From positions 186,001 to 250,000 of the forward strand of contig NZ_CADCXY010000003.1 of assembly GCF_902806985.1 (NCBI RefSeq): a stretch of DNA of 64,000 nucleotides, given 5' to 3'. The notes below the pieces were generated by a model. The model ran no database searches, was not told where the DNA came from, and worked only from the letters and a program-made list of their open reading frames with translations. Below, in pieces: positions 1 through 64,000 of the stretch. The stretch is from Pseudidiomarina piscicola. GTDB lineage: Bacteria > Pseudomonadota > Gammaproteobacteria > Enterobacterales > Alteromonadaceae. Every line of letters begins with the position of its first letter. Position 1 is the stretch's first letter. Made by a program: the position numbers and the translations under genes.

Positions 1-1
1 T

Positions 2-262
2 CAGCAGTGGACCGAACTAGGTCCATTTCAAACCGAGCTAAGTTGTTCAGCAAAAAATGAAATTGTTGCTACTATGAAAAATGACAATACGGTAGGTTTA
101 AGTTTCACCTCCGTTTTAGCCGGCAATCGACAAGTTCCCAAACTCGAGGTGCAAGGGCGGGTCGAACCCACCGCAAAAACGCCGCGCGCGATTGCCGATA
201 TGTTAGTGTTTATGGGAAAGCCTGATTCTAGCGGTGCTTACCCGTTCAGGTTTAAACTTTAA
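2..262 (+). CDS. C-terminal end of an unrecognised protein (5' end outside window)
   Basis: The frame is open from base 2 to a TAA at 260-262, so about 86 residues of a longer protein are visible. An ATG at 74 could be read as a start, but the frame stays open upstream to the window edge with no clear ribosome site, so a truncated gene is the better reading. The visible part is polar, has one Cys and ends in FRFKL. I recognise no domain and propose no function. It lies 36 bases before the mscS-like gene on the same strand. Confidence 0.5.
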   Translation, partial: QQWTELGPFQTELSCSAKNEIVATMKNDNTVGLSFTSVLAGNRQVPKLEVQGRVEPTAKTPRAIADMLVFMGKPDSSGAYPFRFKL

Positions 263-298
263 ATCCAGTTTTTAGTTAGAGCACAAGGAGCACACTAA

Positions 299-1126
299 AT
301 GGATCAAATTATAAGTTGGTTCGCCGACAACCAAGACCTTATCGTGAGTTACGTAATTAAGTTTGTGGTTGCCATACTTATTCTGATTGTTGGTCGTATG
401 GTCGCCAACAGCGCCGCCAAGTTTCTTGGCCGCGGCATGACACGTAAAGGCGTAGATGGCGCCGTTATCAGTTTTCTAAGTGCCATCGTCAAGAGCGTGA
501 TCTTTATCGCCGCAATTTTGATGGCGTTGTCGCAGGTGGGCGTGCAAACCACGTCGTTTATTGCCATTTTAGGTGCCGCCGGTTTAGCCATTGGTTTATC
601 GCTACAAGGCTCTTTGGCAAATATGGCCTCAGGTGTTCTTATTATTACCTTCCGTCCGTTCCGTGCTGGTGAGTACGTTGAGGCCGGCGGCGTTTCTGGA
701 ACCGTGCAAGAAGTAAATATTTTCCAAACGATCTTGAAAACGCCCGACAATAAGGTTGTATTTGTACCTAATGCGCAAATTACTGGGCAACCCATCACCA
801 ATTACAGCCGCGAAGCAACACGTCGGGTTGATTTGTTGATTGGCGTTTCTTATGACGCAGATTTAAAGAAAACCAAAGAAGTCTTGGAGTCTGTACTTAA
901 AGCCGACGAACGCTTATTGAAAGATCCTGCATGGAACATTCAGGTGAACGCTTTAAATGACTCGTCTGTGGACTTTATTGTGCGCCCTTGGGTGAATGCT
1001 GCCGATTACTGGCCGGTGTACTGGGATCTTATGCGCGAAATCAAAATTGCACTTGATGAGCATGACATTGGTATTCCATACCCACAAATGGATGTACATT
1101 TACATAAACAGACTTCACAGAATTAG
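299..1126 (+). CDS. mscS: Small-conductance mechanosensitive channel, MscS family
   Basis: At 275 residues it is close to E. coli MscS (286). Three hydrophobic segments lie at about 15-37, 57-80 and 86-118. The third has the Gly/Ala-rich pore helix with AAGLAIGLSLQGSLANMASG, which lines the pore in this family, followed by the FRPF turn and the cytoplasmic beta domain (VPNAQITGQPITNYS). As an inner-membrane channel it should open under membrane tension and release solutes on osmotic downshock. The start is supported by AAGGAG nine bases upstream. It is not obviously linked to the surface genes that follow. Confidence 0.95.
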   Translation: MDQIISWFADNQDLIVSYVIKFVVAILILIVGRMVANSAAKFLGRGMTRKGVDGAVISFLSAIVKSVIFIAAILMALSQVGVQTTSFIAILGAAGLAIGLSLQGSLANMASGVLIITFRPFRAGEYVEAGGVSGTVQEVNIFQTILKTPDNKVVFVPNAQITGQPITNYSREATRRVDLLIGVSYDADLKKTKEVLESVLKADERLLKDPAWNIQVNALNDSSVDFIVRPWVNAADYWPVYWDLMREIKIALDEHDIGIPYPQMDVHLHKQTSQN

Positions 1127-1205
1127 AACAAGGTGCTAATCTTTAAGGTGATCTTGATGAAACTCAAGAGATTGGCCAATCTAAGCACATAGAGGTGTAT
1201 AAATT

Positions 1206-1520
1206 ATGATTAAACGTACCGCATTAGCTGCGGCAATCAGTTTGGTGTTAGCACCAGCTGCCTTTGCCCAGACAGGTGCTTCGAGCGCGAATGGCGACAG
1301 TGATGGTGGTGGTATCATCACTAAAGGCACTGTTGCTGCAGCTGGTGTTGTGGCATTAACCATTGCTGCGACACTAGACCACGACGATTCAGACGTTACT
1401 CCACCGCCGGAGCCAGAGCCTGAGCCGGAACCAGAGCCAGAACCTGAGCCGGAACCAGAGCCTGAGCCACCAGTGACCACAACAACGGCGCCAGTGGTAA
1501 CAACAACGACGGGTAACTAA
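1206..1520 (+). CDS. Small secreted Pro-Glu/Thr-rich protein, YjbE/GfcA-like
   Basis: This 104-residue protein has a signal peptide (cleavage after about residue 21, AAFA), a Gly/Asp-rich stretch, one hydrophobic segment (about 42-57), an acidic patch, a run of Pro-Glu pairs (about 64-90) and a Thr-rich tail. E. coli YjbE and GfcA are small secreted proteins with Thr-rich ends that open operons continuing with YjbF/GfcB, YjbG/GfcC and YjbH/GfcD homologues, exactly the order here. Sequence identity in this family is weak, so the assignment rests on size, composition and position. A strong hairpin terminator follows 20 bases after the stop, so it is probably made in excess over the downstream genes. 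A paralogue lies at 40262-40522. Confidence 0.75.
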   Translation: MIKRTALAAAISLVLAPAAFAQTGASSANGDSDGGGIITKGTVAAAGVVALTIAATLDHDDSDVTPPPEPEPEPEPEPEPEPEPEPEPPVTTTTAPVVTTTTGN

Positions 1521-1539
1521 AAACACGTCGATGACTATG

Positions 1540-1574
1540 AAAATACCGCAGGTGCGCACTGCGGTATTTTTTTT
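1540..1574 (+). terminator. Intrinsic terminator/attenuator between yjbE-like and yjbF-like genes
   Basis: A perfect 10-bp stem (AAATACCGCA at 1541-1550 with its complement at 1560-1569) closes a nine-base loop and runs into eight T residues. It sits inside the operon, so it should act as a partial terminator that lowers expression of the following genes relative to the small secreted protein. Confidence 0.85.
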
Positions 1575-1620
1575 AGGTGGCCCTGAAACTCAAGCAACCA
1601 ACCAGAAAGCGAACTTTCGT

Positions 1621-2313
1621 ATGCGAATCAACTCCCGATTACTTCTTTCCTCTGTACTGTGTTTACTCGTTGTTTCAGGCTGCAGTACCCGTGTAAAAAA
1701 TATGGTTGCGACGGCCGAAACGGCGTTTTTTGGTCATCAAGGAGTCGAGCTAAGCGTTGAACAAGTGGCAGACTACCCTTATGCTGCGGCTTATGTTGGT
1801 ACCGACAAGTTTCCGCAAGTCGTTGCCGTGCTTGATCGCGCCGAGGGTGCGCAGCGGGTCTACCGCAGCGGTGGCGAAGAGGCGATCACCACCTACTACG
1901 GGCGCATCTTAACTGGTGCAGGTATTCCTGGTATGCCGCTGTTTATCAGTCATTATAAGGCCGACCCCTTAGCCTGCTACGCCGCAAAATCGTTAACACC
2001 GCCGGCGGAAAATTGTGCCAATAGTTGGCAGCGCTATCTCGAGCTTGGTAACTATGGTGAAAATAACCATAGTCGTTGGCTGCTGACTTCTAACTTTGAG
2101 CTAGGCAGTAATCGTTCCTACCAGCACCCCGACGGTACCCAATTGCAAGTAACAGAAATCATTGAGAAGGGCCGTACCGATCGCGATACGCGCTTTGAAA
2201 ATACCTTTTATGCCGTCGATGGCCGTATCGTGTACGCCAAACAATGGGTGTCTCCGACGCTTGGGTATGCTGTATGGCGCGAAATGAAAGCCTTCGATGG
2301 AGACCTGCAATGA
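1621..2313 (+). CDS. yjbF: YjbF/GfcB-family outer-membrane lipoprotein
   Basis: The protein has 230 residues. A longer frame opens at 1531, but that would begin before the terminator. The ATG at 1621 gives a clean lipoprotein signal ending in the lipobox VVSGC (Cys21), so I chose it. The body carries the YjbF/GfcB pattern, with a C-terminal WVSPTLGYAVWREMKAF stretch. Family members are small lipoproteins of unknown biochemical role required for exopolysaccharide or group 4 capsule assembly. It overlaps the next gene by four bases (ATGA), indicating coupled translation. Confidence 0.85.
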   Translation: MRINSRLLLSSVLCLLVVSGCSTRVKNMVATAETAFFGHQGVELSVEQVADYPYAAAYVGTDKFPQVVAVLDRAEGAQRVYRSGGEEAITTYYGRILTGAGIPGMPLFISHYKADPLACYAAKSLTPPAENCANSWQRYLELGNYGENNHSRWLLTSNFELGSNRSYQHPDGTQLQVTEIIEKGRTDRDTRFENTFYAVDGRIVYAKQWVSPTLGYAVWREMKAFDGDLQ

Positions 2314-3191
2314 GCGCGAGTAGTCGAACCCACCTACTGTTTTTGGTCAGTGTTGCTGCATTTTTTGGCTTCGCGCTAACGGCTGCTGAAGCTCAGTCAC
2401 AGCCTCAGGCCCAGAAAACAACCGCGGAACCAGTGGTACAGGTAACAATTGGTGAGCAAGTACTCGCTTTTAGTGAGCGGCCACGGCTACTGCGGTTGTA
2501 CCAAGCAGCCGACCTTGCACCAGCGAACTACTGGGCAGCCAGTCGCTTGATAAGTGCGAAGCAAGTCGAACAGTTGGCGCAAAAACGCCAGCACGTGCTT
2601 GAGCGCTTAGAACAGTTAGAGCGTGTGGCGCGCAGCAAACAGCTGCCAGCACTTGCCGCAGCCGCGCAAGGATTCGCTCAGCAGATACCGCAATGGCCTT
2701 TGGTGGGTGCGGAATGGATCGGTCGTACCAAAATTAATGAAAGTCTTGAAGTGCAAAGTGGCGTCGATGTTGAGCGTCGCGCCCTGTTCAGTAGTTTTAG
2801 CGCCGCCTCTAGCGATATGGATGCGAACCCATTATTGCCCGCCGGCAATTATCGATTACTACCGCCAAAAAACCTCGGCCCGTGGCAAGTAACGGTGGTT
2901 TCCGCGCAGGGGCAGCAGCAGTTTGAATTTGACGAGTCCGATACGGTGCGTTCATTACTCCAACGCGCCGAGGCCTTTACCGCCGATAATGATCTTAGTG
3001 AGGTCGAGTTGATTGCGCTTACCGGTTTGGCAGCGCGCACCCAAGTGGCTTATTACAACGACGGCAAAGCATTACCGCCCGTGCACGGGCTTATTTTGAT
3101 CGACCTTGATCTAAGTGGCCTCGATGCCGAGTGGCAGAATTTGAATCAGCAAATCAGCGCGCTGGCGCGCTACTGGAACCCCCAATCATGA
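2310..3191 (+). CDS. yjbG: YjbG/GfcC-family periplasmic polysaccharide protein
   Basis: The protein has 293 residues. The ATG at 2310 overlaps the yjbF stop and is followed by a signal peptide (to about residue 28, AEAQS). The earlier in-frame start at 2244 lies inside yjbF and is rejected. The sequence fits the capsule-biosynthesis GfcC family, with an N-terminal domain followed by a ubiquitin-like, SLBB-related domain (GNYRLLPPKNLGPWQVTVV region). E. coli GfcC is a soluble periplasmic protein. In locus 2 of this window the same domain is fused to the lipoprotein partner. The stop overlaps the next start (ATGA). Confidence 0.85.
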   Translation: MSASSRTHLLFLVSVAAFFGFALTAAEAQSQPQAQKTTAEPVVQVTIGEQVLAFSERPRLLRLYQAADLAPANYWAASRLISAKQVEQLAQKRQHVLERLEQLERVARSKQLPALAAAAQGFAQQIPQWPLVGAEWIGRTKINESLEVQSGVDVERRALFSSFSAASSDMDANPLLPAGNYRLLPPKNLGPWQVTVVSAQGQQQFEFDESDTVRSLLQRAEAFTADNDLSEVELIALTGLAARTQVAYYNDGKALPPVHGLILIDLDLSGLDAEWQNLNQQISALARYWNPQS

Positions 3192-5365
3192 TGTTTTTAC
3201 GCGCTAACAAAGGATCCTCACTGCGCCAAATGAGCGCACTCGCCCTAGCCATCAGTGCGGTGTTCGCCACCCCTGATGTGGTTGCAGAAGAGCACGCCAG
3301 CCAATCAGATTTCGGTGGTGTGGGCCTGATGCAAATGCCAAATGCGCGCTTTGCCGACTATGGCACACTGTCGGGGCTCTATTACGACAACGAAGAATAC
3401 CGTCGACTTGCGGTGAGTTTACAGTTATTTCCTTGGCTTGAGACGACGATTCGTTATAACGATATTCGGCCGATTACCTACAGTGCCAACCCAGAATTCA
3501 GTGGCGATCAAACCGGTAAAGACAAAGGCTTTGACGTTAAGTTACGGTTGCTAAAAGAGAGCTACTGGCTGCCTCAGGTCGCTGTGGGTTGGCGTGACCT
3601 TGCCGGTACAGGTATTTTTGCCGGTGAGTATGTGGTGGCCAGCAAACGCTTTGGCCCCGTCGACCTAAGCCTAGGAATGGGGTGGGGCTACCTCGGCCGG
3701 CGCGATAATATAAGTAACCCTTTTTGTGATGTGGCCGATAAGTTTTGTCAGCGCGAAGGCGGCTTTAGCGGTAGTGGCGGGCGCTTTGAAACCGATAAGT
3801 GGTTCCGTGGTGATGCCTCGTTGTTTGGCGGTATTCAGTACCAAACGCCTTTTGACCCTTTAGTGCTTAAAGCGGAGTACGATGGCAACGACTACAGTCG
3901 GGAACGTTATTTGGGTCAGCTCGACGTCGACTCAGGCTGGAACTTTGGTGCCGACTATCAAGTGAACGATACGTGGACCCTAAAAGTAAGCTACGAACGC
4001 GGCAATACTTTAATGTTCGGCTTCTCGGGCGAAATCGATCTGAACAACATGGGGCAAGTGAAAACCGCCAATCGTCGCGTACCCACCCCCAACACTCGAA
4101 CAGCCTTCGAGCGCCAAGAACAAATTGATGATCCACAGAGCTCGCGTAAATTACGCTCAGAAGCTTGGCGTTTAGCCGGCCTTAGTGTTACCGAGCTACA
4201 AAATGTGCGCTCGGAACAAGCTGAAGAAGCTGAAGAAGCTGATACCTTACGAATCTATAGCAACCAGCTGTATTATCGCGATTACCAGCAAGGTATTCGC
4301 CAAGTAGCGCGTATCGCTGATCAAATTTTGCCAGAGCACTATGATTACGTTGAAGTGGTGCAGCAAAACGATCAGATCCAACTTGCCACTACCAAAATCA
4401 ATTTAGATGTGGCGCGTAAGGCTATTCATAACACCGACTTTGACACGGAGCTGGAAGACGCCTTTAGCCGTGAAGACACCCCGTTAAGCGAGCGTGAGCA
4501 GCAAGGCCTATATCAAGCAGAGTATCGCCGCGGCTGGCCGCGCTTAAGTGTGCGGCCGTTCCTCGATCAAAGCTTTGGTAACCCCGAAAACTTTTACATG
4601 TACCAGTTCGGTTTAGACCTCAATGCCTCGATGTGGCTGGCGCCTGGCACTTTTGCCCATGGCACCGTGAGTGGCAACTTGTTGACCAACTTTGATGACT
4701 TTAACTTCCTTGTCGATGGTTTCAACTCGCCATTGCCACGGGTACGCACCTATGTGCGTGAATACACCACCTTTAGTGATATCTGGCTCGATAACTTGCA
4801 ATTGAGCCATATTAACCAACTGGCGCCCAACGTTTATACCAGTGTTTATGCGGGCTACCTTGAGCGCATGTTCGGTGGCGTCGGTACCGAGTTGCTGTAC
4901 CGTGAGCTTGATAGCAACTGGGCCGTAGGCGTCGACTTGAACTGGGTTAAACAGCGTGACTACGAAAGCCATACGGGCTTTCTTGACTACGACACCTTTA
5001 CCGGCCATGTCACAGGTTATTACCAGCCACAGTTCTTACCTAACACCTTAATTAAGGCTGCTTTTGGAAAATTCCTTGCACAAGACAACGGCTTGCAGTT
5101 AAATGTTGAACATAAGTTTAAAAGTGGTGTCATAGTTGGGGCGTATGCAGCTAAAACCAATGTCTCTGCACGCGACTACGGTGAAGGAAGCTTTACCAAA
5201 GGTTTTTACATCAGTTTCCCGGTGGACCTCTTACAAACTGAACATAGCCCGAACCGCGGTGTTATTAGCTGGACTCCATTGACTCGAGACGGTGGTCAAA
5301 TGCTTAGCCGCAGCGTGCAATTGTTCCATGCAACGGACCTCAGAAGTCCGTTTTATAAAGAATAA
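3188..5365 (+). CDS. yjbH: YjbH/GfcD-family outer-membrane beta-barrel protein
   Basis: The protein has 725 residues, typical for YjbH. The start at 3188 overlaps the yjbG stop, and the signal peptide ends near residue 34 (DVVAEEH). The N-terminal part has the family's SDFGGVGLMQMPNAR motif, then alternating aromatic/polar strands expected of an outer-membrane barrel, a polar middle (about 300-440) and a second barrel-like half containing RMFGGVGTELLYRELDSNWA. YjbH/GfcD proteins are thought to serve exopolysaccharide export or surface attachment. It is clearly a paralogue of the protein at 42169-44403. The gap to gspG is 15 bases, so the secretion genes are probably cotranscribed. Confidence 0.9.
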   Translation: MMFLRANKGSSLRQMSALALAISAVFATPDVVAEEHASQSDFGGVGLMQMPNARFADYGTLSGLYYDNEEYRRLAVSLQLFPWLETTIRYNDIRPITYSANPEFSGDQTGKDKGFDVKLRLLKESYWLPQVAVGWRDLAGTGIFAGEYVVASKRFGPVDLSLGMGWGYLGRRDNISNPFCDVADKFCQREGGFSGSGGRFETDKWFRGDASLFGGIQYQTPFDPLVLKAEYDGNDYSRERYLGQLDVDSGWNFGADYQVNDTWTLKVSYERGNTLMFGFSGEIDLNNMGQVKTANRRVPTPNTRTAFERQEQIDDPQSSRKLRSEAWRLAGLSVTELQNVRSEQAEEAEEADTLRIYSNQLYYRDYQQGIRQVARIADQILPEHYDYVEVVQQNDQIQLATTKINLDVARKAIHNTDFDTELEDAFSREDTPLSEREQQGLYQAEYRRGWPRLSVRPFLDQSFGNPENFYMYQFGLDLNASMWLAPGTFAHGTVSGNLLTNFDDFNFLVDGFNSPLPRVRTYVREYTTFSDIWLDNLQLSHINQLAPNVYTSVYAGYLERMFGGVGTELLYRELDSNWAVGVDLNWVKQRDYESHTGFLDYDTFTGHVTGYYQPQFLPNTLIKAAFGKFLAQDNGLQLNVEHKFKSGVIVGAYAAKTNVSARDYGEGSFTKGFYISFPVDLLQTEHSPNRGVISWTPLTRDGGQMLSRSVQLFHATDLRSPFYKE

Positions 5366-5380
5366 TTATGGAGTAAGACA

Positions 5381-5794
5381 ATGAAACCCAGTGCGCAGCA
5401 ACCTAAGACGTATGGCTTTACTTTAATTGAGTTATTGATCGTTATCGTTATTTTAGGGTTGTTAGCGAGCTTGGTCGCACCGCAAATGTTTGGCAAGGTC
5501 GACTCATCGAAAATCAAGACCGCCGAAACCCAAATGAAAATGCTGGAAACGTCGCTCAGTACCTATCGACTCGATATGGGCCGTTACCCCGAGCGTCTCG
5601 ATGAGCTGTTGAAAAGCGACGACACCAACTGGCAAGGGCCTTACTTTCCGAAAGACGTGCCACCAGACCCATGGGGTAACGACTACGTGTACCGCATGCC
5701 AGGCGATGAAGGCGCACCTTTTACCTTGTTGTCGTATGGTGCCGATGGCCGCGAAGGCGGTGAAGAAAATAACGCAGATATTATTTTACAATGA
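5381..5794 (+). CDS. gspG: Type II secretion major pseudopilin GspG
   Basis: The protein has 137 residues with a prepilin leader cut before Phe in YG-FTLIELLIVIVILG. Glu5 of the mature protein is present, as in methylated pseudopilins. The GspG-specific C-terminal region is present (GPYFPKDVPPDPWGNDYVY and LLSYGADGREGG, with acidic residues that bind calcium in this family). It forms the periplasmic pseudopilus. It is the first gene of the block here, whereas it usually lies in the middle of gsp operons. The stop overlaps the gspE start (ATGA). No prepilin peptidase gene is in the window. Confidence 0.95.
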   Translation: MKPSAQQPKTYGFTLIELLIVIVILGLLASLVAPQMFGKVDSSKIKTAETQMKMLETSLSTYRLDMGRYPERLDELLKSDDTNWQGPYFPKDVPPDPWGNDYVYRMPGDEGAPFTLLSYGADGREGGEENNADIILQ

Positions 5795-7479
5795 GCACTT
5801 TAACCGAACTGTTCACTGAACGTTTTCGGGTGAATCAAGACGACTTAAGCAAAGCGCAGCAATTCCAAAACCGCAACGGCGGCCAACTGGAACAAATATT
5901 GGTGCGCATGGGTGCCTTAAGCTCAGAGTACCTTCCCGCCTACTATGCCGAAGTTTATGAACTGCCGCAGCTGGATGAACAGCGGCAGCAACAACTGTTA
6001 ACCGACGATGCCCATTGGGCAGAACTTCTGCAGGCGCTACCGAGCGACTTGGCAAGTCAATGCTTGGCGCACCAGTGTGTGCCAGTTGGGTACGATGATA
6101 AGCAACAGTTAGAGTTAGTTTGTACCAATCCGAGCCAACCAAGCTTACTTGAATTCATCGCTAGCCTTGCCGAACCTAACTTACAACTGTATGTCGCCAG
6201 CGATGACGCTTACAGTCAGTTGCGTACGCGCTGGTTGGAAGAAAGCGAAGGGCCCAGCGAAGATGCCGGCCTCACCATGCTCGAAGAAGACCGGTTGCGT
6301 GAATTAGCGTCTGAGGCGCCCACGGTGAACCTACTAAATAGCCTTATCGCAAAAGCCTTGCGCCGCCGTGCGTCCGACATGCATATTGAGCCGTGGAAAG
6401 GCAAAGGTCGCGTGCGCTACCGCATCGATGGCGTGTTGCATGAAGCAGATATGATACCGGCACAGATGGTACTGCCCGTGGTCACGCGACTAAAATTGCT
6501 GTCGAGTATGGATATCGCCGAAAAACGTCGCCCGCAAGACGGTAAAATCGAGCTACGCATTGATGGCTTAAATGTTGATGTGCGAGTGTCTGCCTTGCCA
6601 GTGGGTGAGGGCGAAAGCGTGGTCATGCGCTTCTTACTGCAAGACAACTTAGCATACGACGTAAAAACCTTAGGCATCGAGCCTGATGTTGAAGCAGAGT
6701 TACTGCGCGATATTCAAGCCACCTCTGGGGTGGTGTTACTAACCGGACCTACTGGGTCAGGTAAAACCACCAGCTTGTACTCATTCCTGTCGCGGCGTAA
6801 TGACCCGGACGTGAAAATTATCACCATTGAAGATCCGGTCGAGTATCAACTCGACGGCATCAACCAAGTCCACGTGCAAAGTGATATCGGTTTTACCTTT
6901 GCCAATGCATTGCGATCGGTAGTGCGGCAAGACCCCGACATTATCATGGTGGGTGAGATCCGTGATGCAGAAACAGCAGGTATCGCCTTGCAGTCGGCGC
7001 TCACCGGCCACTTAGTTTTCAGTACCTTGCACACCAACGATGCCGCAAGTGCCTATACCCGACTGCTTGATTTAGGCGTGGAAGAATTCCTGTTATCGGC
7101 GGCCATTAAAGTCATTGTTGGGCAACGTCTGGCACGCAAGTTATGCCAGCACTGCAAACAGCCAGATGCTGAAGCCGCCACCCAGTTTGCTGGTATGAAA
7201 ATGGACTGGTTAGTCGAGCGCTACGATGTGCAACCGTCGCTGCATAAAGCCGTGGGTTGCGATAAGTGTGCCAATACTGGCTATGCGGGTCGAGTGGCAC
7301 TGATTGAATACATGCGCTGCGACGAGCAGCTGACCGCCTTGCTCGGTGAAGCAGAATTTTTAACCAAGGCGCGTCGCTTGAACCGTGAACGCGGCTATCG
7401 AAACTTACTCGAAGACGGCGTATTAAAAGCCTTACGCGGTGAAACCACACTTGCAGAAGTGGTGAGGGTTGCAGGCTAA
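5791..7479 (+). CDS. gspE: Type II secretion ATPase GspE
   Basis: This is a 562-residue cytoplasmic ATPase that powers pseudopilus assembly. The N1 domain spans about 1-150. Walker A is GPTGSGKTTS (about 317-326), followed by the Asp box (ITIEDPVEYQ), Walker B (DIIMVGEIRDAETA) and His box (TGHLVFSTLHTN). A zinc-binding tetracysteine module near 452-495 has two CxxC pairs (CQHC and CDKC), typical of GspE rather than PilT. It overlaps both neighbours. A PilB or MshE assignment is less likely because gspG, H-M and D flank it. Confidence 0.95.
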   Translation: MSTLTELFTERFRVNQDDLSKAQQFQNRNGGQLEQILVRMGALSSEYLPAYYAEVYELPQLDEQRQQQLLTDDAHWAELLQALPSDLASQCLAHQCVPVGYDDKQQLELVCTNPSQPSLLEFIASLAEPNLQLYVASDDAYSQLRTRWLEESEGPSEDAGLTMLEEDRLRELASEAPTVNLLNSLIAKALRRRASDMHIEPWKGKGRVRYRIDGVLHEADMIPAQMVLPVVTRLKLLSSMDIAEKRRPQDGKIELRIDGLNVDVRVSALPVGEGESVVMRFLLQDNLAYDVKTLGIEPDVEAELLRDIQATSGVVLLTGPTGSGKTTSLYSFLSRRNDPDVKIITIEDPVEYQLDGINQVHVQSDIGFTFANALRSVVRQDPDIIMVGEIRDAETAGIALQSALTGHLVFSTLHTNDAASAYTRLLDLGVEEFLLSAAIKVIVGQRLARKLCQHCKQPDAEAATQFAGMKMDWLVERYDVQPSLHKAVGCDKCANTGYAGRVALIEYMRCDEQLTALLGEAEFLTKARRLNRERGYRNLLEDGVLKALRGETTLAEVVRVAG

Positions 7480-8678
7480 TGGCACTGTTCACTTATGTGG
7501 CTTACAACACCAGCGGTGTCGAACAGAAGGGCCGCATTGACGCCATTGACCTCGCGAGCGCTAAAGCTCGGCTTGAACATCAGCAGTTATTGGTGGCAGA
7601 CATCAAAGAAGCGTCATCGGGGCTCAACGCCAATGTGTTTGGCGAACGTGGCCTGACCATCAAAGACGTCGAATTTTTTACCGCAGAAATCAGTTTGTTA
7701 CTTACCTCAGGTCTGCGTGTCGACAAGGGCTTGCAGATCCTCTTACACAACGTTGAAAAACCTGCCTTGCGCGACATGCTGCAAAACGTACTGCAACAGC
7801 TCAAGCAGGGGCATAAATTATCGGAAAGCATAGCGGCCTTTCCGGTGTTCAGTTCGCTCTACATTGGCTTGGTGCAAATTGCCGAAGAAACCGGCGAATT
7901 GGCGGCAACCTTCCAGCGCTTGGCCGACGAATTGCATTACCAGATGGACTTACGCGAAAAAATCAAACAAGCCTTGGTTTACCCTGCGGTGATCTTGACC
8001 GTGTGTGTGGCCGCTATCGTATTTATTTTTAATTTCGTGGTGCCGAACCTCACCTCATTGTTTCAAGATCAGCAGAACCTGCCAGGCTACACCGTGGCCT
8101 TGCTTGCGGTCAGCGACTTCTTTAACAACTACCAGTTATGGCTAGCGCTTGGGCTTGTGGCAACCGGTGTTGGCCTTTGGTATTACCGTGAGCACTCATT
8201 TGTCAAAGCCCTTGGCAGCAAATGCCGAGAGCGCTTACCGGTGGTGGCGAACGCAAATCTGCTGGTTGAACGAATCCGCTTTAACGCGGCCCTGCACGTA
8301 ATGCTAAGCGCAGGCGTTGCCATTGATCGCAGCATGAAACTGGCCGCCAAAACCCTCCGCACCGAGTCGTTACGCAACGAAGTGGCACGGGCCGCCGAGC
8401 GGGTGAACCGTGGTGAAGGGCTCGCCGATTGTTTAAGTGAATCACGGCTGTACCCGCCGTATTTTGCGGCACTGCTGAGTATCGGCGAAGAAAGTGGTGA
8501 GTTAGCACGAGTATTTGGCGAAATTGCCGACCGCTCGCGCAGAACCTTTTATAGCTGGGTGACACGTTTCACCAGCTTACTCGAACCCGCACTTATTCTC
8601 TTTATGGGGGCTGTGGTCGGCACTATTGTCGTCATTATGATGCTCAGTATCTCTGCCGTCACAGACATGCCTATATGA
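7479..8678 (+). CDS. gspF: Type II secretion inner-membrane platform protein GspF
   Basis: The protein has 399 residues, about the usual length. Two copies of the GspF cytoplasmic domain (about 65-185 and 270-390) carry the repeated signature around GLVQIAEETGELA and LLSIGEESGELA. Three membrane segments lie at about 165-190, 215-235 and 370-395. It links the GspE motor to the pseudopilus. The ATG shares its A with the gspE stop, and its own stop overlaps the gspH start by four bases. Confidence 0.95.
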   Translation: MALFTYVAYNTSGVEQKGRIDAIDLASAKARLEHQQLLVADIKEASSGLNANVFGERGLTIKDVEFFTAEISLLLTSGLRVDKGLQILLHNVEKPALRDMLQNVLQQLKQGHKLSESIAAFPVFSSLYIGLVQIAEETGELAATFQRLADELHYQMDLREKIKQALVYPAVILTVCVAAIVFIFNFVVPNLTSLFQDQQNLPGYTVALLAVSDFFNNYQLWLALGLVATGVGLWYYREHSFVKALGSKCRERLPVVANANLLVERIRFNAALHVMLSAGVAIDRSMKLAAKTLRTESLRNEVARAAERVNRGEGLADCLSESRLYPPYFAALLSIGEESGELARVFGEIADRSRRTFYSWVTRFTSLLEPALILFMGAVVGTIVVIMMLSISAVTDMPI

Positions 8679-9202
8679 CCTGCCCGGCTGCGTTAAAACC
8701 CTATCGTGGCTTTACCCTCATAGAATTGCTCGTGGTTATGGCCATTATCGCCATCGCCGCCAGCCTCATCGGCCCCATCGCCCTTAACCAGTACGAGCGC
8801 AGCAAAGCCACCGCCGAACGCGAAGCCTTACTCCGCCTCGTCGACCACTACCGCTTCCAAGCCTACAGCCAAAACCAAACCTACACCCTCACCACCAACT
8901 CCAACCAACTACTTATCCAGAGGGGGCAGCCCCTTGTGGATAACTCCGGCACCCAACTTATCCAGAGGGGGCAGCCCCCTCTGGATAACTCAGTGCAGGG
9001 CAGGTTGGCTGCGGGGGTGGGCGAGGTGGTCGAGTTCGAGTATCTGAGTTTTCCGGGGCAAAGGCTTACGCTGAACCGGCATGGTTTTTGGTCGCCGGCG
9101 CAGTTGCATTGGCAGGAGGGTAGCCGCGAGTTAAGCCACGAGCTGAATATGCAGTTGATCGAATTAGGTGAGGAGGGGCGTGATGCAACGCGCAACGACT
9201 AG
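8675..9202 (+). CDS. gspH: Type II secretion minor pseudopilin GspH, carrying two in-frame palindromic inserts
   Basis: The protein has 175 residues. The prepilin signal RG-FTLIELLVVMAII has Glu5. Position between gspF and gspI makes it GspH. Residues about 80-105 are a tandem 15-residue repeat (LIQRGQPLVDNSG and LIQRGQPPLDNSV) encoded by two 31-base palindromes, unlike anything usual in GspH; see the repeat at 8913-8988. The reading frame is intact through the inserts. Codons switch sharply from C-ending before the inserts to G-rich after them. Whether the protein still works is not known; the insert would fall in the globular beta domain. Confidence 0.85.
   Translation: MTCPAALKPYRGFTLIELLVVMAIIAIAASLIGPIALNQYERSKATAEREALLRLVDHYRFQAYSQNQTYTLTTNSNQLLIQRGQPLVDNSGTQLIQRGQPPLDNSVQGRLAAGVGEVVEFEYLSFPGQRLTLNRHGFWSPAQLHWQEGSRELSHELNMQLIELGEEGRDATRND
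8913..8988. repeat. Two tandem 31-bp palindromes inside gspH (GC-rich palindrome family)
   Basis: Copies lie at 8913-8943 and 8958-8988, offset by 45 bases (15 codons). The second is a perfect inverted repeat: arms TTATCCAGAGGGGGC and complement around one central A. The first differs only in its right arm, which reads TTGTGGATAA, the complement of a perfect DnaA-box sequence. Both share the GGGGGCAGCCCC core with the arrays at 36579, 38905, 39299 and 41861, but their TTATCCA arms are unique in this window. Both are read in frame, without stops. Confidence 0.9.
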
Positions 9203-9623
9203 CGGTTTCACCTTGATCGAAATTTTGGTGGCCATGACGATCTTGTTCGCCACGGTGGTGACGGGCGTGATGGCGTTTCAAAACAATATGCAAAACTCGG
9301 TCAAGGCGGCTGAAATCACGCATATATTGACTCAGTTAGATACGGTAAGAAGCAATATCAAGTTTAACTTACAGCATGAAGCTATCACCGAAGGTAGCGA
9401 ACTCTACAGTCAAGACGTACAAATTAGCTGGCAGGCCGAGCAGGTGGCCTATTTACCGCCTGCGCCGAACTTTGATGATGCCGTAGGTGGCTATAATCAA
9501 TACGCCCCGCGCTATCACCTCTATGCCATCACTCTAACCATGCGCTACGGCAGCAGCCAGCGCCAATTCAACTACGAGGAGCTAGTATGGGACGAAAAAA
9601 TTCGTCAAGCGGCTTCACCCTAG
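9183..9623 (+). CDS. gspI: Type II secretion minor pseudopilin GspI
   Basis: The protein has 146 residues. I chose the ATG at 9183 because GAGGAGGGG lies just upstream; a GTG at 9168 is in frame but lacks a ribosome site. The prepilin signal SG-FTLIEILVAMTIL has Glu5. GspI forms the pseudopilus tip with GspJ and GspK, and the three are adjacent here. At 146 residues it is somewhat longer than many GspI proteins. It overlaps gspH by 20 bases and gspJ by 37. Confidence 0.85.
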   Translation: MQRATTSGFTLIEILVAMTILFATVVTGVMAFQNNMQNSVKAAEITHILTQLDTVRSNIKFNLQHEAITEGSELYSQDVQISWQAEQVAYLPPAPNFDDAVGGYNQYAPRYHLYAITLTMRYGSSQRQFNYEELVWDEKIRQAASP

Positions 9624-10273
9624 TTGAAACGCTGATTGCCATGGTGTTGCTATCGCTACTAATGATTAGTGGCGCACTTGCCTATGACTATTTCAGCCAG
9701 AACTGGCAGCGTAACAAAGGCTTAGCCTCCAGCTCTGCAGAACGGCATCACTTAACCAGCTTAGTACAGAAAGTCACTCGCAATAGCTATGCCAAAGCCG
9801 TTTATAACAGTAGCAACCGCCTCGGGTTCTATTTTCTTGGCCGCTACGACGGCTTTACTGCCGTGTCCCATACCAGCGTGCAAAATCCTGATGCCGCCGC
9901 GGTCTACCGAATTTTCCGTGAAACTAACGCCGCCGGTAGCTACCGGCTGGTGTACGAAGAAGCCGTACTTACCAACCTGTATTTGCGCCAAGACGAACAA
10001 GAGCTGCCCTTTAATTTTCGCCGCATTCTGTACGACAACATTAACCAAATTGACTTTCGTTACTATGGCTATCAGTCGCTAAAAGAGCGCAATGAAACCG
10101 CTTCGGGCGAAGGTTCCGAAGTTTACGACTTGCTCTGGTTTAACGACTACGATGGCATGCAGCGGGTGCTGCATCCGCAAGCCATTGAAATTAACCTCAA
10201 CGGTTTTCGCTGGTTCATTGAAGTTCCGGACGCGGTCGAGTCAACCTTATCGAGGTACAGTCGAGATGTTTAA
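9587..10273 (+). CDS. gspJ: Type II secretion minor pseudopilin GspJ
   Basis: The protein has 228 residues, in the GspJ size range. The prepilin signal SSG-FTLVETLIAMVLLS keeps Glu5. The C-terminal part is a globular domain rich in aromatic residues, as expected for a tip subunit. It overlaps gspI and gspK, consistent with one cotranscribed block. Confidence 0.85.
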   Translation: MGRKNSSSGFTLVETLIAMVLLSLLMISGALAYDYFSQNWQRNKGLASSSAERHHLTSLVQKVTRNSYAKAVYNSSNRLGFYFLGRYDGFTAVSHTSVQNPDAAAVYRIFRETNAAGSYRLVYEEAVLTNLYLRQDEQELPFNFRRILYDNINQIDFRYYGYQSLKERNETASGEGSEVYDLLWFNDYDGMQRVLHPQAIEINLNGFRWFIEVPDAVESTLSRYSRDV

Positions 10274-11147
10274 GCGAGCCGGCGCAGACCAGCAACAAGG
10301 CATGGCGCTATTTCAAGTGCTATTGATGGTGGCGATTATTTCGGTACTGCTGCTGGTGATGAGTCAACAAACCCGCTCGTCGGTCGAACGCGCGCAAGCC
10401 ATGCAAGACCAAGCGGAATTGCAGCTGGCTTTAGATTCCACCGCAAACTACCTCGATGCCTTGCTGCTCAGCAACAATTGGCTGCAAGCCCGCAACAACA
10501 GTACGCACCCACTAGCGGACATAAATTTCTATAACTATCCACAACCATTGCGGCTGCCAGACCGGCAGGCCTACGCCGCACTAACGTCCGGCGTCAGCAT
10601 GCAGCTGCAAAACGAAGCTAGTTTGTTAAGCATCAATTTCGCCACGGGCGACATTCAAAATCTTCTGATAAGTCTTGGTACCGCGCCACATCGTGCCGAG
10701 CTTATGGTCAATGAACTAAGGCAATGGCTGAAGCAGCCCGATCAATTGTTTTTTCAGTCTTTTTCAGACCTTACCCAGCTCAATAGTTGGTCCATGGCTG
10801 ACGTAAACTTGATTAGAACTTACACAACCTTAGACGAAAGCTTGTTCAACCCTGCTTGGGCACCCGATGAAGTTTTGCGCATATTGCTTACCCAAGGGCA
10901 AGCTGCTACTATCGAAGTATTAAGAAAAAGTAATGATAATGCTGTGGGAATGCTTCAGGAATTCATTGAGTTAGGTGGAACACTCGATAATGGCATTTAC
11001 CCGGGAGAACAGCAGCGCATTCGCATTACTGCCAAACAAAACGGGTTACAGTTGTATCGGCGCGTCGATTACCGACCACGGCAACCCATACCGTTACGAT
11101 TACATGCCAAGCATTACGAGCAGGTAGCGCAACGAAGCAATGACTAA
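10266..11147 (+). CDS. gspK: Type II secretion minor pseudopilin GspK
   Basis: The protein has 293 residues from the ATG at 10266, which overlaps the end of gspJ by eight bases. A longer frame from 10092 would lie inside gspJ. The leader is followed by QQG-MALFQVLLMVAIIS, which lacks Glu5. Loss of that residue is the family mark of GspK, the subunit that caps the pseudopilus. The length is slightly under the usual 310-330. Confidence 0.85.
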   Translation: MFKRAGADQQQGMALFQVLLMVAIISVLLLVMSQQTRSSVERAQAMQDQAELQLALDSTANYLDALLLSNNWLQARNNSTHPLADINFYNYPQPLRLPDRQAYAALTSGVSMQLQNEASLLSINFATGDIQNLLISLGTAPHRAELMVNELRQWLKQPDQLFFQSFSDLTQLNSWSMADVNLIRTYTTLDESLFNPAWAPDEVLRILLTQGQAATIEVLRKSNDNAVGMLQEFIELGGTLDNGIYPGEQQRIRITAKQNGLQLYRRVDYRPRQPIPLRLHAKHYEQVAQRSND

Positions 11148-11201
11148 AATAATAATTTTCAGCGCAATAATCGGCGCAATAAGAAGAAAAACGATAACAA
11201 C

Positions 11202-12350
11202 ATGGCAGCTTCAACCACGCAGAACACCCAAGAATCGCTGCAGCGCAAGCTAAGTGGCGGCATCGCCACGTTGGTGTGGCGGGTTAACCCGCAAGGGCAA
11301 TGGTTCCACGGCGCAAACCGCGAGCCGTCGCCTGCACCTAAGCGCCGCGTAAGCTGCCTTGTGCTGGCGCGTAGTTATTATCAAGAAAGCTGGAACTCCT
11401 ACACTATTCGCTCGCTGAAAGGCCTGCACAAAGTACTTAAGCAAAAAGACCTCAAACAGAAAGCCGAAGCCCCAGCACAACAACATTTTATCGGGCCCTG
11501 GCGCGACGGCCAGCGTCGTGTACTAACCCTTACCCTCAACCAGCAAGGCCAACAACTGCTGACGAAAGCCTTCACCGTACTGCCTGAGTCGCTGGTGTTG
11601 AGCGCCGCCTGTAGCGAAGGCTTTTACCAAATCGAGCATGGCCAACAGTGCTACTTCCTGTTTAACCAAGAGCAACAGTGGCAAACCGCAGTAAGATCGC
11701 CACTCATGCGCGATGCCGAGCGCGCAAAACTCGCCCTAGGTTGCCCCAGTGAACAGCACACTCAACACATTAACGAAGCGCAATTAGGCGAGCTCATTAC
11801 CCGCGGGGTTAAACAATTAGGCAGCCATTACTGGCGACAAGGTTGGCAAAAGAGTGCCAGCACCCGCTCATTTGCGTGGCGTCCAACGCTCGCCGTCGCA
11901 GCCGTCATCGGCGCTTGCTACTTGGCTCTCAGTAGCGGTTACTTGCTGTTAGAACGGAACTTATTGAACCGGCAACTCGAGCAAATTACGCCTGAAGTAA
12001 GTGAGCTGCTGACGCTGCAAAGTGATTTAGCTGATATCAGTGCGTCCATCGAACAGCTACGTCAGGTGTATGTGAACGCCGACACCATCAACGGCTTTTG
12101 GCAAGTTTTGGCAGTGGTAGAGCAGCACCAAACGCAGCTGACGTTTATGCAAGGCGACGGCCAGCAACTTAGTATTGGCGGGCAAACAGAAAATGCGCTC
12201 GAATTACTGAAAACCCTGCATGGCTTGCCACAGGTCGAAAAGGCAGAATTTGCCTCACCGGTGCGTGGTAGCGGCGGGCAACAACGCTTCCGCATCGATT
12301 TAGCGCTAACCACAGAAACCACAGAAACCGCAGAAGGGGGCACGCAATGA
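11202..12350 (+). CDS. gspL: Type II secretion assembly platform protein GspL-like
   Basis: The protein has 382 residues. It has a cytoplasmic part (1-220), one membrane segment (about 225-245, VAAVIGACYLALSSGYLL), then a coiled segment (LLNRQLEQITPEV) and a ferredoxin-like periplasmic domain ending in beta strands. This is the GspL layout, in which the cytoplasmic domain binds GspE. Sequence conservation is low and the assignment rests largely on topology and position between gspK and gspM. It starts 54 bases after gspK, the largest gap inside the secretion block. Confidence 0.8.
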   Translation: MAASTTQNTQESLQRKLSGGIATLVWRVNPQGQWFHGANREPSPAPKRRVSCLVLARSYYQESWNSYTIRSLKGLHKVLKQKDLKQKAEAPAQQHFIGPWRDGQRRVLTLTLNQQGQQLLTKAFTVLPESLVLSAACSEGFYQIEHGQQCYFLFNQEQQWQTAVRSPLMRDAERAKLALGCPSEQHTQHINEAQLGELITRGVKQLGSHYWRQGWQKSASTRSFAWRPTLAVAAVIGACYLALSSGYLLLERNLLNRQLEQITPEVSELLTLQSDLADISASIEQLRQVYVNADTINGFWQVLAVVEQHQTQLTFMQGDGQQLSIGGQTENALELLKTLHGLPQVEKAEFASPVRGSGGQQRFRIDLALTTETTETAEGGTQ

Positions 12351-12898
12351 CGGATAACCAGCGTACCTTACTTATTGTGGCGGTATTTTTGGCCGCGGTG
12401 CAATTTATCGTCAAACCGATAGTGAATTGGCAGAACCAAGTCGCCACCGAGTTAGCGCTCACTCATGGCCAAGTGCAACGCAGCGAACAGTTACTCGCCC
12501 ATGCCGAGCAGGTAAGAAAAGCGCATCAAAATGCCATCGAGCAACAACAGACACTGATTGAAGGCATGCCCAGCGCCGCCGAAACCACCTTGTTACAGAT
12601 TCAGTTACAAGACCGCCTAGCAACATTGCTGCGCAAACAAGACATTGCCATCGATGAGTTCAATTGGGTTACCGGGGCCCAGCCGCAGACGAACGCCATC
12701 AGCACCCTTAATGCCAAGGTAAAACTTGCTGGGAACATCGAGGCGCTGGCGCAAGCCCAGTTCGCGCTGATGCAAGAGCTGCCCTTTGTACAGCACCAAA
12801 GCATCGAACTGCGGCCGTCACAACGCCGTCGCGGAAATAACTATGAGCTGACGTTTTTACTGCAAGTCGCCGTGCGTCAGCCGGGAGGTGGCTCATGA
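12347..12898 (+). CDS. gspM: Type II secretion protein GspM-like
   Basis: The protein has 183 residues, with a short cytoplasmic start, one membrane segment (about 6-23), a helical stretch rich in Gln/Glu/Ala (about 30-75) and a small periplasmic domain. This is the GspM topology; GspM partners GspL. It overlaps both neighbours by four bases. A PilO-type protein has the same shape, but the genomic context favours GspM. Confidence 0.75.
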   Translation: MTDNQRTLLIVAVFLAAVQFIVKPIVNWQNQVATELALTHGQVQRSEQLLAHAEQVRKAHQNAIEQQQTLIEGMPSAAETTLLQIQLQDRLATLLRKQDIAIDEFNWVTGAQPQTNAISTLNAKVKLAGNIEALAQAQFALMQELPFVQHQSIELRPSQRRRGNNYELTFLLQVAVRQPGGGS

Positions 12899-13398
12899 AA
12901 GCTTGGCAGCAACTTCCCGCCAGCGTGAAATTACTAGCCGCCGCGATTGTCGTGGTTTGTTTGATGGACTTTATGCAGCGGGTTTACATCGCGGGCAACG
13001 ATACGACCCGAACCTTTGATCCGATGGCGGGACTACAGGCCGATTTGCCTGCGGCACAAATGAGTGACGACGTATCGACCTGGTTACAAAAACGTCGCGA
13101 AGCCGCCCAGCAGCAACAAGAACAGCAAGCGAGCAGCAAACCACAAGCTGAATTAATGGACGGTGGCGTCAACTTAGGCGACATGCGCGTTCGCGTGCGA
13201 GGTATTTACACCTCGAATAACCAACAGCGAGTGGCACTTATCGATACCCAACAACTGGCTAATCGCAGGGTCGAGATCACAGAGATCAGCGAAGGCTTCG
13301 AACTAAATGGCTTTACTGTTAGCAAAATAAGCGTCAATAGCGTCACCTTTATTGGGGCGGACGACGAAACTGTCACCCTACCGGTGTTCGACTATTAG
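12895..13398 (+). CDS. GspC-like protein, homology-region domain only
   Basis: The protein has 167 residues. One membrane segment (about 10-27) is followed by a Gln-rich linker (about 62-85) and a small beta domain (about 95-167) with the pattern MRVRVRGIYTSNNQQRVALI and later EGFELNGFTVSKISVNSVTF. This resembles the HR domain by which GspC contacts the secretin GspD. No PDZ or coiled-coil domain follows, so it is much shorter than typical GspC (about 270-300). PilP, the type IV pilus counterpart, is the alternative, but it would be a lipoprotein and none of the lipobox is seen. It lies directly before gspD. Confidence 0.65.
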   Translation: MKAWQQLPASVKLLAAAIVVVCLMDFMQRVYIAGNDTTRTFDPMAGLQADLPAAQMSDDVSTWLQKRREAAQQQQEQQASSKPQAELMDGGVNLGDMRVRVRGIYTSNNQQRVALIDTQQLANRRVEITEISEGFELNGFTVSKISVNSVTFIGADDETVTLPVFDY

Positions 13399-13422
13399 CG
13401 CCGCAGAATAAACGAGGAAATT

Positions 13423-15441
13423 ATGAGCCGAATGCACCTAAAGTACTCTGTGGTAATGCTCGCGGCAGCTAGCGTGCTCAGCTGTGCACAGACACCGGAC
13501 CCGCTCAACGTAAACCCAAAGCGCTTCGAATCTGATCAAATCAAGTATTCAGAAAGTGCCGACCAGGAAGAAGCGCGCCTGCAAAGTAACGGTTTCGAGC
13601 AACTACGTTCGATGAATTACGACAATTATTTAAAGCGCAGTGATAGCGATCCGGCCAAAGAATTTAGCGCGACAGACTCACACTCGCTAAACGCCAATGA
13701 ATTGCCGATGCGTAACTTTATTGAAACCGTATTCGGCACCGCCTTAGGTGTGAATTATGTGATTGCGACGCAAGGCGACTTAAAGCAGCAAGTGACCTTG
13801 AACCTAACCAACAGTGTCAGCTCACGTGAGTTATTCACCCTTTCGCGTCAGTTGCTGGTGGATAACGGTCTTGATGTGTCGCTGCGCGAAGGCACCTATT
13901 ATATTTATCCACGCACCGATGCGCGTACCGACGTAGTGATTGGCTTTGGCCGCCGGTATTCGGATGTGCCCGATACCGCACAGAACATTATGCAAGTGGT
14001 GCCGCTCAAATATGGCCTCAAGACCTCACTTGAACGCACCTTACGCAACCTATCAAGTGTCAAAGTATCTGCCGACCAAGTGCAAAATGCGTTTTTTGTC
14101 GAAGGTAGTCGCGCTGAAATCGTACGTTTTCTCGATCTTGTTCATCTACTCGATGTGCCAGCCAACCGTGGGCGCCATGTGGCGATGGTCGAGCTGACTT
14201 ATTTGTCACCGATGGACTACATCGACCAGCTAAAAGAGCTCATGGAAGCCGAAGGTATTAGTATAGGTCGACAGGCAGGTATGGGCGTTGCGGTACTCAC
14301 GGTGCCGGTGAATCAACTGGGCGCGGTGGCAATGTTCGCCTCAAATGAAGAGGTACTCGATCGCGCGCGCTATTGGACCCAACAAATCGACCAAGCTAGT
14401 AAAGGCCCAGAAAAGGGCTATTATATCTACCATCCGCGCTATGCCCGAGCATCTGATCTTGGCGCCTCAATCGGCAACCTCATGGGCAGCACGCAAATGG
14501 GCGCCAACAGTGCCCGCGATACCCAATCAGCGCAAGGCGGCGCAACGGGCCAAGCCGGCGCAGGCATGAGCGCGAGCAACGAAGATATGCGCATGACCGT
14601 GGATGAGCGCTCCAATTCGATTATTTTTTACACCACCGGCGGCGATTACAAAGCCTTACTTCCAGTGGTGCGCCGACTCGATGTGATGCCCAAGCAAATT
14701 GTCTTAGATGCAACCATTGCCGAAGTCACGTTAACCGACGAGTTCTCTCAAGGCTTTGAGTTTGCGTTTCGCAATGGGAACTTCAGTGGCGGCACCTATG
14801 GTACATTGGGAGCACAAGACATCGGTGGCCTGCGGCTTAACTGGGTCGACGGGTTTGACCGTTTTATTGCCAACCTGCAACAGAGCTCCAATTTGGTCAA
14901 CGTGCTGTCGAACCCGACATTAGTGGTGCGCGACGGTGTGGCTGCCTCAATCAACGTCGGTAACGATATACCCACGGTCGGCTCAACCACCTTCACACCC
15001 AATTTAGAAAGCCAGACACAGTCAGTGGAATACCGCAAAACCGGGGTGCAACTCACGGTTACACCAACCATCAACGCACAAGGCTTAGTGGTATTGCAGA
15101 TCAATCAAACGATTTCTAATACCTCACCCACTGGACCCTCGGTGGCCGGCAACCCGAGTATTTTTGAGCGTGCACTCCAAACAGAGGTGATTGCACAAAG
15201 TGGTCAAACTATTCTTTTGGGTGGACTCATCTCGGAAAATAACTCCAGCGGCGACAGCAAAGTGCCCCTCTTGGGCGATATCCCCTTGCTAGGTAACTTG
15301 TTTAAATCTAAAAAAGAATCGAATGAAAAGACGGAACTGGTGATATTCATTACCCCTCGTATCATCGAGCGTACAGAACAATGGGAAGAAATCCGAAAAA
15401 CAATTGCGGATGGCTTGACAACTATCTCGGTTAACGACTAA
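13423..15441 (+). CDS. gspD: Type II secretion outer-membrane secretin GspD
   Basis: The protein has 672 residues. The signal ends in VLSCAQ, so it may be a lipoprotein secretin (Cys21). N-terminal ring domains span about 85-320, a Gly/Ala/Ser-rich spacer lies at about 362-390, and the secretin core covers about 400-650. The core has VLSNPTLVVRDGVAASINVG and the closing motif GDIPLLGNLFKSK with FITPRII. It forms the outer-membrane channel. It is last in the gene order here, where canonical operons place it second. A ribosome site (GAGGAA) precedes the ATG. Confidence 0.95.
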   Translation: MSRMHLKYSVVMLAAASVLSCAQTPDPLNVNPKRFESDQIKYSESADQEEARLQSNGFEQLRSMNYDNYLKRSDSDPAKEFSATDSHSLNANELPMRNFIETVFGTALGVNYVIATQGDLKQQVTLNLTNSVSSRELFTLSRQLLVDNGLDVSLREGTYYIYPRTDARTDVVIGFGRRYSDVPDTAQNIMQVVPLKYGLKTSLERTLRNLSSVKVSADQVQNAFFVEGSRAEIVRFLDLVHLLDVPANRGRHVAMVELTYLSPMDYIDQLKELMEAEGISIGRQAGMGVAVLTVPVNQLGAVAMFASNEEVLDRARYWTQQIDQASKGPEKGYYIYHPRYARASDLGASIGNLMGSTQMGANSARDTQSAQGGATGQAGAGMSASNEDMRMTVDERSNSIIFYTTGGDYKALLPVVRRLDVMPKQIVLDATIAEVTLTDEFSQGFEFAFRNGNFSGGTYGTLGAQDIGGLRLNWVDGFDRFIANLQQSSNLVNVLSNPTLVVRDGVAASINVGNDIPTVGSTTFTPNLESQTQSVEYRKTGVQLTVTPTINAQGLVVLQINQTISNTSPTGPSVAGNPSIFERALQTEVIAQSGQTILLGGLISENNSSGDSKVPLLGDIPLLGNLFKSKKESNEKTELVIFITPRIIERTEQWEEIRKTIADGLTTISVND

Positions 15442-15740
15442 TCTCTTTAATGACTTTGCAAAAATGTTGAGCTCATGGATATATAGAAAACCATAATTAA
15501 CAACCTCAACAGCAAAGCTTTTTAGGGGCTCTGTTTGAAGAGTCAACAGTATTTTGAACTAAGTTTTTGCCTGAGTGTTCGGTCGCGTGCTTAATCACCT
15601 CGCTGCTGAACCTGCAACTCGCAAAAACTGGGCTCAAAAGAAAATCGACGCGATCACCATAGGTGGTCAACTTGATAACAACAGGAGTTAAGGCTTGAAC
15701 AATAGCTGGAAGCTCTTATTTCATGAAATTGGAGAACATC
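15442..15740 (+). other. Long leader region before the secreted-protein gene
   Basis: These 299 bases carry no credible ORF. The region probably holds the promoter and an untranslated leader for the large secreted protein, which has its own terminator. GGAG at 15731-15734, six bases before ATG 15741, is a good ribosome site and decides the start there. I could not pick a sigma-70 promoter with confidence. Confidence 0.5.
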
Positions 15741-17495
15741 ATGACAAACATGTTTAAACGTTCGCTAGTGGCTTTGGCAATTGCCGGCGCTAGCACGGGA
15801 GCGATGGCTGCAGACGTCACTCTCACAGACACTACCTACGCGACAGATGAATTCATGACTACCATGGAGTCTATCCTGTCAAAAAATGTGATCGTTACTC
15901 TGAATGATGAGTACAAAGAAGGCGATTACATTTATTTGCGTTTTGAAGACGGCGCCTACATCGACGGCCACCCAAATCAGCTAACTGTTGGTTTTGGTGA
16001 GCAGTTCGACGAAGGCAACTATGCCGGTAACGGTGTGGTTCCTGTGCGTCCGGGTAGTTACAACGATGACAGCGACTCTGTCGACGTGAACAAAGGTATT
16101 ACGGTTGATTTCGTGGCACAAACCACAGATAGCGGCAATAACACCGTACTTATCTATCGTGTAACGAACCTGTTCGGTGACCAAAACACCAACTCTAACG
16201 ACACCACGTATGGTATTGAGTTAGACTTCGGTCGCTTCAACTTTGACGCACCAACTGTTGTATCACTTGACGGCGTTATGTTCGACACCTTCTCACGCTT
16301 AGACGACCAACCATGGCCAACGAACACTAACCCATGGCCGTTCGACACTGTGACTCCGCCGATGACTGATAACACCCAGTTGTTCAAAATGGGTCCACAG
16401 TTCGTACTTGAAGTAGAAAAAGAGTACAGCGGTGAGTTGGACGTATGGGAATACCGTCGCTTGTTCCGTACGAACGGTGGTTCGCACGGTAACAACTACA
16501 ACGAAGACGACGGCGAGTTCTGGGTACGCACAACTAATAACCCAGACAACGGTACCCCAGCAGACGACAACGCTGGCGCATGGGACTTCGTGGTGCAAGT
16601 AGACCAAGATCCTGCTGAGAAAATTGTTTTCACTCTTTCTGGTGACAACATGTTCGGCTGGATCGACAGTGTGAACCCAGGCGGTGTTGAAGCCTTCTTC
16701 GATGGCGGTAACCTGAACAACTGCGCTTACATCAGCCACAATGCAAGTACCTTGAACTTCCGTTGTGATGATGCAGATGTTTTAAATGAACTGGTGTTCG
16801 ACTTAGCTGCGACAGCGAACTCATTCCAGAATCCTAAGCAAGACGGTGAATTCTCACTTTCTGCAGTGGTGAACTGGGAACACACCACAGCTCAGTACAC
16901 TGACGGTGGTATGACTGACGATGTCGACTTCCCTGAAGACGGTGTCTTATTGTCATCGCCGTATGAAGGTGAAACCGAGCTTGGTCCCGTGGATGCAGGT
17001 GAGTGGACAGTCAACGGTTCTGTAACGTCTATTCCTTATATGCCTTACAGCGCTCAGTCAGCCTCTGGTGAGCTAACCGCAATTAGTCAGATCATCTACG
17101 TTACCAATGAGTCACGTGACCCAGGTTTCGATGATGCGACGATTGGTGGACCAAACGATACTGACGGCCCTGTACCAGACAATAACGATGTTGATCGTAT
17201 TATCTGGGTAGATGCAATGGCGGAAGACGGTACTATGTATGGTCCATACACCCTGACCGCACTAGCGAATCCAGGTGTTACAGCTATCGCTGGTGAAATC
17301 CGTGAAATGCTGTTTAATGATGGCGCATTGGCGACTAGCGGCAAATTCTCGTTGACTATCAACGTTGCTGACTATCCAACTAACGTGTCGATCTACTCAG
17401 CGTATAACGTGAATGGTTCTGACCGTGGTTGGGTCCAAAACGACTCAGTACGTACAGACCATGACGTTTATCGTGGCAACGACATCATCGATTAA
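15741..17495 (+). CDS. Large acidic secreted protein, S-layer-like candidate substrate of the adjacent type II system
   Basis: The protein has 584 residues. A signal peptide ends at GAMA (about residue 24). The mature protein is rich in Asp, Asn, Thr, Gly and aromatic residues, and very poor in Lys and Cys (two Cys, about 54 bases apart in the gene). No membrane segment, catalytic motif or repeat was found. It lies directly after gspD, with its own leader and a strong terminator, so it is probably transcribed separately and abundantly. Aeromonas VapA shows that a type II system can export an S-layer protein and sit next to its gene. I infer, without sequence proof, that this is a surface-layer or matrix protein. 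An alternative start at 15723 is weaker. Confidence 0.6.
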   Translation: MTNMFKRSLVALAIAGASTGAMAADVTLTDTTYATDEFMTTMESILSKNVIVTLNDEYKEGDYIYLRFEDGAYIDGHPNQLTVGFGEQFDEGNYAGNGVVPVRPGSYNDDSDSVDVNKGITVDFVAQTTDSGNNTVLIYRVTNLFGDQNTNSNDTTYGIELDFGRFNFDAPTVVSLDGVMFDTFSRLDDQPWPTNTNPWPFDTVTPPMTDNTQLFKMGPQFVLEVEKEYSGELDVWEYRRLFRTNGGSHGNNYNEDDGEFWVRTTNNPDNGTPADDNAGAWDFVVQVDQDPAEKIVFTLSGDNMFGWIDSVNPGGVEAFFDGGNLNNCAYISHNASTLNFRCDDADVLNELVFDLAATANSFQNPKQDGEFSLSAVVNWEHTTAQYTDGGMTDDVDFPEDGVLLSSPYEGETELGPVDAGEWTVNGSVTSIPYMPYSAQSASGELTAISQIIYVTNESRDPGFDDATIGGPNDTDGPVPDNNDVDRIIWVDAMAEDGTMYGPYTLTALANPGVTAIAGEIREMLFNDGALATSGKFSLTINVADYPTNVSIYSAYNVNGSDRGWVQNDSVRTDHDVYRGNDIID

Positions 17496-17537
17496 TAGCT
17501 AGCTCTGACTAGTATTAACATCGAAAATCGTTATGAT

Positions 17538-17563
17538 AAAACGCTCCTTCGGGAGCGTTTTTT
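17538..17563 (+). terminator. Strong intrinsic terminator after the secreted-protein gene
   Basis: AAACGCTCC (17539-17547) pairs perfectly with GGAGCGTTT (17552-17560) across a TTCG tetraloop, followed by more T residues. This ends the transcript of the secreted protein and isolates it from the flippase gene at 17605. Confidence 0.95.
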
Positions 17564-17604
17564 ATTTGACGAGTCATTTTATACAGTAAGGACACTTAAC
17601 CACC

Positions 17605-18936
17605 ATGATCCGCGCCGCACTTAAAAATTCCAGCTGGCTGATAAGTGAAAAGGTTGTCGGCATGGCAGTGAACCTAGTCGTTGCTTTGGTGGTTGCGCGA
17701 GCGCTTGGGCCAGAACTATTCGGTCAACTAAATTACGTATTGGCACTGGTTGCGCTAGTACTCCCTCTGGCAGCGCTGGGTATGAACGCGTTAATTATGC
17801 GAGAGTTGGTAGAAGCGCCAACCCGAGAAACAGAAATTATGAGCACCGCCGCCGCGTATCGCAGCATCGGCGCGTTACTCGGCATTTTAGCGCTAATAAC
17901 ATGGGCCTTCGTAAGCTCATCCATGCCTACCGACGAGCGTATCAGCCTTGTGGTGATTGGCAGCGCTGCGATTCTGCAGTCGTTTCAAGTGGTCGAATTC
18001 TATTTTCAAGCGCAAGTTAGCGCTCACTATATTGTGAAAATGCGGGCCGCGGTTATTTTAACTGCCGGCATAGCCAAGCTGGTGGTCGTCTTTGTAAACC
18101 CCTCATTAGTTCCCATCGCCGCAGTGTTTGCGCTAGAGTATTTGGCCTGGGGCCTCGGCTATATTTTTCTTTATCAGAAAAGGTCGAACGGTTTTGCTTG
18201 GCGCGCGATTCATTGGCGCTATGGTTGGGACCTGTTAAAGCAGGCATTTTGGTTGATTTTGTCTGGCGTTGCCGCGGTACTCTACCTGAAAATCGACCAG
18301 GTAATGCTAGGTACCATGGTTGATAAAAGTGAGGTAGGCATTTATGCCGTAGCCGTAAAGCTTTCAGAAGTGTGGTATTTCTTCGCCACCGCCATTGCGA
18401 CCTCGTTTTTCGCCGGACTAATAAAGTTAAAGAAAACTAACTTCAATGTATATCAGCAGCGGCTGCAGCAGCTGTGTGACGGATTATTTGTTTGTGCCTT
18501 GCTGGTTGCCACCGCAGTCACCTTACTTGCTGATCCAGTTGTGCTTTGGCTCTTCGGAGAGGCCTATCGGGGCGCCAGTACTATCTTAATGATTCACGTT
18601 TGGGCGAGCCTGTTTGTATTTATGCGCGCACTGGCGAGCAAATGGTTGATCGCCGAACGCTTGTTAGTGTTTAGCTTAGTAAGTCATGGCGTAGGCGCTG
18701 CGCTTAATGTCAGCATGAATCTAATTTTGATTCCTAGTTATCAAGGCGAGGGTGCCGCAGTCGCTACGTTAATTTCGTATGCTGGAGCCGCTTATTTTGC
18801 GTTTTGGTTGAGTGCTCAAACACGACCATTGGCCCGCATCATGTCGTACTCGTTAATTTTACCGTTTACCTTTGGGTATCGGTATTGGCGAGCAGTGCGA
18901 AAGCTACGAGAAGCTTTAAAGTTAGGAAAAAACTAG
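17605..18936 (+). CDS. wzx: Polysaccharide repeat-unit flippase (Wzx-like)
   Basis: The protein has 443 residues with about 12 hydrophobic segments. The N-terminus (SWLISEKVVGMAVNLVVALVVARALGPELFGQLNY) fits the O-antigen/polysaccharide flippase family. It should move undecaprenyl-linked repeat units across the inner membrane. It opens polysaccharide locus 1. It is distinct from the second flippase at 57160. Confidence 0.9.
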   Translation: MIRAALKNSSWLISEKVVGMAVNLVVALVVARALGPELFGQLNYVLALVALVLPLAALGMNALIMRELVEAPTRETEIMSTAAAYRSIGALLGILALITWAFVSSSMPTDERISLVVIGSAAILQSFQVVEFYFQAQVSAHYIVKMRAAVILTAGIAKLVVVFVNPSLVPIAAVFALEYLAWGLGYIFLYQKRSNGFAWRAIHWRYGWDLLKQAFWLILSGVAAVLYLKIDQVMLGTMVDKSEVGIYAVAVKLSEVWYFFATAIATSFFAGLIKLKKTNFNVYQQRLQQLCDGLFVCALLVATAVTLLADPVVLWLFGEAYRGASTILMIHVWASLFVFMRALASKWLIAERLLVFSLVSHGVGAALNVSMNLILIPSYQGEGAAVATLISYAGAAYFAFWLSAQTRPLARIMSYSLILPFTFGYRYWRAVRKLREALKLGKN

Positions 18937-19055
18937 TTAATTGTTTCATAACTATGACACTAATTTGATAAACTTAGCCGCACGTAGTTTTGCGTTAGCT
19001 AAATACGCGACCAATCGCTCTGCGAGCACGAAATACTAAATAGAAGAAACGACTA

Positions 19056-20147
19056 ATGAGCCTACGAACGATCGCCAAAAAAGTGATTCCGATAACATTT
19101 GTACATTGGCTACGCGAGCGAGGCGCTGACTTTGATAAACACTTTATTCGTATTTTTGCCAGTAGCCGTTTGACATCGGCTTTGTACTATCTTCTTTTTA
19201 GTCGTGAGTTTGGCCGTGAGCAGCAGTCTGTGCTGCGCGGCCGAATCGCCTACTGGCGTTCATTAAAAGCTATCGAAGCAACCTGCGCATTGCTTCGTCG
19301 GAATACCCATCGACTTGAAAAAGGTCTGATCATGAAGCCGCGACGAGCAAGCTTCGCCGCCGACTATATCGCTGAAACAGTGAATTGCTTTCGTGATGCT
19401 GCAAATGCAAAGAGCATTGACCCTAGCGAGTTGCAGTGGGCACATGATGTCCTTGATGAGTATTTTTCGGTCGTCAAAGACACGCCTAAGATCGCCAAAG
19501 CGCGAGCAACTTGGCTAGACCTGCACGCATCGCTTGATGTTGCCATGACGCGCACCAACTCTGTTCCTTATCCATATCGTGAGCTTCCTGAGAGTACGGT
19601 CAGTGCCGAGCAGCTTCAACTGCTGTTCCAGAAGCGGCGTTCAGTGCGGTGGTATCAACCAGAAAAAGTGCCGACTGAGGTTATTCATAAAGCATTTGAG
19701 ATGGCAACCTTAGCGCCATCTGCGTGTAATCGACAACCCTACGAATTCTACGTGGTTCAAGACCCTAAACGTGCGGCTAAAATTGCAAATATGGCTGGTG
19801 GAACGGTCGGTTTCGCGGAGCAAATTACCAATCTCATTGTTGTAGTAGGAGATCTTAAAGCGTATCCAATGGAACGCGACCGGCACTGTATCTATATTGA
19901 TGGCTCGTTAGCGGCTATGCAATTAATGTTAGCTTTTGAAACCATGCAGATCGCAACCTGTCCTATCAACTGGCCGGATATTGAATTTCGTGAGCGACTA
20001 TTGGCACAAGAGCTAAATTTGACGGCTCATCAACGACCTGTCATGTTACTGGCATTCGGTTATGCAGATCCAGATGGTGGCATTCCATACTCAGCCAAGA
20101 AATCTAGCAACATTTTAGGACGGTTTATCGATCATGACCATGTCTAG
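19056..20147 (+). CDS. Nitroreductase-family protein in polysaccharide locus
   Basis: The protein has 363 residues. The N-terminal 190 residues are helical and specific to this subgroup. The C-terminal half is a nitroreductase fold, with RRSVRWYQPEKVP and the FMN-binding LAPSACNRQPYEF. Such proteins are often found in exopolysaccharide clusters next to pyruvyl transferases, as here (23006), but their substrate is unknown. I infer a redox modification of a precursor. The stop overlaps the next gene by 14 bases. Confidence 0.8.
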   Translation: MSLRTIAKKVIPITFVHWLRERGADFDKHFIRIFASSRLTSALYYLLFSREFGREQQSVLRGRIAYWRSLKAIEATCALLRRNTHRLEKGLIMKPRRASFAADYIAETVNCFRDAANAKSIDPSELQWAHDVLDEYFSVVKDTPKIAKARATWLDLHASLDVAMTRTNSVPYPYRELPESTVSAEQLQLLFQKRRSVRWYQPEKVPTEVIHKAFEMATLAPSACNRQPYEFYVVQDPKRAAKIANMAGGTVGFAEQITNLIVVVGDLKAYPMERDRHCIYIDGSLAAMQLMLAFETMQIATCPINWPDIEFRERLLAQELNLTAHQRPVMLLAFGYADPDGGIPYSAKKSSNILGRFIDHDHV

Positions 20148-20973
20148 CAAGCCCTCGCTGGTAATATTCTCTAGCGCAACTTTCCGTCGGAGCATCCGTG
20201 ATTTACGTTGGTGGTGGCTTGGTCTGCCATTGGTATTGGCTTTGAGTTTGGCTGCAATAAAGTGGTTCAGTGTCGAACAATTTGAGGCTGAGACTGTGTT
20301 AGCACCGAGTGAGGAGCGCGGTGGTGGTCTAGCTGATATGGCGGGAGGAATAGCGGGTCTTGCAGGCCTTGCAGGGTTCAATTTAAGCAGCGGAAAAATT
20401 AACGACACGCAGATGGCCGTTGAGGTTCTTAAATCGCGAGACTTCCTTCACGCGTTTATTGAGCGCCATGGGCTGATGCCGCTTTTACTTGGCGACGAAG
20501 CCTCAGCCGAAGAACTTCAGCAGGTGTGGAGAGGCTATAACGAGTTTCGTGAACGATTCGTCATAGAGTATGATCGCGCGAAAGGAATTGTTACCCTTCG
20601 AATGAGCGATGCCGATGCAGAAGCTGCAGCATCGTGGTTACGACTATTAGTGAAAGATATCAATATTCACATGCGCGAACGCGAAAGGGCGCGTGTAGAG
20701 CAGCAAATTTCTTACTTGACTAACAAGGCCGATGAAATACAGCAAGCTGATGTACGTGAGTCCTTGTATCGCCTGTTACAAGAGCAATACAACCGCGCCA
20801 TGTTAGTAGAAGTTAACGACGACTACGTGTTTGAGACTATAGACCCAGCGGTTGCACCGCATCAACCCAAAGGCCTTCATGCGATGACTTGGTTACTGGT
20901 GGGCGCGTTACTGGGTGGCTTCATAATGATTGTCGTGACGTTATTGCGCAGCTATGTTCGCAGCACCCCATAG
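20134..20973 (+). CDS. Wzz-like polysaccharide chain-length/co-polymerase protein
   Basis: The protein has 279 residues. A membrane segment at about 24-42 and another at about 250-270 enclose a periplasmic helical region. A Gly/Ala/Leu-rich stretch near residue 68-85 is common in polysaccharide co-polymerases. No kinase domain is present. It should set chain length together with the Wzy at 21766. It overlaps the next gene, which has the same topology. Confidence 0.8.
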   Translation: MTMSSKPSLVIFSSATFRRSIRDLRWWWLGLPLVLALSLAAIKWFSVEQFEAETVLAPSEERGGGLADMAGGIAGLAGLAGFNLSSGKINDTQMAVEVLKSRDFLHAFIERHGLMPLLLGDEASAEELQQVWRGYNEFRERFVIEYDRAKGIVTLRMSDADAEAAASWLRLLVKDINIHMRERERARVEQQISYLTNKADEIQQADVRESLYRLLQEQYNRAMLVEVNDDYVFETIDPAVAPHQPKGLHAMTWLLVGALLGGFIMIVVTLLRSYVRSTP

Positions 20974-21769
20974 TCATTCGTTGACAGCCTATTTTCGTTG
21001 GCTGAAGAAGTACTGGTGGCTGGCGGCGCTTTATGTATTGCTTGGGTTCGTGCTGAGTTTTAGTTATTTTAAGCAGCATCAAAAATGGTTCCAAGCACAG
21101 GTTATTTTTGTCGTAAATCCTGAACTCTTTAATTTAGGATTACTGCGACGCAGTGACGATATAGTTCTGTCAGACAATTCTGCGGATACAGCTTCACCGC
21201 TGACGATTGAACCTGAATTACGTATTGCGCGATGGCTTCATAGTGAGTCATTCGCCCGTCTGGTGACGCAGCGGCTTTTCACGTCTCCTAATGAAGATGA
21301 TTACTATCGTGTTCGCCGGCATCTGCACTACTTTCGTTACCAAAATGACCGTTTTCATGCGTTGCACTGGTCGACTACGAGCGCCGGTAAAGCGGAATTA
21401 CAGCTCGGCCAGATTATGGATTTCATTGAGCAAACCCTGCAACAAGAGCGTAGACATGAAATTACGACGCAATTAGAGCGTAATGCGCTTTTATTGGAAC
21501 GTGTCAGAGATACATCTTATCGAGAATCGCTCTATCAGCAGCGTGAGGTATTAAAAACGCGTGCCGCTTTGATTAACGCTAAAGACTTTTCCTTTATTCA
21601 ATTGGTAACTAAGGTTACTGCAAGCCCGAATCCGATATTTCCTCAACGAGTTCACGTACTGCTAGCCTGTATGTTTTTCTGGATGGCACTTGGTGTGAGC
21701 TTGCTACACTTTCGCTTATTAAGAGGTGAGTTTTTAGCGACCTCAGGTAAGGCTGGAGTAGACCAGTGA
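20954..21769 (+). CDS. Second Wzz-like membrane protein
   Basis: The protein has 271 residues. Membrane segments lie at about 19-37 and 230-252 (LLACMFFWMALGVSLLHF), with a periplasmic helical region between. The sequence is divergent, but topology and position directly after another Wzz-like gene (20-base overlap) suggest a co-polymerase partner. It overlaps the polymerase gene by four bases. An unrelated two-pass protein cannot be excluded. Confidence 0.65.
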   Translation: MFAAPHSHSLTAYFRWLKKYWWLAALYVLLGFVLSFSYFKQHQKWFQAQVIFVVNPELFNLGLLRRSDDIVLSDNSADTASPLTIEPELRIARWLHSESFARLVTQRLFTSPNEDDYYRVRRHLHYFRYQNDRFHALHWSTTSAGKAELQLGQIMDFIEQTLQQERRHEITTQLERNALLLERVRDTSYRESLYQQREVLKTRAALINAKDFSFIQLVTKVTASPNPIFPQRVHVLLACMFFWMALGVSLLHFRLLRGEFLATSGKAGVDQ

Positions 21770-23034
21770 CGTTAACGCTTAGTAACGAACGGATAGGGAA
21801 ACTGGCGTTAATTATGCTGGTTTACCCGCTCATTTGGCTTGATACTTTGTATGGTGTGTTCAGCTTTCTTGGAATGGAAGCGATAAGGATCAGCTTGCTC
21901 TACCGGACAGCAATACTTTTGCTCGGTCTAATTATTGTTTATACGCGAACTGGAATTTTAAGCTGGCTGATACAAGTCTTGATTCTGCTATGGGCATTTA
22001 TTCTAGTTATCACTAGTTATCCCGTTGGTGACACTCAGTTTATTATCGAATTTACTCAGCTTACGCGGTGGCTGTATCCGTTTACCGTCGTGATGTTAAT
22101 TTTGGCAGCCATGGAACGATTTGGTCAGCATGATCAGCTTCTTATTAAGGGCGTCGCTTATTATGGCTGGGTCTTCGGTGCATTTATGTTGTTCTCATTT
22201 GTTACCGGGCTTGGTATCCCGAGTTATGAAGAGGGCGTTTTTGGTATTAAATCGTTCTATGTCGGTGGAAACGATATCGGCCTTGCAGCCTTGATCAGCC
22301 TGACAGCAATGTTCGTCGTATTACATCAACAGTTCAGCTGGTGGCGACTCGCACAGATTATTCTTTGTTGTTCAGGGCTTCTTTTGCTTGGAACGAAAGC
22401 CGGATGGGCTGGGGCTGTCATGTTAGTTTTCGGCTTTAGCCTTCTGTTTCGACGTATGCGATGGGTGGTTTTGCCACTTGTCGTGGTGGTGGCTCTTGCA
22501 AGTGCCAATTGGATTCAAGCGAATCAGGACTCATTAAGCTATCAACTCTCACAAGTCCAAGCACTATTGAAAGGTGCGAATCCGCGAGAGCGACTGATTG
22601 AGGCAGCAGAAGGCCAGTTAGAGCACTACCCCAACAAAGCAGAGTTAACCGGGGGAGGCTACTCGTTCTACACCGGAAGCGGCCGCGACTATTATGTAAC
22701 GCATAATAATACAACGGGTATTGAAACCTATAAAGCGATTGAGCAAGAATGGTACGATCTACGTGGTGGTTATGGCGTACCCTTTGCGGTATATGTTGTG
22801 CTCAGTCATTTGTTATTTATGGTAATGACCTTGGCATTGTGGTTCAAACGGCCAAGCGTCGAGCATTTAGGGTTTTTTATTGCCAGTGTGCTTTATGTCG
22901 GGCACGGCCTTCTGGCTGGGCATGCGTTCGTGAGCGGGCAGCCAAGTGGTTTGCTGGCAGTGATGTATGCAATAGTTATTTATCGATTGGAATTGGGAGC
23001 TTTAGGTGCTGAATGTAGAAATAAAAGGAATTAG
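21766..23034 (+). CDS. wzy: O-antigen/polysaccharide polymerase (Wzy-like)
   Basis: The protein has 422 residues with about 11 hydrophobic segments and a long periplasmic loop (about 260-330, containing YSFYTGSGRDYYVTHNNT). This is the Wzy layout, and an HN-type loop is common in the O-antigen ligase/polymerase superfamily. It should polymerise the repeat units flipped by the locus 1 flippase. A WaaL-type ligase is the alternative. Confidence 0.75.
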   Translation: MTLTLSNERIGKLALIMLVYPLIWLDTLYGVFSFLGMEAIRISLLYRTAILLLGLIIVYTRTGILSWLIQVLILLWAFILVITSYPVGDTQFIIEFTQLTRWLYPFTVVMLILAAMERFGQHDQLLIKGVAYYGWVFGAFMLFSFVTGLGIPSYEEGVFGIKSFYVGGNDIGLAALISLTAMFVVLHQQFSWWRLAQIILCCSGLLLLGTKAGWAGAVMLVFGFSLLFRRMRWVVLPLVVVVALASANWIQANQDSLSYQLSQVQALLKGANPRERLIEAAEGQLEHYPNKAELTGGGYSFYTGSGRDYYVTHNNTTGIETYKAIEQEWYDLRGGYGVPFAVYVVLSHLLFMVMTLALWFKRPSVEHLGFFIASVLYVGHGLLAGHAFVSGQPSGLLAVMYAIVIYRLELGALGAECRNKRN

Positions 23035-24142
23035 TTTCGCCAATAAAGGTGCGGAGCTTATGCTACATGCCATTATTGCGCAGTTTGCTGAGCGCGGCAT
23101 TAAAGCACGCTTTGTTGTCGAGCCGACAGGGCCCTACGACCGCCGTGCTGCCTTTGGCTTATGGCAAAAAAGTAGGTACATTCGCAAGCGCATTAACTTG
23201 CTTAGTCCGGTAAGCTGGTTACCGCGTCGCTTTCGCTATATGTTCGGAATCTTGAATGAAAGTGAGCTTGATTTAGTGCTTGATGCATCTGGCTTTGCAT
23301 TCGGAGATCAATGGAGCTCTCTGATTGCATGGGACCGTTTAGGAAGCACTATCGCGCAGTTTAGGCGCCGCGGTGTACCTGTGATTGTTTTGCCACAAGC
23401 ACTAGGGCCATTTTTGCAGAGCGCATCAGCCAAAGCTTTCGCACCTGTCTTAGAACATGCCAATTTAGTGTTCGCGCGTGACGATCAGTCTTTCGAGTTC
23501 TGCCGAAAACTAAATAAAAGTCAAAATAACCTTAGAAGGTGCCCAGACTTTACCAATTTAATTAAGGGTGAAGTGGCTGCTGACTTTGACGATGAACAAC
23601 ACCAAACCTGCTTTATACCCAATTCGAAAATGCTTGAAAAGCGTCAAGACGGTGACCGCTATATTGAGTTTATGGTTAGCGCAATACGGCTAGCGCAAAA
23701 AGCCGGCGCTAAACCTTTTATTTTGATTCATGAAGCCGCTGCAGACCGTCGTCTAACTGCGCAAATTCAAGCAAAACTCGAACAGCCAATTGCGGTGTTA
23801 GACCCAGGTCATGCCTTACAAATTAAATGGATTATTGGGCAGTCACGCTGTGTGATAAGTTCACGCTTCCATGGTTTAGTAAGTGCCTTGTCACAGGCTG
23901 TACCGGTTTTAGCCACGGGGTGGAGTCATAAATATCATGAGCTGTTATCCGATTATGGCTGCGAAGAGCAGCTCATTGATATTGGAAAGGGGCATGAGGA
24001 AGCGTTAATGGTGCTCAAGCGTTTAATTACCGATGTCGCGTTTTATCAAAGTCAAAAAGATACAATTAGTGAAAAGGGTCAATGGCAGCGCAAGGCTGTG
24101 ACTGAAATGTGGGATGAGGTTTTTGCACAACTGCCAAGCTAA
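23006..24142 (+). CDS. Polysaccharide pyruvyl transferase family protein
   Basis: The protein has 378 residues, starting with GTG inside the end of the previous gene; there is no in-frame ATG nearby. It shows the family's opening (NVEIKGISFANKGAELMLHA), VLPQALGPF, and ISSRFHGLVSALSQAVPVLA. Members transfer pyruvate from PEP to sugars as ketals, adding negative charge, though several have other or unknown activities. It ends eight bases before the convergent gene on the minus strand. Confidence 0.85.
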   Translation: MLNVEIKGISFANKGAELMLHAIIAQFAERGIKARFVVEPTGPYDRRAAFGLWQKSRYIRKRINLLSPVSWLPRRFRYMFGILNESELDLVLDASGFAFGDQWSSLIAWDRLGSTIAQFRRRGVPVIVLPQALGPFLQSASAKAFAPVLEHANLVFARDDQSFEFCRKLNKSQNNLRRCPDFTNLIKGEVAADFDDEQHQTCFIPNSKMLEKRQDGDRYIEFMVSAIRLAQKAGAKPFILIHEAAADRRLTAQIQAKLEQPIAVLDPGHALQIKWIIGQSRCVISSRFHGLVSALSQAVPVLATGWSHKYHELLSDYGCEEQLIDIGKGHEEALMVLKRLITDVAFYQSQKDTISEKGQWQRKAVTEMWDEVFAQLPS

Positions 24143-24149
24143 AAAAGGA

Positions 24150-25205
24150 TTACTCTGGCGTTGAATCGAGCTGCTGAACGAACTCGATAAACGCCTGCAC
24201 AACTGTGTCAGCACGATAATGCTTTAGCACGTAGCGCTTAGCGTAGTCTGAGCGCTCAGAGTGTTCGCAGACAACGTTTGTAACCGCGCTTGCCAGTAAC
24301 TGAGGGGTTGGGCTCGCAACCAGCTCACCAGCGCATTTTGGCACAACGTCATTAATCGGGCCATACGCGACCGCAATAACCGGAAGGCCTGCAGCCATCG
24401 CCTCTAAAAAGCCCATGCCAAAGGAATCCAACTCTGATGGAAGCAAGAACACATCCATTTGGCGTAATACATCGTTTTTCTCTGAGTACGGAACCCAGCC
24501 AAGAAATGCGACACGGTCACTAAGATTAAGCTGTTGTGTTAGTAACTTAAGTCGCTCAAATTCCGCACCATCTCCCGCAATCGTTAATTGATAAGATCTC
24601 GGCAAAAACTGAAGTGTAGCGATGGCCGCTGCGACATTCTTTCCTTCTTCTAGCCGCGTCATACACAGCATTTGAACGGACTCGTTAAGTGCTATTGAAG
24701 ACCGAGTTCTGGGGCGTTTTGCAAGCTCCATAAGCCCCTGATCGAGCGTATTGGGCATGATGTGTATTCGTGCTTCAGGAAACGTTAAGTACTGACCCAG
24801 TTCACGTTTCCACCAAGGAGTAAGCACAACCAGGCCATCGCATCGGTTGACCACTCGTTGCATTAGCCATCGGCCCAAAGGGTGTTGTAAATAATGTATG
24901 GCCTCAATGCCGTGTAGGTGCAGTACTACTGTTGCGCCCCGGCGCTTAGGCCCCAATGCAAGTAAAGACTTCCGCAATAACGATAACCAACGCGCTCCAT
25001 GGAGCCACACCACATCACCGTTACGGGCACTTAATAAAAGCTTGTGGGCGTGTCGAAAACTACGCCACTTTGATTTATTTCCCTGATGAGATTCAACCAA
25101 CTGAACGTCGTGATGTTCTTTTTTCAGCACCTCGACAACGCCACTCAAAGCGGTACTGATACCGCCCTTACCATGCTTAATTGCGGTGGCGACAAGGTAA
25201 ATCAT
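24150..25205 (-). CDS. Glycosyltransferase, GT4 type
   Basis: The protein has 351 residues with a GT-B fold. The N-terminus has the glycine-rich [10 protein letters not shown]. The C-terminal domain carries [26 protein letters not shown] followed by [12 protein letters not shown], the EX7E-type nucleotide-sugar region of GT4. It should add one sugar of the repeat unit. It is last in a four-gene minus-strand operon and overlaps wecB by four bases. Confidence 0.9.
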
Positions 25206-26341
25206 TGCTGCAACTCACGTTGCAGAAGGGTCACAACTTGAGCACATGCGGTACCATCACCGTAAGGGTTATGAGCTTGGCTCATCGTGTGATAGTGGCT
25301 TGCGTTATCGAGCAAAAGCTGAGCTTCGTTCACAATGGCATCGACGTCGGTACCGACTAACTTTACAGTGCCAGCAGCAACGGCTTCAGGGCGCTCAGTG
25401 GTACTTCGCATCACTAATACAGGCTTACCAAGTGCGGGGGCTTCTTCCTGAATGCCACCGCTATCAGTCAAAATAATCTTTGCTCGCGTCATCAAATAAA
25501 CAAAGGGTAAGTAGTCTTGAGGTGGAATGAGATGCACATTTGGAATATCTGAAAGCAGCCGATTTACGGGCTCTTGTACATTGGGGTTTAAGTGAACAGG
25601 ATACACAACTTTGATTGTCGGATTTTGCTGCGCCAACTCTCGCAGAGCCATACAAATGCGCTCAAAACCTTCTCCAAAGCTCTCACGGCGATGTCCAGTT
25701 ACCAAGAGTAACGGCGTTTCTGGTGGGCCTAAGACACTTGCAAACCTATCCTGGAGTTCAGTTCTTAATTCGTTATTGTTTGTTAGCTCGTCGCGTACAT
25801 GCAAAAGTGCATCTATCACCGTATTACCGGTCACAAAAATGTGGGCATTAGCGACACCCTCACTCACTAAGTTTTGCGCGGCAGACGGTGTGGGTGAGAA
25901 ATGCCAACGTGTAATACCACCTACCAGCTTACGGTTCCCTTCTTCGGGCCAAGGGGAATAGATGTTACCAGTACGCAGACCAGCTTCAATATGAGCCAAT
26001 GGAATCTGCTGAAAATACGCCGCTAAACCAGTGGTTAGCGTTGTGAGTGTGTCGCCATGCACGAAAACTAAGTCTGGAGCAAAGTCTTTTAGCACAGGTT
26101 CGATTTCTGTTAACACTCGCGCCGCCAGCGTATGAAGTGATTGCTTTGGTTGCATGAGATTAAGATCGTAATCAGGGGTTATCTCGAACAACCGCAACAC
26201 TTGGTCGAGCATTTCTCGGTGCTGGGCGGTAACGCAAACCCGTGTTTCCCACTGCGGAACCTTCTGCAGCGCTTTCACCAGTGGGGCCATTTTAATAGCT
26301 TCAGGGCGCGTGCCAAATACCACTAGAAATTTTTTTCTCAT
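25202..26341 (-). CDS. wecB: UDP-N-acetylglucosamine 2-epimerase (WecB)
   Basis: The protein has 379 residues, the standard length. It opens with [17 protein letters not shown] and contains HVHGDT-like [31 protein letters not shown] and the C-terminal [21 protein letters not shown]. It converts UDP-GlcNAc to UDP-ManNAc. No WecC-type dehydrogenase is in the window, so the product may be used as ManNAc by the TagA/WecG-like enzyme in the same operon. Confidence 0.95.
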
Positions 26342-27171
26342 GACGATTTTAGTTTTAACCCGTATCGATAAAGATGACCAAGTTTCATTTTAAGATGACC
26401 TGTTGTGAGCGATAATAACAACTCAGCTAGTGAAAAAGGTTCCTGTAGTCGCATTTTAAGCCAAAAAGAATGATTAATTCTTTGTCGGCGTTGCATGTCG
26501 GCTCCATGTTTTTGCATGAAGCGGGCGAAGCCAAGGCGACTTTTCCGTTGTGACGATATACGCGGCCCGCCATGTTCTACGAAAATGTTTTGTAATGGTT
26601 GTCCAAGCCGAAACGCAGGGCCATACGCTTTTATTAGCCGTGTGAAGCAGTCATAGTCTTGTAAGGCAACAAGCTCTTCATCAAAGCCGCCAATGTCGAG
26701 CATTCGCGAACGCTCGACAAATACTTGATTGGTTGCATGGTTGGCATCAAGCTGGCTATCAAGCGTAATCACTTTATCGACACACATGGTGGGTTTGCTG
26801 CGCTTCTGCGTGACCCAAAAATACCCCGAGCAAATAAACGCATATTGACTATCGTAGTGCTTTAATAGCAGCGCCAAACGCTCAGGTAAAAACGTGTCGT
26901 CATCATCTAAGCCGGTCACGAATTTACCTCGTGCCGCCTTTATCGCACGATTACGGGCAGCGCAAGCTCCCTTGGGCGTTTCATTGCGAAAAGCTCGAAC
27001 GCGGTCATCTTTTGCCATGTAGTTCTGCAAAACATCCCAAGTTCCGTCGCTAGAGCCATCATCAACAATAAGCAACTCGAGATCGTCATGTGTCTGAGCT
27101 AAAACAGAATCAATCGCCCGGCACAAAAGGGGGCCGCGATTATGGGTTGGCATATAAACAGAAATTAACAT
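26338..27171 (-). CDS. Glycosyltransferase, GT2 type
   Basis: The protein has 277 residues. The GT-A start [20 protein letters not shown] is followed by [12 protein letters not shown] and the metal-binding [12 protein letters not shown]. It is a cytoplasmic transferase for one sugar of the locus 1 repeat unit. It overlaps wecB by four bases and follows the WecG-like gene by ten. Confidence 0.9.
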
Positions 27172-27181
27172 ACACGAGCGC

Positions 27182-27910
27182 CTAAAGTCGTCGAGTGAAA
27201 TGTAAGGCCAAATACTTCGCTAAAGCCCACTGTCTGCCAATGCGAGTTGGTTGTGCGCATAGTCGATAAAACCATTCCAAGTGTAAGTCACAAAATAATT
27301 TAGGTGCGCGTTTAACATGTCCAGTATAAACATCATAAGTGCCACCCACGCCTAAATAAAAAGCATCTGGATAAAGTTTTCGTAAACGCACGATCAACTG
27401 CTCTTGTTTGGGCGCTCCCATCGCTACTGAAACGATTTTGGGCCGGTGCGCAGCCAGAGCATCATGAAGAATACGTTCATCCGAGACATAGCCGTCGATG
27501 CCACAAACCACGTTGACTCCTTGCTGTTTGAGCTTAGTCACCGCTTGTTTATTGACTTCGGGCTTCGCGCCAATCAGCATTACTGGCACCTTAGCCTTGC
27601 CCGCGCGAAACATTAACGCCTCCCAGAATTCACACCCTGGAATGCGGGTATTTGGGTAGCCCTTACTCGAGAGTGTTTTTACCACACCAATGCCATCAGC
27701 GAAGCGCAGTTGCGCTTGATTTATATGCGCCAATAATGTGGGATCGTGGCGCGCAAGCATCACAATTTCGCTATTTACCGAGACGCCAAAGCCCGGAGTG
27801 ACATGCTGGTCAGAAATCACCTTATCAAGCGCTTCATTCATGCTTGTAAATGGCATGATCGACACGCCGCCGATATCCACCGATACTTGTTTACTCGCTT
27901 CTTGTGACAT
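27182..27910 (-). CDS. WecG/TagA/CpsF family glycosyltransferase
   Basis: The protein has 242 residues, typical length. Motifs are VNSEIVMLARHDPTL (about 43), ADGIGVV (about 69) and VAMGAPKQEQLI (about 162), with YLGVGGTYDVYTGHVKRAPK. Members transfer ManNAc (TagA) or ManNAcA (WecG) to lipid-linked GlcNAc. Next to wecB and with a WecA homologue at 29254, it probably adds the second sugar of the unit. It is first in the minus-strand operon, divergent from ugd across 152 bases. Confidence 0.85.
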   Translation of the reverse strand: MSQEASKQVSVDIGGVSIMPFTSMNEALDKVISDQHVTPGFGVSVNSEIVMLARHDPTLLAHINQAQLRFADGIGVVKTLSSKGYPNTRIPGCEFWEALMFRAGKAKVPVMLIGAKPEVNKQAVTKLKQQGVNVVCGIDGYVSDERILHDALAAHRPKIVSVAMGAPKQEQLIVRLRKLYPDAFYLGVGGTYDVYTGHVKRAPKLFCDLHLEWFYRLCAQPTRIGRQWALAKYLALHFTRRL

Positions 27911-28062
27911 GCGTGTGTCAGAGTTCTATAAGGGAAAGGTTTTAAGATCTTACACGGGTGGCAAAAAACTGCAACGCCAACCAGCTAAAGGGTGGCAGCA
28001 CTGCAGCGCTTAGTTTACACTGCTTCGCACATAAGTAGAGTTCGATTGGGAAAGGAAGAACC

Positions 28063-29229
28063 ATGGAAATCGTCGTTGTTGGCACCGGCTATGTTGGCCT
28101 CTCAAATGCTGTGTTGCTTGCCCAGCACAATAACGTGACTGCGGTGGATATTGTTGCCGAGAAAGTGGCACTGCTACAGGCTAAGCAAAGCCCGATCAAA
28201 GATGCCGATATTGAACACTATTTACAGCATAAGCAACTGCGGTTGAGCGCCACCACCGATGCCGCACAAGCCTTTGCCAATGCAGACTGGGTACTGGTTT
28301 GCACGCCCACCGACTACGATCCGGAAACCAACTACTTCAATACCAGCTCGGTGGACAGCGTTTTACAACAAGTGCTGCAATACAATAATGAGTGTCACAT
28401 TGTGATTCGCTCAACCATCCCAGTTGGGTATGTGGAGAAAATGCGTCAGCAGCTTGGCACTGATCGGTTGTTTTTTGCGCCAGAGTTTTTACGTGAAGGC
28501 AAAGCTTTGCAAGACAACTTATACCCGTCACGGATCATCGTTGGTGAGCAATCTGCGCGCGCAGAAGTCTTTGCACAACTTTTACAACAAGGCGCACTGA
28601 AAGCCGATGTACCAGTGCAATATACTGCACCGACTGAGGCGGAAGCCATAAAGTTGTTTGCTAATACCTATTTGGCGATGCGAGTGGCGTTCTTTAATGA
28701 GCTCGATACCTATGCAGCGCACCACGAGCTCGACTCGCGACAAATTATTGATGGGGTGTGTTTAGACCCGCGTATTGGTAATCACTATAACAATCCGAGC
28801 TTTGGTTATGGCGGATACTGTCTGCCGAAAGACACCCGGCAGTTGTTGGCGAATTACGACAATGTGCCCCAGGTGATGATCGGTGCCATTGTTGACGCCA
28901 ATCGTACACGCAAAGACTTTATTGCAAATGCAATAGCTGAACGAAATCCAAAGCGAGTTGGTATTTATCGTTTAGTAATGAAAGCAGGCTCTGATAACTT
29001 CCGCTCGTCAGCGGTTCAGGGCATTATGAAGCGCTTGCAGGAACGCGGCATTGAATTAGTGGTTTTTGAGCCAACATTGGCAGAGAAATCCTTTTATGGC
29101 TGCCGCGTTATTGAAAATTTACAAGAATTTAAAGAAATATCGGATATAATAATAAGTAATCGTATGGCCGACGAGCTCGGCGATGTCGCTGAAAAGATCT
29201 ATACCCGCGATATTTTTAACAACGACTAA
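28063..29229 (+). CDS. ugd: UDP-glucose 6-dehydrogenase
   Basis: The protein has 388 residues, the same as E. coli Ugd, and strikingly similar along its length. The NAD site is VVGTGYVGLSN. EFLREGKALQDNL and the catalytic Cys in GYGGYCLPKDT are present. It oxidises UDP-glucose to UDP-glucuronate, implying an acidic sugar in the polymer. It begins a new + strand block. Confidence 0.95.
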   Translation: MEIVVVGTGYVGLSNAVLLAQHNNVTAVDIVAEKVALLQAKQSPIKDADIEHYLQHKQLRLSATTDAAQAFANADWVLVCTPTDYDPETNYFNTSSVDSVLQQVLQYNNECHIVIRSTIPVGYVEKMRQQLGTDRLFFAPEFLREGKALQDNLYPSRIIVGEQSARAEVFAQLLQQGALKADVPVQYTAPTEAEAIKLFANTYLAMRVAFFNELDTYAAHHELDSRQIIDGVCLDPRIGNHYNNPSFGYGGYCLPKDTRQLLANYDNVPQVMIGAIVDANRTRKDFIANAIAERNPKRVGIYRLVMKAGSDNFRSSAVQGIMKRLQERGIELVVFEPTLAEKSFYGCRVIENLQEFKEISDIIISNRMADELGDVAEKIYTRDIFNND

Positions 29230-29253
29230 CGAACAACAGGGACAACCGATTCG

Positions 29254-30354
29254 ATGAATATTTGGATGGTACTAATCGCTGCAACCGCTGTGTCGAGCGT
29301 ATTATGTAACCTTCTTATTCCTATGGCGTGGAAAACAGCGCTGGTAGATCACCCGTGTGACCGTAAGCAACACGTCGGGCCGGTACCTTTGGTTGGTGGC
29401 CTTGCGGTCTACGGAACCATGGTGATCATGATGATGGCCATTCTTCCCCTTGACGTAAATATTCGCTTATTCCTTGTTGCTGCTAGCTTTATGGTGTTGA
29501 TCGGCGCGTTAGACGACCGATATGACATCGATGCCGGCGTACGTTTCATTGCTCAAATGCTCGCCGCTGCCGTGGTGGTATTTGGTGCCGATGTGCAAAT
29601 AACTCAACTCGGCAACTTATTCGGCACCGGCGTGATTGAACTGGGTGCCATGTCGATGCCATTCACGCTGCTGTGCATTGTCGCGGCAATGAATGCGTAC
29701 AACATGATCGACGGCATAGATGGTTTGCTGGGTGCCTTAGCCATGGTCGCTTTTGCCGGTGTAAGCATGCTGGCGCTGATGCACCAACAACAGTTACCGT
29801 TATTGGTAGCGACGATATTATTCGGCGCCTTGATACCTTATTTAATTCGCAATGTTGGGGTGCATTTTCGCCCCGTGCGGAAAATATTCATGGGCGACTC
29901 GGGCTCAATGCTGGTCGGCTTCACTGCGGTGTGGATGCTGGTTATGCTAACCCACCCAGAACAGCTTCTAGAAAGCTGGTTCGAAGTTTCGCCTGATATT
30001 GTACCCGTGCGCCCGGTCGCCGTGCTGTGGCTGATTGCGGTGCCCCTTATGGACATGTTCGCCATTATGACGCGCCGAATTATGAAAGGGCAGTCGCCAT
30101 TTAAACCCGACCGCGAACATTTACATCACATCTTCATGCGTGCGGGGTTCTCACCGCGCCAAACCCTTGCCCTGATTAGCGGCATTGCCTCGTTTAAGTT
30201 GGTTTTAGGGCTCACCCTCGAATGGTTTAATGTGCCAGAAGTAATTGTTCTTAGCATTTTCGTAGCAATTTTTGTACTCTACCTATTGATGCTTAAGAAT
30301 ATTTGGACCATTGTTTCTTGGGTGCGTCAAAAACGCGATATAGAATCATCATAA
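29254..30354 (+). CDS. wecA: UDP-GlcNAc:undecaprenyl-phosphate GlcNAc-1-phosphate transferase (WecA)
   Basis: The protein has 366 residues with about 11 membrane segments. It has the family's Asp-rich ALDDRYDI, NAYNMIDGIDGL, GDSGSMLVGF and the His-rich cytoplasmic loop (PDREHLHHIFMRAGFS). It starts repeat-unit assembly on undecaprenyl phosphate and fits the WecB/WecG-like genes nearby. Confidence 0.95.
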   Translation: MNIWMVLIAATAVSSVLCNLLIPMAWKTALVDHPCDRKQHVGPVPLVGGLAVYGTMVIMMMAILPLDVNIRLFLVAASFMVLIGALDDRYDIDAGVRFIAQMLAAAVVVFGADVQITQLGNLFGTGVIELGAMSMPFTLLCIVAAMNAYNMIDGIDGLLGALAMVAFAGVSMLALMHQQQLPLLVATILFGALIPYLIRNVGVHFRPVRKIFMGDSGSMLVGFTAVWMLVMLTHPEQLLESWFEVSPDIVPVRPVAVLWLIAVPLMDMFAIMTRRIMKGQSPFKPDREHLHHIFMRAGFSPRQTLALISGIASFKLVLGLTLEWFNVPEVIVLSIFVAIFVLYLLMLKNIWTIVSWVRQKRDIESS

Positions 30355-30379
30355 TAAAACAATAATAGGGGAAGATGGC

Positions 30380-33136
30380 GTGAAAGCATGGTTGCAACAA
30401 ACGCTAGCGGCAGCCGGGCTGGCGTGCACAGTATTTGCTGCGCTGGTAACGGTACCGAGCGCGCAAGCACAAGACTTATCGAGTCTGACTCCACAACAAA
30501 TCCAACAGATCCAAAAACTTCCTCGCGCCCAGCAAGAAGCCATTGCGCGGCAATTTGGTGTCAGTTTAAGTGACATTGAAGCGATGATGAACGGTTCGAC
30601 CAGCTCAGCGAAAACCGGTACCGAGACCACTGGTGAGCGGCCAACCAACCCTGACGCACGTGAGACCAACGACTCGCGACCACTGAACGAACTGAGCCCA
30701 GGCGAACTCGCCGAGCGTTTGGCGGCCGACGATAACGAACTGCAAGCCTTTGGCTACAGCCTGTTTCAAGGCGAACCTAGTACCTTTGCACCGATGGCCA
30801 ATGCGCCGGTACCGTCGAATTACTTACTTGGGGTGGGCGACACCTTACGAATTCAACTATACGGCAAAGAAACGCGCAGTATTGATGCTGCCATCGACAA
30901 CGAAGGGAAAATCGTTATCGATAACCTTGGGCCGCTATCAGTGGCAGGCTTGCGCTACGACGAAGCTAAGGAACTCATAAAAAGCGCTGTGCGCGAGCGT
31001 ATGATCGGTATGGAAGCTGCGGTTTCTATGGGCGAATTACGCAGTATGCAAATTTTCGTGGTCGGTGAAGCTTATAAGCCCGGCGCCTACACGGTAAGCT
31101 CGTTGACCACCATCAGCCAAGCGCTCTTTGTTTCCGGCGGTGTTAGCGATATTGCCTCGTTGCGTAAGGTACAACTTAAACGCAACGGCGAAACCGTCGT
31201 GACCTTCGACCTTTATAAACTTTTAACCGAAGGCGACGCTTCGAACGACTACCGCCTGCAAGCGGGCGATGTGGTGTTTATTCCAACCCGTGGCGACATG
31301 GTCAGTATTGCCGGTGAAGTGTTACGCCCAGCGATTTATGAAATGCTGCCAGGGGAAACCCTCGCCGATGCCTTAAGCTTTGCCGGTGGCTTGCTGCCTA
31401 CGGCGTACCGCAAGTCGGTACAGCTGCAACGTATTAGCGACGGCTCACGCCGCGTGCAAACCATCGACTTAACCCGAACCGATGTGACCCGCCCGTTACA
31501 AGGTGGCGATGCGGTAAAAGTGTTGTCGGTGGCAAAAGACACTGTCGACAGCGTCATGTTGGTGGGCGCAGCGGTGCGTCCAGGCGCTTATGAATGGCGT
31601 GACGACTTAAGCGTGCGCGACCTACTGCCGTCCGTTGAAGGCGCGCTGCTACCTATTACCGATTTAAGTTACGGCATTGTGGTGCGTCGCAGTACCGACC
31701 GCCGCACGATCCGGGTGTTGCAATTCGATGTGGCCGCCGCCATTAGCGGTGACACCGGCCAGAACTTGGCACTGCAACCACGCGACCAAGTGGTGCTGTT
31801 TAGCCGTTACGAGTCGGCCAAAGCCGAAGAAAACCAACTCAGTGCGTGGCTGAAATCAGAAACCGAGCGAGCGCGTGAAGAACGTGAGCGGGTGCTTGAG
31901 GTGTATCGCAAACAGTACCTGCAAAAACTGATTACCGACGACTTTGGTTTCGACCAGCTGTTAGAGCGCACCACGCCAGACCGCTCGGAAGAAATCGATC
32001 AACAACTGGACTCGTTGTTTGCCATTGGTGATGAAGAGGATAACCGTACCGCTGATTACTACGCAAAATTCTCGCGCCATAACTTGTTGCAGCCTATTTT
32101 GTACCAGCTGCGCAACCAATACAGCTCAACGGGAACCTTGCCATTGATTTATGTTGATGGCGAAGTGCGCTACCCGGGTATCTATCCGTTGGTGGAGGGC
32201 GCCGATGCACAGCAAGCGCTGGCAGCAGCCGGTGGGCTCAAAGAATCAGCCTATTTGAAGCGCGCCGAGATCACTCGCACTGTGCTGCATGGCGGTGAAG
32301 CCTCAGCGGAATACCGACCTTTTAACCTCGCGCAAGTGCTCAACAATGAAGTGGAAATACCGCTGCAAGGCCGCGACCGCATTCAAATTTTGTCGATTCC
32401 ACAGTGGCAAAACACCTTGCAAGTGCGGCTTGAAGGCGAAGTTCGCTTCCCAGGCACCTACACCATTCGTCGTGGCGAAAGCTTGCACGGACTCTTAGAG
32501 CGCGCCGGTGGCCTTACTGAATATGCCTTTGTTGACGGTGCTATTTTTACCCGCGCCGACTTGCGCGAAGCCGAGCGTAAGCGCCTTGAAGAACTGGCGC
32601 AGCAACTACGTCGAGAAATTGCCTCGAATGTGATCACCGACAGTGGTGCGCAAGTCGCTTACTCAGAAATGAATCAGCTGCTCAGCGACTTAACCAACAT
32701 TGAGGCCGTGGGCCGCTTGGTGATTGACCTTGAGAGCGTGATGAACAACGGTCCGGCGACGCTGCAACTGAAAGACGGTGATCGCCTGTATGTGCCCACA
32801 GTGCAAAATACCGTGTCGATTATCGGCGAAGTGCAACTGGCGAGTTCTTACCAATTCAAGCCGGGCGTGTCGTTAGAGGACTATATTAATCGCGCCGGCG
32901 GCTTGCGGCAAAAGGCCGACGAAGAGCGCATCTACATCGTTAAAGCCAATGGCTTAGTGACGGTACCTGAGCGCCGCTCGTGGTTCGCATCGGGGGCTTA
33001 CGATGAAATAGAGCCTGGCGATACGATCGTAGTGCCCATGGACACGCAATACATGAATAATATCGAAGTATGGACCACCGCAACTCAGATCATGTACCAG
33101 GTAGGTGTTGCCCTTGCGGCGCTGAGTGGCTTGTAG
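30380..33136 (+). CDS. Large SLBB-domain polysaccharide export protein
   Basis: The protein has 918 residues, more than twice Wza length. It starts with GTG after GGGGAAG. A signal peptide (to about residue 31) is followed by a Gln-rich helix (about 35-60), the polysaccharide-export domain (about 150-230, LGVGDTLRIQLYGKE) and at least five SLBB-type repeats marked by VVGEAYKPGAYTV, IAGEVLRPAIYEM, LVGAAVRPGAYEW, YVDGEVRYPGIYPL, RLEGEVRFPGTYTI and IIGEVQLASSYQF. A hydrophobic end may anchor it. It should form the export channel of locus 1; the standard Wza at 44419 serves locus 2. Confidence 0.9.
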   Translation: MKAWLQQTLAAAGLACTVFAALVTVPSAQAQDLSSLTPQQIQQIQKLPRAQQEAIARQFGVSLSDIEAMMNGSTSSAKTGTETTGERPTNPDARETNDSRPLNELSPGELAERLAADDNELQAFGYSLFQGEPSTFAPMANAPVPSNYLLGVGDTLRIQLYGKETRSIDAAIDNEGKIVIDNLGPLSVAGLRYDEAKELIKSAVRERMIGMEAAVSMGELRSMQIFVVGEAYKPGAYTVSSLTTISQALFVSGGVSDIASLRKVQLKRNGETVVTFDLYKLLTEGDASNDYRLQAGDVVFIPTRGDMVSIAGEVLRPAIYEMLPGETLADALSFAGGLLPTAYRKSVQLQRISDGSRRVQTIDLTRTDVTRPLQGGDAVKVLSVAKDTVDSVMLVGAAVRPGAYEWRDDLSVRDLLPSVEGALLPITDLSYGIVVRRSTDRRTIRVLQFDVAAAISGDTGQNLALQPRDQVVLFSRYESAKAEENQLSAWLKSETERAREERERVLEVYRKQYLQKLITDDFGFDQLLERTTPDRSEEIDQQLDSLFAIGDEEDNRTADYYAKFSRHNLLQPILYQLRNQYSSTGTLPLIYVDGEVRYPGIYPLVEGADAQQALAAAGGLKESAYLKRAEITRTVLHGGEASAEYRPFNLAQVLNNEVEIPLQGRDRIQILSIPQWQNTLQVRLEGEVRFPGTYTIRRGESLHGLLERAGGLTEYAFVDGAIFTRADLREAERKRLEELAQQLRREIASNVITDSGAQVAYSEMNQLLSDLTNIEAVGRLVIDLESVMNNGPATLQLKDGDRLYVPTVQNTVSIIGEVQLASSYQFKPGVSLEDYINRAGGLRQKADEERIYIVKANGLVTVPERRSWFASGAYDEIEPGDTIVVPMDTQYMNNIEVWTTATQIMYQVGVALAALSGL

Positions 33137-33165
33137 GCCCAATCTTGCACATAAATGGATGAATA

Positions 33166-34614
33166 ATGCAGGTATCAACGAAGTATTTAAACCTAGACAC
33201 GGCATTTCAAGGTCTAAGTGCCGCAGACCTCGAGGCTTATGCGGCACGTCGATTGCCGGCAAACTTTGACCAGCAACGTCAGCGGTTACTCGACGGTGAA
33301 TACGACAATCCAAGCGAAGGCCGTAAAGTTACCCACGTATTAAATCGCAGCCGCCATTCGGTGGTGGCCGCCGGGGGAGGGCGTAACCGCTTCTCGGAAA
33401 TCGTGCGCTTGCTACGCAGTGGCAAATGGTTAGGGGCAACGGGCAAACCTATCACCGATGTGGTGAACATAGGCGTAGGAGGTTCTGATCTCGGCCCTAT
33501 GATGGGCAGCTTCGCCTTACATGAATTCGCCGACGACAACGTTGAGCACCAACTGAACGTACATTTCGTTAGCTCCATGGACGGCGGCCAGCTGTATGCG
33601 GTGTTGCCGATCGTGAACCCTGAAACCACCTTATTTGTGATTGCCTCAAAAAGTTTCGGCACCATCGACACCCTCGCCAACGTCGAAACGGTTAAGCGTT
33701 GGGTCGCTCCGTCGTTAGCGCCTGAGCAATGGCTCGATAAGCACGTTATTGGCGTGTCGAGCAATAACCGCGCCATGACTGACTTCGGTATTCCCGCCAG
33801 TCAACAGCTTAGCTTTGCCGACTCGGTAGGCGGTCGTTATTCATTGTGGTCGGCCATTGGCCTGCCGATTGCATTAAGCGTAGGAGCGAATCAGTTCGCC
33901 AAGATGCTTGATGGCGCGCGCGACATGGATGAACACTTTGGCTCAGCGCCACTGCTTGAAAATATTCCCATGCTGCTGGCGCTCATCGGCGTTTATAACC
34001 GCGAAGAACGCGGCTATAACAACCTCGCCATACTGCCTTACGACGGACGTTTGCGTTACCTGCCAAGCTATCTGCAACAGCTTGATATGGAATCGAACGG
34101 CAAACAGCAAAACCGTGCCGGCGAACAGATTGATTACCCAACAGGGCCGATTATCTGGGGTGGTTTTGGGCCGAATGGCCAGCATGCCTTTTTCCAGCAC
34201 CTACACCAAGGCTACGACAATTTCACGGCAGACTTCGTTGCCGTATTGCATCGCCAAGCGCCGGGCTTTGACGCCGCGGTGCAAGAAGGTTTGGCGAGCC
34301 AACAACGGCTATCGGTAGCCAACTGCTTGGCCCATCGCCGTCTGATGTGGTTTGGCAATGGCGATAATTACCCAGGCAAGCACCCGTCGAACTTGCTGTA
34401 TGTTGACGAGCTTACACCGCAAAGCTTCGGCGCACTGATCGCCGCCTACGAGCACAAAGTGTTTTGCCAGGGCGTGATCTGGGACATCAATTCGTTCGAC
34501 CAACCCGGAGTTGAGCTCGGCAAGAAAGTCGCAAAAGAAGTGTTGGCCGTGGTCGACGGTGAACGCGAAGCCTCGTTCGACGAAAGTACGGATAGCATTA
34601 TCGAGAGGATGTAA
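33166..34614 (+). CDS. pgi: Glucose-6-phosphate isomerase
   Basis: The protein has 482 residues, shorter than E. coli Pgi (549), mainly through a trimmed N-terminus and internal loops. Key stretches are present: VNIGVGGSDLGP, the phosphate site region ASKSFGTIDT (KTFTT in E. coli), GGRYSLWSAIGLPIAL, catalytic Glu in QQLDMESNGK, GQHAFFQHLHQG and the Lys in GVELGKKVAKE. It interconverts glucose-6-P and fructose-6-P, feeding nucleotide-sugar synthesis. Placement inside a polysaccharide locus suggests co-regulation. Confidence 0.9.
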   Translation: MQVSTKYLNLDTAFQGLSAADLEAYAARRLPANFDQQRQRLLDGEYDNPSEGRKVTHVLNRSRHSVVAAGGGRNRFSEIVRLLRSGKWLGATGKPITDVVNIGVGGSDLGPMMGSFALHEFADDNVEHQLNVHFVSSMDGGQLYAVLPIVNPETTLFVIASKSFGTIDTLANVETVKRWVAPSLAPEQWLDKHVIGVSSNNRAMTDFGIPASQQLSFADSVGGRYSLWSAIGLPIALSVGANQFAKMLDGARDMDEHFGSAPLLENIPMLLALIGVYNREERGYNNLAILPYDGRLRYLPSYLQQLDMESNGKQQNRAGEQIDYPTGPIIWGGFGPNGQHAFFQHLHQGYDNFTADFVAVLHRQAPGFDAAVQEGLASQQRLSVANCLAHRRLMWFGNGDNYPGKHPSNLLYVDELTPQSFGALIAAYEHKVFCQGVIWDINSFDQPGVELGKKVAKEVLAVVDGEREASFDESTDSIIERM

Positions 34615-35220
34615 ATGGACAACCCAACCACGCACGTTTTATGTAACGACCCTACCATCTATATTATGGACGACTTCTTCACCGAGTCTGAGGGCCAGCA
34701 TTTAATTAAGTCTGCACAAAAGCAGATGGCGCGCGCAAAAGTCAGCTCCGACACCGAGGGTGTTTTGAGCAAGGCGCGTACCAATCAACTTGCCTGGGTT
34801 GGTCATACCCATGACATGATCGTGACCTATTTGGGCACTCGTATCGCCAACGAAGTCGGTTTGCCACTCGAAAACGCCGAGAGCTTTCAAGTGATTCACT
34901 ACGGCCAAGACGAAGAGTATCGTGCCCATTTTGACGCTTACGACATGAACACCGAGCGCGGTAAACGCTGCACCGCGCGTGGTGGTCAGCGCATGGTAAC
35001 GGTGCTTGGTTACATTAATACCCCAGAAGGCGGTGGCTCGACCTATTTTCCGAAACTCGATTTAGCGATTCAACCTAAACCAGGTCGACTGGTGCTGTTT
35101 GAAAATATTGTGCGCGGCTCGACCGATGTGCACCCGAAAAGCTTACATGCCGGCATGCCCGTGACTGCGGGCGAGAAATGGGCCTTTAACTTGTGGTTTC
35201 ATGAGCGGGAGTTTAAATAA
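34615..35220 (+). CDS. 2-oxoglutarate/Fe(II)-dependent oxygenase, prolyl-4-hydroxylase type
   Basis: The protein has 201 residues. The iron ligands are visible as HFD (in YRAHFDAYDMNTERG) and the distal His in HPKSLHAGMPV, with the 2-oxoglutarate Lys in GEKWAFNLWFH. The fold matches the P4Hc domain. The substrate is unknown. It starts directly after the pgi stop and ends directly before the Wzi-like start, so it is in the same operon. Confidence 0.85.
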   Translation: MDNPTTHVLCNDPTIYIMDDFFTESEGQHLIKSAQKQMARAKVSSDTEGVLSKARTNQLAWVGHTHDMIVTYLGTRIANEVGLPLENAESFQVIHYGQDEEYRAHFDAYDMNTERGKRCTARGGQRMVTVLGYINTPEGGGSTYFPKLDLAIQPKPGRLVLFENIVRGSTDVHPKSLHAGMPVTAGEKWAFNLWFHEREFK

Positions 35221-36576
35221 GTGTTGGGGCTGGCTTGTGGGGGCTTGCGTTGTGGGCGGCGCGCGTTTGCAACCTTTGCTGTGGCACTGACGCTGACACT
35301 GAGCAGCGTTCACGTTTCTGCGACCCCTTGGCTTGATGCCGAAGAGCTACATGTGCGCCACTCGCTGCAAGTGCTGGCCGATGCCGGTCTGTTGAGCGCA
35401 CCGGTGACCACCTTCCCGGTAATGTGGCGACCGCTTTTAGCAGACTTATCAGCCCTTGACCCACAGCAGCTTTCTGACTTACAGCAGGTCGCCTATTACA
35501 AATTAATGGCCTTGTTGAGCTATCACAAGGGCAGCGCCTATACCTCGGTGCGCGTCGCCGGCGTCACCGATACCGGGGCTCAACCAAGCTACAACCGCCC
35601 CATGGAAGGCAAAGCCTCGGTTGCAGTTACCCACGAGCGCATCGGTGATTCGGTGGCAGGGCGTATTCGCACCACCTACCGCGACAGCTCTTTGAGCCTG
35701 AACCCGAGAGTGCGCACCGAAAACCTATCATGGCAGGGCAGCTACGCAGCAGCTATGGCCGGCGACTGGGTGTTAAGTGTCGATCAGCTGCATACTTGGT
35801 GGTCACCAGGTTCTGCGCAAGACGGCTTGCATACCGTCAGTACCTTGCCGCTACGAAGTGTACGTGCGGTGTATTCACCGACTTCGTCGGCTTCGGCGTA
35901 CGCTGCGTTAAGTTTCACCGCGTTCTATGGCGAAAGTGAAGAACAGTTTCTGGTGGACCCCAGCACCGACTTATGGCGCCGTGAAAACGCTTATGGCGCA
36001 CGCCTAGGTTGGCGCGCCCATGAACTTATCGAGCTGGGCCTGCATTACACCGCCTCCGAACTGGGTTACGACGAAGCACAAAACCTCGTGTTCGACGCAC
36101 GACTCACCTTACCCTACCAGTTTAATTTTTACGGCAGCGTTAGTGAACATGAAGTAACGGGGCCTTACAGCATGGGCGACGTACGCGGCAACGGCCACAT
36201 GGTAGGCCTCGACTGGAGCTTCGCCGAACCCGCGCAGCTGTCACGCATCTACGCCGAACACGACCGCAGCGACCTGCGCAGCCTCACCACCATTGGTTAT
36301 GCCTCGTTCCGCAACAGCGGCCTCGGCTGGGACTTCCGCATCCAAGACACCCGCATCCGCCGGCAGCATAACAACTTCGGCCGCGCCCCACGCTTCGAAC
36401 TACTGCCTGAGTACCGCCCCGGCATCGCCCGCATCGAACAATTCGAAGCCGCCGTGTTCTACCCCATCGGCAACGCCCTCATCGAACTCGGCCTACAAGC
36501 CTGGCAAGACACCTACCAAACCGGCCGCAAAGACCAATTCGGCAACCTCATCGCCACCTTCGAACTCCGCTGGTAA
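35221..36576 (+). CDS. wzi: Capsule-assembly Wzi-like outer-membrane barrel
   Basis: The protein has 451 residues. It begins with GTG immediately after the previous stop; a signal peptide ends near HVSATP. A short helical N-terminal part precedes many amphipathic strands and an aromatic C-terminus (FELRW), as in outer-membrane barrels. It fits the Wzi capsule-assembly family, which binds and organises capsule at the surface. The last 130 codons are markedly C-ending and G-poor, unlike the start of the gene; a palindrome array begins three bases after the stop. Confidence 0.8.
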   Translation: MLGLACGGLRCGRRAFATFAVALTLTLSSVHVSATPWLDAEELHVRHSLQVLADAGLLSAPVTTFPVMWRPLLADLSALDPQQLSDLQQVAYYKLMALLSYHKGSAYTSVRVAGVTDTGAQPSYNRPMEGKASVAVTHERIGDSVAGRIRTTYRDSSLSLNPRVRTENLSWQGSYAAAMAGDWVLSVDQLHTWWSPGSAQDGLHTVSTLPLRSVRAVYSPTSSASAYAALSFTAFYGESEEQFLVDPSTDLWRRENAYGARLGWRAHELIELGLHYTASELGYDEAQNLVFDARLTLPYQFNFYGSVSEHEVTGPYSMGDVRGNGHMVGLDWSFAEPAQLSRIYAEHDRSDLRSLTTIGYASFRNSGLGWDFRIQDTRIRRQHNNFGRAPRFELLPEYRPGIARIEQFEAAVFYPIGNALIELGLQAWQDTYQTGRKDQFGNLIATFELRW

Positions 36577-36578
36577 CC

Positions 36579-36674
36579 CCCAGAGGGGGCAGCCCTTACA
36601 ATGTAAAGACCATTCCACCAGAGGGGGCAGCCCTTACAATGTAAAGACGTTTTCCGCAGGGGGGCTGCCCCCCC
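36579..36674 (+). repeat. Three-hairpin GC-rich palindrome array, left border of ATP-grasp/methyltransferase cassette
   Basis: Two 38-base units starting at 36580 and 36618 each read CCAGAGGGGGCAGCCC and then the palindrome TTACAATGTAA (36596-36606, 36634-36644). A third hairpin (GCAGGGGGGCTGCCCCC, from about 36656) ends the array. It lies between the convergent ends of the Wzi-like and ATP-grasp genes; the latter's stop is in the last bases. The same three-part array occurs in inverted orientation at 39299-39399. Confidence 0.9.
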
Positions 36675-38437
36675 TAAACTTTCAGCATATCTCGTACAAG
36701 CGGGTGTAGGTTTTGGTGATGCTCGCTGAGGATAACGCGGTCGATGCGGTCGCAGGGGAGGCCTCGCTTGAGCGGCTCGTCGTCGGTAATGTTCAGCACG
36801 AGCGCATCAACGGTGGGAGTGGTGAGCAGCATCATGGCGTTGGCGAACAGCGAGCGCGCGGTACTCAAGGTCTCTTCGTTGATGCCGGCTTGACTGGGTC
36901 GGCACCAGCCGATGTGCTCGGCACCTTCAGTACGAAGCTCGCGACAAACATCGTCGAACACGGTGCTGGACGCGTCGCCGGCAATCACGACCACCGGAAT
37001 TCGACCATTTCCTTGTACGCGTTTTTGCAACAGCAAGGGGTACAAATGCCCGGCGGTGGTGGAGCCAAGATCAGGCTGGGCATTGACTTCGCAAATCACG
37101 CCTCGATTGTTGGGTTCGCGCCACGACCGTGAAATATCCGGAATAATGAGATCAACGCCGGCTAAATCAAGGCGCAAGGCCTGCGCGGCACGGGTTGCGA
37201 GCGTGACGTTATCGGGATGCACCTGCGCGGTGACCACCACAGGGCGCCCGCCATTGGCGACATTCGCTGTCCGCCGTAGCGTAATAAACTGACCCTTGGC
37301 CGGCACCGCCGTGAGCTTATGCCCCTGCGATTGCAGCAGTTGCGTGGCTTCGCTATTGACCGTCAGCGGCTGCAAGGTTTGCTGTATCCCTGGGCGGCGT
37401 TGATCCGTTTGATTCTCTTCGGCAATAAGCTGTTCGATGGTTTGCGTGCCGTCGCCGGTGACGCCAGCTGGAACTCGCTGCACCGCCCACACCATCGCAT
37501 TGTCGAGCACCGTCAGGCGAAAATCATGGCCGATGACGTGTTTTTCAAGCAGCACACGCGGTGAATGTTTGTGCGCAATGGCGTACGCGGCCGTAACCTC
37601 CTGCGGGTTCTGCAGGTTGGCCGCAACACCGACGCCGCCGTCGAGGTTTAGCGGTTTAACCACAACAGGATAGCCCAAGGCCTGTGCGGCCTGTAGAGCA
37701 TCTTGTTGATTCGTGACTTCATGGTGAGGCGCCGTCGGCAAGCCCGCCTGCCGCAACCGTATGGCCGCCGCTTGTTTGTCGCGGGCGGTACGCACCGCGA
37801 GGCTTGGTGTGTGCTCGGTCGAGGTGTGCTCAAGCCAGCTTGCTTTTACACCCTGGCCAAACTGGGTAAGCATGCCATGCAGCGGCGTCACGGGTAGGTC
37901 GAGTTGGTACGCGGCGTTGAGCAACAGCGGGCTAACGCTGAACCGGCTCGCCTCTTTCAGTTTCTCGAGCTGTTGCTGCAGCCGGTGGGTATCGTGCTTG
38001 CCGGTTTGCAGGGCGTGATTCAACGACGCAACGGTGAGTTGCCAAGCGTCGACCACAAGGCTTGGCTCGCAATGAGGAATGGGCAATGGCACCTTTGTCC
38101 AGGGCGCTTGGGCACCGCGAGGCGGCGGCTCAATGGAAGACGCATCGAGCAGCGGGAACCCCAAATAAGTGAGCAGCGCCCGTGTCGCCTCGGCAATGTG
38201 TTGGGCGAGGGCGGGCCAGTGTTGCAACTCGTCGGGTGTGGCTGTGGTGTTCGAATCGGCATAGAGCTCCGTCATCCACCATTTAAAAAACGCTAGTACC
38301 TTAGGGGTTTGCGTCGCTTCTTTGAGCTTGGCGGTGGGTTGCATCGTGACCATCATGCAGGGCTGACGGCGCTGCTTAAGATATCCCGGAAAGTAGTGAA
38401 AAGGACCTGCCTGCAAATACTGCGCGGAATTATTCAT
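36674..38437 (-). CDS. ATP-grasp ligase related to cyanophycin synthetase, without Mur-ligase domain
   Basis: The protein has 587 residues. After a poorly conserved N-terminal half (about 1-220), the ATP-grasp region carries KQAAAIRLRQAGLPTAPH, GYPVVVKPLNLDGGVGV, LLEKHVIGHDFRLTVLDN, VPAGVTGDGTQTIEQLI and ICEVNAQPDL, which closely resemble the cyanophycin synthetase/RimK type. The C-terminal ~140 residues contain VVVIAGDASST but no full Mur-ligase domain, so it is not a complete CphA (about 870 residues). It probably joins an amino acid or carboxylate to an acceptor. It overlaps the methyltransferase by eight bases, downstream of it in one operon. Confidence 0.8.
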   Translation of the reverse strand: MNNSAQYLQAGPFHYFPGYLKQRRQPCMMVTMQPTAKLKEATQTPKVLAFFKWWMTELYADSNTTATPDELQHWPALAQHIAEATRALLTYLGFPLLDASSIEPPPRGAQAPWTKVPLPIPHCEPSLVVDAWQLTVASLNHALQTGKHDTHRLQQQLEKLKEASRFSVSPLLLNAAYQLDLPVTPLHGMLTQFGQGVKASWLEHTSTEHTPSLAVRTARDKQAAAIRLRQAGLPTAPHHEVTNQQDALQAAQALGYPVVVKPLNLDGGVGVAANLQNPQEVTAAYAIAHKHSPRVLLEKHVIGHDFRLTVLDNAMVWAVQRVPAGVTGDGTQTIEQLIAEENQTDQRRPGIQQTLQPLTVNSEATQLLQSQGHKLTAVPAKGQFITLRRTANVANGGRPVVVTAQVHPDNVTLATRAAQALRLDLAGVDLIIPDISRSWREPNNRGVICEVNAQPDLGSTTAGHLYPLLLQKRVQGNGRIPVVVIAGDASSTVFDDVCRELRTEGAEHIGWCRPSQAGINEETLSTARSLFANAMMLLTTPTVDALVLNITDDEPLKRGLPCDRIDRVILSEHHQNLHPLVRDMLKV

Positions 38438-39239
38438 CGGTCACCACCGCCGAAATGGTCATTAGTTGCCAGGCCATGCCGACCGTGCCGTCGGGATAAT
38501 CGGTGACGCCGAGTTGCTGCTCTATTGCGCGTTGAGTGTCGGCCACGTTCGACTTCTGCAAGTCGAAGAGCTCGTGGCAGAACGTGGCCATGTCGTCGCG
38601 GTTTGCGAACGTCCAGTGGAAGTCGTTCAGGTGACGCTGCTCAATAACAAAGCCTGCGCTTTCAAGATCTTGCAATGTTGATCGGTCGAGAAAGATGCCA
38701 TCGTGGCCGGTACTGTTGAAGTCGCCCACATAACCATCGAGGAATGTCGCCACCTTCGAGCCTTTGGCTACATCAGAAAGCGCCAACCGCCCGCCCGGCT
38801 TAATCACTCGCTTTAGCTCACGGAACAACGGCCGCTTGTCAGCCAAATGATGCACCCCAGCTAAGCTTATCGCGACATCAATTTCATCATCCGCCCACGG
38901 CAACGGCAGAAGGGGCAGCCCCCCTTGCGCACCGTCCCCTTTTTCAGAGGGGGCAGCCCCCCTGCTGAAATCATCTTTACATTGTAAGGGCTGCCCCCCC
39001 TGTCCGTGATTAGTGAAACTCGCACAGGGCTCGTGCGCTTGGTACTCACACCCCGGTGGCAGAAAGGCGCATAAATAGGCACCGCCGGCGGGTACATCGG
39101 CAATTTTCATGCCTGGGGCCAATCGACCGGCGGCAATCACCTGCTCAAATTCTTGCCGACGCGCCTCGGGAAACCGCAGCATAGCGCGGTCGTACGCGGA
39201 TCCGCGCTGCTCAAAATGTTCTTGGTAGGATTTAGCCAA
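38430..39239 (-). CDS. SAM-dependent class I methyltransferase carrying an in-frame palindromic insert
   Basis: The protein has 269 residues. The SAM site IADVPAGGAYLCAFLP lies near residue 46. The later LPLPWADDEIDVAISLAGVHHL and RVIKPGGRLALSDV are standard methyltransferase-11-type motifs. Between them, residues about 78-113 (TNHGQGGQPLQC through GGLPLLPLP) are encoded by a three-hairpin palindrome array, in the place where relatives would pass straight to the PW/DD strand. The frame is kept. It is first in a two-gene operon with the ATP-grasp gene; the substrate is unknown. Confidence 0.8.
   Translation of the reverse strand: MAKSYQEHFEQRGSAYDRAMLRFPEARRQEFEQVIAAGRLAPGMKIADVPAGGAYLCAFLPPGCEYQAHEPCASFTNHGQGGQPLQCKDDFSRGAAPSEKGDGAQGGLPLLPLPWADDEIDVAISLAGVHHLADKRPLFRELKRVIKPGGRLALSDVAKGSKVATFLDGYVGDFNSTGHDGIFLDRSTLQDLESAGFVIEQRHLNDFHWTFANRDDMATFCHELFDLQKSNVADTQRAIEQQLGVTDYPDGTVGMAWQLMTISAVVTDE
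38905..39002 (-). repeat. Three-hairpin palindrome array inside the methyltransferase gene
   Basis: Cores lie at 38905-38928, 38945-38967 and 38975-39002; the last includes TTACATTGTAA (38977-38987). On the coding strand the order is CAGCCCTTACAATGTAA then a GCAGGGGGGCTGCCCCC hairpin, the same as the right half of the array at 36579-36674, followed by one extra hairpin. The array is translated without a stop. Confidence 0.9.
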
Positions 39240-39298
39240 CCGGCACCTCAGTTATTGTTCTAATTATGTAGGTTATTGACAGTATAGACACATAATTT

Positions 39299-39399
39299 GC
39301 AGAGGGGGCAGCCCCCCTCGAAAAACTCTCCTTACAATGTAGGGGCTGCCCCCTCTGGTGGAAGTGTCTTTACAATGTAAGGGCTGCCCCCTCTGGTGG
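39299..39399 (-). repeat. Three-hairpin palindrome array, right border of the cassette, inverted copy
   Basis: Read on the minus strand it gives two 38-base units (TTACA-type palindromes at 39370-39380 and 39332-39342) and then a GAGGGGGGCTGCCCCCTC hairpin. By eye it aligns without gaps to 36579-36674 at roughly 85% identity over about 95 bases, in inverted orientation. It lies between the methyltransferase start and rfaH, so it is also in the rfaH upstream region. Confidence 0.9.
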
Positions 39400-39458
39400 T
39401 TTACTTTGCGGGGGAGCGGTGTAAAATGTCGGGTCGGTTGAAACGAAGGGAATGTGAG

Positions 39459-39974
39459 ATGTCGGAGCAGGGGCTCGAAAGGTGGTATGTGGTGCAGGCG
39501 AAGCCTCGGCAGGAGCTGCGTGCACAGGCGAACCTCGAGAACCAGGGCATCGAAGCGGCGTTGCCGATGATCACGCTGGAGCGTATTCGTCGTGGCAAGC
39601 GCACTAAGGTTCGTGAACCGCTCTTCCCAGGTTATATTTTCGTAAAGCTTTCCAATTACGCTGACAAATTTTATAAGATTCGGAGTACCTTTGGGGTTTC
39701 GAAAGTGCTACAATTCGGCACTTCGCCTGCACAGATTTCAGGTGAGCTTGTACAAAATTTGTTAGCGCTTGATGGCGATTCACCTGAAATCAAAGAGTTA
39801 CAGCGACATGCTGTGCCGCAGGTGGGTGATAAGGTGCACATCCTCGAAGGCCCCTTTAAAGGTTTAATTGCCGAGATCATCAAGCTCGACGGGGAGTCAC
39901 GCTGTATTGTTCTGCTCGATTTCTTGCATAAGCAAGTGCGCGCAGGGTTCGACCTTACCGAGGTTCAGCGTTAA
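39459..39974 (+). CDS. rfaH: RfaH, operon-specific transcription antiterminator (NusG paralogue)
   Basis: The protein has 171 residues from ATG 39459; the frame is open from 39396, but the earlier starts lie in or beside the repeat array and add residues outside the family. The N-terminal NGN domain begins RWYVVQAKPRQELRAQANLENQGIEAALP, with REPLFPGYIFVKL. The C-terminal KOW domain has VGDKVHILEGPFKGLIAEI. RfaH binds RNA polymerase paused at ops sites and prevents termination. An exact ops sequence lies 113 bases after its stop, so it should act on the operon that follows. The first codons are strongly G-rich. Confidence 0.93.
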   Translation: MSEQGLERWYVVQAKPRQELRAQANLENQGIEAALPMITLERIRRGKRTKVREPLFPGYIFVKLSNYADKFYKIRSTFGVSKVLQFGTSPAQISGELVQNLLALDGDSPEIKELQRHAVPQVGDKVHILEGPFKGLIAEIIKLDGESRCIVLLDFLHKQVRAGFDLTEVQR

Positions 39975-40086
39975 GAATATGTAAATGTCACGCCAGGAGG
40001 CGGGGCAGTGCTAGAAATAAGCACGAGCGCAGGGAAAAGTAGTACATCCGCGGAGGCGGAGCGCATTTAGGAGCGGCAACCCTAGG

Positions 40087-40098
40087 GGCGGTAGCGTG
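40087..40098 (+). promoter_or_regulatory. ops element (RfaH loading site, JUMPStart core)
   Basis: GGCGGTAGCGTG is an exact match to the E. coli ops element. It sits in the untranslated leader between rfaH and the gfcA-like gene. RfaH recruited here should carry polymerase through the gfc-wza-wzb-wzc and sugar genes, including the terminator at 40536. I saw no second exact copy in the window. Confidence 0.93.
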
Positions 40099-40261
40099 CC
40101 TAAAGAGCCCGCACAAAGCCCGCACACAGCGAGCACAAAACGAGCACACATCAAACCACTCGAATTTCGCTTGTTCATTTATTCTTCAACTGCTATAACT
40201 AGGCGTGAGAGCGTAAGGACGCGAAACACGCAATTTAAAGCATTAATTAAGGAGCTTACAC

Positions 40262-40522
40262 ATGAAAGCATTAACAACTATTGCAGCCGCAGCTGCATTG
40301 GCATTTAGCGCATCAGCTGTTGCAAACCCAGAGCCGAAGCCAGAGCCAAAACCAGCTCCTCAGCCAGTTGTATCTGGTCAGCCTGCTGAAACCGTGACTA
40401 CGATCGGTGGTACGTCAATCACTACCGCAACGCTCGTAGCTGGTGCCATCGTAGTCGGAACCGTTGTAGTTGTTGCAACGAGCGACGATGACGACACGCC
40501 AACAACAGTTACAAATAACTAA
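40262..40522 (+). CDS. gfcA: Small secreted Pro/Thr-rich protein, GfcA/YjbE-like
   Basis: The protein has 86 residues. The signal peptide ends near residue 21 (SAVA). A Pro-Glu-Lys-Pro run follows (about 23-37), then a Thr/Gly segment, a hydrophobic stretch (about 58-73, LVAGAIVVGTVVVVAT), an acidic DDDD patch and a Thr/Asn tail. It shares these pieces with the protein at 1206-1520, but the Pro-rich run is N-terminal here and C-terminal there. GAG six bases before the start and a terminator 14 bases after the stop suggest high expression. The symbol rests on operon position, as gfcA is not well conserved. Confidence 0.75.
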   Translation: MKALTTIAAAAALAFSASAVANPEPKPEPKPAPQPVVSGQPAETVTTIGGTSITTATLVAGAIVVGTVVVVATSDDDDTPTTVTNN

Positions 40523-40535
40523 GAAATTGAAAGTT

Positions 40536-40566
40536 AAAAGCCGGCTGCGAAGTCGGCTTTTCCTTT
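40536..40566 (+). terminator. Intrinsic terminator after gfcA-like gene
   Basis: AAAAGCCGGCT pairs with AGTCGGCTTTT (one G-T pair) around a GCGA tetraloop, followed by TCCTTTT. As at 1540-1574, it lies directly after the small secreted protein and before the lipoprotein gene, so it should attenuate the operon unless RfaH is loaded at the ops site upstream. Confidence 0.85.
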
Positions 40567-40597
40567 TGGCAAAACGATAAAAATAATACGCCAGCCA

Positions 40598-42169
40598 ATG
40601 TCCCGCACACATCGTTCGATACGTGTAGGTTTGCTGACCTCGACGATTCTTGCACTAAGCAGCGGGATGTCGGGATGCTCTGTCTTTAGCGATCTAACCG
40701 GTAGCAACCAAGCAAGCAACCAACCGCAAAGCAGCCAAGTCGACTCGAACCTCGATCCGAATCTCGACTCGAATCTCGATCCAAATAATGAAGCGACAGC
40801 CCTATGGCGGTCGTTAGACTTATTGTTTGGCGAAGCGCCCGAAGCGCCGCCGCGCTCGGAACTCAGTCAATTACCTTATCCGGTAAGCTACGTGGAGTTC
40901 GACGACGAGCCGCGCAGCATTTTAGTGCTTGGCGCCACCGGCACCCATGGCCAGTATTGGTACTCGGCAGGTAACGAAGCTCTGGTACGCTGGCAAGGCC
41001 GCGTAATACGTACCGCCGCATTGAAACGCGAAAACTTGGTGCACAGCGGTAACCTGGCAAGCGACCCGCTCAGCTGCCACCTAAGCAAAAGCAACAACCA
41101 AAACAACAACCAAAGCACCCAGCAATGCCCAACCAGCTGGCAACGCAGCATTCAAATTCACCGGCCGGTAGAGCACTTCAATGCCCACCAACCGGAATAC
41201 GAAATCGTCAGCTTCAGCCTAACCTCGCAGCTGCGCCGTACGGGCAACACCCTGATTGAAGAAGGCGAAGCCACACGCACCATCGCCGGTGAGCAGGTAG
41301 AACAACATAGCTTCACCAACAGCTTCGAGCTCAGCAGCAACGGCGAATACGTGATCAGCAGCCGCCAGTGGCTTAGCCCGAAACACGGCTACGTGACCCT
41401 CGATATGGTTAACCTGGCAGGCCCCAACGCACCGCGCGGCGAAAGCAAAAACGCATTGATCGGCATGCCGGTACAAACCATCAACGGCAACCAAGTGCCG
41501 CGCTTAAACGACTTCGTGAGCGCACTGCCGAATCAGTTTTACCCAGATACCTACTGGCTAGGCGCACGTATTTACAGCGATAGCCTCGACGAGCGCTTTG
41601 AACGCCGTCGCGCTGGCATGCTCAAACGCTTGCGCATGCTGGCCCAAGTGTACACACACGACCAACAGCCAGAGCTCGAAGCCCAAGCGCGCGAGCTCAT
41701 CAAGCAATTTCAAAGCTGGCCCCTTAGAGCCAGCTACAAGCACGGCCTGACACCGGCGCTGATGCAAACCACATTAGAAGAGAACCCGAAGCTGAACCCG
41801 CACGATGCCGACGAAACCTACGAATTTGCCGCACCGGGGCGTAGCCAAAATCTGCAAATAGTAGGGGGGGCAGCCCCCTCTGCGAAGGTGGCGTGGCACA
41901 TCGCGCCAAACGGTGCTATCCGCCGGCTAGAAAGGGCTGCCGCGCTAGGGCTTAGCTGGCAACAAGACTTTGGCGTAAGCGAAAACGACCCTGGGTTGTT
42001 ATTTGTGGGCATTAACGAAGCCGAATTACCGAAAGGCTTCCGCGATATCAACGCGCAGCTGGCCATGTTCCTACAACACTGGAACTACGCCCAGCCAAGC
42101 GCCCAGCCAAGCGCCCAGCCAAGCCGCCAGCAAGGCCAAGAGCCGCCACAAAAAGGAGCCCGCAACTAA
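40598..42169 (+). CDS. GfcB-GfcC (YjbF-YjbG) fusion lipoprotein
   Basis: The protein has 523 residues. It has a lipoprotein signal ending MSGC, a low-complexity Asn/Asp/Leu repeat (about 47-66), a YjbF/GfcB domain (about 70-275, with QWLSPKHGYVTLDMVNL), then a GfcC/YjbG domain (about 290-505: QVPRLNDFVSALPNQFYPDTYWLGARI and later FVGINEAELPKGFRDINAQL). Locus 1 encodes the same two domains as separate proteins (1621 and 2310). The fusion would tether GfcC to the outer membrane. A palindrome copy lies at codons about 421-429. The tail is a repeated AQPS. The stop overlaps gfcD. Confidence 0.85.
   Translation: MSRTHRSIRVGLLTSTILALSSGMSGCSVFSDLTGSNQASNQPQSSQVDSNLDPNLDSNLDPNNEATALWRSLDLLFGEAPEAPPRSELSQLPYPVSYVEFDDEPRSILVLGATGTHGQYWYSAGNEALVRWQGRVIRTAALKRENLVHSGNLASDPLSCHLSKSNNQNNNQSTQQCPTSWQRSIQIHRPVEHFNAHQPEYEIVSFSLTSQLRRTGNTLIEEGEATRTIAGEQVEQHSFTNSFELSSNGEYVISSRQWLSPKHGYVTLDMVNLAGPNAPRGESKNALIGMPVQTINGNQVPRLNDFVSALPNQFYPDTYWLGARIYSDSLDERFERRRAGMLKRLRMLAQVYTHDQQPELEAQARELIKQFQSWPLRASYKHGLTPALMQTTLEENPKLNPHDADETYEFAAPGRSQNLQIVGGAAPSAKVAWHIAPNGAIRRLERAAALGLSWQQDFGVSENDPGLLFVGINEAELPKGFRDINAQLAMFLQHWNYAQPSAQPSAQPSRQQGQEPPQKGARN
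41861..41883 (+). repeat. Single GC-rich palindrome inside the gfcB-gfcC fusion gene
   Basis: GTAGGGGGGGCAGCCCCC, followed by TCTGC, matches the core of the palindrome family and is read in frame as VGGAAPSA. It has the core only, without the TTACAATGTAA or TTATCCA parts. Confidence 0.8.
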
Positions 42170-44403
42170 TGCCCCAGCTCCTAAACCTAAAACGCCTCAG
42201 CGTAAAACGAAACCTAAAACGCCGCCTAACGCTAGCCACCGCCACACTAGCACTAGCAGCCCAAGCCCAACTACCGGCCATGGCGCAGCAAGCGCAAGAA
42301 GCAGACCCATACACCAGCAGTGATTTCGGCGCCGTTGGCCTATTGCAAACGCCCACAGCCCGCATGAACAGCGAAGGCCATTTAAGCGTGTCGTACAGCG
42401 ACACCGACGATTACCGTCGCACCGCCTTGTCGCTACAATTGTTTGATTGGCTAGAAGCCACCGCTCGCTACACCGATTTGCGCTATTACCGTTACTCGGA
42501 CGACCAAAGCTTCAGCGGCGATCAAACCCTCAAAGACAAAGGCTTCGACGTTAAGCTGCGTCTGTTACAAGAATCAAAATGGCTGCCAGAAGTGGCCGTC
42601 GGCTTCCAAGATTTAGGCGGCACCGGCTTATTCGGCGGTGAATACTTCGTCGCCAGCAAAGCCTGGGCCACCGAACGCCTGGGCACCTTCGATGTGCATC
42701 TAGGCTTAGGTTTTGGCTATTTAGGCCGCCGCGACAACTCGTATAACCCGTTTTGCGAAATCACCGACGAGTTCTGTACCCGCAAACGCGGCACCAAGCC
42801 AGGCGGTGGCGATGTTGAATGGGACAAAATGTTCAAAGGCCCAGCGGCCACTTTCGGCGGTATTGAATGGCGCACACCTCTTGAAGGCTTGCGACTCAAA
42901 GCCGAGTACGATCCGAACGACTACCAAAGCGAACGTCGCTCGAACCCCATTGATCCAGAAAACCCACGCGAAATCGTCCAAGACAGCTTCTGGAACTTCG
43001 GCGCCGAATACGCCTTAAACCAAAACGTAAACTTAAAGCTTGGCTATCAGCGCGGCAACACCATGACCTTCGGGTTCAGCCTGCGCTACAACCTGGCCAC
43101 CGCGTATCAAACCAAAACTGAGCCGGCCAAACGCCGTGCCAAAGAAAGCCGCGCTCAAGGCTTTAACGACCTAGACATACAGCGCTTAAGCCAAGACCTA
43201 TTAAACGAAAGCGGCTTCCGCGTACAACACATCGAAGCCACTGACGAGCGGGTGACCCTGTACACCGAACAAACCCGCTACCGCGAACGCGAAGTTGCCG
43301 TAGACAAAGCCGCGCGCATACTCAGCAACGAACTGCCCGAAGACATCAAGCGCTACGAAATCGCCGAATTCAAAGACGGCTTGGGCATCGTGCAATACAA
43401 CATTAACGCGCCGTACTACAAGTCGGCTGCGCGCAGCGAACGCTTCTTCCGCGACGAACACGACGCCATCACGCTAAGCAACGTGCGCCCGAGCCATAAC
43501 GTCCGCCCAAGCCACAACGATAACGAAAGCACAAGCCACCACGAAAGCGACCCCAAACAAACAAGCAGCGCCGGCAGCTACAGCCTCACGCCCAAACTCA
43601 GCCAAGCCTTCGGCGGCCCCGAAGACTTCTACCTGTATCAATTGGCGCTCATGGCCAACGGCGACTATAGCTTCAGCGATAACTTAAGAGTCAGCGGCAG
43701 CCTGGGCTTAAATATCGTCAACAACTACGACAAGTTTAACTTCTTAGTCGATAACCTCGACAACCCTCTGCCACGCGTACGCACCCGTATTCGTGAGTAT
43801 GCCGACAACCAAAGCTTATGGCTACAAAACGCCCAGTTGGTGTACAGCAATCAGTTGAACAACAACACCTATTACGCCCTGTACGGCGGCTATCTTGAGC
43901 GCATGTTCGGCGGTGTTGGTGCTGAGATCTTATATCGTCCGCTGAATAGCCGCGTGGCCTACGGCTTCGACTTAAACTACGTACAGCAGCGCGACCCCGA
44001 TAACAGTTTCAGTTTTGAAGATTACGACGTGCTCACCGGCCACGCCAGTGTGTACTGGCAGCCCGAAGTACTGCCCGACAGCTTGATCAAAGTACAAGCA
44101 GGACGCTTCTTGGCCGGCGATGAAGGCGTACAAGTCGACTTTTCACACCGCTTTGCCTCGGGCGTTCGCGCCGGTGCTTATGCCGCACTGACCAATGTGT
44201 CACGGGAAGACTACGGCGAAGGCGGCTTTACCAAAGGCTTTTACATTAGTATTCCATTCGATCTGTTCTTTGTGCGTCATACGTTAGCGCGCGGCACCGT
44301 AGGTTGGCAGCCGATTACTCGCGACGGTGGACAAATGTTAAACAGAAGCATTAACCTTTATCGGACCACCGAAGCTCGTGGCTTCCACCCTGGGCAGAAC
44401 TAA
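42169..44403 (+). CDS. gfcD: GfcD/YjbH-family outer-membrane beta-barrel protein
   Basis: The protein has 744 residues, a clear paralogue of 3188-5365: SDFGAVGLLQTPTAR, DDYRRTALSLQLFDWLEA, CEITDEFC, RMFGGVGAEILYRPL and EGGFTKGFYISIPFDLFF all have counterparts there. The signal peptide ends near residue 41. A polar insert rich in His, Ser and Asn (about 440-468), with a repeated NVRPSHN, is absent from the paralogue. It is probably an outer-membrane component of group 4-type capsule export. The start of the gene is very C-rich and G-poor. Confidence 0.9.
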   Translation: MPQLLNLKRLSVKRNLKRRLTLATATLALAAQAQLPAMAQQAQEADPYTSSDFGAVGLLQTPTARMNSEGHLSVSYSDTDDYRRTALSLQLFDWLEATARYTDLRYYRYSDDQSFSGDQTLKDKGFDVKLRLLQESKWLPEVAVGFQDLGGTGLFGGEYFVASKAWATERLGTFDVHLGLGFGYLGRRDNSYNPFCEITDEFCTRKRGTKPGGGDVEWDKMFKGPAATFGGIEWRTPLEGLRLKAEYDPNDYQSERRSNPIDPENPREIVQDSFWNFGAEYALNQNVNLKLGYQRGNTMTFGFSLRYNLATAYQTKTEPAKRRAKESRAQGFNDLDIQRLSQDLLNESGFRVQHIEATDERVTLYTEQTRYREREVAVDKAARILSNELPEDIKRYEIAEFKDGLGIVQYNINAPYYKSAARSERFFRDEHDAITLSNVRPSHNVRPSHNDNESTSHHESDPKQTSSAGSYSLTPKLSQAFGGPEDFYLYQLALMANGDYSFSDNLRVSGSLGLNIVNNYDKFNFLVDNLDNPLPRVRTRIREYADNQSLWLQNAQLVYSNQLNNNTYYALYGGYLERMFGGVGAEILYRPLNSRVAYGFDLNYVQQRDPDNSFSFEDYDVLTGHASVYWQPEVLPDSLIKVQAGRFLAGDEGVQVDFSHRFASGVRAGAYAALTNVSREDYGEGGFTKGFYISIPFDLFFVRHTLARGTVGWQPITRDGGQMLNRSINLYRTTEARGFHPGQN

Positions 44404-44418
44404 ACAGGAACCCTAACC

Positions 44419-45564
44419 ATGAAAACGAAACTCACTGTAGTCTCACTTATCGCCTTACTGTTAGGCGGATGCGCAATGGCACCGGGCGGTCATATTCCCG
44501 ACAATAGTAGTGGTGGCCTGTTCAGCGACGACAATCGCAACGCCTACGAACAAGAATTCAGCGAAGCTGAGCTGAGCAAATTGGTCGACACCTACCAGAT
44601 CTCGCCGATGCTGCTAAACGAGCTGGCAACCAAGCCAACCCAGCCGCAATTAAACACCGCGCTTGAACAAGCACGTAATAACTACGACTACACCGTAGGC
44701 CGTGGCGACGTGCTGACCATTACCGTGTGGAACCACCCAGAACTCACCATTCCTGCTGGCTCAATGCGTAGCGCCCAAGAAGCTGGTAACTGGGTACACA
44801 ACGATGGCACGATTTTTTACCCGTACATTGGCGAAATTAAAGTGGCCGGCAAAAAAGTCACCACCATTCGTGACGAAATTACCAAACGCTTAGCCAAGTA
44901 CATTGAAAGCCCACAAGTGGACGTGACCGTGGCCGCCTTCCGTAGCCAACGGGTGTACGTAACCGGCGCCGTGAATAAGCCAGGCACAGTGCCTGTGACG
45001 AACGTGCCGATGACCCTGATTGAAGCGGTGAACGCCGCCGGTGGCCTCAGCGAAGCCGCCAACTGGAACCAAGTGACCCTGACCCGCGGCAACAACGCCC
45101 AAAGCTTTAACCTGCGTGAGCTGTACCAGTCAGGTAACACCGACCAGAACATCTTATTGCAAACCAACGACGTGGTGCACGTCGCCCGTAACGACGACAA
45201 CAAAGTGTTTGTACTTGGCGAAGTGCGCCAACCGAAATCGTATATGATGGGCCAAGCCGGCATGAGCCTTGCTGAAGCCTTAGCCGACGCCGGTGGTTGG
45301 CAAGAAGTGAGCGCCGATGCCGCAGGTATCTTCGTGATCCGCGCTGCCGAAGCCGACTCAGGCAAAATCGCAAAGGTATACCAACTGAACGCCGAAAACG
45401 CCGTCGCCCTTGTTATGGCGGAACAATTTGAGCTACAACAACGCGACATCGTATACGTTACCGCCGCACCGATCAGCCGCTGGAACCGCGTGATCAGCCA
45501 GCTGTTACCATCCGTAACAGGGCTCTACAGCCTAGGCCGCTTCAGCGACGACGTAGGAAATTAA
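44419..45564 (+). CDS. wza: Polysaccharide export lipoprotein Wza (GfcE)
   Basis: The protein has 381 residues, the standard length. The lipobox LLGGC gives Cys18. The polysaccharide export domain spans about 90-180 (YTVGRGDVLTITVWNHPEL), and two SLBB domains have VYVTGAVNKPGTVPV and VFVLGEVRQPKSYMM. A C-terminal amphipathic helix region follows. It forms the octameric outer-membrane export channel. Its place after gfcD and before wzb/wzc matches the gfcE-etp-etk order of E. coli group 4 capsule. Confidence 0.95.
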   Translation: MKTKLTVVSLIALLLGGCAMAPGGHIPDNSSGGLFSDDNRNAYEQEFSEAELSKLVDTYQISPMLLNELATKPTQPQLNTALEQARNNYDYTVGRGDVLTITVWNHPELTIPAGSMRSAQEAGNWVHNDGTIFYPYIGEIKVAGKKVTTIRDEITKRLAKYIESPQVDVTVAAFRSQRVYVTGAVNKPGTVPVTNVPMTLIEAVNAAGGLSEAANWNQVTLTRGNNAQSFNLRELYQSGNTDQNILLQTNDVVHVARNDDNKVFVLGEVRQPKSYMMGQAGMSLAEALADAGGWQEVSADAAGIFVIRAAEADSGKIAKVYQLNAENAVALVMAEQFELQQRDIVYVTAAPISRWNRVISQLLPSVTGLYSLGRFSDDVGN

Positions 45565-45580
45565 AGTTTGATGTTTGATG

Positions 45581-45614
45581 TTTGCTGTTCGATGTTTGTT
45601 TTTCGAACAGCAAA
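45581..45614. repeat. Perfect 11-bp hairpin between wza and wzb
   Basis: TTTGCTGTTCG (45581-45591) pairs with CGAACAGCAAA (45604-45614) over a 12-base T-rich loop. The surrounding bases are near-repeats of GATGTTTG on the left and AGCGAA/CAGCGAA on the right. No T tract follows, so it is not a standard terminator. It may modulate expression between the channel and the phosphatase/kinase pair. Confidence 0.7.
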
Positions 45615-45674
45615 CAGCGAATAGCGAACATCGCTTTTAATCTCAAAGAATTAACAAGGTCAAAACCACACGCA

Positions 45675-46115
45675 ATGTTCGAACGCATCATCGTCGTTTG
45701 CCTCGGCAACATCTGCCGTAGCCCGACCGCCAAATTCATGCTGCAACAAGCCCTACCCAACAAACACGTCGACAGCGCCGGCATTACCGCCATGGTGCGC
45801 GACGGTAAAGCGTGGGAAATGGACGCAAAAGCGCGGGCCATCGCTGAAGCCAACGGCTATAGCTTTGCTGAGCACCGCGCTCAGCAGCTGAACCGCGAGC
45901 TTGTTGCTAACCACGACCTGATTCTGGTGATGGACAACGAACAGCGCAATTATATTGGCCAGCGTTATCCTGAAGCCTTAGCCAAAACCATGCTGTTAGG
46001 CCATTGGCTGAACAAAAAAGAAATTCCAGACCCGTTTAAGCGTAGCGACGAGGTCTATCAACACGTTTTTGAACTTATCGAGAAGAGTTGTAACGAATGG
46101 AAAACAAAACTGTGA
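45675..46115 (+). CDS. wzb: Low-molecular-weight protein tyrosine phosphatase Wzb (Etp)
   Basis: The protein has 146 residues from ATG 45675, matching E. coli Wzb (147); the frame opens earlier, at 45582, but that part covers the hairpin region. The active-site loop is VCLGNICRSPTAKF near the N-terminus, and the catalytic Asp lies in IPDPFKRSDEVY. It removes phosphate from the Wzc tyrosine cluster, a cycle needed for polymer assembly. It overlaps wzc by 19 bases. Confidence 0.95.
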   Translation: MFERIIVVCLGNICRSPTAKFMLQQALPNKHVDSAGITAMVRDGKAWEMDAKARAIAEANGYSFAEHRAQQLNRELVANHDLILVMDNEQRNYIGQRYPEALAKTMLLGHWLNKKEIPDPFKRSDEVYQHVFELIEKSCNEWKTKL

Positions 46116-48322
46116 ACACACCCAAGCCGGAAGCCAAAGTCGACCGCCATGACGATGACGAGATCGATTTAGGCCGTTTGTTTGGCCTGCTGATAGACCG
46201 CCGCTGGCTGATTATCAGTGTTACCTTTGTGTTTATGGTGTTCGGTGTGGTGTATGCCGTGTTAAGCACACCGGTGTATCAGGCCGATGCTTTGTTACAA
46301 GTGGAAGAAAAATCGAGTGGCTTACCGGCCCTAGGCGGCGAGTTCGGTGAAATGTTCACCAGCGAAAGCCAAGCCGCCACTGAAATCGAAATCATGAAAT
46401 CACGCATGGTAGTGGGTGCCGTGGTTGACCAACTACAATTAACCAATCGCGTGACCCCTGATTATATGCCTATTATCGGTGAGTGGCTGGCACGGCGCAC
46501 CCCAGGCCAAGACAAGCTCTCGATTACCAGCTTTAAAGTACCGCAAGGCTATGAAGGCCAAGCCCTTGAGCTTGAGTTCGCCGAAAACGGCGCAACCTAC
46601 GAAGTGTTTGACGAAGCAGGCGAGCTGGTGCTTGCCGGTAAAGTAGGGCAGCTCGCCGTGATCGACGGTTTTGAACTGATGATCAACGATGCGGTGTTAA
46701 CAGATACTGATAGCTTTACTCTGGTTAAAGCCAATCGTTTAAGAGTGATTCGCGACATTCAAGCAGGGCTTTCGGTAAGCGAGCGCGGCAAACAAACGGG
46801 TATTTTAAGTGCAAGCTTCCAAAGTACCGACAAAGCCTACGCCGAAGACGTACTTGGCGCAGTGGCACAAGAATACATGCTGCAAAATATTCGCCGTAAT
46901 GCTGCCGAAGCGGAAAACAGCCTAAGCTTTATTGAACAAGAAATGCCGACAGTTAAGGCTAATTTGACCGCCGCAGAGAATCAATTGAACCAATATCGGC
47001 TCCAAAGTCAGTCAGTTGACCTATCTATTGAGACTGAGAGCATTCTGGCGCGGGTGGTGGAAATTGAGAAAAAACTAAACGAGCTAGAGCTAAAAGAAAA
47101 AGAACTCTCGCGCTTATACACCAAAGAACACCCCACTTATCAGTCGTTGCTTGAGCAAAAAGCTCAGTTGCAACAAGAACAGCAGCAAATTAACGACCAA
47201 GTAGGCAACCTGCCTGAGACTCAACAAGAAGTATTGCGCTTAGCCCGTGACGTAGAAGTGTCGCAAGAAATCTACGTACAGCTACTCAATCGCATGCAAG
47301 AGCTCAACGTGTTGAAAGCCGGTACCGTGGGCAATGTACGTATTCTTGATGAAGCCGTGACTAACCCACAAGCCGTGGCACCGAAGAAAAGCCTAATTGT
47401 AGTGCTTGCCACCATGCTCGGCGGAATGGTGAGCGTTGGTTATGTGTTCTTAATGGCCGCCCTTAACCGCGGTGTGGAGGCACCTGAGCAGCTCGAAGCA
47501 CTGGGAATTAACGTGTATGCCTCGGTGCCCTTGTCGCCGGTGCAAGAAGATTTAAACGGCAAGCTGGCAACCCTCGTGGGTCGCACCAAGAAAGCGGCAG
47601 ACCTGCCATTCTTGGCCCTCGAAGACCCGGCCGACCTTGCCATCGAAGCCCTACGTGGCCTGCGCACGAGCTTGCACTTTGCGATGCTAGAAGCACAAAA
47701 CAAAACCATTATGATTTCAGGGCCAGCGCCTGGCGTGGGTAAAAGCTTTGTGACCATGAACCTAGCTGCGGTATTAGCCCAAGCCGGACAAAAAGTGCTG
47801 GTGATCGACGGCGATATTCGCCGTGGTTACATGCACGCCTCGGTGGGTGTTGAGAATAACTACGGCTTGTCAGATTTTCTGGCAAGCGTTGATAAGAGCG
47901 TGGACGGTGGTCCGGTAGATAAAAACAACCTAGCGACCATTATTCACAAAACCAAAGTTGAGAACATGCATTTTATTTCCCGCGGTACGGCAGCGCCGAA
48001 CCCATCAGAGCTACTGATGCATCCGCGCATGGAAAAAATGCTCGATAAAGTAAACGAATACTACGACTACGTACTTATTGACACGCCACCGATACTTGCG
48101 GTAACCGACGCTGCTATTGTTGGTCGTTACGCTGGCACCACACTGCTGGTTGCCCGCTTTGGTGAAACCCCGGCAAAAGAAGTGGAAGCCACAGTGGCCC
48201 GCTTCGCGCAAAACGGCACTGACGTGCGTGGCGTGATTTTGAATGGCGTTGAGCGCCGGGCGAGTGGGTATTATGGCTACGGGTACGGCTATAGCTACGG
48301 TTACAGTTATAAAAGCGAGTAG
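46097..48322 (+). CDS. wzc: Bacterial tyrosine kinase and co-polymerase Wzc (Etk)
   Basis: The protein has 741 residues. An N-terminal Wzz domain has membrane segments at about 32-52 and 434-455 enclosing a periplasmic coiled region. The cytoplasmic BY-kinase domain has Walker A SGPAPGVGKSFVT, Walker A' VLVIDGDIRRG and Walker B YVLIDTPPIL. The tail is a tyrosine cluster (GYYGYGYGYSYGYSY) that is phosphorylated in this family. It sets polymer length and couples synthesis to Wza. Confidence 0.97.
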   Translation: MENKTVNTPKPEAKVDRHDDDEIDLGRLFGLLIDRRWLIISVTFVFMVFGVVYAVLSTPVYQADALLQVEEKSSGLPALGGEFGEMFTSESQAATEIEIMKSRMVVGAVVDQLQLTNRVTPDYMPIIGEWLARRTPGQDKLSITSFKVPQGYEGQALELEFAENGATYEVFDEAGELVLAGKVGQLAVIDGFELMINDAVLTDTDSFTLVKANRLRVIRDIQAGLSVSERGKQTGILSASFQSTDKAYAEDVLGAVAQEYMLQNIRRNAAEAENSLSFIEQEMPTVKANLTAAENQLNQYRLQSQSVDLSIETESILARVVEIEKKLNELELKEKELSRLYTKEHPTYQSLLEQKAQLQQEQQQINDQVGNLPETQQEVLRLARDVEVSQEIYVQLLNRMQELNVLKAGTVGNVRILDEAVTNPQAVAPKKSLIVVLATMLGGMVSVGYVFLMAALNRGVEAPEQLEALGINVYASVPLSPVQEDLNGKLATLVGRTKKAADLPFLALEDPADLAIEALRGLRTSLHFAMLEAQNKTIMISGPAPGVGKSFVTMNLAAVLAQAGQKVLVIDGDIRRGYMHASVGVENNYGLSDFLASVDKSVDGGPVDKNNLATIIHKTKVENMHFISRGTAAPNPSELLMHPRMEKMLDKVNEYYDYVLIDTPPILAVTDAAIVGRYAGTTLLVARFGETPAKEVEATVARFAQNGTDVRGVILNGVERRASGYYGYGYGYSYGYSYKSE

Positions 48323-48423
48323 CCGCGAATTTATCCTCAGGTGATGCCGAAACAACTTCGGCCGCCGCGTAATACGATAAGCACAACACTTCCCAGTATT
48401 TAAAAGGCACTAGAATTCCAACT

Positions 48424-49488
48424 ATGAAAATACTTGTCACCGGCGGTGCGGGCTTTATCGGCTCAGCAGTTGTTCGCCATATCATTGAAAATACAAATGA
48501 TAGCGTAGTAAATATCGATAAGCTTACCTATGCAGGTAATCTTGAAAGCTTGGAGGAAGTTGCGGAATCGAAGCGTTACAGATTCGAACAGATTGATATT
48601 TGTGATGCAGCGGCTCTTGAGCGAGTGTTTAATGCAGAACAGCCTGATGCTGTGATGCACCTCGCCGCAGAAAGCCATGTCGATCGCTCGATTGATGGGC
48701 CTGCAGCGTTTATAGAAACCAATATTATCGGCACCTATACACTGCTTGAAGTCGCGCGCAAGTACTGGTCTCAACTAGACGGTCAACGAAAAGAGAGCTT
48801 CCGCTTTCATCATATTTCAACTGATGAAGTATACGGAGATCTTGAAGGCGCAGATGACCTGTTCACCGAAACGACCTCTTACGCACCAAGTTCACCGTAT
48901 TCTGCAAGTAAAGCTAGCTCTGATCATTTAGTTCGAGCGTGGCAACGAACGTACGGCTTCCCCACAATTGTAACGAACTGCTCGAATAATTATGGTCCAT
49001 ATCACTTCCCAGAGAAGTTGATACCTCTTGTAATATTAAATGCGCTTGAGGGTAAAGCTTTGCCAGTCTACGGCAAAGGCGACCAAGTGCGCGACTGGCT
49101 ATTTGTTGAAGACCATGCGCGGGCTTTGTATCGGGTTATCACTGAGGGCTTGATTGGTGAAACCTATAACATCGGTGGTCACAATGAAAAGCAAAACATC
49201 GAGGTTGTACATACTATTTGCGCTTTGCTCGAAGAGTTAGTTCCTAACAAGCCACGCGGAATTGATGCGTACGAAGATTTAATTACCTATGTGACGGATC
49301 GCCCTGGGCATGACCAACGTTACGCTATTGATGCTGCGAAAATAGACAAAGAATTGAATTGGACGCCAGAAGAAACTTTTGAGTCGGGAATTCGTAAGAC
49401 AGTGGAATGGTATCTTGCGAACCGAGAGTGGTGTCAACATGTACAAGATGGTAGCTATCAACGCGAACGATTGGGAGAAGGCTCATGA
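48424..49488 (+). CDS. rmlB: dTDP-glucose 4,6-dehydratase
   Basis: The protein has 354 residues. The NAD site is [12 protein letters not shown], the catalytic region is [11 protein letters not shown], and [10 protein letters not shown] gives the YxxxK pair. It makes dTDP-4-keto-6-deoxyglucose. It overlaps rmlA by four bases. No rmlC or rmlD follows, so the product is probably not rhamnose. Confidence 0.95.
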
Positions 49489-50360
49489 AAGGAATCGTAT
49501 TAGCTGGTGGTTCAGGTACACGTTTGTACCCTATTACTATGGGTGTGTCGAAGCAGTTACTGCCAATTTACGACAAGCCAATGATTTACTATCCGTTGTC
49601 TGTTTTAATGCTGGCAGGCATTAATGAGATTTTGATTATCTCTACCCCTGAAGATTTGCCTAACTTTAAAAAGCTGCTTGGCGATGGTTCGCAGTTTGGT
49701 ATTCAGCTTTCCTATGCAGTGCAACCGAGCCCTGATGGTTTAGCGCAAGCATTCATTATTGGTGAAGAGTTCATTGGTGACGATAATGTATGTTTGGTGC
49801 TTGGTGATAATATTTTTTATGGTCAAGGGTTCAGTCCGAAACTTAAGCATGCTGCTGAGCAAGTTAGCGGTGCTACGGTATTTGGTTATCAAGTGAAAGA
49901 TCCTGAGCGTTTCGGAGTTGTTGAATTTGATGAAAATAGTCGTGCGATCTCTATTGATGAAAAACCAAAGAGTCCGAAATCAAATTACGCAGTTACGGGA
50001 CTCTATTTTTACGACAACGATGTTGTTGATATAGCGAAAAATGTGAAACCATCGGACCGAGGTGAGTTAGAAATAACCTGTATTAACCAAGCGTACTTAG
50101 ATCGTGGCGACTTGAACGTCGAATTACTTGGGCGGGGTTTTGCTTGGTTAGATACTGGAACACATGAGAGCTTACTCGAGGCCGCTCAGTTTGTTGAAAC
50201 CATCGAGAAGCGTCAAGGCTACAAAGTGGCATGTCTAGAGGAAATAGGCTATTTGCAAGGTTGGCTTGGCTGGGGTGAGCTACAGCAAGCAGGTAAAGAC
50301 CTTGCGAAGAATGGCTATGGTCAATATTTGCTGAGTTTGAAGCAGCGGCTAAAGGTTTGA
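49485..50360 (+). CDS. rmlA: Glucose-1-phosphate thymidylyltransferase
   Basis: The protein has 291 residues, the usual length. [20 protein letters not shown] is the nucleotide-binding signature, and [11 protein letters not shown] and [10 protein letters not shown] are also present. It makes dTDP-glucose for RmlB. It overlaps the aminotransferase by four bases. Confidence 0.97.
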
Positions 50361-51478
50361 AGAAAATGATTCCTGTCACAAAACCCTATTTGCCATCACG
50401 CGAGAAACTTGACAAATACATCGACGGTATTTATGGACGCAATTGGTTGACCAACAATGGCCCCTTAGTTCAGGAGCTTACAAGACGGTTAGAAGAGTAT
50501 CTAGGAGTTGAAAACTTACTGTTGGTGTCAAATGGTACTTTGGCGTTGCAGATAGCCTATCGTGCGCTAGAAATTAATGAACCTGTTAATGGCAGGTCGG
50601 CCGAGGCAATTACCACGCCATTCACTTTTGTTGCCACTTCGAGTTCATTGAAGTGGGAAGGGATTGAGCCGGTATTTGCGGATATTGGTTCTGATACGTG
50701 GTGTTTAGACCCAAACAATATCAAACCAGCAATTACCTCGCAGACTAAAGCAATTATCCCTGTGCATGTGTTCGGTAATGCTTGTGATGTAGAGGCAATT
50801 GAGGGTATTGCGAATGAAAATAACCTAAAAGTTATTTACGACGCAGCACATGCTTTTGGCGTGCAATACAAAGGGGAGAGCTTGCTCAAGTGGGGCGATG
50901 CTGCAACTTTGAGCTTTCATGCAACTAAAGTGTTTCACACCATAGAAGGTGGAGCGATTGTTTTTAAGCGCAAGAAAGATTTTGAAAAAGCTAAGTTACT
51001 CATTAGTTTCGGGATTACAGGAGCAGAAACTATCGAAGGTATTGGTATTAATGCCAAGATGAATGAGTTTCAGGCGGCAATGGGGCTGTGTTGCTTAGAC
51101 GAAATCGAAAGTATCTTGTCTTCGCGCTTGAGAATTATAGAACAATATAAAGAAAAGCTTGACGGGCTGGTGACATTTCCTGTTTGGAAACCACAAACTA
51201 GCCAGAATGGAGCATATCAACCAATTTTGCTTGACTCGCAAGAGACCTGTGTTGAGGTCATTTCAAATCTAACTAAGCAAAAAATATTTTCTCGAAGGTA
51301 TTTCTCTCCGTCATTAGATGAGCTGGAGGAGATATCAATCGAACACATATCTCAAACATCGAGAGATATTTCAAAACGAATCCTTTGTTTACCATTATAT
51401 AGTGAGCTTTCGAACTCCGATGTGGAGCTTATATGCTCAATAATACAAATCACGTTAAATACGAAAGGTAATTTATGA
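50357..51478 (+). CDS. DegT/DnrJ/EryC1 sugar aminotransferase, VioA-like
   Basis: The protein has 373 residues and is PLP-dependent. The Schiff-base Lys lies in [19 protein letters not shown], and the cofactor Asp in [11 protein letters not shown]. With rmlA/rmlB upstream and a formyltransferase downstream, the simplest reading is amination of dTDP-4-keto-6-deoxyglucose at C4 (VioA type), giving dTDP-Qui4N. A C3 aminotransferase would need a ketoisomerase (FdtA/QdtA), which is not seen. Codon use becomes more AT-rich from here on. Confidence 0.85.
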
Positions 51479-52782
51479 ACATTCTTGTAATCGGACAGTG
51501 TACTCTTCATTGGGGACGAATGGAATTTGGTAATATTGGTAACTTTTATATTATGGAGCCATTCTTTCGAGAACTTCATAAAACCTTTGATAATGCGAAG
51601 ATCAAAACTACAATGCAGTTTTCAGATCGATTCCAGTCTGACGAAAAGGTTGAAAGCCTTCCGTTGGAACATTATTACGCTTGGCGTGATAATGAATTGG
51701 AGTTGGTCCAGAGAGAGATTGAAATTTCTGAAGGGTTTAAGTCAACAGGCGCATTATCCGAGACTACTTTGTTTTTGGACGCAGTCCAGTGGGCCGACTT
51801 AGTTATTGACTTCAGTGGTGATATCTGGGGAGATAACGCAAACTTCCTAGGCCAAGATAGATTTGAAGTTGGATTGTTGAAAGACCAGGTTGTTAAGAAT
51901 TTGGGTAAACCATTAGTTATGTTAGCTGGTTCTCCCGGCCCCTTCACAAATGAACGAACCAAAGAGCTTGCTAAATCTGTGTATAAACAGTTTGATTTAG
52001 TAACAAACCGCGAACCTATTAGTACAGACTTGCTGGAATCTTGGGGATTTGATGTTTCTCGTACACATAGCCTTGCTTGTCCGGCATTTATGTTTGAACC
52101 TGCTAGCGGAGATAAAGTAAAGAAGTTACTGGCGAAAGAAGGCCTCGATAAGGTTGCTCGTACTAAGCCTGTTGTCGGGTTTATCCTTTGCGGATGGAAC
52201 TTTGAAAGCGGTCCTTTCGATAAGTGGCCAAGAGGTGACGAAGAATATACAGTTTTTGCTGAAGCAGTGGAATACATCACTGAGACTCTAGGTGCGAGTG
52301 TTTGCCTAATGTCACACTCGAATGGTTTTGACGTGCCTCCAGCTCCCTTTGAGTTAAAGCATGGTCGAGACTACCCGATAATGAAACAACTTGAACACGT
52401 TTTAATGGAGCGGGCTATTTCAAAGGACTTTTTCATGCTCAATGATGTTTATGATGCATGGGAAACAAAGGCGATCGTTGCGTCTTTTGATATGCTGGTT
52501 AGTGGGCGCATTCACGCAGCTGTTGCTGGTTTATCTCAGCACGTTCCTACCGTTATCATCGATTATGGCCATGAGCCTAAAGCGCATAAACTAATGGGGT
52601 TTGCAACGGTTGCAGGGGCTCAAGAGTATGTATCTGATCCTTGTGATGTTAATGATCTTAAAGAAAAAGTAGCTAAGTGCTGGGGGAACTTGGACGATTA
52701 TCGTGCGAGACTTATTGTTGATATACCAAAGGTTCATGAGCTAGGACGCAAAAACTTTAAGCTAGCAAAGGATGTTTTATAA
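51475..52782 (+). CDS. Polysaccharide pyruvyl transferase family protein (locus 2)
   Basis: The protein has 435 residues. It opens with LVIGQCTLHWGRMEFGNIGN and has DFSGDIWGDNANF, VMLAGSPGPF and the C-terminal MLVSGRIHAAVAGLSQHVPTVIIDYGHE, the pattern of the pyruvyl transferase superfamily. It would add pyruvate ketal or act as a related sugar transferase. It is not close in sequence to the family member at 23006. Confidence 0.8.
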   Translation: MNILVIGQCTLHWGRMEFGNIGNFYIMEPFFRELHKTFDNAKIKTTMQFSDRFQSDEKVESLPLEHYYAWRDNELELVQREIEISEGFKSTGALSETTLFLDAVQWADLVIDFSGDIWGDNANFLGQDRFEVGLLKDQVVKNLGKPLVMLAGSPGPFTNERTKELAKSVYKQFDLVTNREPISTDLLESWGFDVSRTHSLACPAFMFEPASGDKVKKLLAKEGLDKVARTKPVVGFILCGWNFESGPFDKWPRGDEEYTVFAEAVEYITETLGASVCLMSHSNGFDVPPAPFELKHGRDYPIMKQLEHVLMERAISKDFFMLNDVYDAWETKAIVASFDMLVSGRIHAAVAGLSQHVPTVIIDYGHEPKAHKLMGFATVAGAQEYVSDPCDVNDLKEKVAKCWGNLDDYRARLIVDIPKVHELGRKNFKLAKDVL

Positions 52783-53522
52783 TGTCGAGCGAGAAAAAGG
52801 TTGCGATTATGCAACCATATTTTTTGCCCTACTTGGGGTATTGGCAGTTAATCAATAATGTCGATACGTTCGTAGTGTATGACGAGATAGAGTATACAAA
52901 GAAGGGGTGGATAAATCGTAACCGTTATTTGAATAACTGTTCTCCAAAGACTTTTTCAGTGCCTCTGCAAAAAGCATCTGATAGCTGCTATATCGTCGAG
53001 CGTAAAGTAGCTGCGGCTGCACAGAAGGATTTAACAAAAACACGACGAGCTATGGAGTCAAGTTACCGAAAAGCTCCATTTTTCAAAGAAGGGATGATTT
53101 TATTTGATAAGTGCTTGTCGCATCTTGAAGCAGATAACCTATTCCAGTTTATTCTTTCATCAATTAACGAAGTAAATACGCTTCTTGAAATTGACACTGA
53201 CGTCTTAGTATCTTCCGAGTTGCCAGTGTCTCCGGCCCTGCGTTCCCAAGAGCGCGTTATTACAACCTGCGAGTCTTTAGGCGCAACTCATTATATAAAC
53301 CCCATCGGCGGAATCGAGCTGTATGATTCAGATACTTTCTCAGAGAGCGGAATCGAGCTATGCTTTCAAAAGGTTCAGCCGTATAGATACTCGCAAGGAT
53401 GCGCCGAGTTTGTTCCGCATTTATCTATCATTGATGTGGTTATGTTTAATGGTATGGAAGGCACGAAGGAACTGCTAGATAAAATGGACTTAGTGAAGAC
53501 TCCTAGTGCTAAGTGTCAGTAG
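52782..53522 (+). CDS. WbqC-like family protein
   Basis: The protein has 246 residues. The opening KVAIMQPYFLPYLGYWQLIN and the following FVVYDEIEYTKKGWINRN are diagnostic of the WbqC family. Members occur in O-antigen clusters, often beside sugar aminotransferases, and are thought to act on amino sugars, though the reaction is not settled. It starts on the A of the previous stop (TAATG). Confidence 0.85.
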   Translation: MSSEKKVAIMQPYFLPYLGYWQLINNVDTFVVYDEIEYTKKGWINRNRYLNNCSPKTFSVPLQKASDSCYIVERKVAAAAQKDLTKTRRAMESSYRKAPFFKEGMILFDKCLSHLEADNLFQFILSSINEVNTLLEIDTDVLVSSELPVSPALRSQERVITTCESLGATHYINPIGGIELYDSDTFSESGIELCFQKVQPYRYSQGCAEFVPHLSIIDVVMFNGMEGTKELLDKMDLVKTPSAKCQ

Positions 53523-53535
53523 TCAAAGGTAAGTT

Positions 53536-54222
53536 ATGAAAAGCAGGTCAAAAATAAAAGTTGTATTCATTGTCTCCACAGGTGGGAGTGTTATTAAACG
53601 TGCTTTTGATGACGGCTTTTTCGCTGAAAACGATATTCAAATTGTATCTGATAGAAAGTGCGGCGCGATTTCGTTTGCCAAGGAAAATGGGATTGATAGT
53701 TTAGTTCTGGAGAGTAAAACAGGTTCCGGTTTTTCACGACGGCTTTTTGATGCCTTTCCGAAAAATAATAACGAGTTATTTGTGTCGTTTTACACGCGGT
53801 TGCTAACTCCAATTTTCTTGAACGCCCACCCTGGCAGGGTCATTAATTTTCACCCCTCGATTTTGCCGGCGTGTCCTGGACAAAAGGGGTTTGAAGATAC
53901 AATAAATAGTGGATCAATGTTCATTGGGTCAACAGTCCACTTCATTGATGAGGGAATTGATACCGGAAAACCGTTACTTCAAGCTGCTGCACCTCGCAAT
54001 ATAACACTATCGGTCGAACGGCTAAGGCATAGAGTTTTCTTGCAGCAGGTGATTTCACTCGTTCAAATCGTACGCTGGTTCAATAATAAATCGATTAACT
54101 ACTCATCTCAAAATGGGGTTGTTTCAATCGCTGGGGCTGAATACTTGGTTGGCGAGTTCTCTCCTAATTTAGACTCTGACTTGAGAAGTCTATGGGACTC
54201 AATACTTCGCGATGCCTCGTAG
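53536..54222 (+). CDS. PurN-like N-formyltransferase, probable sugar formylation
   Basis: The protein has 228 residues with a formyltransferase fold. The catalytic Asn-His is in VINFHPSILPACPGQKGF, and the Asp in STVHFIDEGIDTGKPLL. Position after rmlB-rmlA-aminotransferase suggests formylation of an amino sugar nucleotide, as in Qui4NFo pathways, rather than purine synthesis. It is the last intact gene before the scarred IS region. Confidence 0.8.
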   Translation: MKSRSKIKVVFIVSTGGSVIKRAFDDGFFAENDIQIVSDRKCGAISFAKENGIDSLVLESKTGSGFSRRLFDAFPKNNNELFVSFYTRLLTPIFLNAHPGRVINFHPSILPACPGQKGFEDTINSGSMFIGSTVHFIDEGIDTGKPLLQAAAPRNITLSVERLRHRVFLQQVISLVQIVRWFNNKSINYSSQNGVVSIAGAEYLVGEFSPNLDSDLRSLWDSILRDAS

Positions 54223-54319
54223 AATGAAGATGTGTGTTTGATACATTTATTAATGTGCAAGCTCCAATTACCTAGACTGAGTCGTAAGAAAAAATTTAGG
54301 TATTTTATCTCGCTCTGTT

Positions 54320-54628
54320 ATGTCCCTAGCTGAAAAACATCTTTAGGCATTATCTGGAACCTCTTTGAGGAGTTAGCTCGTAGAGGTTTCGGTGTTTTTG
54401 TAACGTTGATATTGGCGTTTACCAGTAATGTAATCTGGATTTGACCGAGCTCTAATACGGATGCCGGATATCAACCAAACAGATTATAACACGGCATTTT
54501 TCGTGAACAGTGCGTTAGATGCTGCGCTCGTATACTTACTGTTGTTTTAAATGCTCCGCTGATAGCTGTGTTTTACGAAGGGTCGCAATTAGTTCTATTG
54601 ATACGAGGTGCAGCGCTCTCGATTGTCA
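54320..54628 (+). pseudogene. Decayed flippase (wzx) gene, cut by IS3-family element
   Basis: Pieces in shifted frames spell a WzxC/MviN-type flippase start. ATG 54320 gives MSLAEK; after one lost A the frame continues KTSLGIIWNLFEELARRGF and VFVTLILA. After a gap comes SGFDRALIRMPDINQTDYN with TAFFVNSALDAALVYLLLF. After another shift come APLIAVFYEGSQLVLLI and RGAALSIVM, up to the IS end at 54629. The order matches the N-terminal part of the intact flippase at 57160 (LNTVFYTNLGIS, then SAPYVATFY). At least two frameshifts and one internal deletion are needed, so it is dead. This fills the stretch between the formyltransferase and the IS. Confidence 0.8.
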
Positions 54629-54995
54629 TGTAATCCCCCAGAAAAATCGGAGCAGTTATAAGTAGAAAATTCCGTTAAACTAAAACGAAGGAGTTTTCTA
54701 TGCGCAAATCACGATACACAGACCGTCAGATTTTAGCGATTCTGAAACAAAACGAGAACGGTGTACCCGTTCCAGAGCTTTGCCGTGAACACGGTATGAG
54801 CTCTGCTCAATTTTATAAATGGCGCGCCAAGTTTGGTGGCATGGACGCATCGATGATGAAGCGTCTTAAAGAGCTTGAGGACGAGAATAAACGCCTCAAG
54901 AAAATGTATGCCGAAGAGCGACTCAAAGCTGAGATCCGCAAGGAAGCCCTTGAGGGAAAGCTGAAAAGCCATCTCAGCGCAAGGAAGATGGGGTA
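54629..54995 (+). mobile_element. 5' part of an IS3-family element
   Basis: The left end begins near 54629 (TGTAATCCCCC), after the flippase remnant. The leader (GTTATAAGTAGAAAATTCCG) and orfA follow, and an IS256-family element interrupts it at 54996. A nearly identical left end and orfA start occur at 59965, in the same direction. The exact left tip could be one to four bases earlier. Confidence 0.8.
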
Positions 54996-54996
54996 G
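54700..54996 (+). pseudogene. IS3-family transposase orfA, end altered by IS256 insertion
   Basis: It has 98 codons. The helix-turn-helix part is RYTDRQILAILKQNENGVPV, ELCREHGMSSAQFYKWRAKF. A leucine-zipper-like MKRLKELEDENKRLKKMYAEE follows, typical of IS3 orfA. The TAG stop is formed at the junction with the IS256 end. The element is inactive because its orfB is split off and broken. Confidence 0.85.
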
Positions 54997-56282
54997 TGTT
55001 CAGAATTCTGTGTCACTTCGTTAAACTAAGCAAAAAAGAGATGACACATGACCAAATCAAACTTCGATATGGAAGCCGCCTTAAAGCAATTGCGTGAAGG
55101 CAAAGACCTCACCGGCAAAGACGGTATCCTAACACCACTTATCAAGCAACTCACCGAAGCCGCTATGCAGGCTGAGCTTGACGAGCACCTTGCCGATAAA
55201 GACCAGCCTAACCGTAAAAATGGCTCAACGTCAAAGTCGGTCAACAGCCCGGCTGGCAGCTTCGAGCTCAATACACCGCGTGACCGTGCAGGCTCCTTTG
55301 AGCCGCAGTTGGTGAAAAAGCATCAAACGCATTTAACTGATGAGCTCGAGCGTAAAATCTTAGCGCTGTTTTCGCTTGGCACCAGTTATCAGGATATCCG
55401 CATGCACATTGAAGATTTGTACGGTATTTCGGTGTCCAACGGCACCATCAATGCGGTCACCGACAAACTGTTGCCGGAGCTGCAAGCCTGGCGTGAGCGG
55501 CAACTAGAAGCCGTTTATCCAATCGTCTGGCTCGATGCCATTCACTATAAAATCAAAGAGAATGGCCGCTTTATTAGCAAAGCGGTGTACACCATTCTCG
55601 GCCTCAATGTTGAGGGTAAAAAAGAGCTGCTCGGTCTGTACCTGTCTGATGCGGAAGGCGCACATCATTGGCTGAGCGTGCTCACCGACCTACACAATCG
55701 CGGCGTTCAAGATATCCTGATTGCCTGCGTTGATGGCTTAAAAGGCTTCCCTGAAGCCATCGAAAGCATCTACCCAAAAACCGAGGTGCAACATTGCATC
55801 ATTCACCAAATTCGTAACTCGATGAAATACATCGGCAGCAAAAACCAGAAAGCCTTTATGGCCGACTTAAAGTGTGTGTACAAGGCAGTGACCCTATTGG
55901 CTGCCGAAAGCGCACTGGACGACTTAGAAGCCAAATGGGGCGACAAATACCCCATTGTTATCAAATCCTGGCGCAGTAGATGGTTCACGCTCTCCACCTA
56001 CTTTAAATATCCAGATTACGTGCGTACCGCCATTTATACGACCAATGCCGTTGAGGCTGTGCATCGTCAGTTCCGCAAACTCACCAAAACCAAAGGTGGT
56101 TTCGCCAACGAGAACAGCTTGCTCAAGCTGCTGTACGCGGGTATCTTAAAAGCATCTGAGCGTTGGTCGCATCCAGTACAAAACTGGAGCTTGACGCTAT
56201 CACAGCTGACCATCCACTTCGAAGGCCGACTGGATGATCACATCGACCTATGAAAACTTGGCTGACACAGAATATTGAACAC
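54996..56282 (+). mobile_element. IS256-family insertion sequence, apparently complete
   Basis: The left end GTGTTCAGAATTCTGTGTCA (54996 on) and the right end (to 56282), read as its complement GTGTTCAATATTCTGTGTCA, form imperfect terminal inverted repeats around one intact transposase gene. No 8-9 base target duplication is visible (ATGGGGTA against CCTCGGAG), so flanking sequence may have rearranged after insertion. It splits an IS3-family element. Confidence 0.9.
55048..56253 (+). CDS. IS256-family transposase
   Basis: The protein has 401 residues, full length for the family. Acidic catalytic residues are visible in VWLDAIHYK, IACVDGLKGFPEAI and the C-terminal TTNAVEAVHRQFRKLTKTKG, along with the family's QHCIIHQIRNSMKYI. 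The frame is intact and the inverted repeats are present, so it may still move. Its N-terminal part is duplicated on the minus strand at 60209-60437. Confidence 0.93.
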   Translation: MTKSNFDMEAALKQLREGKDLTGKDGILTPLIKQLTEAAMQAELDEHLADKDQPNRKNGSTSKSVNSPAGSFELNTPRDRAGSFEPQLVKKHQTHLTDELERKILALFSLGTSYQDIRMHIEDLYGISVSNGTINAVTDKLLPELQAWRERQLEAVYPIVWLDAIHYKIKENGRFISKAVYTILGLNVEGKKELLGLYLSDAEGAHHWLSVLTDLHNRGVQDILIACVDGLKGFPEAIESIYPKTEVQHCIIHQIRNSMKYIGSKNQKAFMADLKCVYKAVTLLAAESALDDLEAKWGDKYPIVIKSWRSRWFTLSTYFKYPDYVRTAIYTTNAVEAVHRQFRKLTKTKGGFANENSLLKLLYAGILKASERWSHPVQNWSLTLSQLTIHFEGRLDDHIDL

Positions 56283-56790
56283 CCTCGGAGATGGCGCTAG
56301 CTACCATTCAACGCCATGGTATTAGCGTTCGTTTTGCCTGTGTTTGCATGGGTATTAGCGAGAGCTGTTACCACTGTCAAAGCAAACTCAGCGATGAAAA
56401 CTCTGTGATTGCTGATTGGTTGCTGCGCTTAACCACTGCGCAGAAGCGCTGGGGTTTTGGTTTATGCTTCTTGCACTTGCGTAACGTGAAAGGATTCCCA
56501 TGGAACCACAAGCGCGTGTATCGCATTTATCGCGAGCTAGAGCTGAACTTACGAATCAAACCCAAGCGCCGCCTGCGACGCGACAAACCGGATGCTTTAA
56601 GCGGGTTAACCGCAATGAATCAAGTTGGTCGATGGGCGTTTACTACGAACCTTGAACGTTATTGATGACTACAACCGCGAAGGCTTAACTATCGAAGACG
56701 ATCTCTCGCTGACGGAGAAGTGGTTTACGGCCTCTTTAAACTTACAATTGATGTGTATCGCGATGATGTTACTTCCACCTCTTTCGATTA
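56283..56790 (+). pseudogene. IS3-family orfB remnant, 5'-truncated and frameshifted
   Basis: From 56291 the frame gives ISVRFACVCMGISESCYHC, LSDENSVIADWLLRLTT, RWGFGLCFLHLRNVKGF and NHKRVYRIYRELELNLRIKP, typical of the start of IS3 orfB. At about 56615, where WSMDFM should follow, bases are missing; reading resumes in another frame as LNVIDDYNREGL and stops being recognisable near 56790. The catalytic core is absent and no right end was found. Confidence 0.85.
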
Positions 56791-56993
56791 ACTTGAATAC
56801 CCTTAAATAAAAAGGGCGTTCGGATTGCAATTCCCCCCCGAAACAGCGACGCTAATGAACCCAAGTCGCTGCGGACAACGAGACGTGCGCAACTGCGCCC
56901 GGCCGGTCCAACAGCATTGAGCCCGGGAAAAATCGTCATTTAAGAAGGCTAAAAACAGGCAGCGTAAATAATAAAAAAGGGCAACTATTTTGA

Positions 56994-57149
56994 AAAACAC
57001 CGAGAGTTTTAGCTTTGTTTGTTGATGATGACTTACATATAGAAGGTGACTTTTTATATATAGCGATACTCCCAAACCAATTTAAAAGTTTACTTAAATT
57101 GGTTGAGCTTTTTGGTCAAAAAGCATTTTTGATATCAAGAATGAAATAG
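56994..57149 (+). pseudogene. Orphan C-terminal coding fragment before the intact flippase
   Basis: An open frame from just after a TGA at 56991 to the TAG at 57147 reads as a plausible protein end (VLALFVDDDLHIEGDFLYIA, then LPNQFKSLLKLVELF and FLISRMK). It has no start or ribosome site, so it is probably the tail of a gene lost when the IS elements arrived. I cannot name the family. Between 56791 and 56993 I see nothing recognisable. Confidence 0.45.
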
Positions 57150-57159
57150 TAACTCCAGT

Positions 57160-58605
57160 ATGAAATCAATGAACCGAAGAATTGGCATAGGCGTTGCCTG
57201 GAATATGATAAACCTCCTTGCTTCAAAGGGGGCTAGCACGGTCTTTTTACTATTATTGGCTAAGTTTTTAGCCCCCGATGCTTTTGGTTTAATTGCTATG
57301 ACGACGGTTGTCTTCGAGCTCGCCAACGTGTTCGTCGCATCAGGGCTTGGTACGGCTGTTATACGCAGCAAGTCGATTTCGGTCTTAGATCTCAACACTG
57401 TTTTTTACACGAACCTAGGCATTAGCATTTTTGCTTATACTGCGATTTTTATCAGTGCGCCTTATGTTGCGACGTTCTATAGCCAACCTGAGCTCACGTC
57501 GCTCATAAAAGTGATGGGCTTAATTGTTTTTATTAATGCCGCAAAGATTATCCAATCTGCGATATTGAGTCGCGATATGGATTTCAAAACACTGATGAAA
57601 GCCAACACGATTGCAACGTTGCTTTCGGGGACCCTTGCTGTGACTGCGGCATATTGTGACTGGGGCGTGTGGAGTTTGGTGGTGTTGATGGTAAGCCAAG
57701 CTTTAATATCTGCTTCGATACTTTGGTTAGCGAGTTCATGGCGGCCACAACTGCGGTTTTCAGGTGAGTCTTTTTCTCGACTTTTCGCATTTGGCCGCAA
57801 TTTGCTCGGTGAAGGCTTACTTTCCGTTGTGTTCCAAAATTCTTATGTATTGGTTATTGGGCGCTTCTTTAGCGCTGAAATCACAGGGTTATATTTCTTT
57901 GCCCGGAAAATAAATGACCTTATATCGCATCAGTTGACTGGCGCAGTTCAACAAGCGACTTTTCCAGCGCTTTCAACTTTGCAAGATGATTATCAGATAC
58001 TAAAACATAAATATCGGCAAATCATGCAATTGATGATGTTTATGATAGCACCAATTATGCTGCTTCTGGCGGCACTGTCATTTAGGGTTGTTGACTTATT
58101 GTTTGATGAAAAGTGGCTCGGTGCAACGCCTTATTTGCAGTTGTTATGTGTGGTCGGATTGCTTTACCCAATTCATGCGTTAAACGTAAACTTACTAAAT
58201 GTTATTGGGCGTTCGGATCTGGTTTTTAAAGTTGGTCTTTTTAAGAAAACAGTGAGTTTGCTCCTTCTTTTTCTAGCTCTTCCTCATGGAGTTATTGGCA
58301 TTGTCTGGTCTCAGGTAATTGCTTCATTCTTGGCTTTACTTCCAAATACTTACTTTTCGAAAAAGCTTGTCGGTTACTCGCTTGCGGAGCAACTACGCGA
58401 TGTGGTAAAGCCTGTTTTCGCGGCGGTTTTGGGCAGTAGTGTAGCCGGGCTGTTGGCGAGTGTGCTCGCATTGAATCCGTATTTGATTCTGTTGCTGACG
58501 GTATGTTGTGGTGTGTTTTGTTACCTTATTTCTAGCTTCTGGCTTCGCGCTGAAGGCTTGTTACTCATATTTGATAGGCTTTCGCGGCGTGTAGAGCGCG
58601 AATAA
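57160..58605 (+). CDS. wzx: Polysaccharide flippase, WzxC/MviN type
   Basis: The protein has 481 residues with about 14 hydrophobic segments. The N-terminus has SKGASTVFLLLLAKFLAPDAFGLIAM, the usual opening of this family, and AVIRSKSISVLDLNTVFYTN follows. It is intact and probably replaces the decayed flippase at 54320. It would move the locus 2 repeat unit across the inner membrane. Confidence 0.9.
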   Translation: MKSMNRRIGIGVAWNMINLLASKGASTVFLLLLAKFLAPDAFGLIAMTTVVFELANVFVASGLGTAVIRSKSISVLDLNTVFYTNLGISIFAYTAIFISAPYVATFYSQPELTSLIKVMGLIVFINAAKIIQSAILSRDMDFKTLMKANTIATLLSGTLAVTAAYCDWGVWSLVVLMVSQALISASILWLASSWRPQLRFSGESFSRLFAFGRNLLGEGLLSVVFQNSYVLVIGRFFSAEITGLYFFARKINDLISHQLTGAVQQATFPALSTLQDDYQILKHKYRQIMQLMMFMIAPIMLLLAALSFRVVDLLFDEKWLGATPYLQLLCVVGLLYPIHALNVNLLNVIGRSDLVFKVGLFKKTVSLLLLFLALPHGVIGIVWSQVIASFLALLPNTYFSKKLVGYSLAEQLRDVVKPVFAAVLGSSVAGLLASVLALNPYLILLLTVCCGVFCYLISSFWLRAEGLLLIFDRLSRRVERE

Positions 58606-58651
58606 CACGTTCCGTTAAGTTCTGAAGTATAATTAAAGTAGGCCTGAATTA

Positions 58652-59665
58652 ATGAAAAATCAAGTAGCTCAAATATCTCCTGACTTGTTACGAACAGAGT
58701 CAGAAATCATTGCCTCATGGACAGAAGAGTACGACCAGCCGTTAGTCTCTGTTAGCTGCATTACATTTAATCATGAAAAACATTTAGAAGACGCCATTAT
58801 TGGCTTTTTAAAGCAGGAAACTACCTTTCCTATTGAGATCTTGATTCATGACGATGCCTCTACGGACGGTACCTCAAAAATTATAGATAAGTATCGGGAG
58901 AAGTATCCACATTTAATCAAACCAATGATTCAAACAAAAAACCAGTTCTCAAAGGGCTTCATAGCGCAGTCTTTTAATGTTAACAGAGCACGGGGAGAGT
59001 TCTTAGCCTTGTGTGAAGGTGATGATTATTGGCTATCAAGTAGTCACCTTCAAAGAGCTATTGAGGTATTCATGGCTGAGAAGGATATTTCGATCTATGG
59101 TGGAGCAAGCTATGTCCTAAAAGGGACTAAGGTTAAAGTATATACTCCTAACCCTAAAAGGTTTAGCCTAAGTTCATATGTTAAAAAGACACCGTTTGTG
59201 ACTACATGCTCCTTAGTTACAAAAACAGAAATTTGGAAAAAGATTTTAAGCATCCCTGTCTACGGTGGACGTTACTTTGCGGGTGACACTAGACTGAAGC
59301 TAATTAGCCTTACATTCGGTGATATGTACGTAAGTCAAAATCCAGGCGTTGTATACCGGAAAAACTCAGGCAGCTCCTCGTGGTCGAGTAGGAACATTAC
59401 AGAAGAGGTGGACGTTCGAGAGTTACTGGATAATTTAGCGATTACGCGGGAGGTTGGTATATTGTCCAACTATATAGATTCGGATACTCTATTCCGCCGA
59501 GTTCAGTCTGAAAGTCTGCTGAAAGGTTTGAATTTAGCAGCAAGGAAAGGTAATTTTGCATGGTTGTGCTTTATCCTTCTCCATTTGAAATTGCTTTCCC
59601 CAAGGTTTTCTCGGCCGGTGATCTACTGTAACCCATTAGTTAAGAGGTTAAGGAAATATAAGTAG
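58652..59665 (+). CDS. Glycosyltransferase, GT2 type
   Basis: The protein has 337 residues. SVSCITFNHEKHLEDAI, ILIHDDASTDGTSKII and the metal site FLALCEGDDYWLS mark a GT-A family 2 enzyme. The C-terminal third is unassigned. It adds one sugar of the locus 2 unit. The gene is AT-rich and lies between two IS scars. Confidence 0.9.
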   Translation: MKNQVAQISPDLLRTESEIIASWTEEYDQPLVSVSCITFNHEKHLEDAIIGFLKQETTFPIEILIHDDASTDGTSKIIDKYREKYPHLIKPMIQTKNQFSKGFIAQSFNVNRARGEFLALCEGDDYWLSSSHLQRAIEVFMAEKDISIYGGASYVLKGTKVKVYTPNPKRFSLSSYVKKTPFVTTCSLVTKTEIWKKILSIPVYGGRYFAGDTRLKLISLTFGDMYVSQNPGVVYRKNSGSSSWSSRNITEEVDVRELLDNLAITREVGILSNYIDSDTLFRRVQSESLLKGLNLAARKGNFAWLCFILLHLKLLSPRFSRPVIYCNPLVKRLRKYK

Positions 59666-59762
59666 GAATGCAGCAAGTCGCTTATCTTTGAATTGAAATT
59701 GAGTACATTTTAAAATGTAGCGGTAAATTAGTAGATGGAGTGAGTGGCTGATTCTGAAAAAA

Positions 59763-59964
59763 GTGTTCAATATTGTGTATCAGCCAAGTTTTCATAAATC
59801 TATGTGGCCATTCAGGCGACCTTCAAAGTGGATGGTTAGGTGAGACAGAGTCATATTCTAGTATTGTAGCGAGTGCGAACAGCGCTCAGCTGGTTTTAAA
59901 ATACCCGCATAAAGAAAGCTTAAGCAAGATGCTCTCATTGTTAAAGCCCCTTTGGCTTTGGTCA
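59763..59964 (-). mobile_element. IS256-family remnant, right end and C-terminal coding part
   Basis: The stretch from GTGTTCAATATTGTGTATCA (59763) to about 59962 matches the complement of the last ~200 bases of the IS256 copy at 54996-56282, with many differences. It is joined directly to the IS3 left end at 59965, so the IS3 element had inserted into this IS256 copy. Confidence 0.85.
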
Positions 59965-60208
59965 TGTAATCCCCCCGAAAAATCGGAACAGTTATAAGTA
60001 GAAAATTCCGTTAAACTAAAATGAAGGAGTTTTCTATGCGCAAATCACGATACACAGACAGTCAGATCTTAGCGATTCTGAAACAAAACGAGAACGGTGT
60101 ACCCGTTCCAGAGCTTTGCCGTGAACACGGTATGAGCTCGGATCAATTTGGCGGATGGAACGCATCGATGATGAAGCGCCTTAAAGGGCTTGAGGACGAC
60201 AATAAGCG
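59965..60208 (+). mobile_element. IS3-family remnant: left end and partial orfA
   Basis: The left end, leader and orfA start (ATG 60036) copy 54629-54900. A 21-base in-frame deletion removes YKWRAKF-type codons after HGMSSDQF. Homology stops near 60208 (DDNKRIK), where IS256 sequence resumes. It is non-functional. Confidence 0.85.
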
Positions 60209-60488
60209 TATCAAGCTCAAAGCTGTCGGCAGGACTCTTCACTAATTTCGACGGCGAGCCGTTTTTGTGGTTAGGCTGTCCTTTATTACTGAGGTGTCCT
60301 TCAAACTCAGCCTGCATAGTGGCCTCGGTGAGTTGCTCGGTAAGGTGCGTGAGGAGCTCGTCCTGGCCGGTGAGGTCTTTGCCTTTACGCAATTGTTTAA
60401 AGGTGGCCTGCCATGTCGAAGTTTTTTGATTTGTCAAGTATCATCTCTTTTTGCTTAGTTTAACGAACTGACACAGAGTTCGGAACAC
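60209..60488 (-). mobile_element. IS256-family remnant, N-terminal coding part and left end
   Basis: On the minus strand, from about 60437 down, it reads QLRKGKDLTGQDELLTHLTE, QLTEATMQAEFEGHL and so on, matching the first ~80 codons of the intact IS256 transposase. The terminal repeat ends at 60488 (complement GTGTTCCGAACTCTGTGTCA). With 59763-59964 it brackets the IS3 piece. The middle of the transposase gene is lost. Confidence 0.85.
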
Positions 60489-60555
60489 CACAAAAAGGTC
60501 AAATGCATATGATCCTTGTTGACTTAGACATATTTTTTGTATTTAGATCACGCCC

Positions 60556-61842
60556 TTGACACAACTTAGTGGAGCTTTTAGCTTGTACATATATTTCATT
60601 TTAGGATTGATAAAGTCAATTGTTTTTTATCGGAAGACTATGATGAGAAACGAGCTTTTGGCGTTTATAGTTTTCTTATTCGGAATGATATTTTATCTCA
60701 TCCCTTTCGTCTACTTTGTCAATGATGCTGAGTTGAGTTTAAAGTATTCTGAAAGTTATTTGTTGTTAACATCCGTATTTATAGCTAACTTGGTGATTTT
60801 TTTAGGGGTATTAAGATTGTCACGAAAATATCTGTTAGCAGATATTAGGGATAGAATAAAGACAACAAGGATCCCCCCCCTTTTTAAGCTAAGAGACGGA
60901 ATGGTCATATGCTTTTCCTTGATGGCGTGGTTTTTTCTAGATGTTTTCTTAAGTGAAAGCCTTCTTGATGTAAGTTCTCGCGGTGAGTTTCTACTCGAAA
61001 ACTATAATGACCGCCTTGAGACTGGGGGATTTTCTTTCGTAACGAAAATACTTAAAGTTTTGCTGTTTGTAACCATATTAGATATCTATGCTCATGGTAA
61101 AAAGAGACTTGCATACTTGCTCTTTGTGATTATCTCGCTCTTGGAGATTGTTCTAATTGTTAAAACATCAACTCATCGGTCTCCTATTATTTTTATTTTC
61201 GCCTCTATTTTCTTTGCTTATCTCGTTTTTCTGAAAAAGGTTCGTATATATTCCTATATTTTAATAGTAGGGATGTTAATCCTTCCTATCTACTTTTCCG
61301 CTGCGGCAATGATGCGAGCTGGTTTAGATATCAACCTTTCAGATTCTTACTCAAAGATTTTGACTCACGGATACACAGGACTATACACTGTTTCGGAAAT
61401 TCCGGTATTAAAGGATGCATTGTCGTCAGGCCGAGTCGAATATGAATATGGGAAACAGTTGATCTATACGCTATTAACTCCAATTCCAAGAGTTGTATGG
61501 TCAAATAAGCCTAATGTGAGCTTTAGCTCTCGTAAGACGATTGAGATTTATGGGGCAATACGCCCCGGCAATTGGGTTAGAACTTTCACGTTGTTTGGTG
61601 AGGGTTATGCGCAGTTTGGCTATTTAGGTGTTATATTATATGGGGTTATTTTTGTCGCTTTTCTTAATTTTGTTTTCTTTGTGTTAAGCAAGCATATCTA
61701 TGTAATTCTTCCTATGTTGAAATACCTTGCGTCCTTTCCACTGTTTGTTCGGGCCGATTTATTTTCTTTCGTTGGAGCGATGTTACCTATCTTGATCGTC
61801 TTGCTCGGACTTAAACTATTAACGGGAATTGAAAGACGCTAA
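60556..61842 (+). CDS. wzy: Oligosaccharide repeat-unit polymerase, Wzy-like
   Basis: The protein has up to 428 residues with about 11 membrane segments. A periplasmic loop contains TPIPRVVWSNKPNVSFSSRK, and RTFTLFGEGYAQFGYLGVIL follows, a pattern of the O-antigen polymerase/oligosaccharide repeat-unit polymerase family. The start is uncertain: TTG 60556 has no clear ribosome site and its TTGACA could be a promoter element; ATG 60640 or 60643 are alternatives. It is very AT-rich relative to locus 1. Confidence 0.8.
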   Translation: MTQLSGAFSLYIYFILGLIKSIVFYRKTMMRNELLAFIVFLFGMIFYLIPFVYFVNDAELSLKYSESYLLLTSVFIANLVIFLGVLRLSRKYLLADIRDRIKTTRIPPLFKLRDGMVICFSLMAWFFLDVFLSESLLDVSSRGEFLLENYNDRLETGGFSFVTKILKVLLFVTILDIYAHGKKRLAYLLFVIISLLEIVLIVKTSTHRSPIIFIFASIFFAYLVFLKKVRIYSYILIVGMLILPIYFSAAAMMRAGLDINLSDSYSKILTHGYTGLYTVSEIPVLKDALSSGRVEYEYGKQLIYTLLTPIPRVVWSNKPNVSFSSRKTIEIYGAIRPGNWVRTFTLFGEGYAQFGYLGVILYGVIFVAFLNFVFFVLSKHIYVILPMLKYLASFPLFVRADLFSFVGAMLPILIVLLGLKLLTGIERR

Positions 61843-61934
61843 TGTCTAGTTTTAGTAGTTATTGGTCGTAGATGGTTTTACTATGGTAAAGGTTGAAGTA
61901 GGCCCTTGGGTATTAGTGAGGAGCGTGTTTTGAT

Positions 61935-63050
61935 ATGAAGAGTTCGATTGTGTTCGTTTTGCCGACAGTTGGACAACCAAGATTCTCTAAAAGAATAGAG
62001 ACAGTTTCAACGGCACTCCATCTCAAGGGAGTGTTTGCGTTTCAAAGGGATTATCACAAAGGCTCAAATGTAGGGCATAAGGTCGAGTTACTAGGTGAGC
62101 TACGAAAGGGAAGATATATTGCACGTTTAAACGCCTATCTTAAAGCGTTGCTAGTTGTGCGTAAATCGGTAAAAGATACTGATATTATATATTTATTCGG
62201 TTCAGACCTAGTATTCTTGGGGGTTATTGCTTGTATCTTTACTAAATGTCAAGTTGTCGTAGAGGTAGGGGATATTCGGCCTATTCAAACATCTAAAGGA
62301 GTTCTATCCAGAATTTATCGGTGTATCGAGAGACTATTCCTAGCAAAAGTGGGGCTACTAGTCGTTACCTCCGAAAAATTCAAAACTGAATTTTTTCAAG
62401 CTTGCTACAGGATAGAAAATATAGTGGTTGTTGAGAATAAAGTCCAGTTTAGCTGGTATGATAAAGGATATTACACAAGACTACTCAAAGCTGAAGAGGA
62501 AAGTGGTCGAGTCAAAATAGGCTACTTTGGTTTGTTAAGGTGTGCTTGGTCCGCTAATTGCCTTTATCATCTTTTGAGTGAGTACTCAAACAAATTTGAA
62601 CTTGTATTAGCAGGGTTTGTTTTTGATGGATACACTGAGTTTCAGAAGCTGATATCTTTAGATAATGTCTTGTATCTAGGTGAATATAAAAACCCAGAAC
62701 AGGTTTCTTGTTTATACAACGAAGTAGATATTGTCTGGGGAGCATATAAGCCAATCGAATCGTCAGACTATAACTTGAAATGGGCTAGAACAAATAGGTT
62801 TTATGAAGCTACAGTTATGGGGAAGCCTCTAATTTTACGTGAAGGCTCACAGGATGGTGTTTTCGGGAAGAGTTTAGGGAATTCAGTTCTACTGTCAGAT
62901 GCCAATTATGTTACATGCGCTGAGCGGATAGCCGCTGAGCTACCGGATAAAATGACATCGTTAAGAACAGCGTCAGATAGAGTTAAGGCGTTGGATTACA
63001 CGACGAAAGAACAAGACCTAACGTTAATAGAACGGTTGTTAGAGATTTAA
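61935..63050 (+). CDS. Glycosyltransferase, GT4-like
   Basis: The protein has 371 residues. The opening SIVFVLPTVGQPRFSKRIETV and the C-terminal YLGEYKNPEQVSCLYNEVDIVWGAY with RFYEATVMGKPLILREGS suggest a GT-B enzyme with the acidic residue of GT4 proteins. Overall similarity to named enzymes looks low. It probably adds a sugar in the locus 2 unit. Confidence 0.75.
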   Translation: MKSSIVFVLPTVGQPRFSKRIETVSTALHLKGVFAFQRDYHKGSNVGHKVELLGELRKGRYIARLNAYLKALLVVRKSVKDTDIIYLFGSDLVFLGVIACIFTKCQVVVEVGDIRPIQTSKGVLSRIYRCIERLFLAKVGLLVVTSEKFKTEFFQACYRIENIVVVENKVQFSWYDKGYYTRLLKAEEESGRVKIGYFGLLRCAWSANCLYHLLSEYSNKFELVLAGFVFDGYTEFQKLISLDNVLYLGEYKNPEQVSCLYNEVDIVWGAYKPIESSDYNLKWARTNRFYEATVMGKPLILREGSQDGVFGKSLGNSVLLSDANYVTCAERIAAELPDKMTSLRTASDRVKALDYTTKEQDLTLIERLLEI

Positions 63051-63110
63051 TAAGAATACTTTAAAGTTACCAGTAGCGATTAAAAATTTTCAATCAAATA
63101 AAGAAAGCAT

Positions 63111-64000
63111 ATGAAACAAATACTTCAAGATCTGTCAAAAGGTCACACTAGCATTTTAGAAGCTCCTACGCCGTTAGTAGCCGCGGGAACTTTGCTTATA
63201 GATACGAGAGTATCGTTAATTTCAGCTGGAACTGAGCGCATGCTAGTGAGCTTTGGCAAGGCTTCCGTTCTCGAAAAAGCGCGTCAGCAACCTGAAAAGG
63301 TAAAAATGGTTTTGGAGAAGATTAAAACGGATGGCCTGGCAACCACGTTCGAGGCAATAAAAGCAAAGTTAACTCATCCAATTCCCCTTGGCTATTCTAA
63401 TGTTGGTGTGATTTCGGATGTAGGCGATGGAGTTAAGGGATTTAAGTTAGGCGATCGTGTCGTCTCAAATGGAGCACATGCTGACATTGTTCGAGTCCCC
63501 AAAAACCTTTGTGCCCGTATCCCGGATAATGTGACCGACGAGGAAGCTTGTTTTACGGTTGTCTCTAGTATTGGTTTACAAGGAGTTCGCTTATTAGCTC
63601 CCACACTTGGTGAGTCTTTTTGCGTTATTGGGGCTGGCTTAATAGGGCTAATTACTATTCAGCTGTTGAAAGCGCAAGGTTGCCGCGTTCTTGCAGTCGA
63701 CTATGATGAACAGAAACTTGAGTTAGCACGGCAATTCGGTGCGGACACATGTAACCCTTCAAGCGGGCAAGACCCTGTCGAAGTTGGTCTTGCATTCAGC
63801 CAGTGGAGAGGTATCGATGGCGTAATTATCACTGCCTCGACAAGTTCGTCAGATCCGATTAGTCAAGCTGCAACAATGAGTCGTCGCCGCGGGCGCATTA
63901 TTCTTGTAGGTGTTACTGGAACGGAGCTAAACCGCTCAGAGTTTTACGAGAAAGAGTTGACTTTTCAAGTTTCGTGTTCATATGGGCCTGGGCGTTACGA
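63111..64000 (+). CDS. Bi-domain oxidoreductase, zinc-type dehydrogenase N-terminal part (3' end outside window)
   Basis: About 296 codons are visible, open to the window edge. After a diverged N-terminal domain (SAGTERMLVSFGKASVLEKA), PLGYSNVGVISDVGDGVKGF and the NAD(P)-binding FCVIGAGLIGLITIQLLKAQ match medium-chain dehydrogenases. The opening is characteristic of long proteins in polysaccharide clusters that carry a second GFO/IDH/MocA oxidoreductase domain. Substrate unknown. Confidence 0.85.
   Translation, partial: MKQILQDLSKGHTSILEAPTPLVAAGTLLIDTRVSLISAGTERMLVSFGKASVLEKARQQPEKVKMVLEKIKTDGLATTFEAIKAKLTHPIPLGYSNVGVISDVGDGVKGFKLGDRVVSNGAHADIVRVPKNLCARIPDNVTDEEACFTVVSSIGLQGVRLLAPTLGESFCVIGAGLIGLITIQLLKAQGCRVLAVDYDEQKLELARQFGADTCNPSSGQDPVEVGLAFSQWRGIDGVIITASTSSSDPISQAATMSRRRGRIILVGVTGTELNRSEFYEKELTFQVSCSYGPGRY

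Follow-up and report, generated by a model that had tools for sequence, protein, structure and literature searches.

A REPIN-like palindrome family in Pseudidiomarina, probably belonging to a single-copy RAYT-type transposase, shows lineage-wide core types at shared sites

REP sequences, REPINs and the RAYT transposases linked to them have an established literature (PMC3116915, PMC8266576, and PMC8049555, in the sections drawn on here). For the related transposases of subclass 2.1, the consulted parts of a 2018 survey give the motifs NHVH and YIELNP and a median length of 238 aa (PMC6006769, Table 1), describe the subclass as the second-largest class of these transposases, consider it probably equal to the TIRYT proteins of PMC3733652, and report that searches, both automatic and manual, found no REP-like sequences for it. 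In the corresponding parts of PMC3733652 and PMC6006769, some families of terminal inverted repeats (TIRs) are repeated genome-wide as dimers or clusters. The former source, again in the sections used here, also reports that REPs can lie near stop codons, and that two Xanthomonas species carry different REPs at roughly the same position of recB.

The window analyzed here is a stretch of 64,000 nucleotides (C3:186001-250000) of the genome of the marine bacterium Pseudidiomarina piscicola, G000, which comprises 2,510,096 bases (2.51 Mb) in 16 contigs. It holds twelve GGGC[A/T]GCCC-type cores at five places, split 2+3+3+3+1 (Table 1), and all of them lie where the sequence-only reading, an earlier note on this DNA, had put them. 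With at most one mismatch, GGGGCAGCCCC gives 20 strand-hits in the window, compared with 0.79 expected, and none of 100 shuffles reaches this number; the exact 11-mer GGGGGCAGCCC occurs 50 times genome-wide vs. 0 times for its reversed-letter control. The palindromes are confirmed as a real repeat family, far above chance, and the proposal of such a family withstands the comparison with chance frequency. A search of the window against Rfam returned no match at the gathering score. Folded as single strands, three of the five window groups are much better than their shuffles (z of -8.0, -4.3, and -4.3), while the other two (z of -1.9 and -1.5) have no clear excess. The spacer between cores is often TTACAATGTAAAGA, TTACA follows 30 of the 57 G000 cores, and 47 of the 57 have AGAGG or AGGGG as the five bases preceding the nine-base core. 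A conserved GTAG foot was not found among these 57 cores, and assignment to the classical GTAG REPs was rejected for this reason.

Table 1. Palindromic cores and the genes that carry them in the window (positions are those of the window).
Feature	Position	Strand	Description
First gspH palindrome	8913..8943	.	TTATCC-arm, core GGGGGCAGCCCC; inverted-repeat arms
Second gspH palindrome	8958..8988	.	31 nt, perfect except at centre
gspH-like pseudopilin gene	8675..9202	+	In-frame insert, loop 52 aa
Core triplet, spacings 38 and 37 bp	36579..36676	.	Between two converging genes
Core triplet, spacings 38 and 37 bp	38905..39002	.	In frame within methyltransferase gene
Methyltransferase gene	38430..39239	-	Carries in-frame insert
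Core triplet, spacings 37 and 38 bp	39299..39399	.	Between methyltransferase gene and ORF 39396-39974
Single core in gfcB-gfcC ORF	41861..41883	.	No net length gain vs. relatives
gfcB-gfcC-like ORF	40598..42169	+	YjbF and Caps_syn_GfcC_N domains

Across G000 there are 24 core groups, or 23 once a core in cysQ is removed; an insertion was rejected for that core, which encodes the native motif LIHKGQP and aligns with six relatives without a change in length. A group has between one and three cores, with spacings of mostly 37-38 bp (in some cases 31 and 20 bp), and usually includes one inverted member, such that two inverted palindromes at fixed spacing form the repeated unit, as in a REPIN. Only three of the 23 groups (gspH, methyltransferase, and gfc) lie within genes. 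By our reading the other 20 are extragenic or at gene edges, with short ORFs of 94-142 aa that span five of these 20 taken as spurious overlaps, and several groups are no more than 10 bp from a stop codon. The first triplet of the window, for example, begins right behind the stop codon at 36576 and touches the 3' end of an ORF at 36674-38437. The description of a repeat family that occurs in frame inside genes is borne out, although the family is not mainly an in-gene one.

Six window cores are located within three unrelated ORFs and are translated without stops, as the sequence-only reading had observed; in a typical unit, four of the six frames are free of stops. The same reading regarded the cores as inserts, and judged by length this applies to two of the three genes. 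The first is gspH, for whose product the best model is TIGR01708, at a score under that model's cut-off. In species with the transposase described below, the gspH loop is 52 (G000), 40 (G005), 43 (G012), 37 (G016), and 37 aa (G002) long, vs. 27 (G004), 27 (G018), 24 (G003), and 24 aa (G008) in species lacking it; a further species without the transposase, G007, has a loop of 61 aa that is AT-rich, unrelated, and devoid of the palindrome core. By counts uncorrected for kinship, the gspH palindrome is present in all five species with both the gene and the transposase and in none of the five without the transposase, so that the claim of an insert survives the comparison of homologues. In all five carriers, the core arms of the gspH palindromes are of types common in the same species. 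The second gene is the methyltransferase, where the region spans about 30 aa in G000 vs. about 8 in three relatives. G000 and G005 each have three cores there, the insert is absent from G002, G004, and G016, G012 has a different insert without a core, and G003 has a deletion. On these alignments, in-frame insertion holds for gspH and the methyltransferase. For the gfc core, which is present in G000 only, a net insertion was rejected, given that the region (28 aa) falls within the 26-35 aa range of seven relatives. The suggestion that such an in-gene family is of a new kind did not stand, as in-frame REPs within genes had already been described (PMC3733652 from 2013, and PMC6006769, in the parts consulted). 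A survey covered 74 ORFs with a core in their interior, and for 38 of them another species shows conservation on either side of the core; these were not counted as insertions, as many represent native coding motifs or the same place read in another frame. Three gsp-like ORFs of G025 are candidates for further in-frame cases.

The sequence-only reading had also raised the matter of a RAYT-type transposase with linked copies. G000 has a single Y1_Tnp match. The gene, at C3:285916-286605, encodes 230 aa and lies ∼36 kb past the window, with core groups flanking it on both sides. Its product scores 51 bits against Pfam Y1_Tnp (cut-off 23) and 73 bits against the NCBIfam RAYT equivalog model NF047646, for which the cut-off is 80. 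When the family profile was compared with solved structures, the top match was the E. coli TnpA-REP (4ER8; E of 6.2e-7). The HUH motif NHVH and the YIELNP motif are present, and are invariant or nearly so across the family. A C-terminal DnaA_C- or HTH-like domain was not found, with Pfam giving Y1_Tnp only up to an E of 10 in a search whose filters may hide weak matches. Taken together, the protein fits a RAYT-type (TnpA-REP-like) transposase that, by motifs and length, would belong to subclass 2.1.

The palindromes are crowded around this gene. Contig C3, 12.7% of the genome, carries 18 of the 23 groups (binomial tail of 1e-12), a figure biased by the fact that the window of discovery lies on this contig. 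Eight of the 23 groups are within 20 kb of the transposase gene; the binomial tail for this crowding, 6e-8, was computed with 7 of 23, an undercount. Similarly, 13 of 39 core positions in G016 are within 20 kb of its own transposase, and 20 kb around the transposase gene contain 30 cores in G025 and 18 in G012. Homologues of the transposase (E of 1e-10 or lower) were detected in 12 of 26 genomes of the genus. Six of the 12, including that of G000, share at least 56% identity and have their own core type nearby (for G012, the stretch read has it on just one side), and the remainder, at 34-42% identity, have other palindromes nearby. A scan of genome contigs gave no match with a single protein as the query and gave matches with an alignment. 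Counting against a strict link to the transposase, cores also occur in three genomes with no transposase match: AGGGCWGCCC gives 28, 15, and 10 strand-hits in G003, G018, and G007, vs. 0, 1, and 0 in the controls. There are 17 cores within 60 kb in G003. At the position where the transposase gene would lie, this genome has a single core, which reads as a loss of the gene.

We also considered 65 of 79 related transposase loci, with 14 skipped for being too short, having the gene at the edge, or lacking a detected motif. The motif GGGGWSAS is present in both flanks at 37 of these 65 loci (3 in the reversed control), and GGGCWGCCC in both flanks at two. From this distribution, the core in Pseudidiomarina seems to be an offshoot of the usual TIR that became palindromic and was amplified. 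For the same 65 loci, local dispersal was also examined by a k-mer test; its outcome was mixed, because random control flanks sometimes fell on repeats, and it is not relied upon.

The nearest relative found, G005, is treated here as a sister species. After excluding cysQ and five groups without usable anchors from the 19 groups on C3, 13 sites were comparable, and 10 of these are occupied in both species. Sites 8, 13, and 18 are empty in G005, two of the three being within rearranged intervals. At the ten shared sites, where the flanking DNA is 69-83% identical, the dinucleotide to the left of the core differs between the species: 22 of 25 G000 cores have GG, and 25 of 29 G005 cores have AA; there is no AA among the former and no GG among the latter, and the G005-type cores include translated copies. 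In the stretches fetched for each genome, the commonest left dinucleotide is GG in G000 (50 of 57) and G002 (12 of 20), AA in G005 (50 of 65) and G012 (46 of 57), GA in G016 (18 of 19), and AG in G025 (25 of 30) and in the transposase-free G003 (9 of 17). Spacers are more alike within a site than between sites, with 6 of 5000 permutations reaching the observed mean over nine sites, although conserved orientation of the units could add to this likeness. The comparison supports sites that were probably inherited and cores that were probably renewed, and overall the dispersed palindromes seem to have evolved in concert. Our literature search returned nothing on concerted evolution or conserved position of REPINs. 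A DnaA-box-like sequence, TTATCCACA, lies within 8 nt of the core in 7 of 65 cases in G005 (0.04 expected) and 2 of 47 in G000 (0.01 expected), counts in which the copies are not independent and the native cysQ place is included; it was found beside 0 of 13 cores in G002, 0 of 18 in G012, 0 of 11 in G016, and 0 of 30 in G025.

We consider it very probable that the palindromes are a REPIN-like family of non-autonomous elements belonging to the single-copy RAYT-type Y1 transposase. The HUH transposase would recognize the hairpin on single-stranded DNA, cut beside it, and place new copies mostly nearby; copies within genes would survive if they fell in a loop, comprised a multiple of three bases, and kept the frame open. 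Either the transposase or gene conversion may then renew existing copies where they lie, such that the copies of a lineage come to match. No movement of palindromes was seen, and exact ends or target duplications were not found. The prospect that the proposed family is one of in-gene palindromes without a transposase, resembling the RPE elements and put forward in the sequence-only reading, is very slim: it would accommodate the copies that gspH and the methyltransferase gene carry in frame, but it was rejected, since by our reading 20 of 23 groups are extragenic or at gene edges, and a transposase is linked to them. Chance or codon usage does explain one place, the native cysQ core; as an account of the whole it is negligible, since the reversed-letter and shuffle controls reject it and the fixed spacing and the one prevailing arm type per species also speak against it.

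How the cores at shared sites came to differ is a separate question, for which we offer a tentative answer that may well be wrong: a subclass-2.1 RAYT would renew dispersed palindromes in place, keeping their positions between flanks of ∼75% identity and rewriting the cores to the current type of the lineage, so that the GspH and methyltransferase loops would be rewritten in frame. Gene conversion, selection for binding, and repeated insertion at hot spots compete with renewal by the transposase as explanations. If each species had filled the shared sites on its own, as insertion hot spots, no old copy would need renewal; the many groups directly behind stop codons (possible preferred targets) and the differing core number and orientation at some shared sites are in keeping with this. 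The greater likeness of spacers at the same site is not, and with about 27 G005 groups counted in 300 kb, 10 matches among 13 sites would require hot spots of great strength, including some in coding loops; independent filling seems rather unlikely. Less likely still is a functional role, in which selection would retain the palindromes at fixed places as protein-binding sites or hairpins, all changing together as a binding protein, perhaps a domesticated transposase, shifted its preference. Positions and the ∼38-bp spacing are indeed common to G000 and G005 despite the divergence of the flanks, and the arms differ on both sides of the palindrome, but selected sites would fit poorly with copies in unrelated genes, a variable copy number per site, crowding at the transposase, and species-specific sites.

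As far as the literature was searched, three features are new: that a transposase with the motifs of subclass 2.1 is accompanied by a dispersed family of palindromes, that this family is crowded around the transposase gene, and that core types at shared sites, including coding ones, are lineage-wide. A cognate repeat family offers a testable substrate for a subclass 2.1 transposase. Furthermore, shared sites with differing lineage-wide core types, among them translated copies, would allow the homogenization of dispersed repeats, for which independent point mutation is no easy explanation, to be studied directly in bacteria.

Among described systems, the TIRYT proteins and TIRtrons (PMC3733652; Di Nocera et al., 2013) and subclass 2.1 (PMC6006769) resemble this one, in the parts of those sources used here, in having a single Y1 transposase with NHVH and YIELNP, of similar length (230 aa here, median 238), and in having flanking inverted repeats that lack GTAG. 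They differ in that the usual TIRs share GGGGWSAS, whereas the core here is the palindromic GGGCWGCCC, present in dozens of copies that are crowded at the gene and in some cases lie within genes; likewise, the C-terminal DnaA_C- or HTH-like domain by which those proteins are recognized was not found here. With the REP/REPIN systems of RAYT (TnpA-REP) transposases, the family has in common short palindromes, inverted pairs at fixed spacing, a mostly extragenic location, and a single-copy transposase flanked by its own repeat type. In contrast to them, there is no GTAG foot (classically GTAG or GTGG), local crowding is strong, the transposase is of a class said to lack REPs, and the sister species has another core type at shared sites. 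Finally, the intragenic GTAG/CGTC REPs, including Rickettsia RPE-4 and RPE-6, are alike in being palindromes translated in frame within unrelated genes; according to the consulted parts of PMC3733652, no transposase gene is linked to the CGTC repeats, whereas the Pseudidiomarina palindromes are linked to one and are mostly extragenic.

A DnaA-box-like sequence, TTATCCACA, frequently adjoins the cores and is oriented toward them. Among copies that are not independent, and with the native cysQ place included, it adjoins 7 of 65 cores in the sister species (G005), against an expectation of 0.04, and 2 of 47 in P. piscicola itself (expectation 0.01); it adjoins none of the cores examined in four other species of the genus (0 of 13, 18, 11, and 30 in G002, G012, G016, and G025, respectively). 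The native coding motif of CysQ, LIHKGQP, itself contains the family core (L141:7357-7375), and the cysQ core adjoins TTATCCACA in P. piscicola, G005, G003, and G012.

Cores with an adjoining TTATCCACA, by sequence stretch
Stretch	Position(s)
L114	6162, 7104, 7152, 13459
L118	5686, 5710
L127	15533
Window	8913-8988

In G003, which is without a transposase match, 17 cores are retained within 60 kb (L260-L262, G003:C1:10001-70000), one of which sits at the position expected for the transposase gene. Close to the start of the gfc ORF in the window, there is a short tandem repeat with a period of 12 bp (40740-40786).

Other core spacings occur in G005 and G025. A direct tandem of three cores with a 17 bp period (G005:C6, L116, record positions 228108-228142) adjoins a 38-bp array, and the 20 kb around the G025 transposase (L132, G025:C7:270001-290000) holds 30 cores, several of them within gsp-like ORFs, with a within-group spacing of ∼20-24 bp rather than 38 bp.
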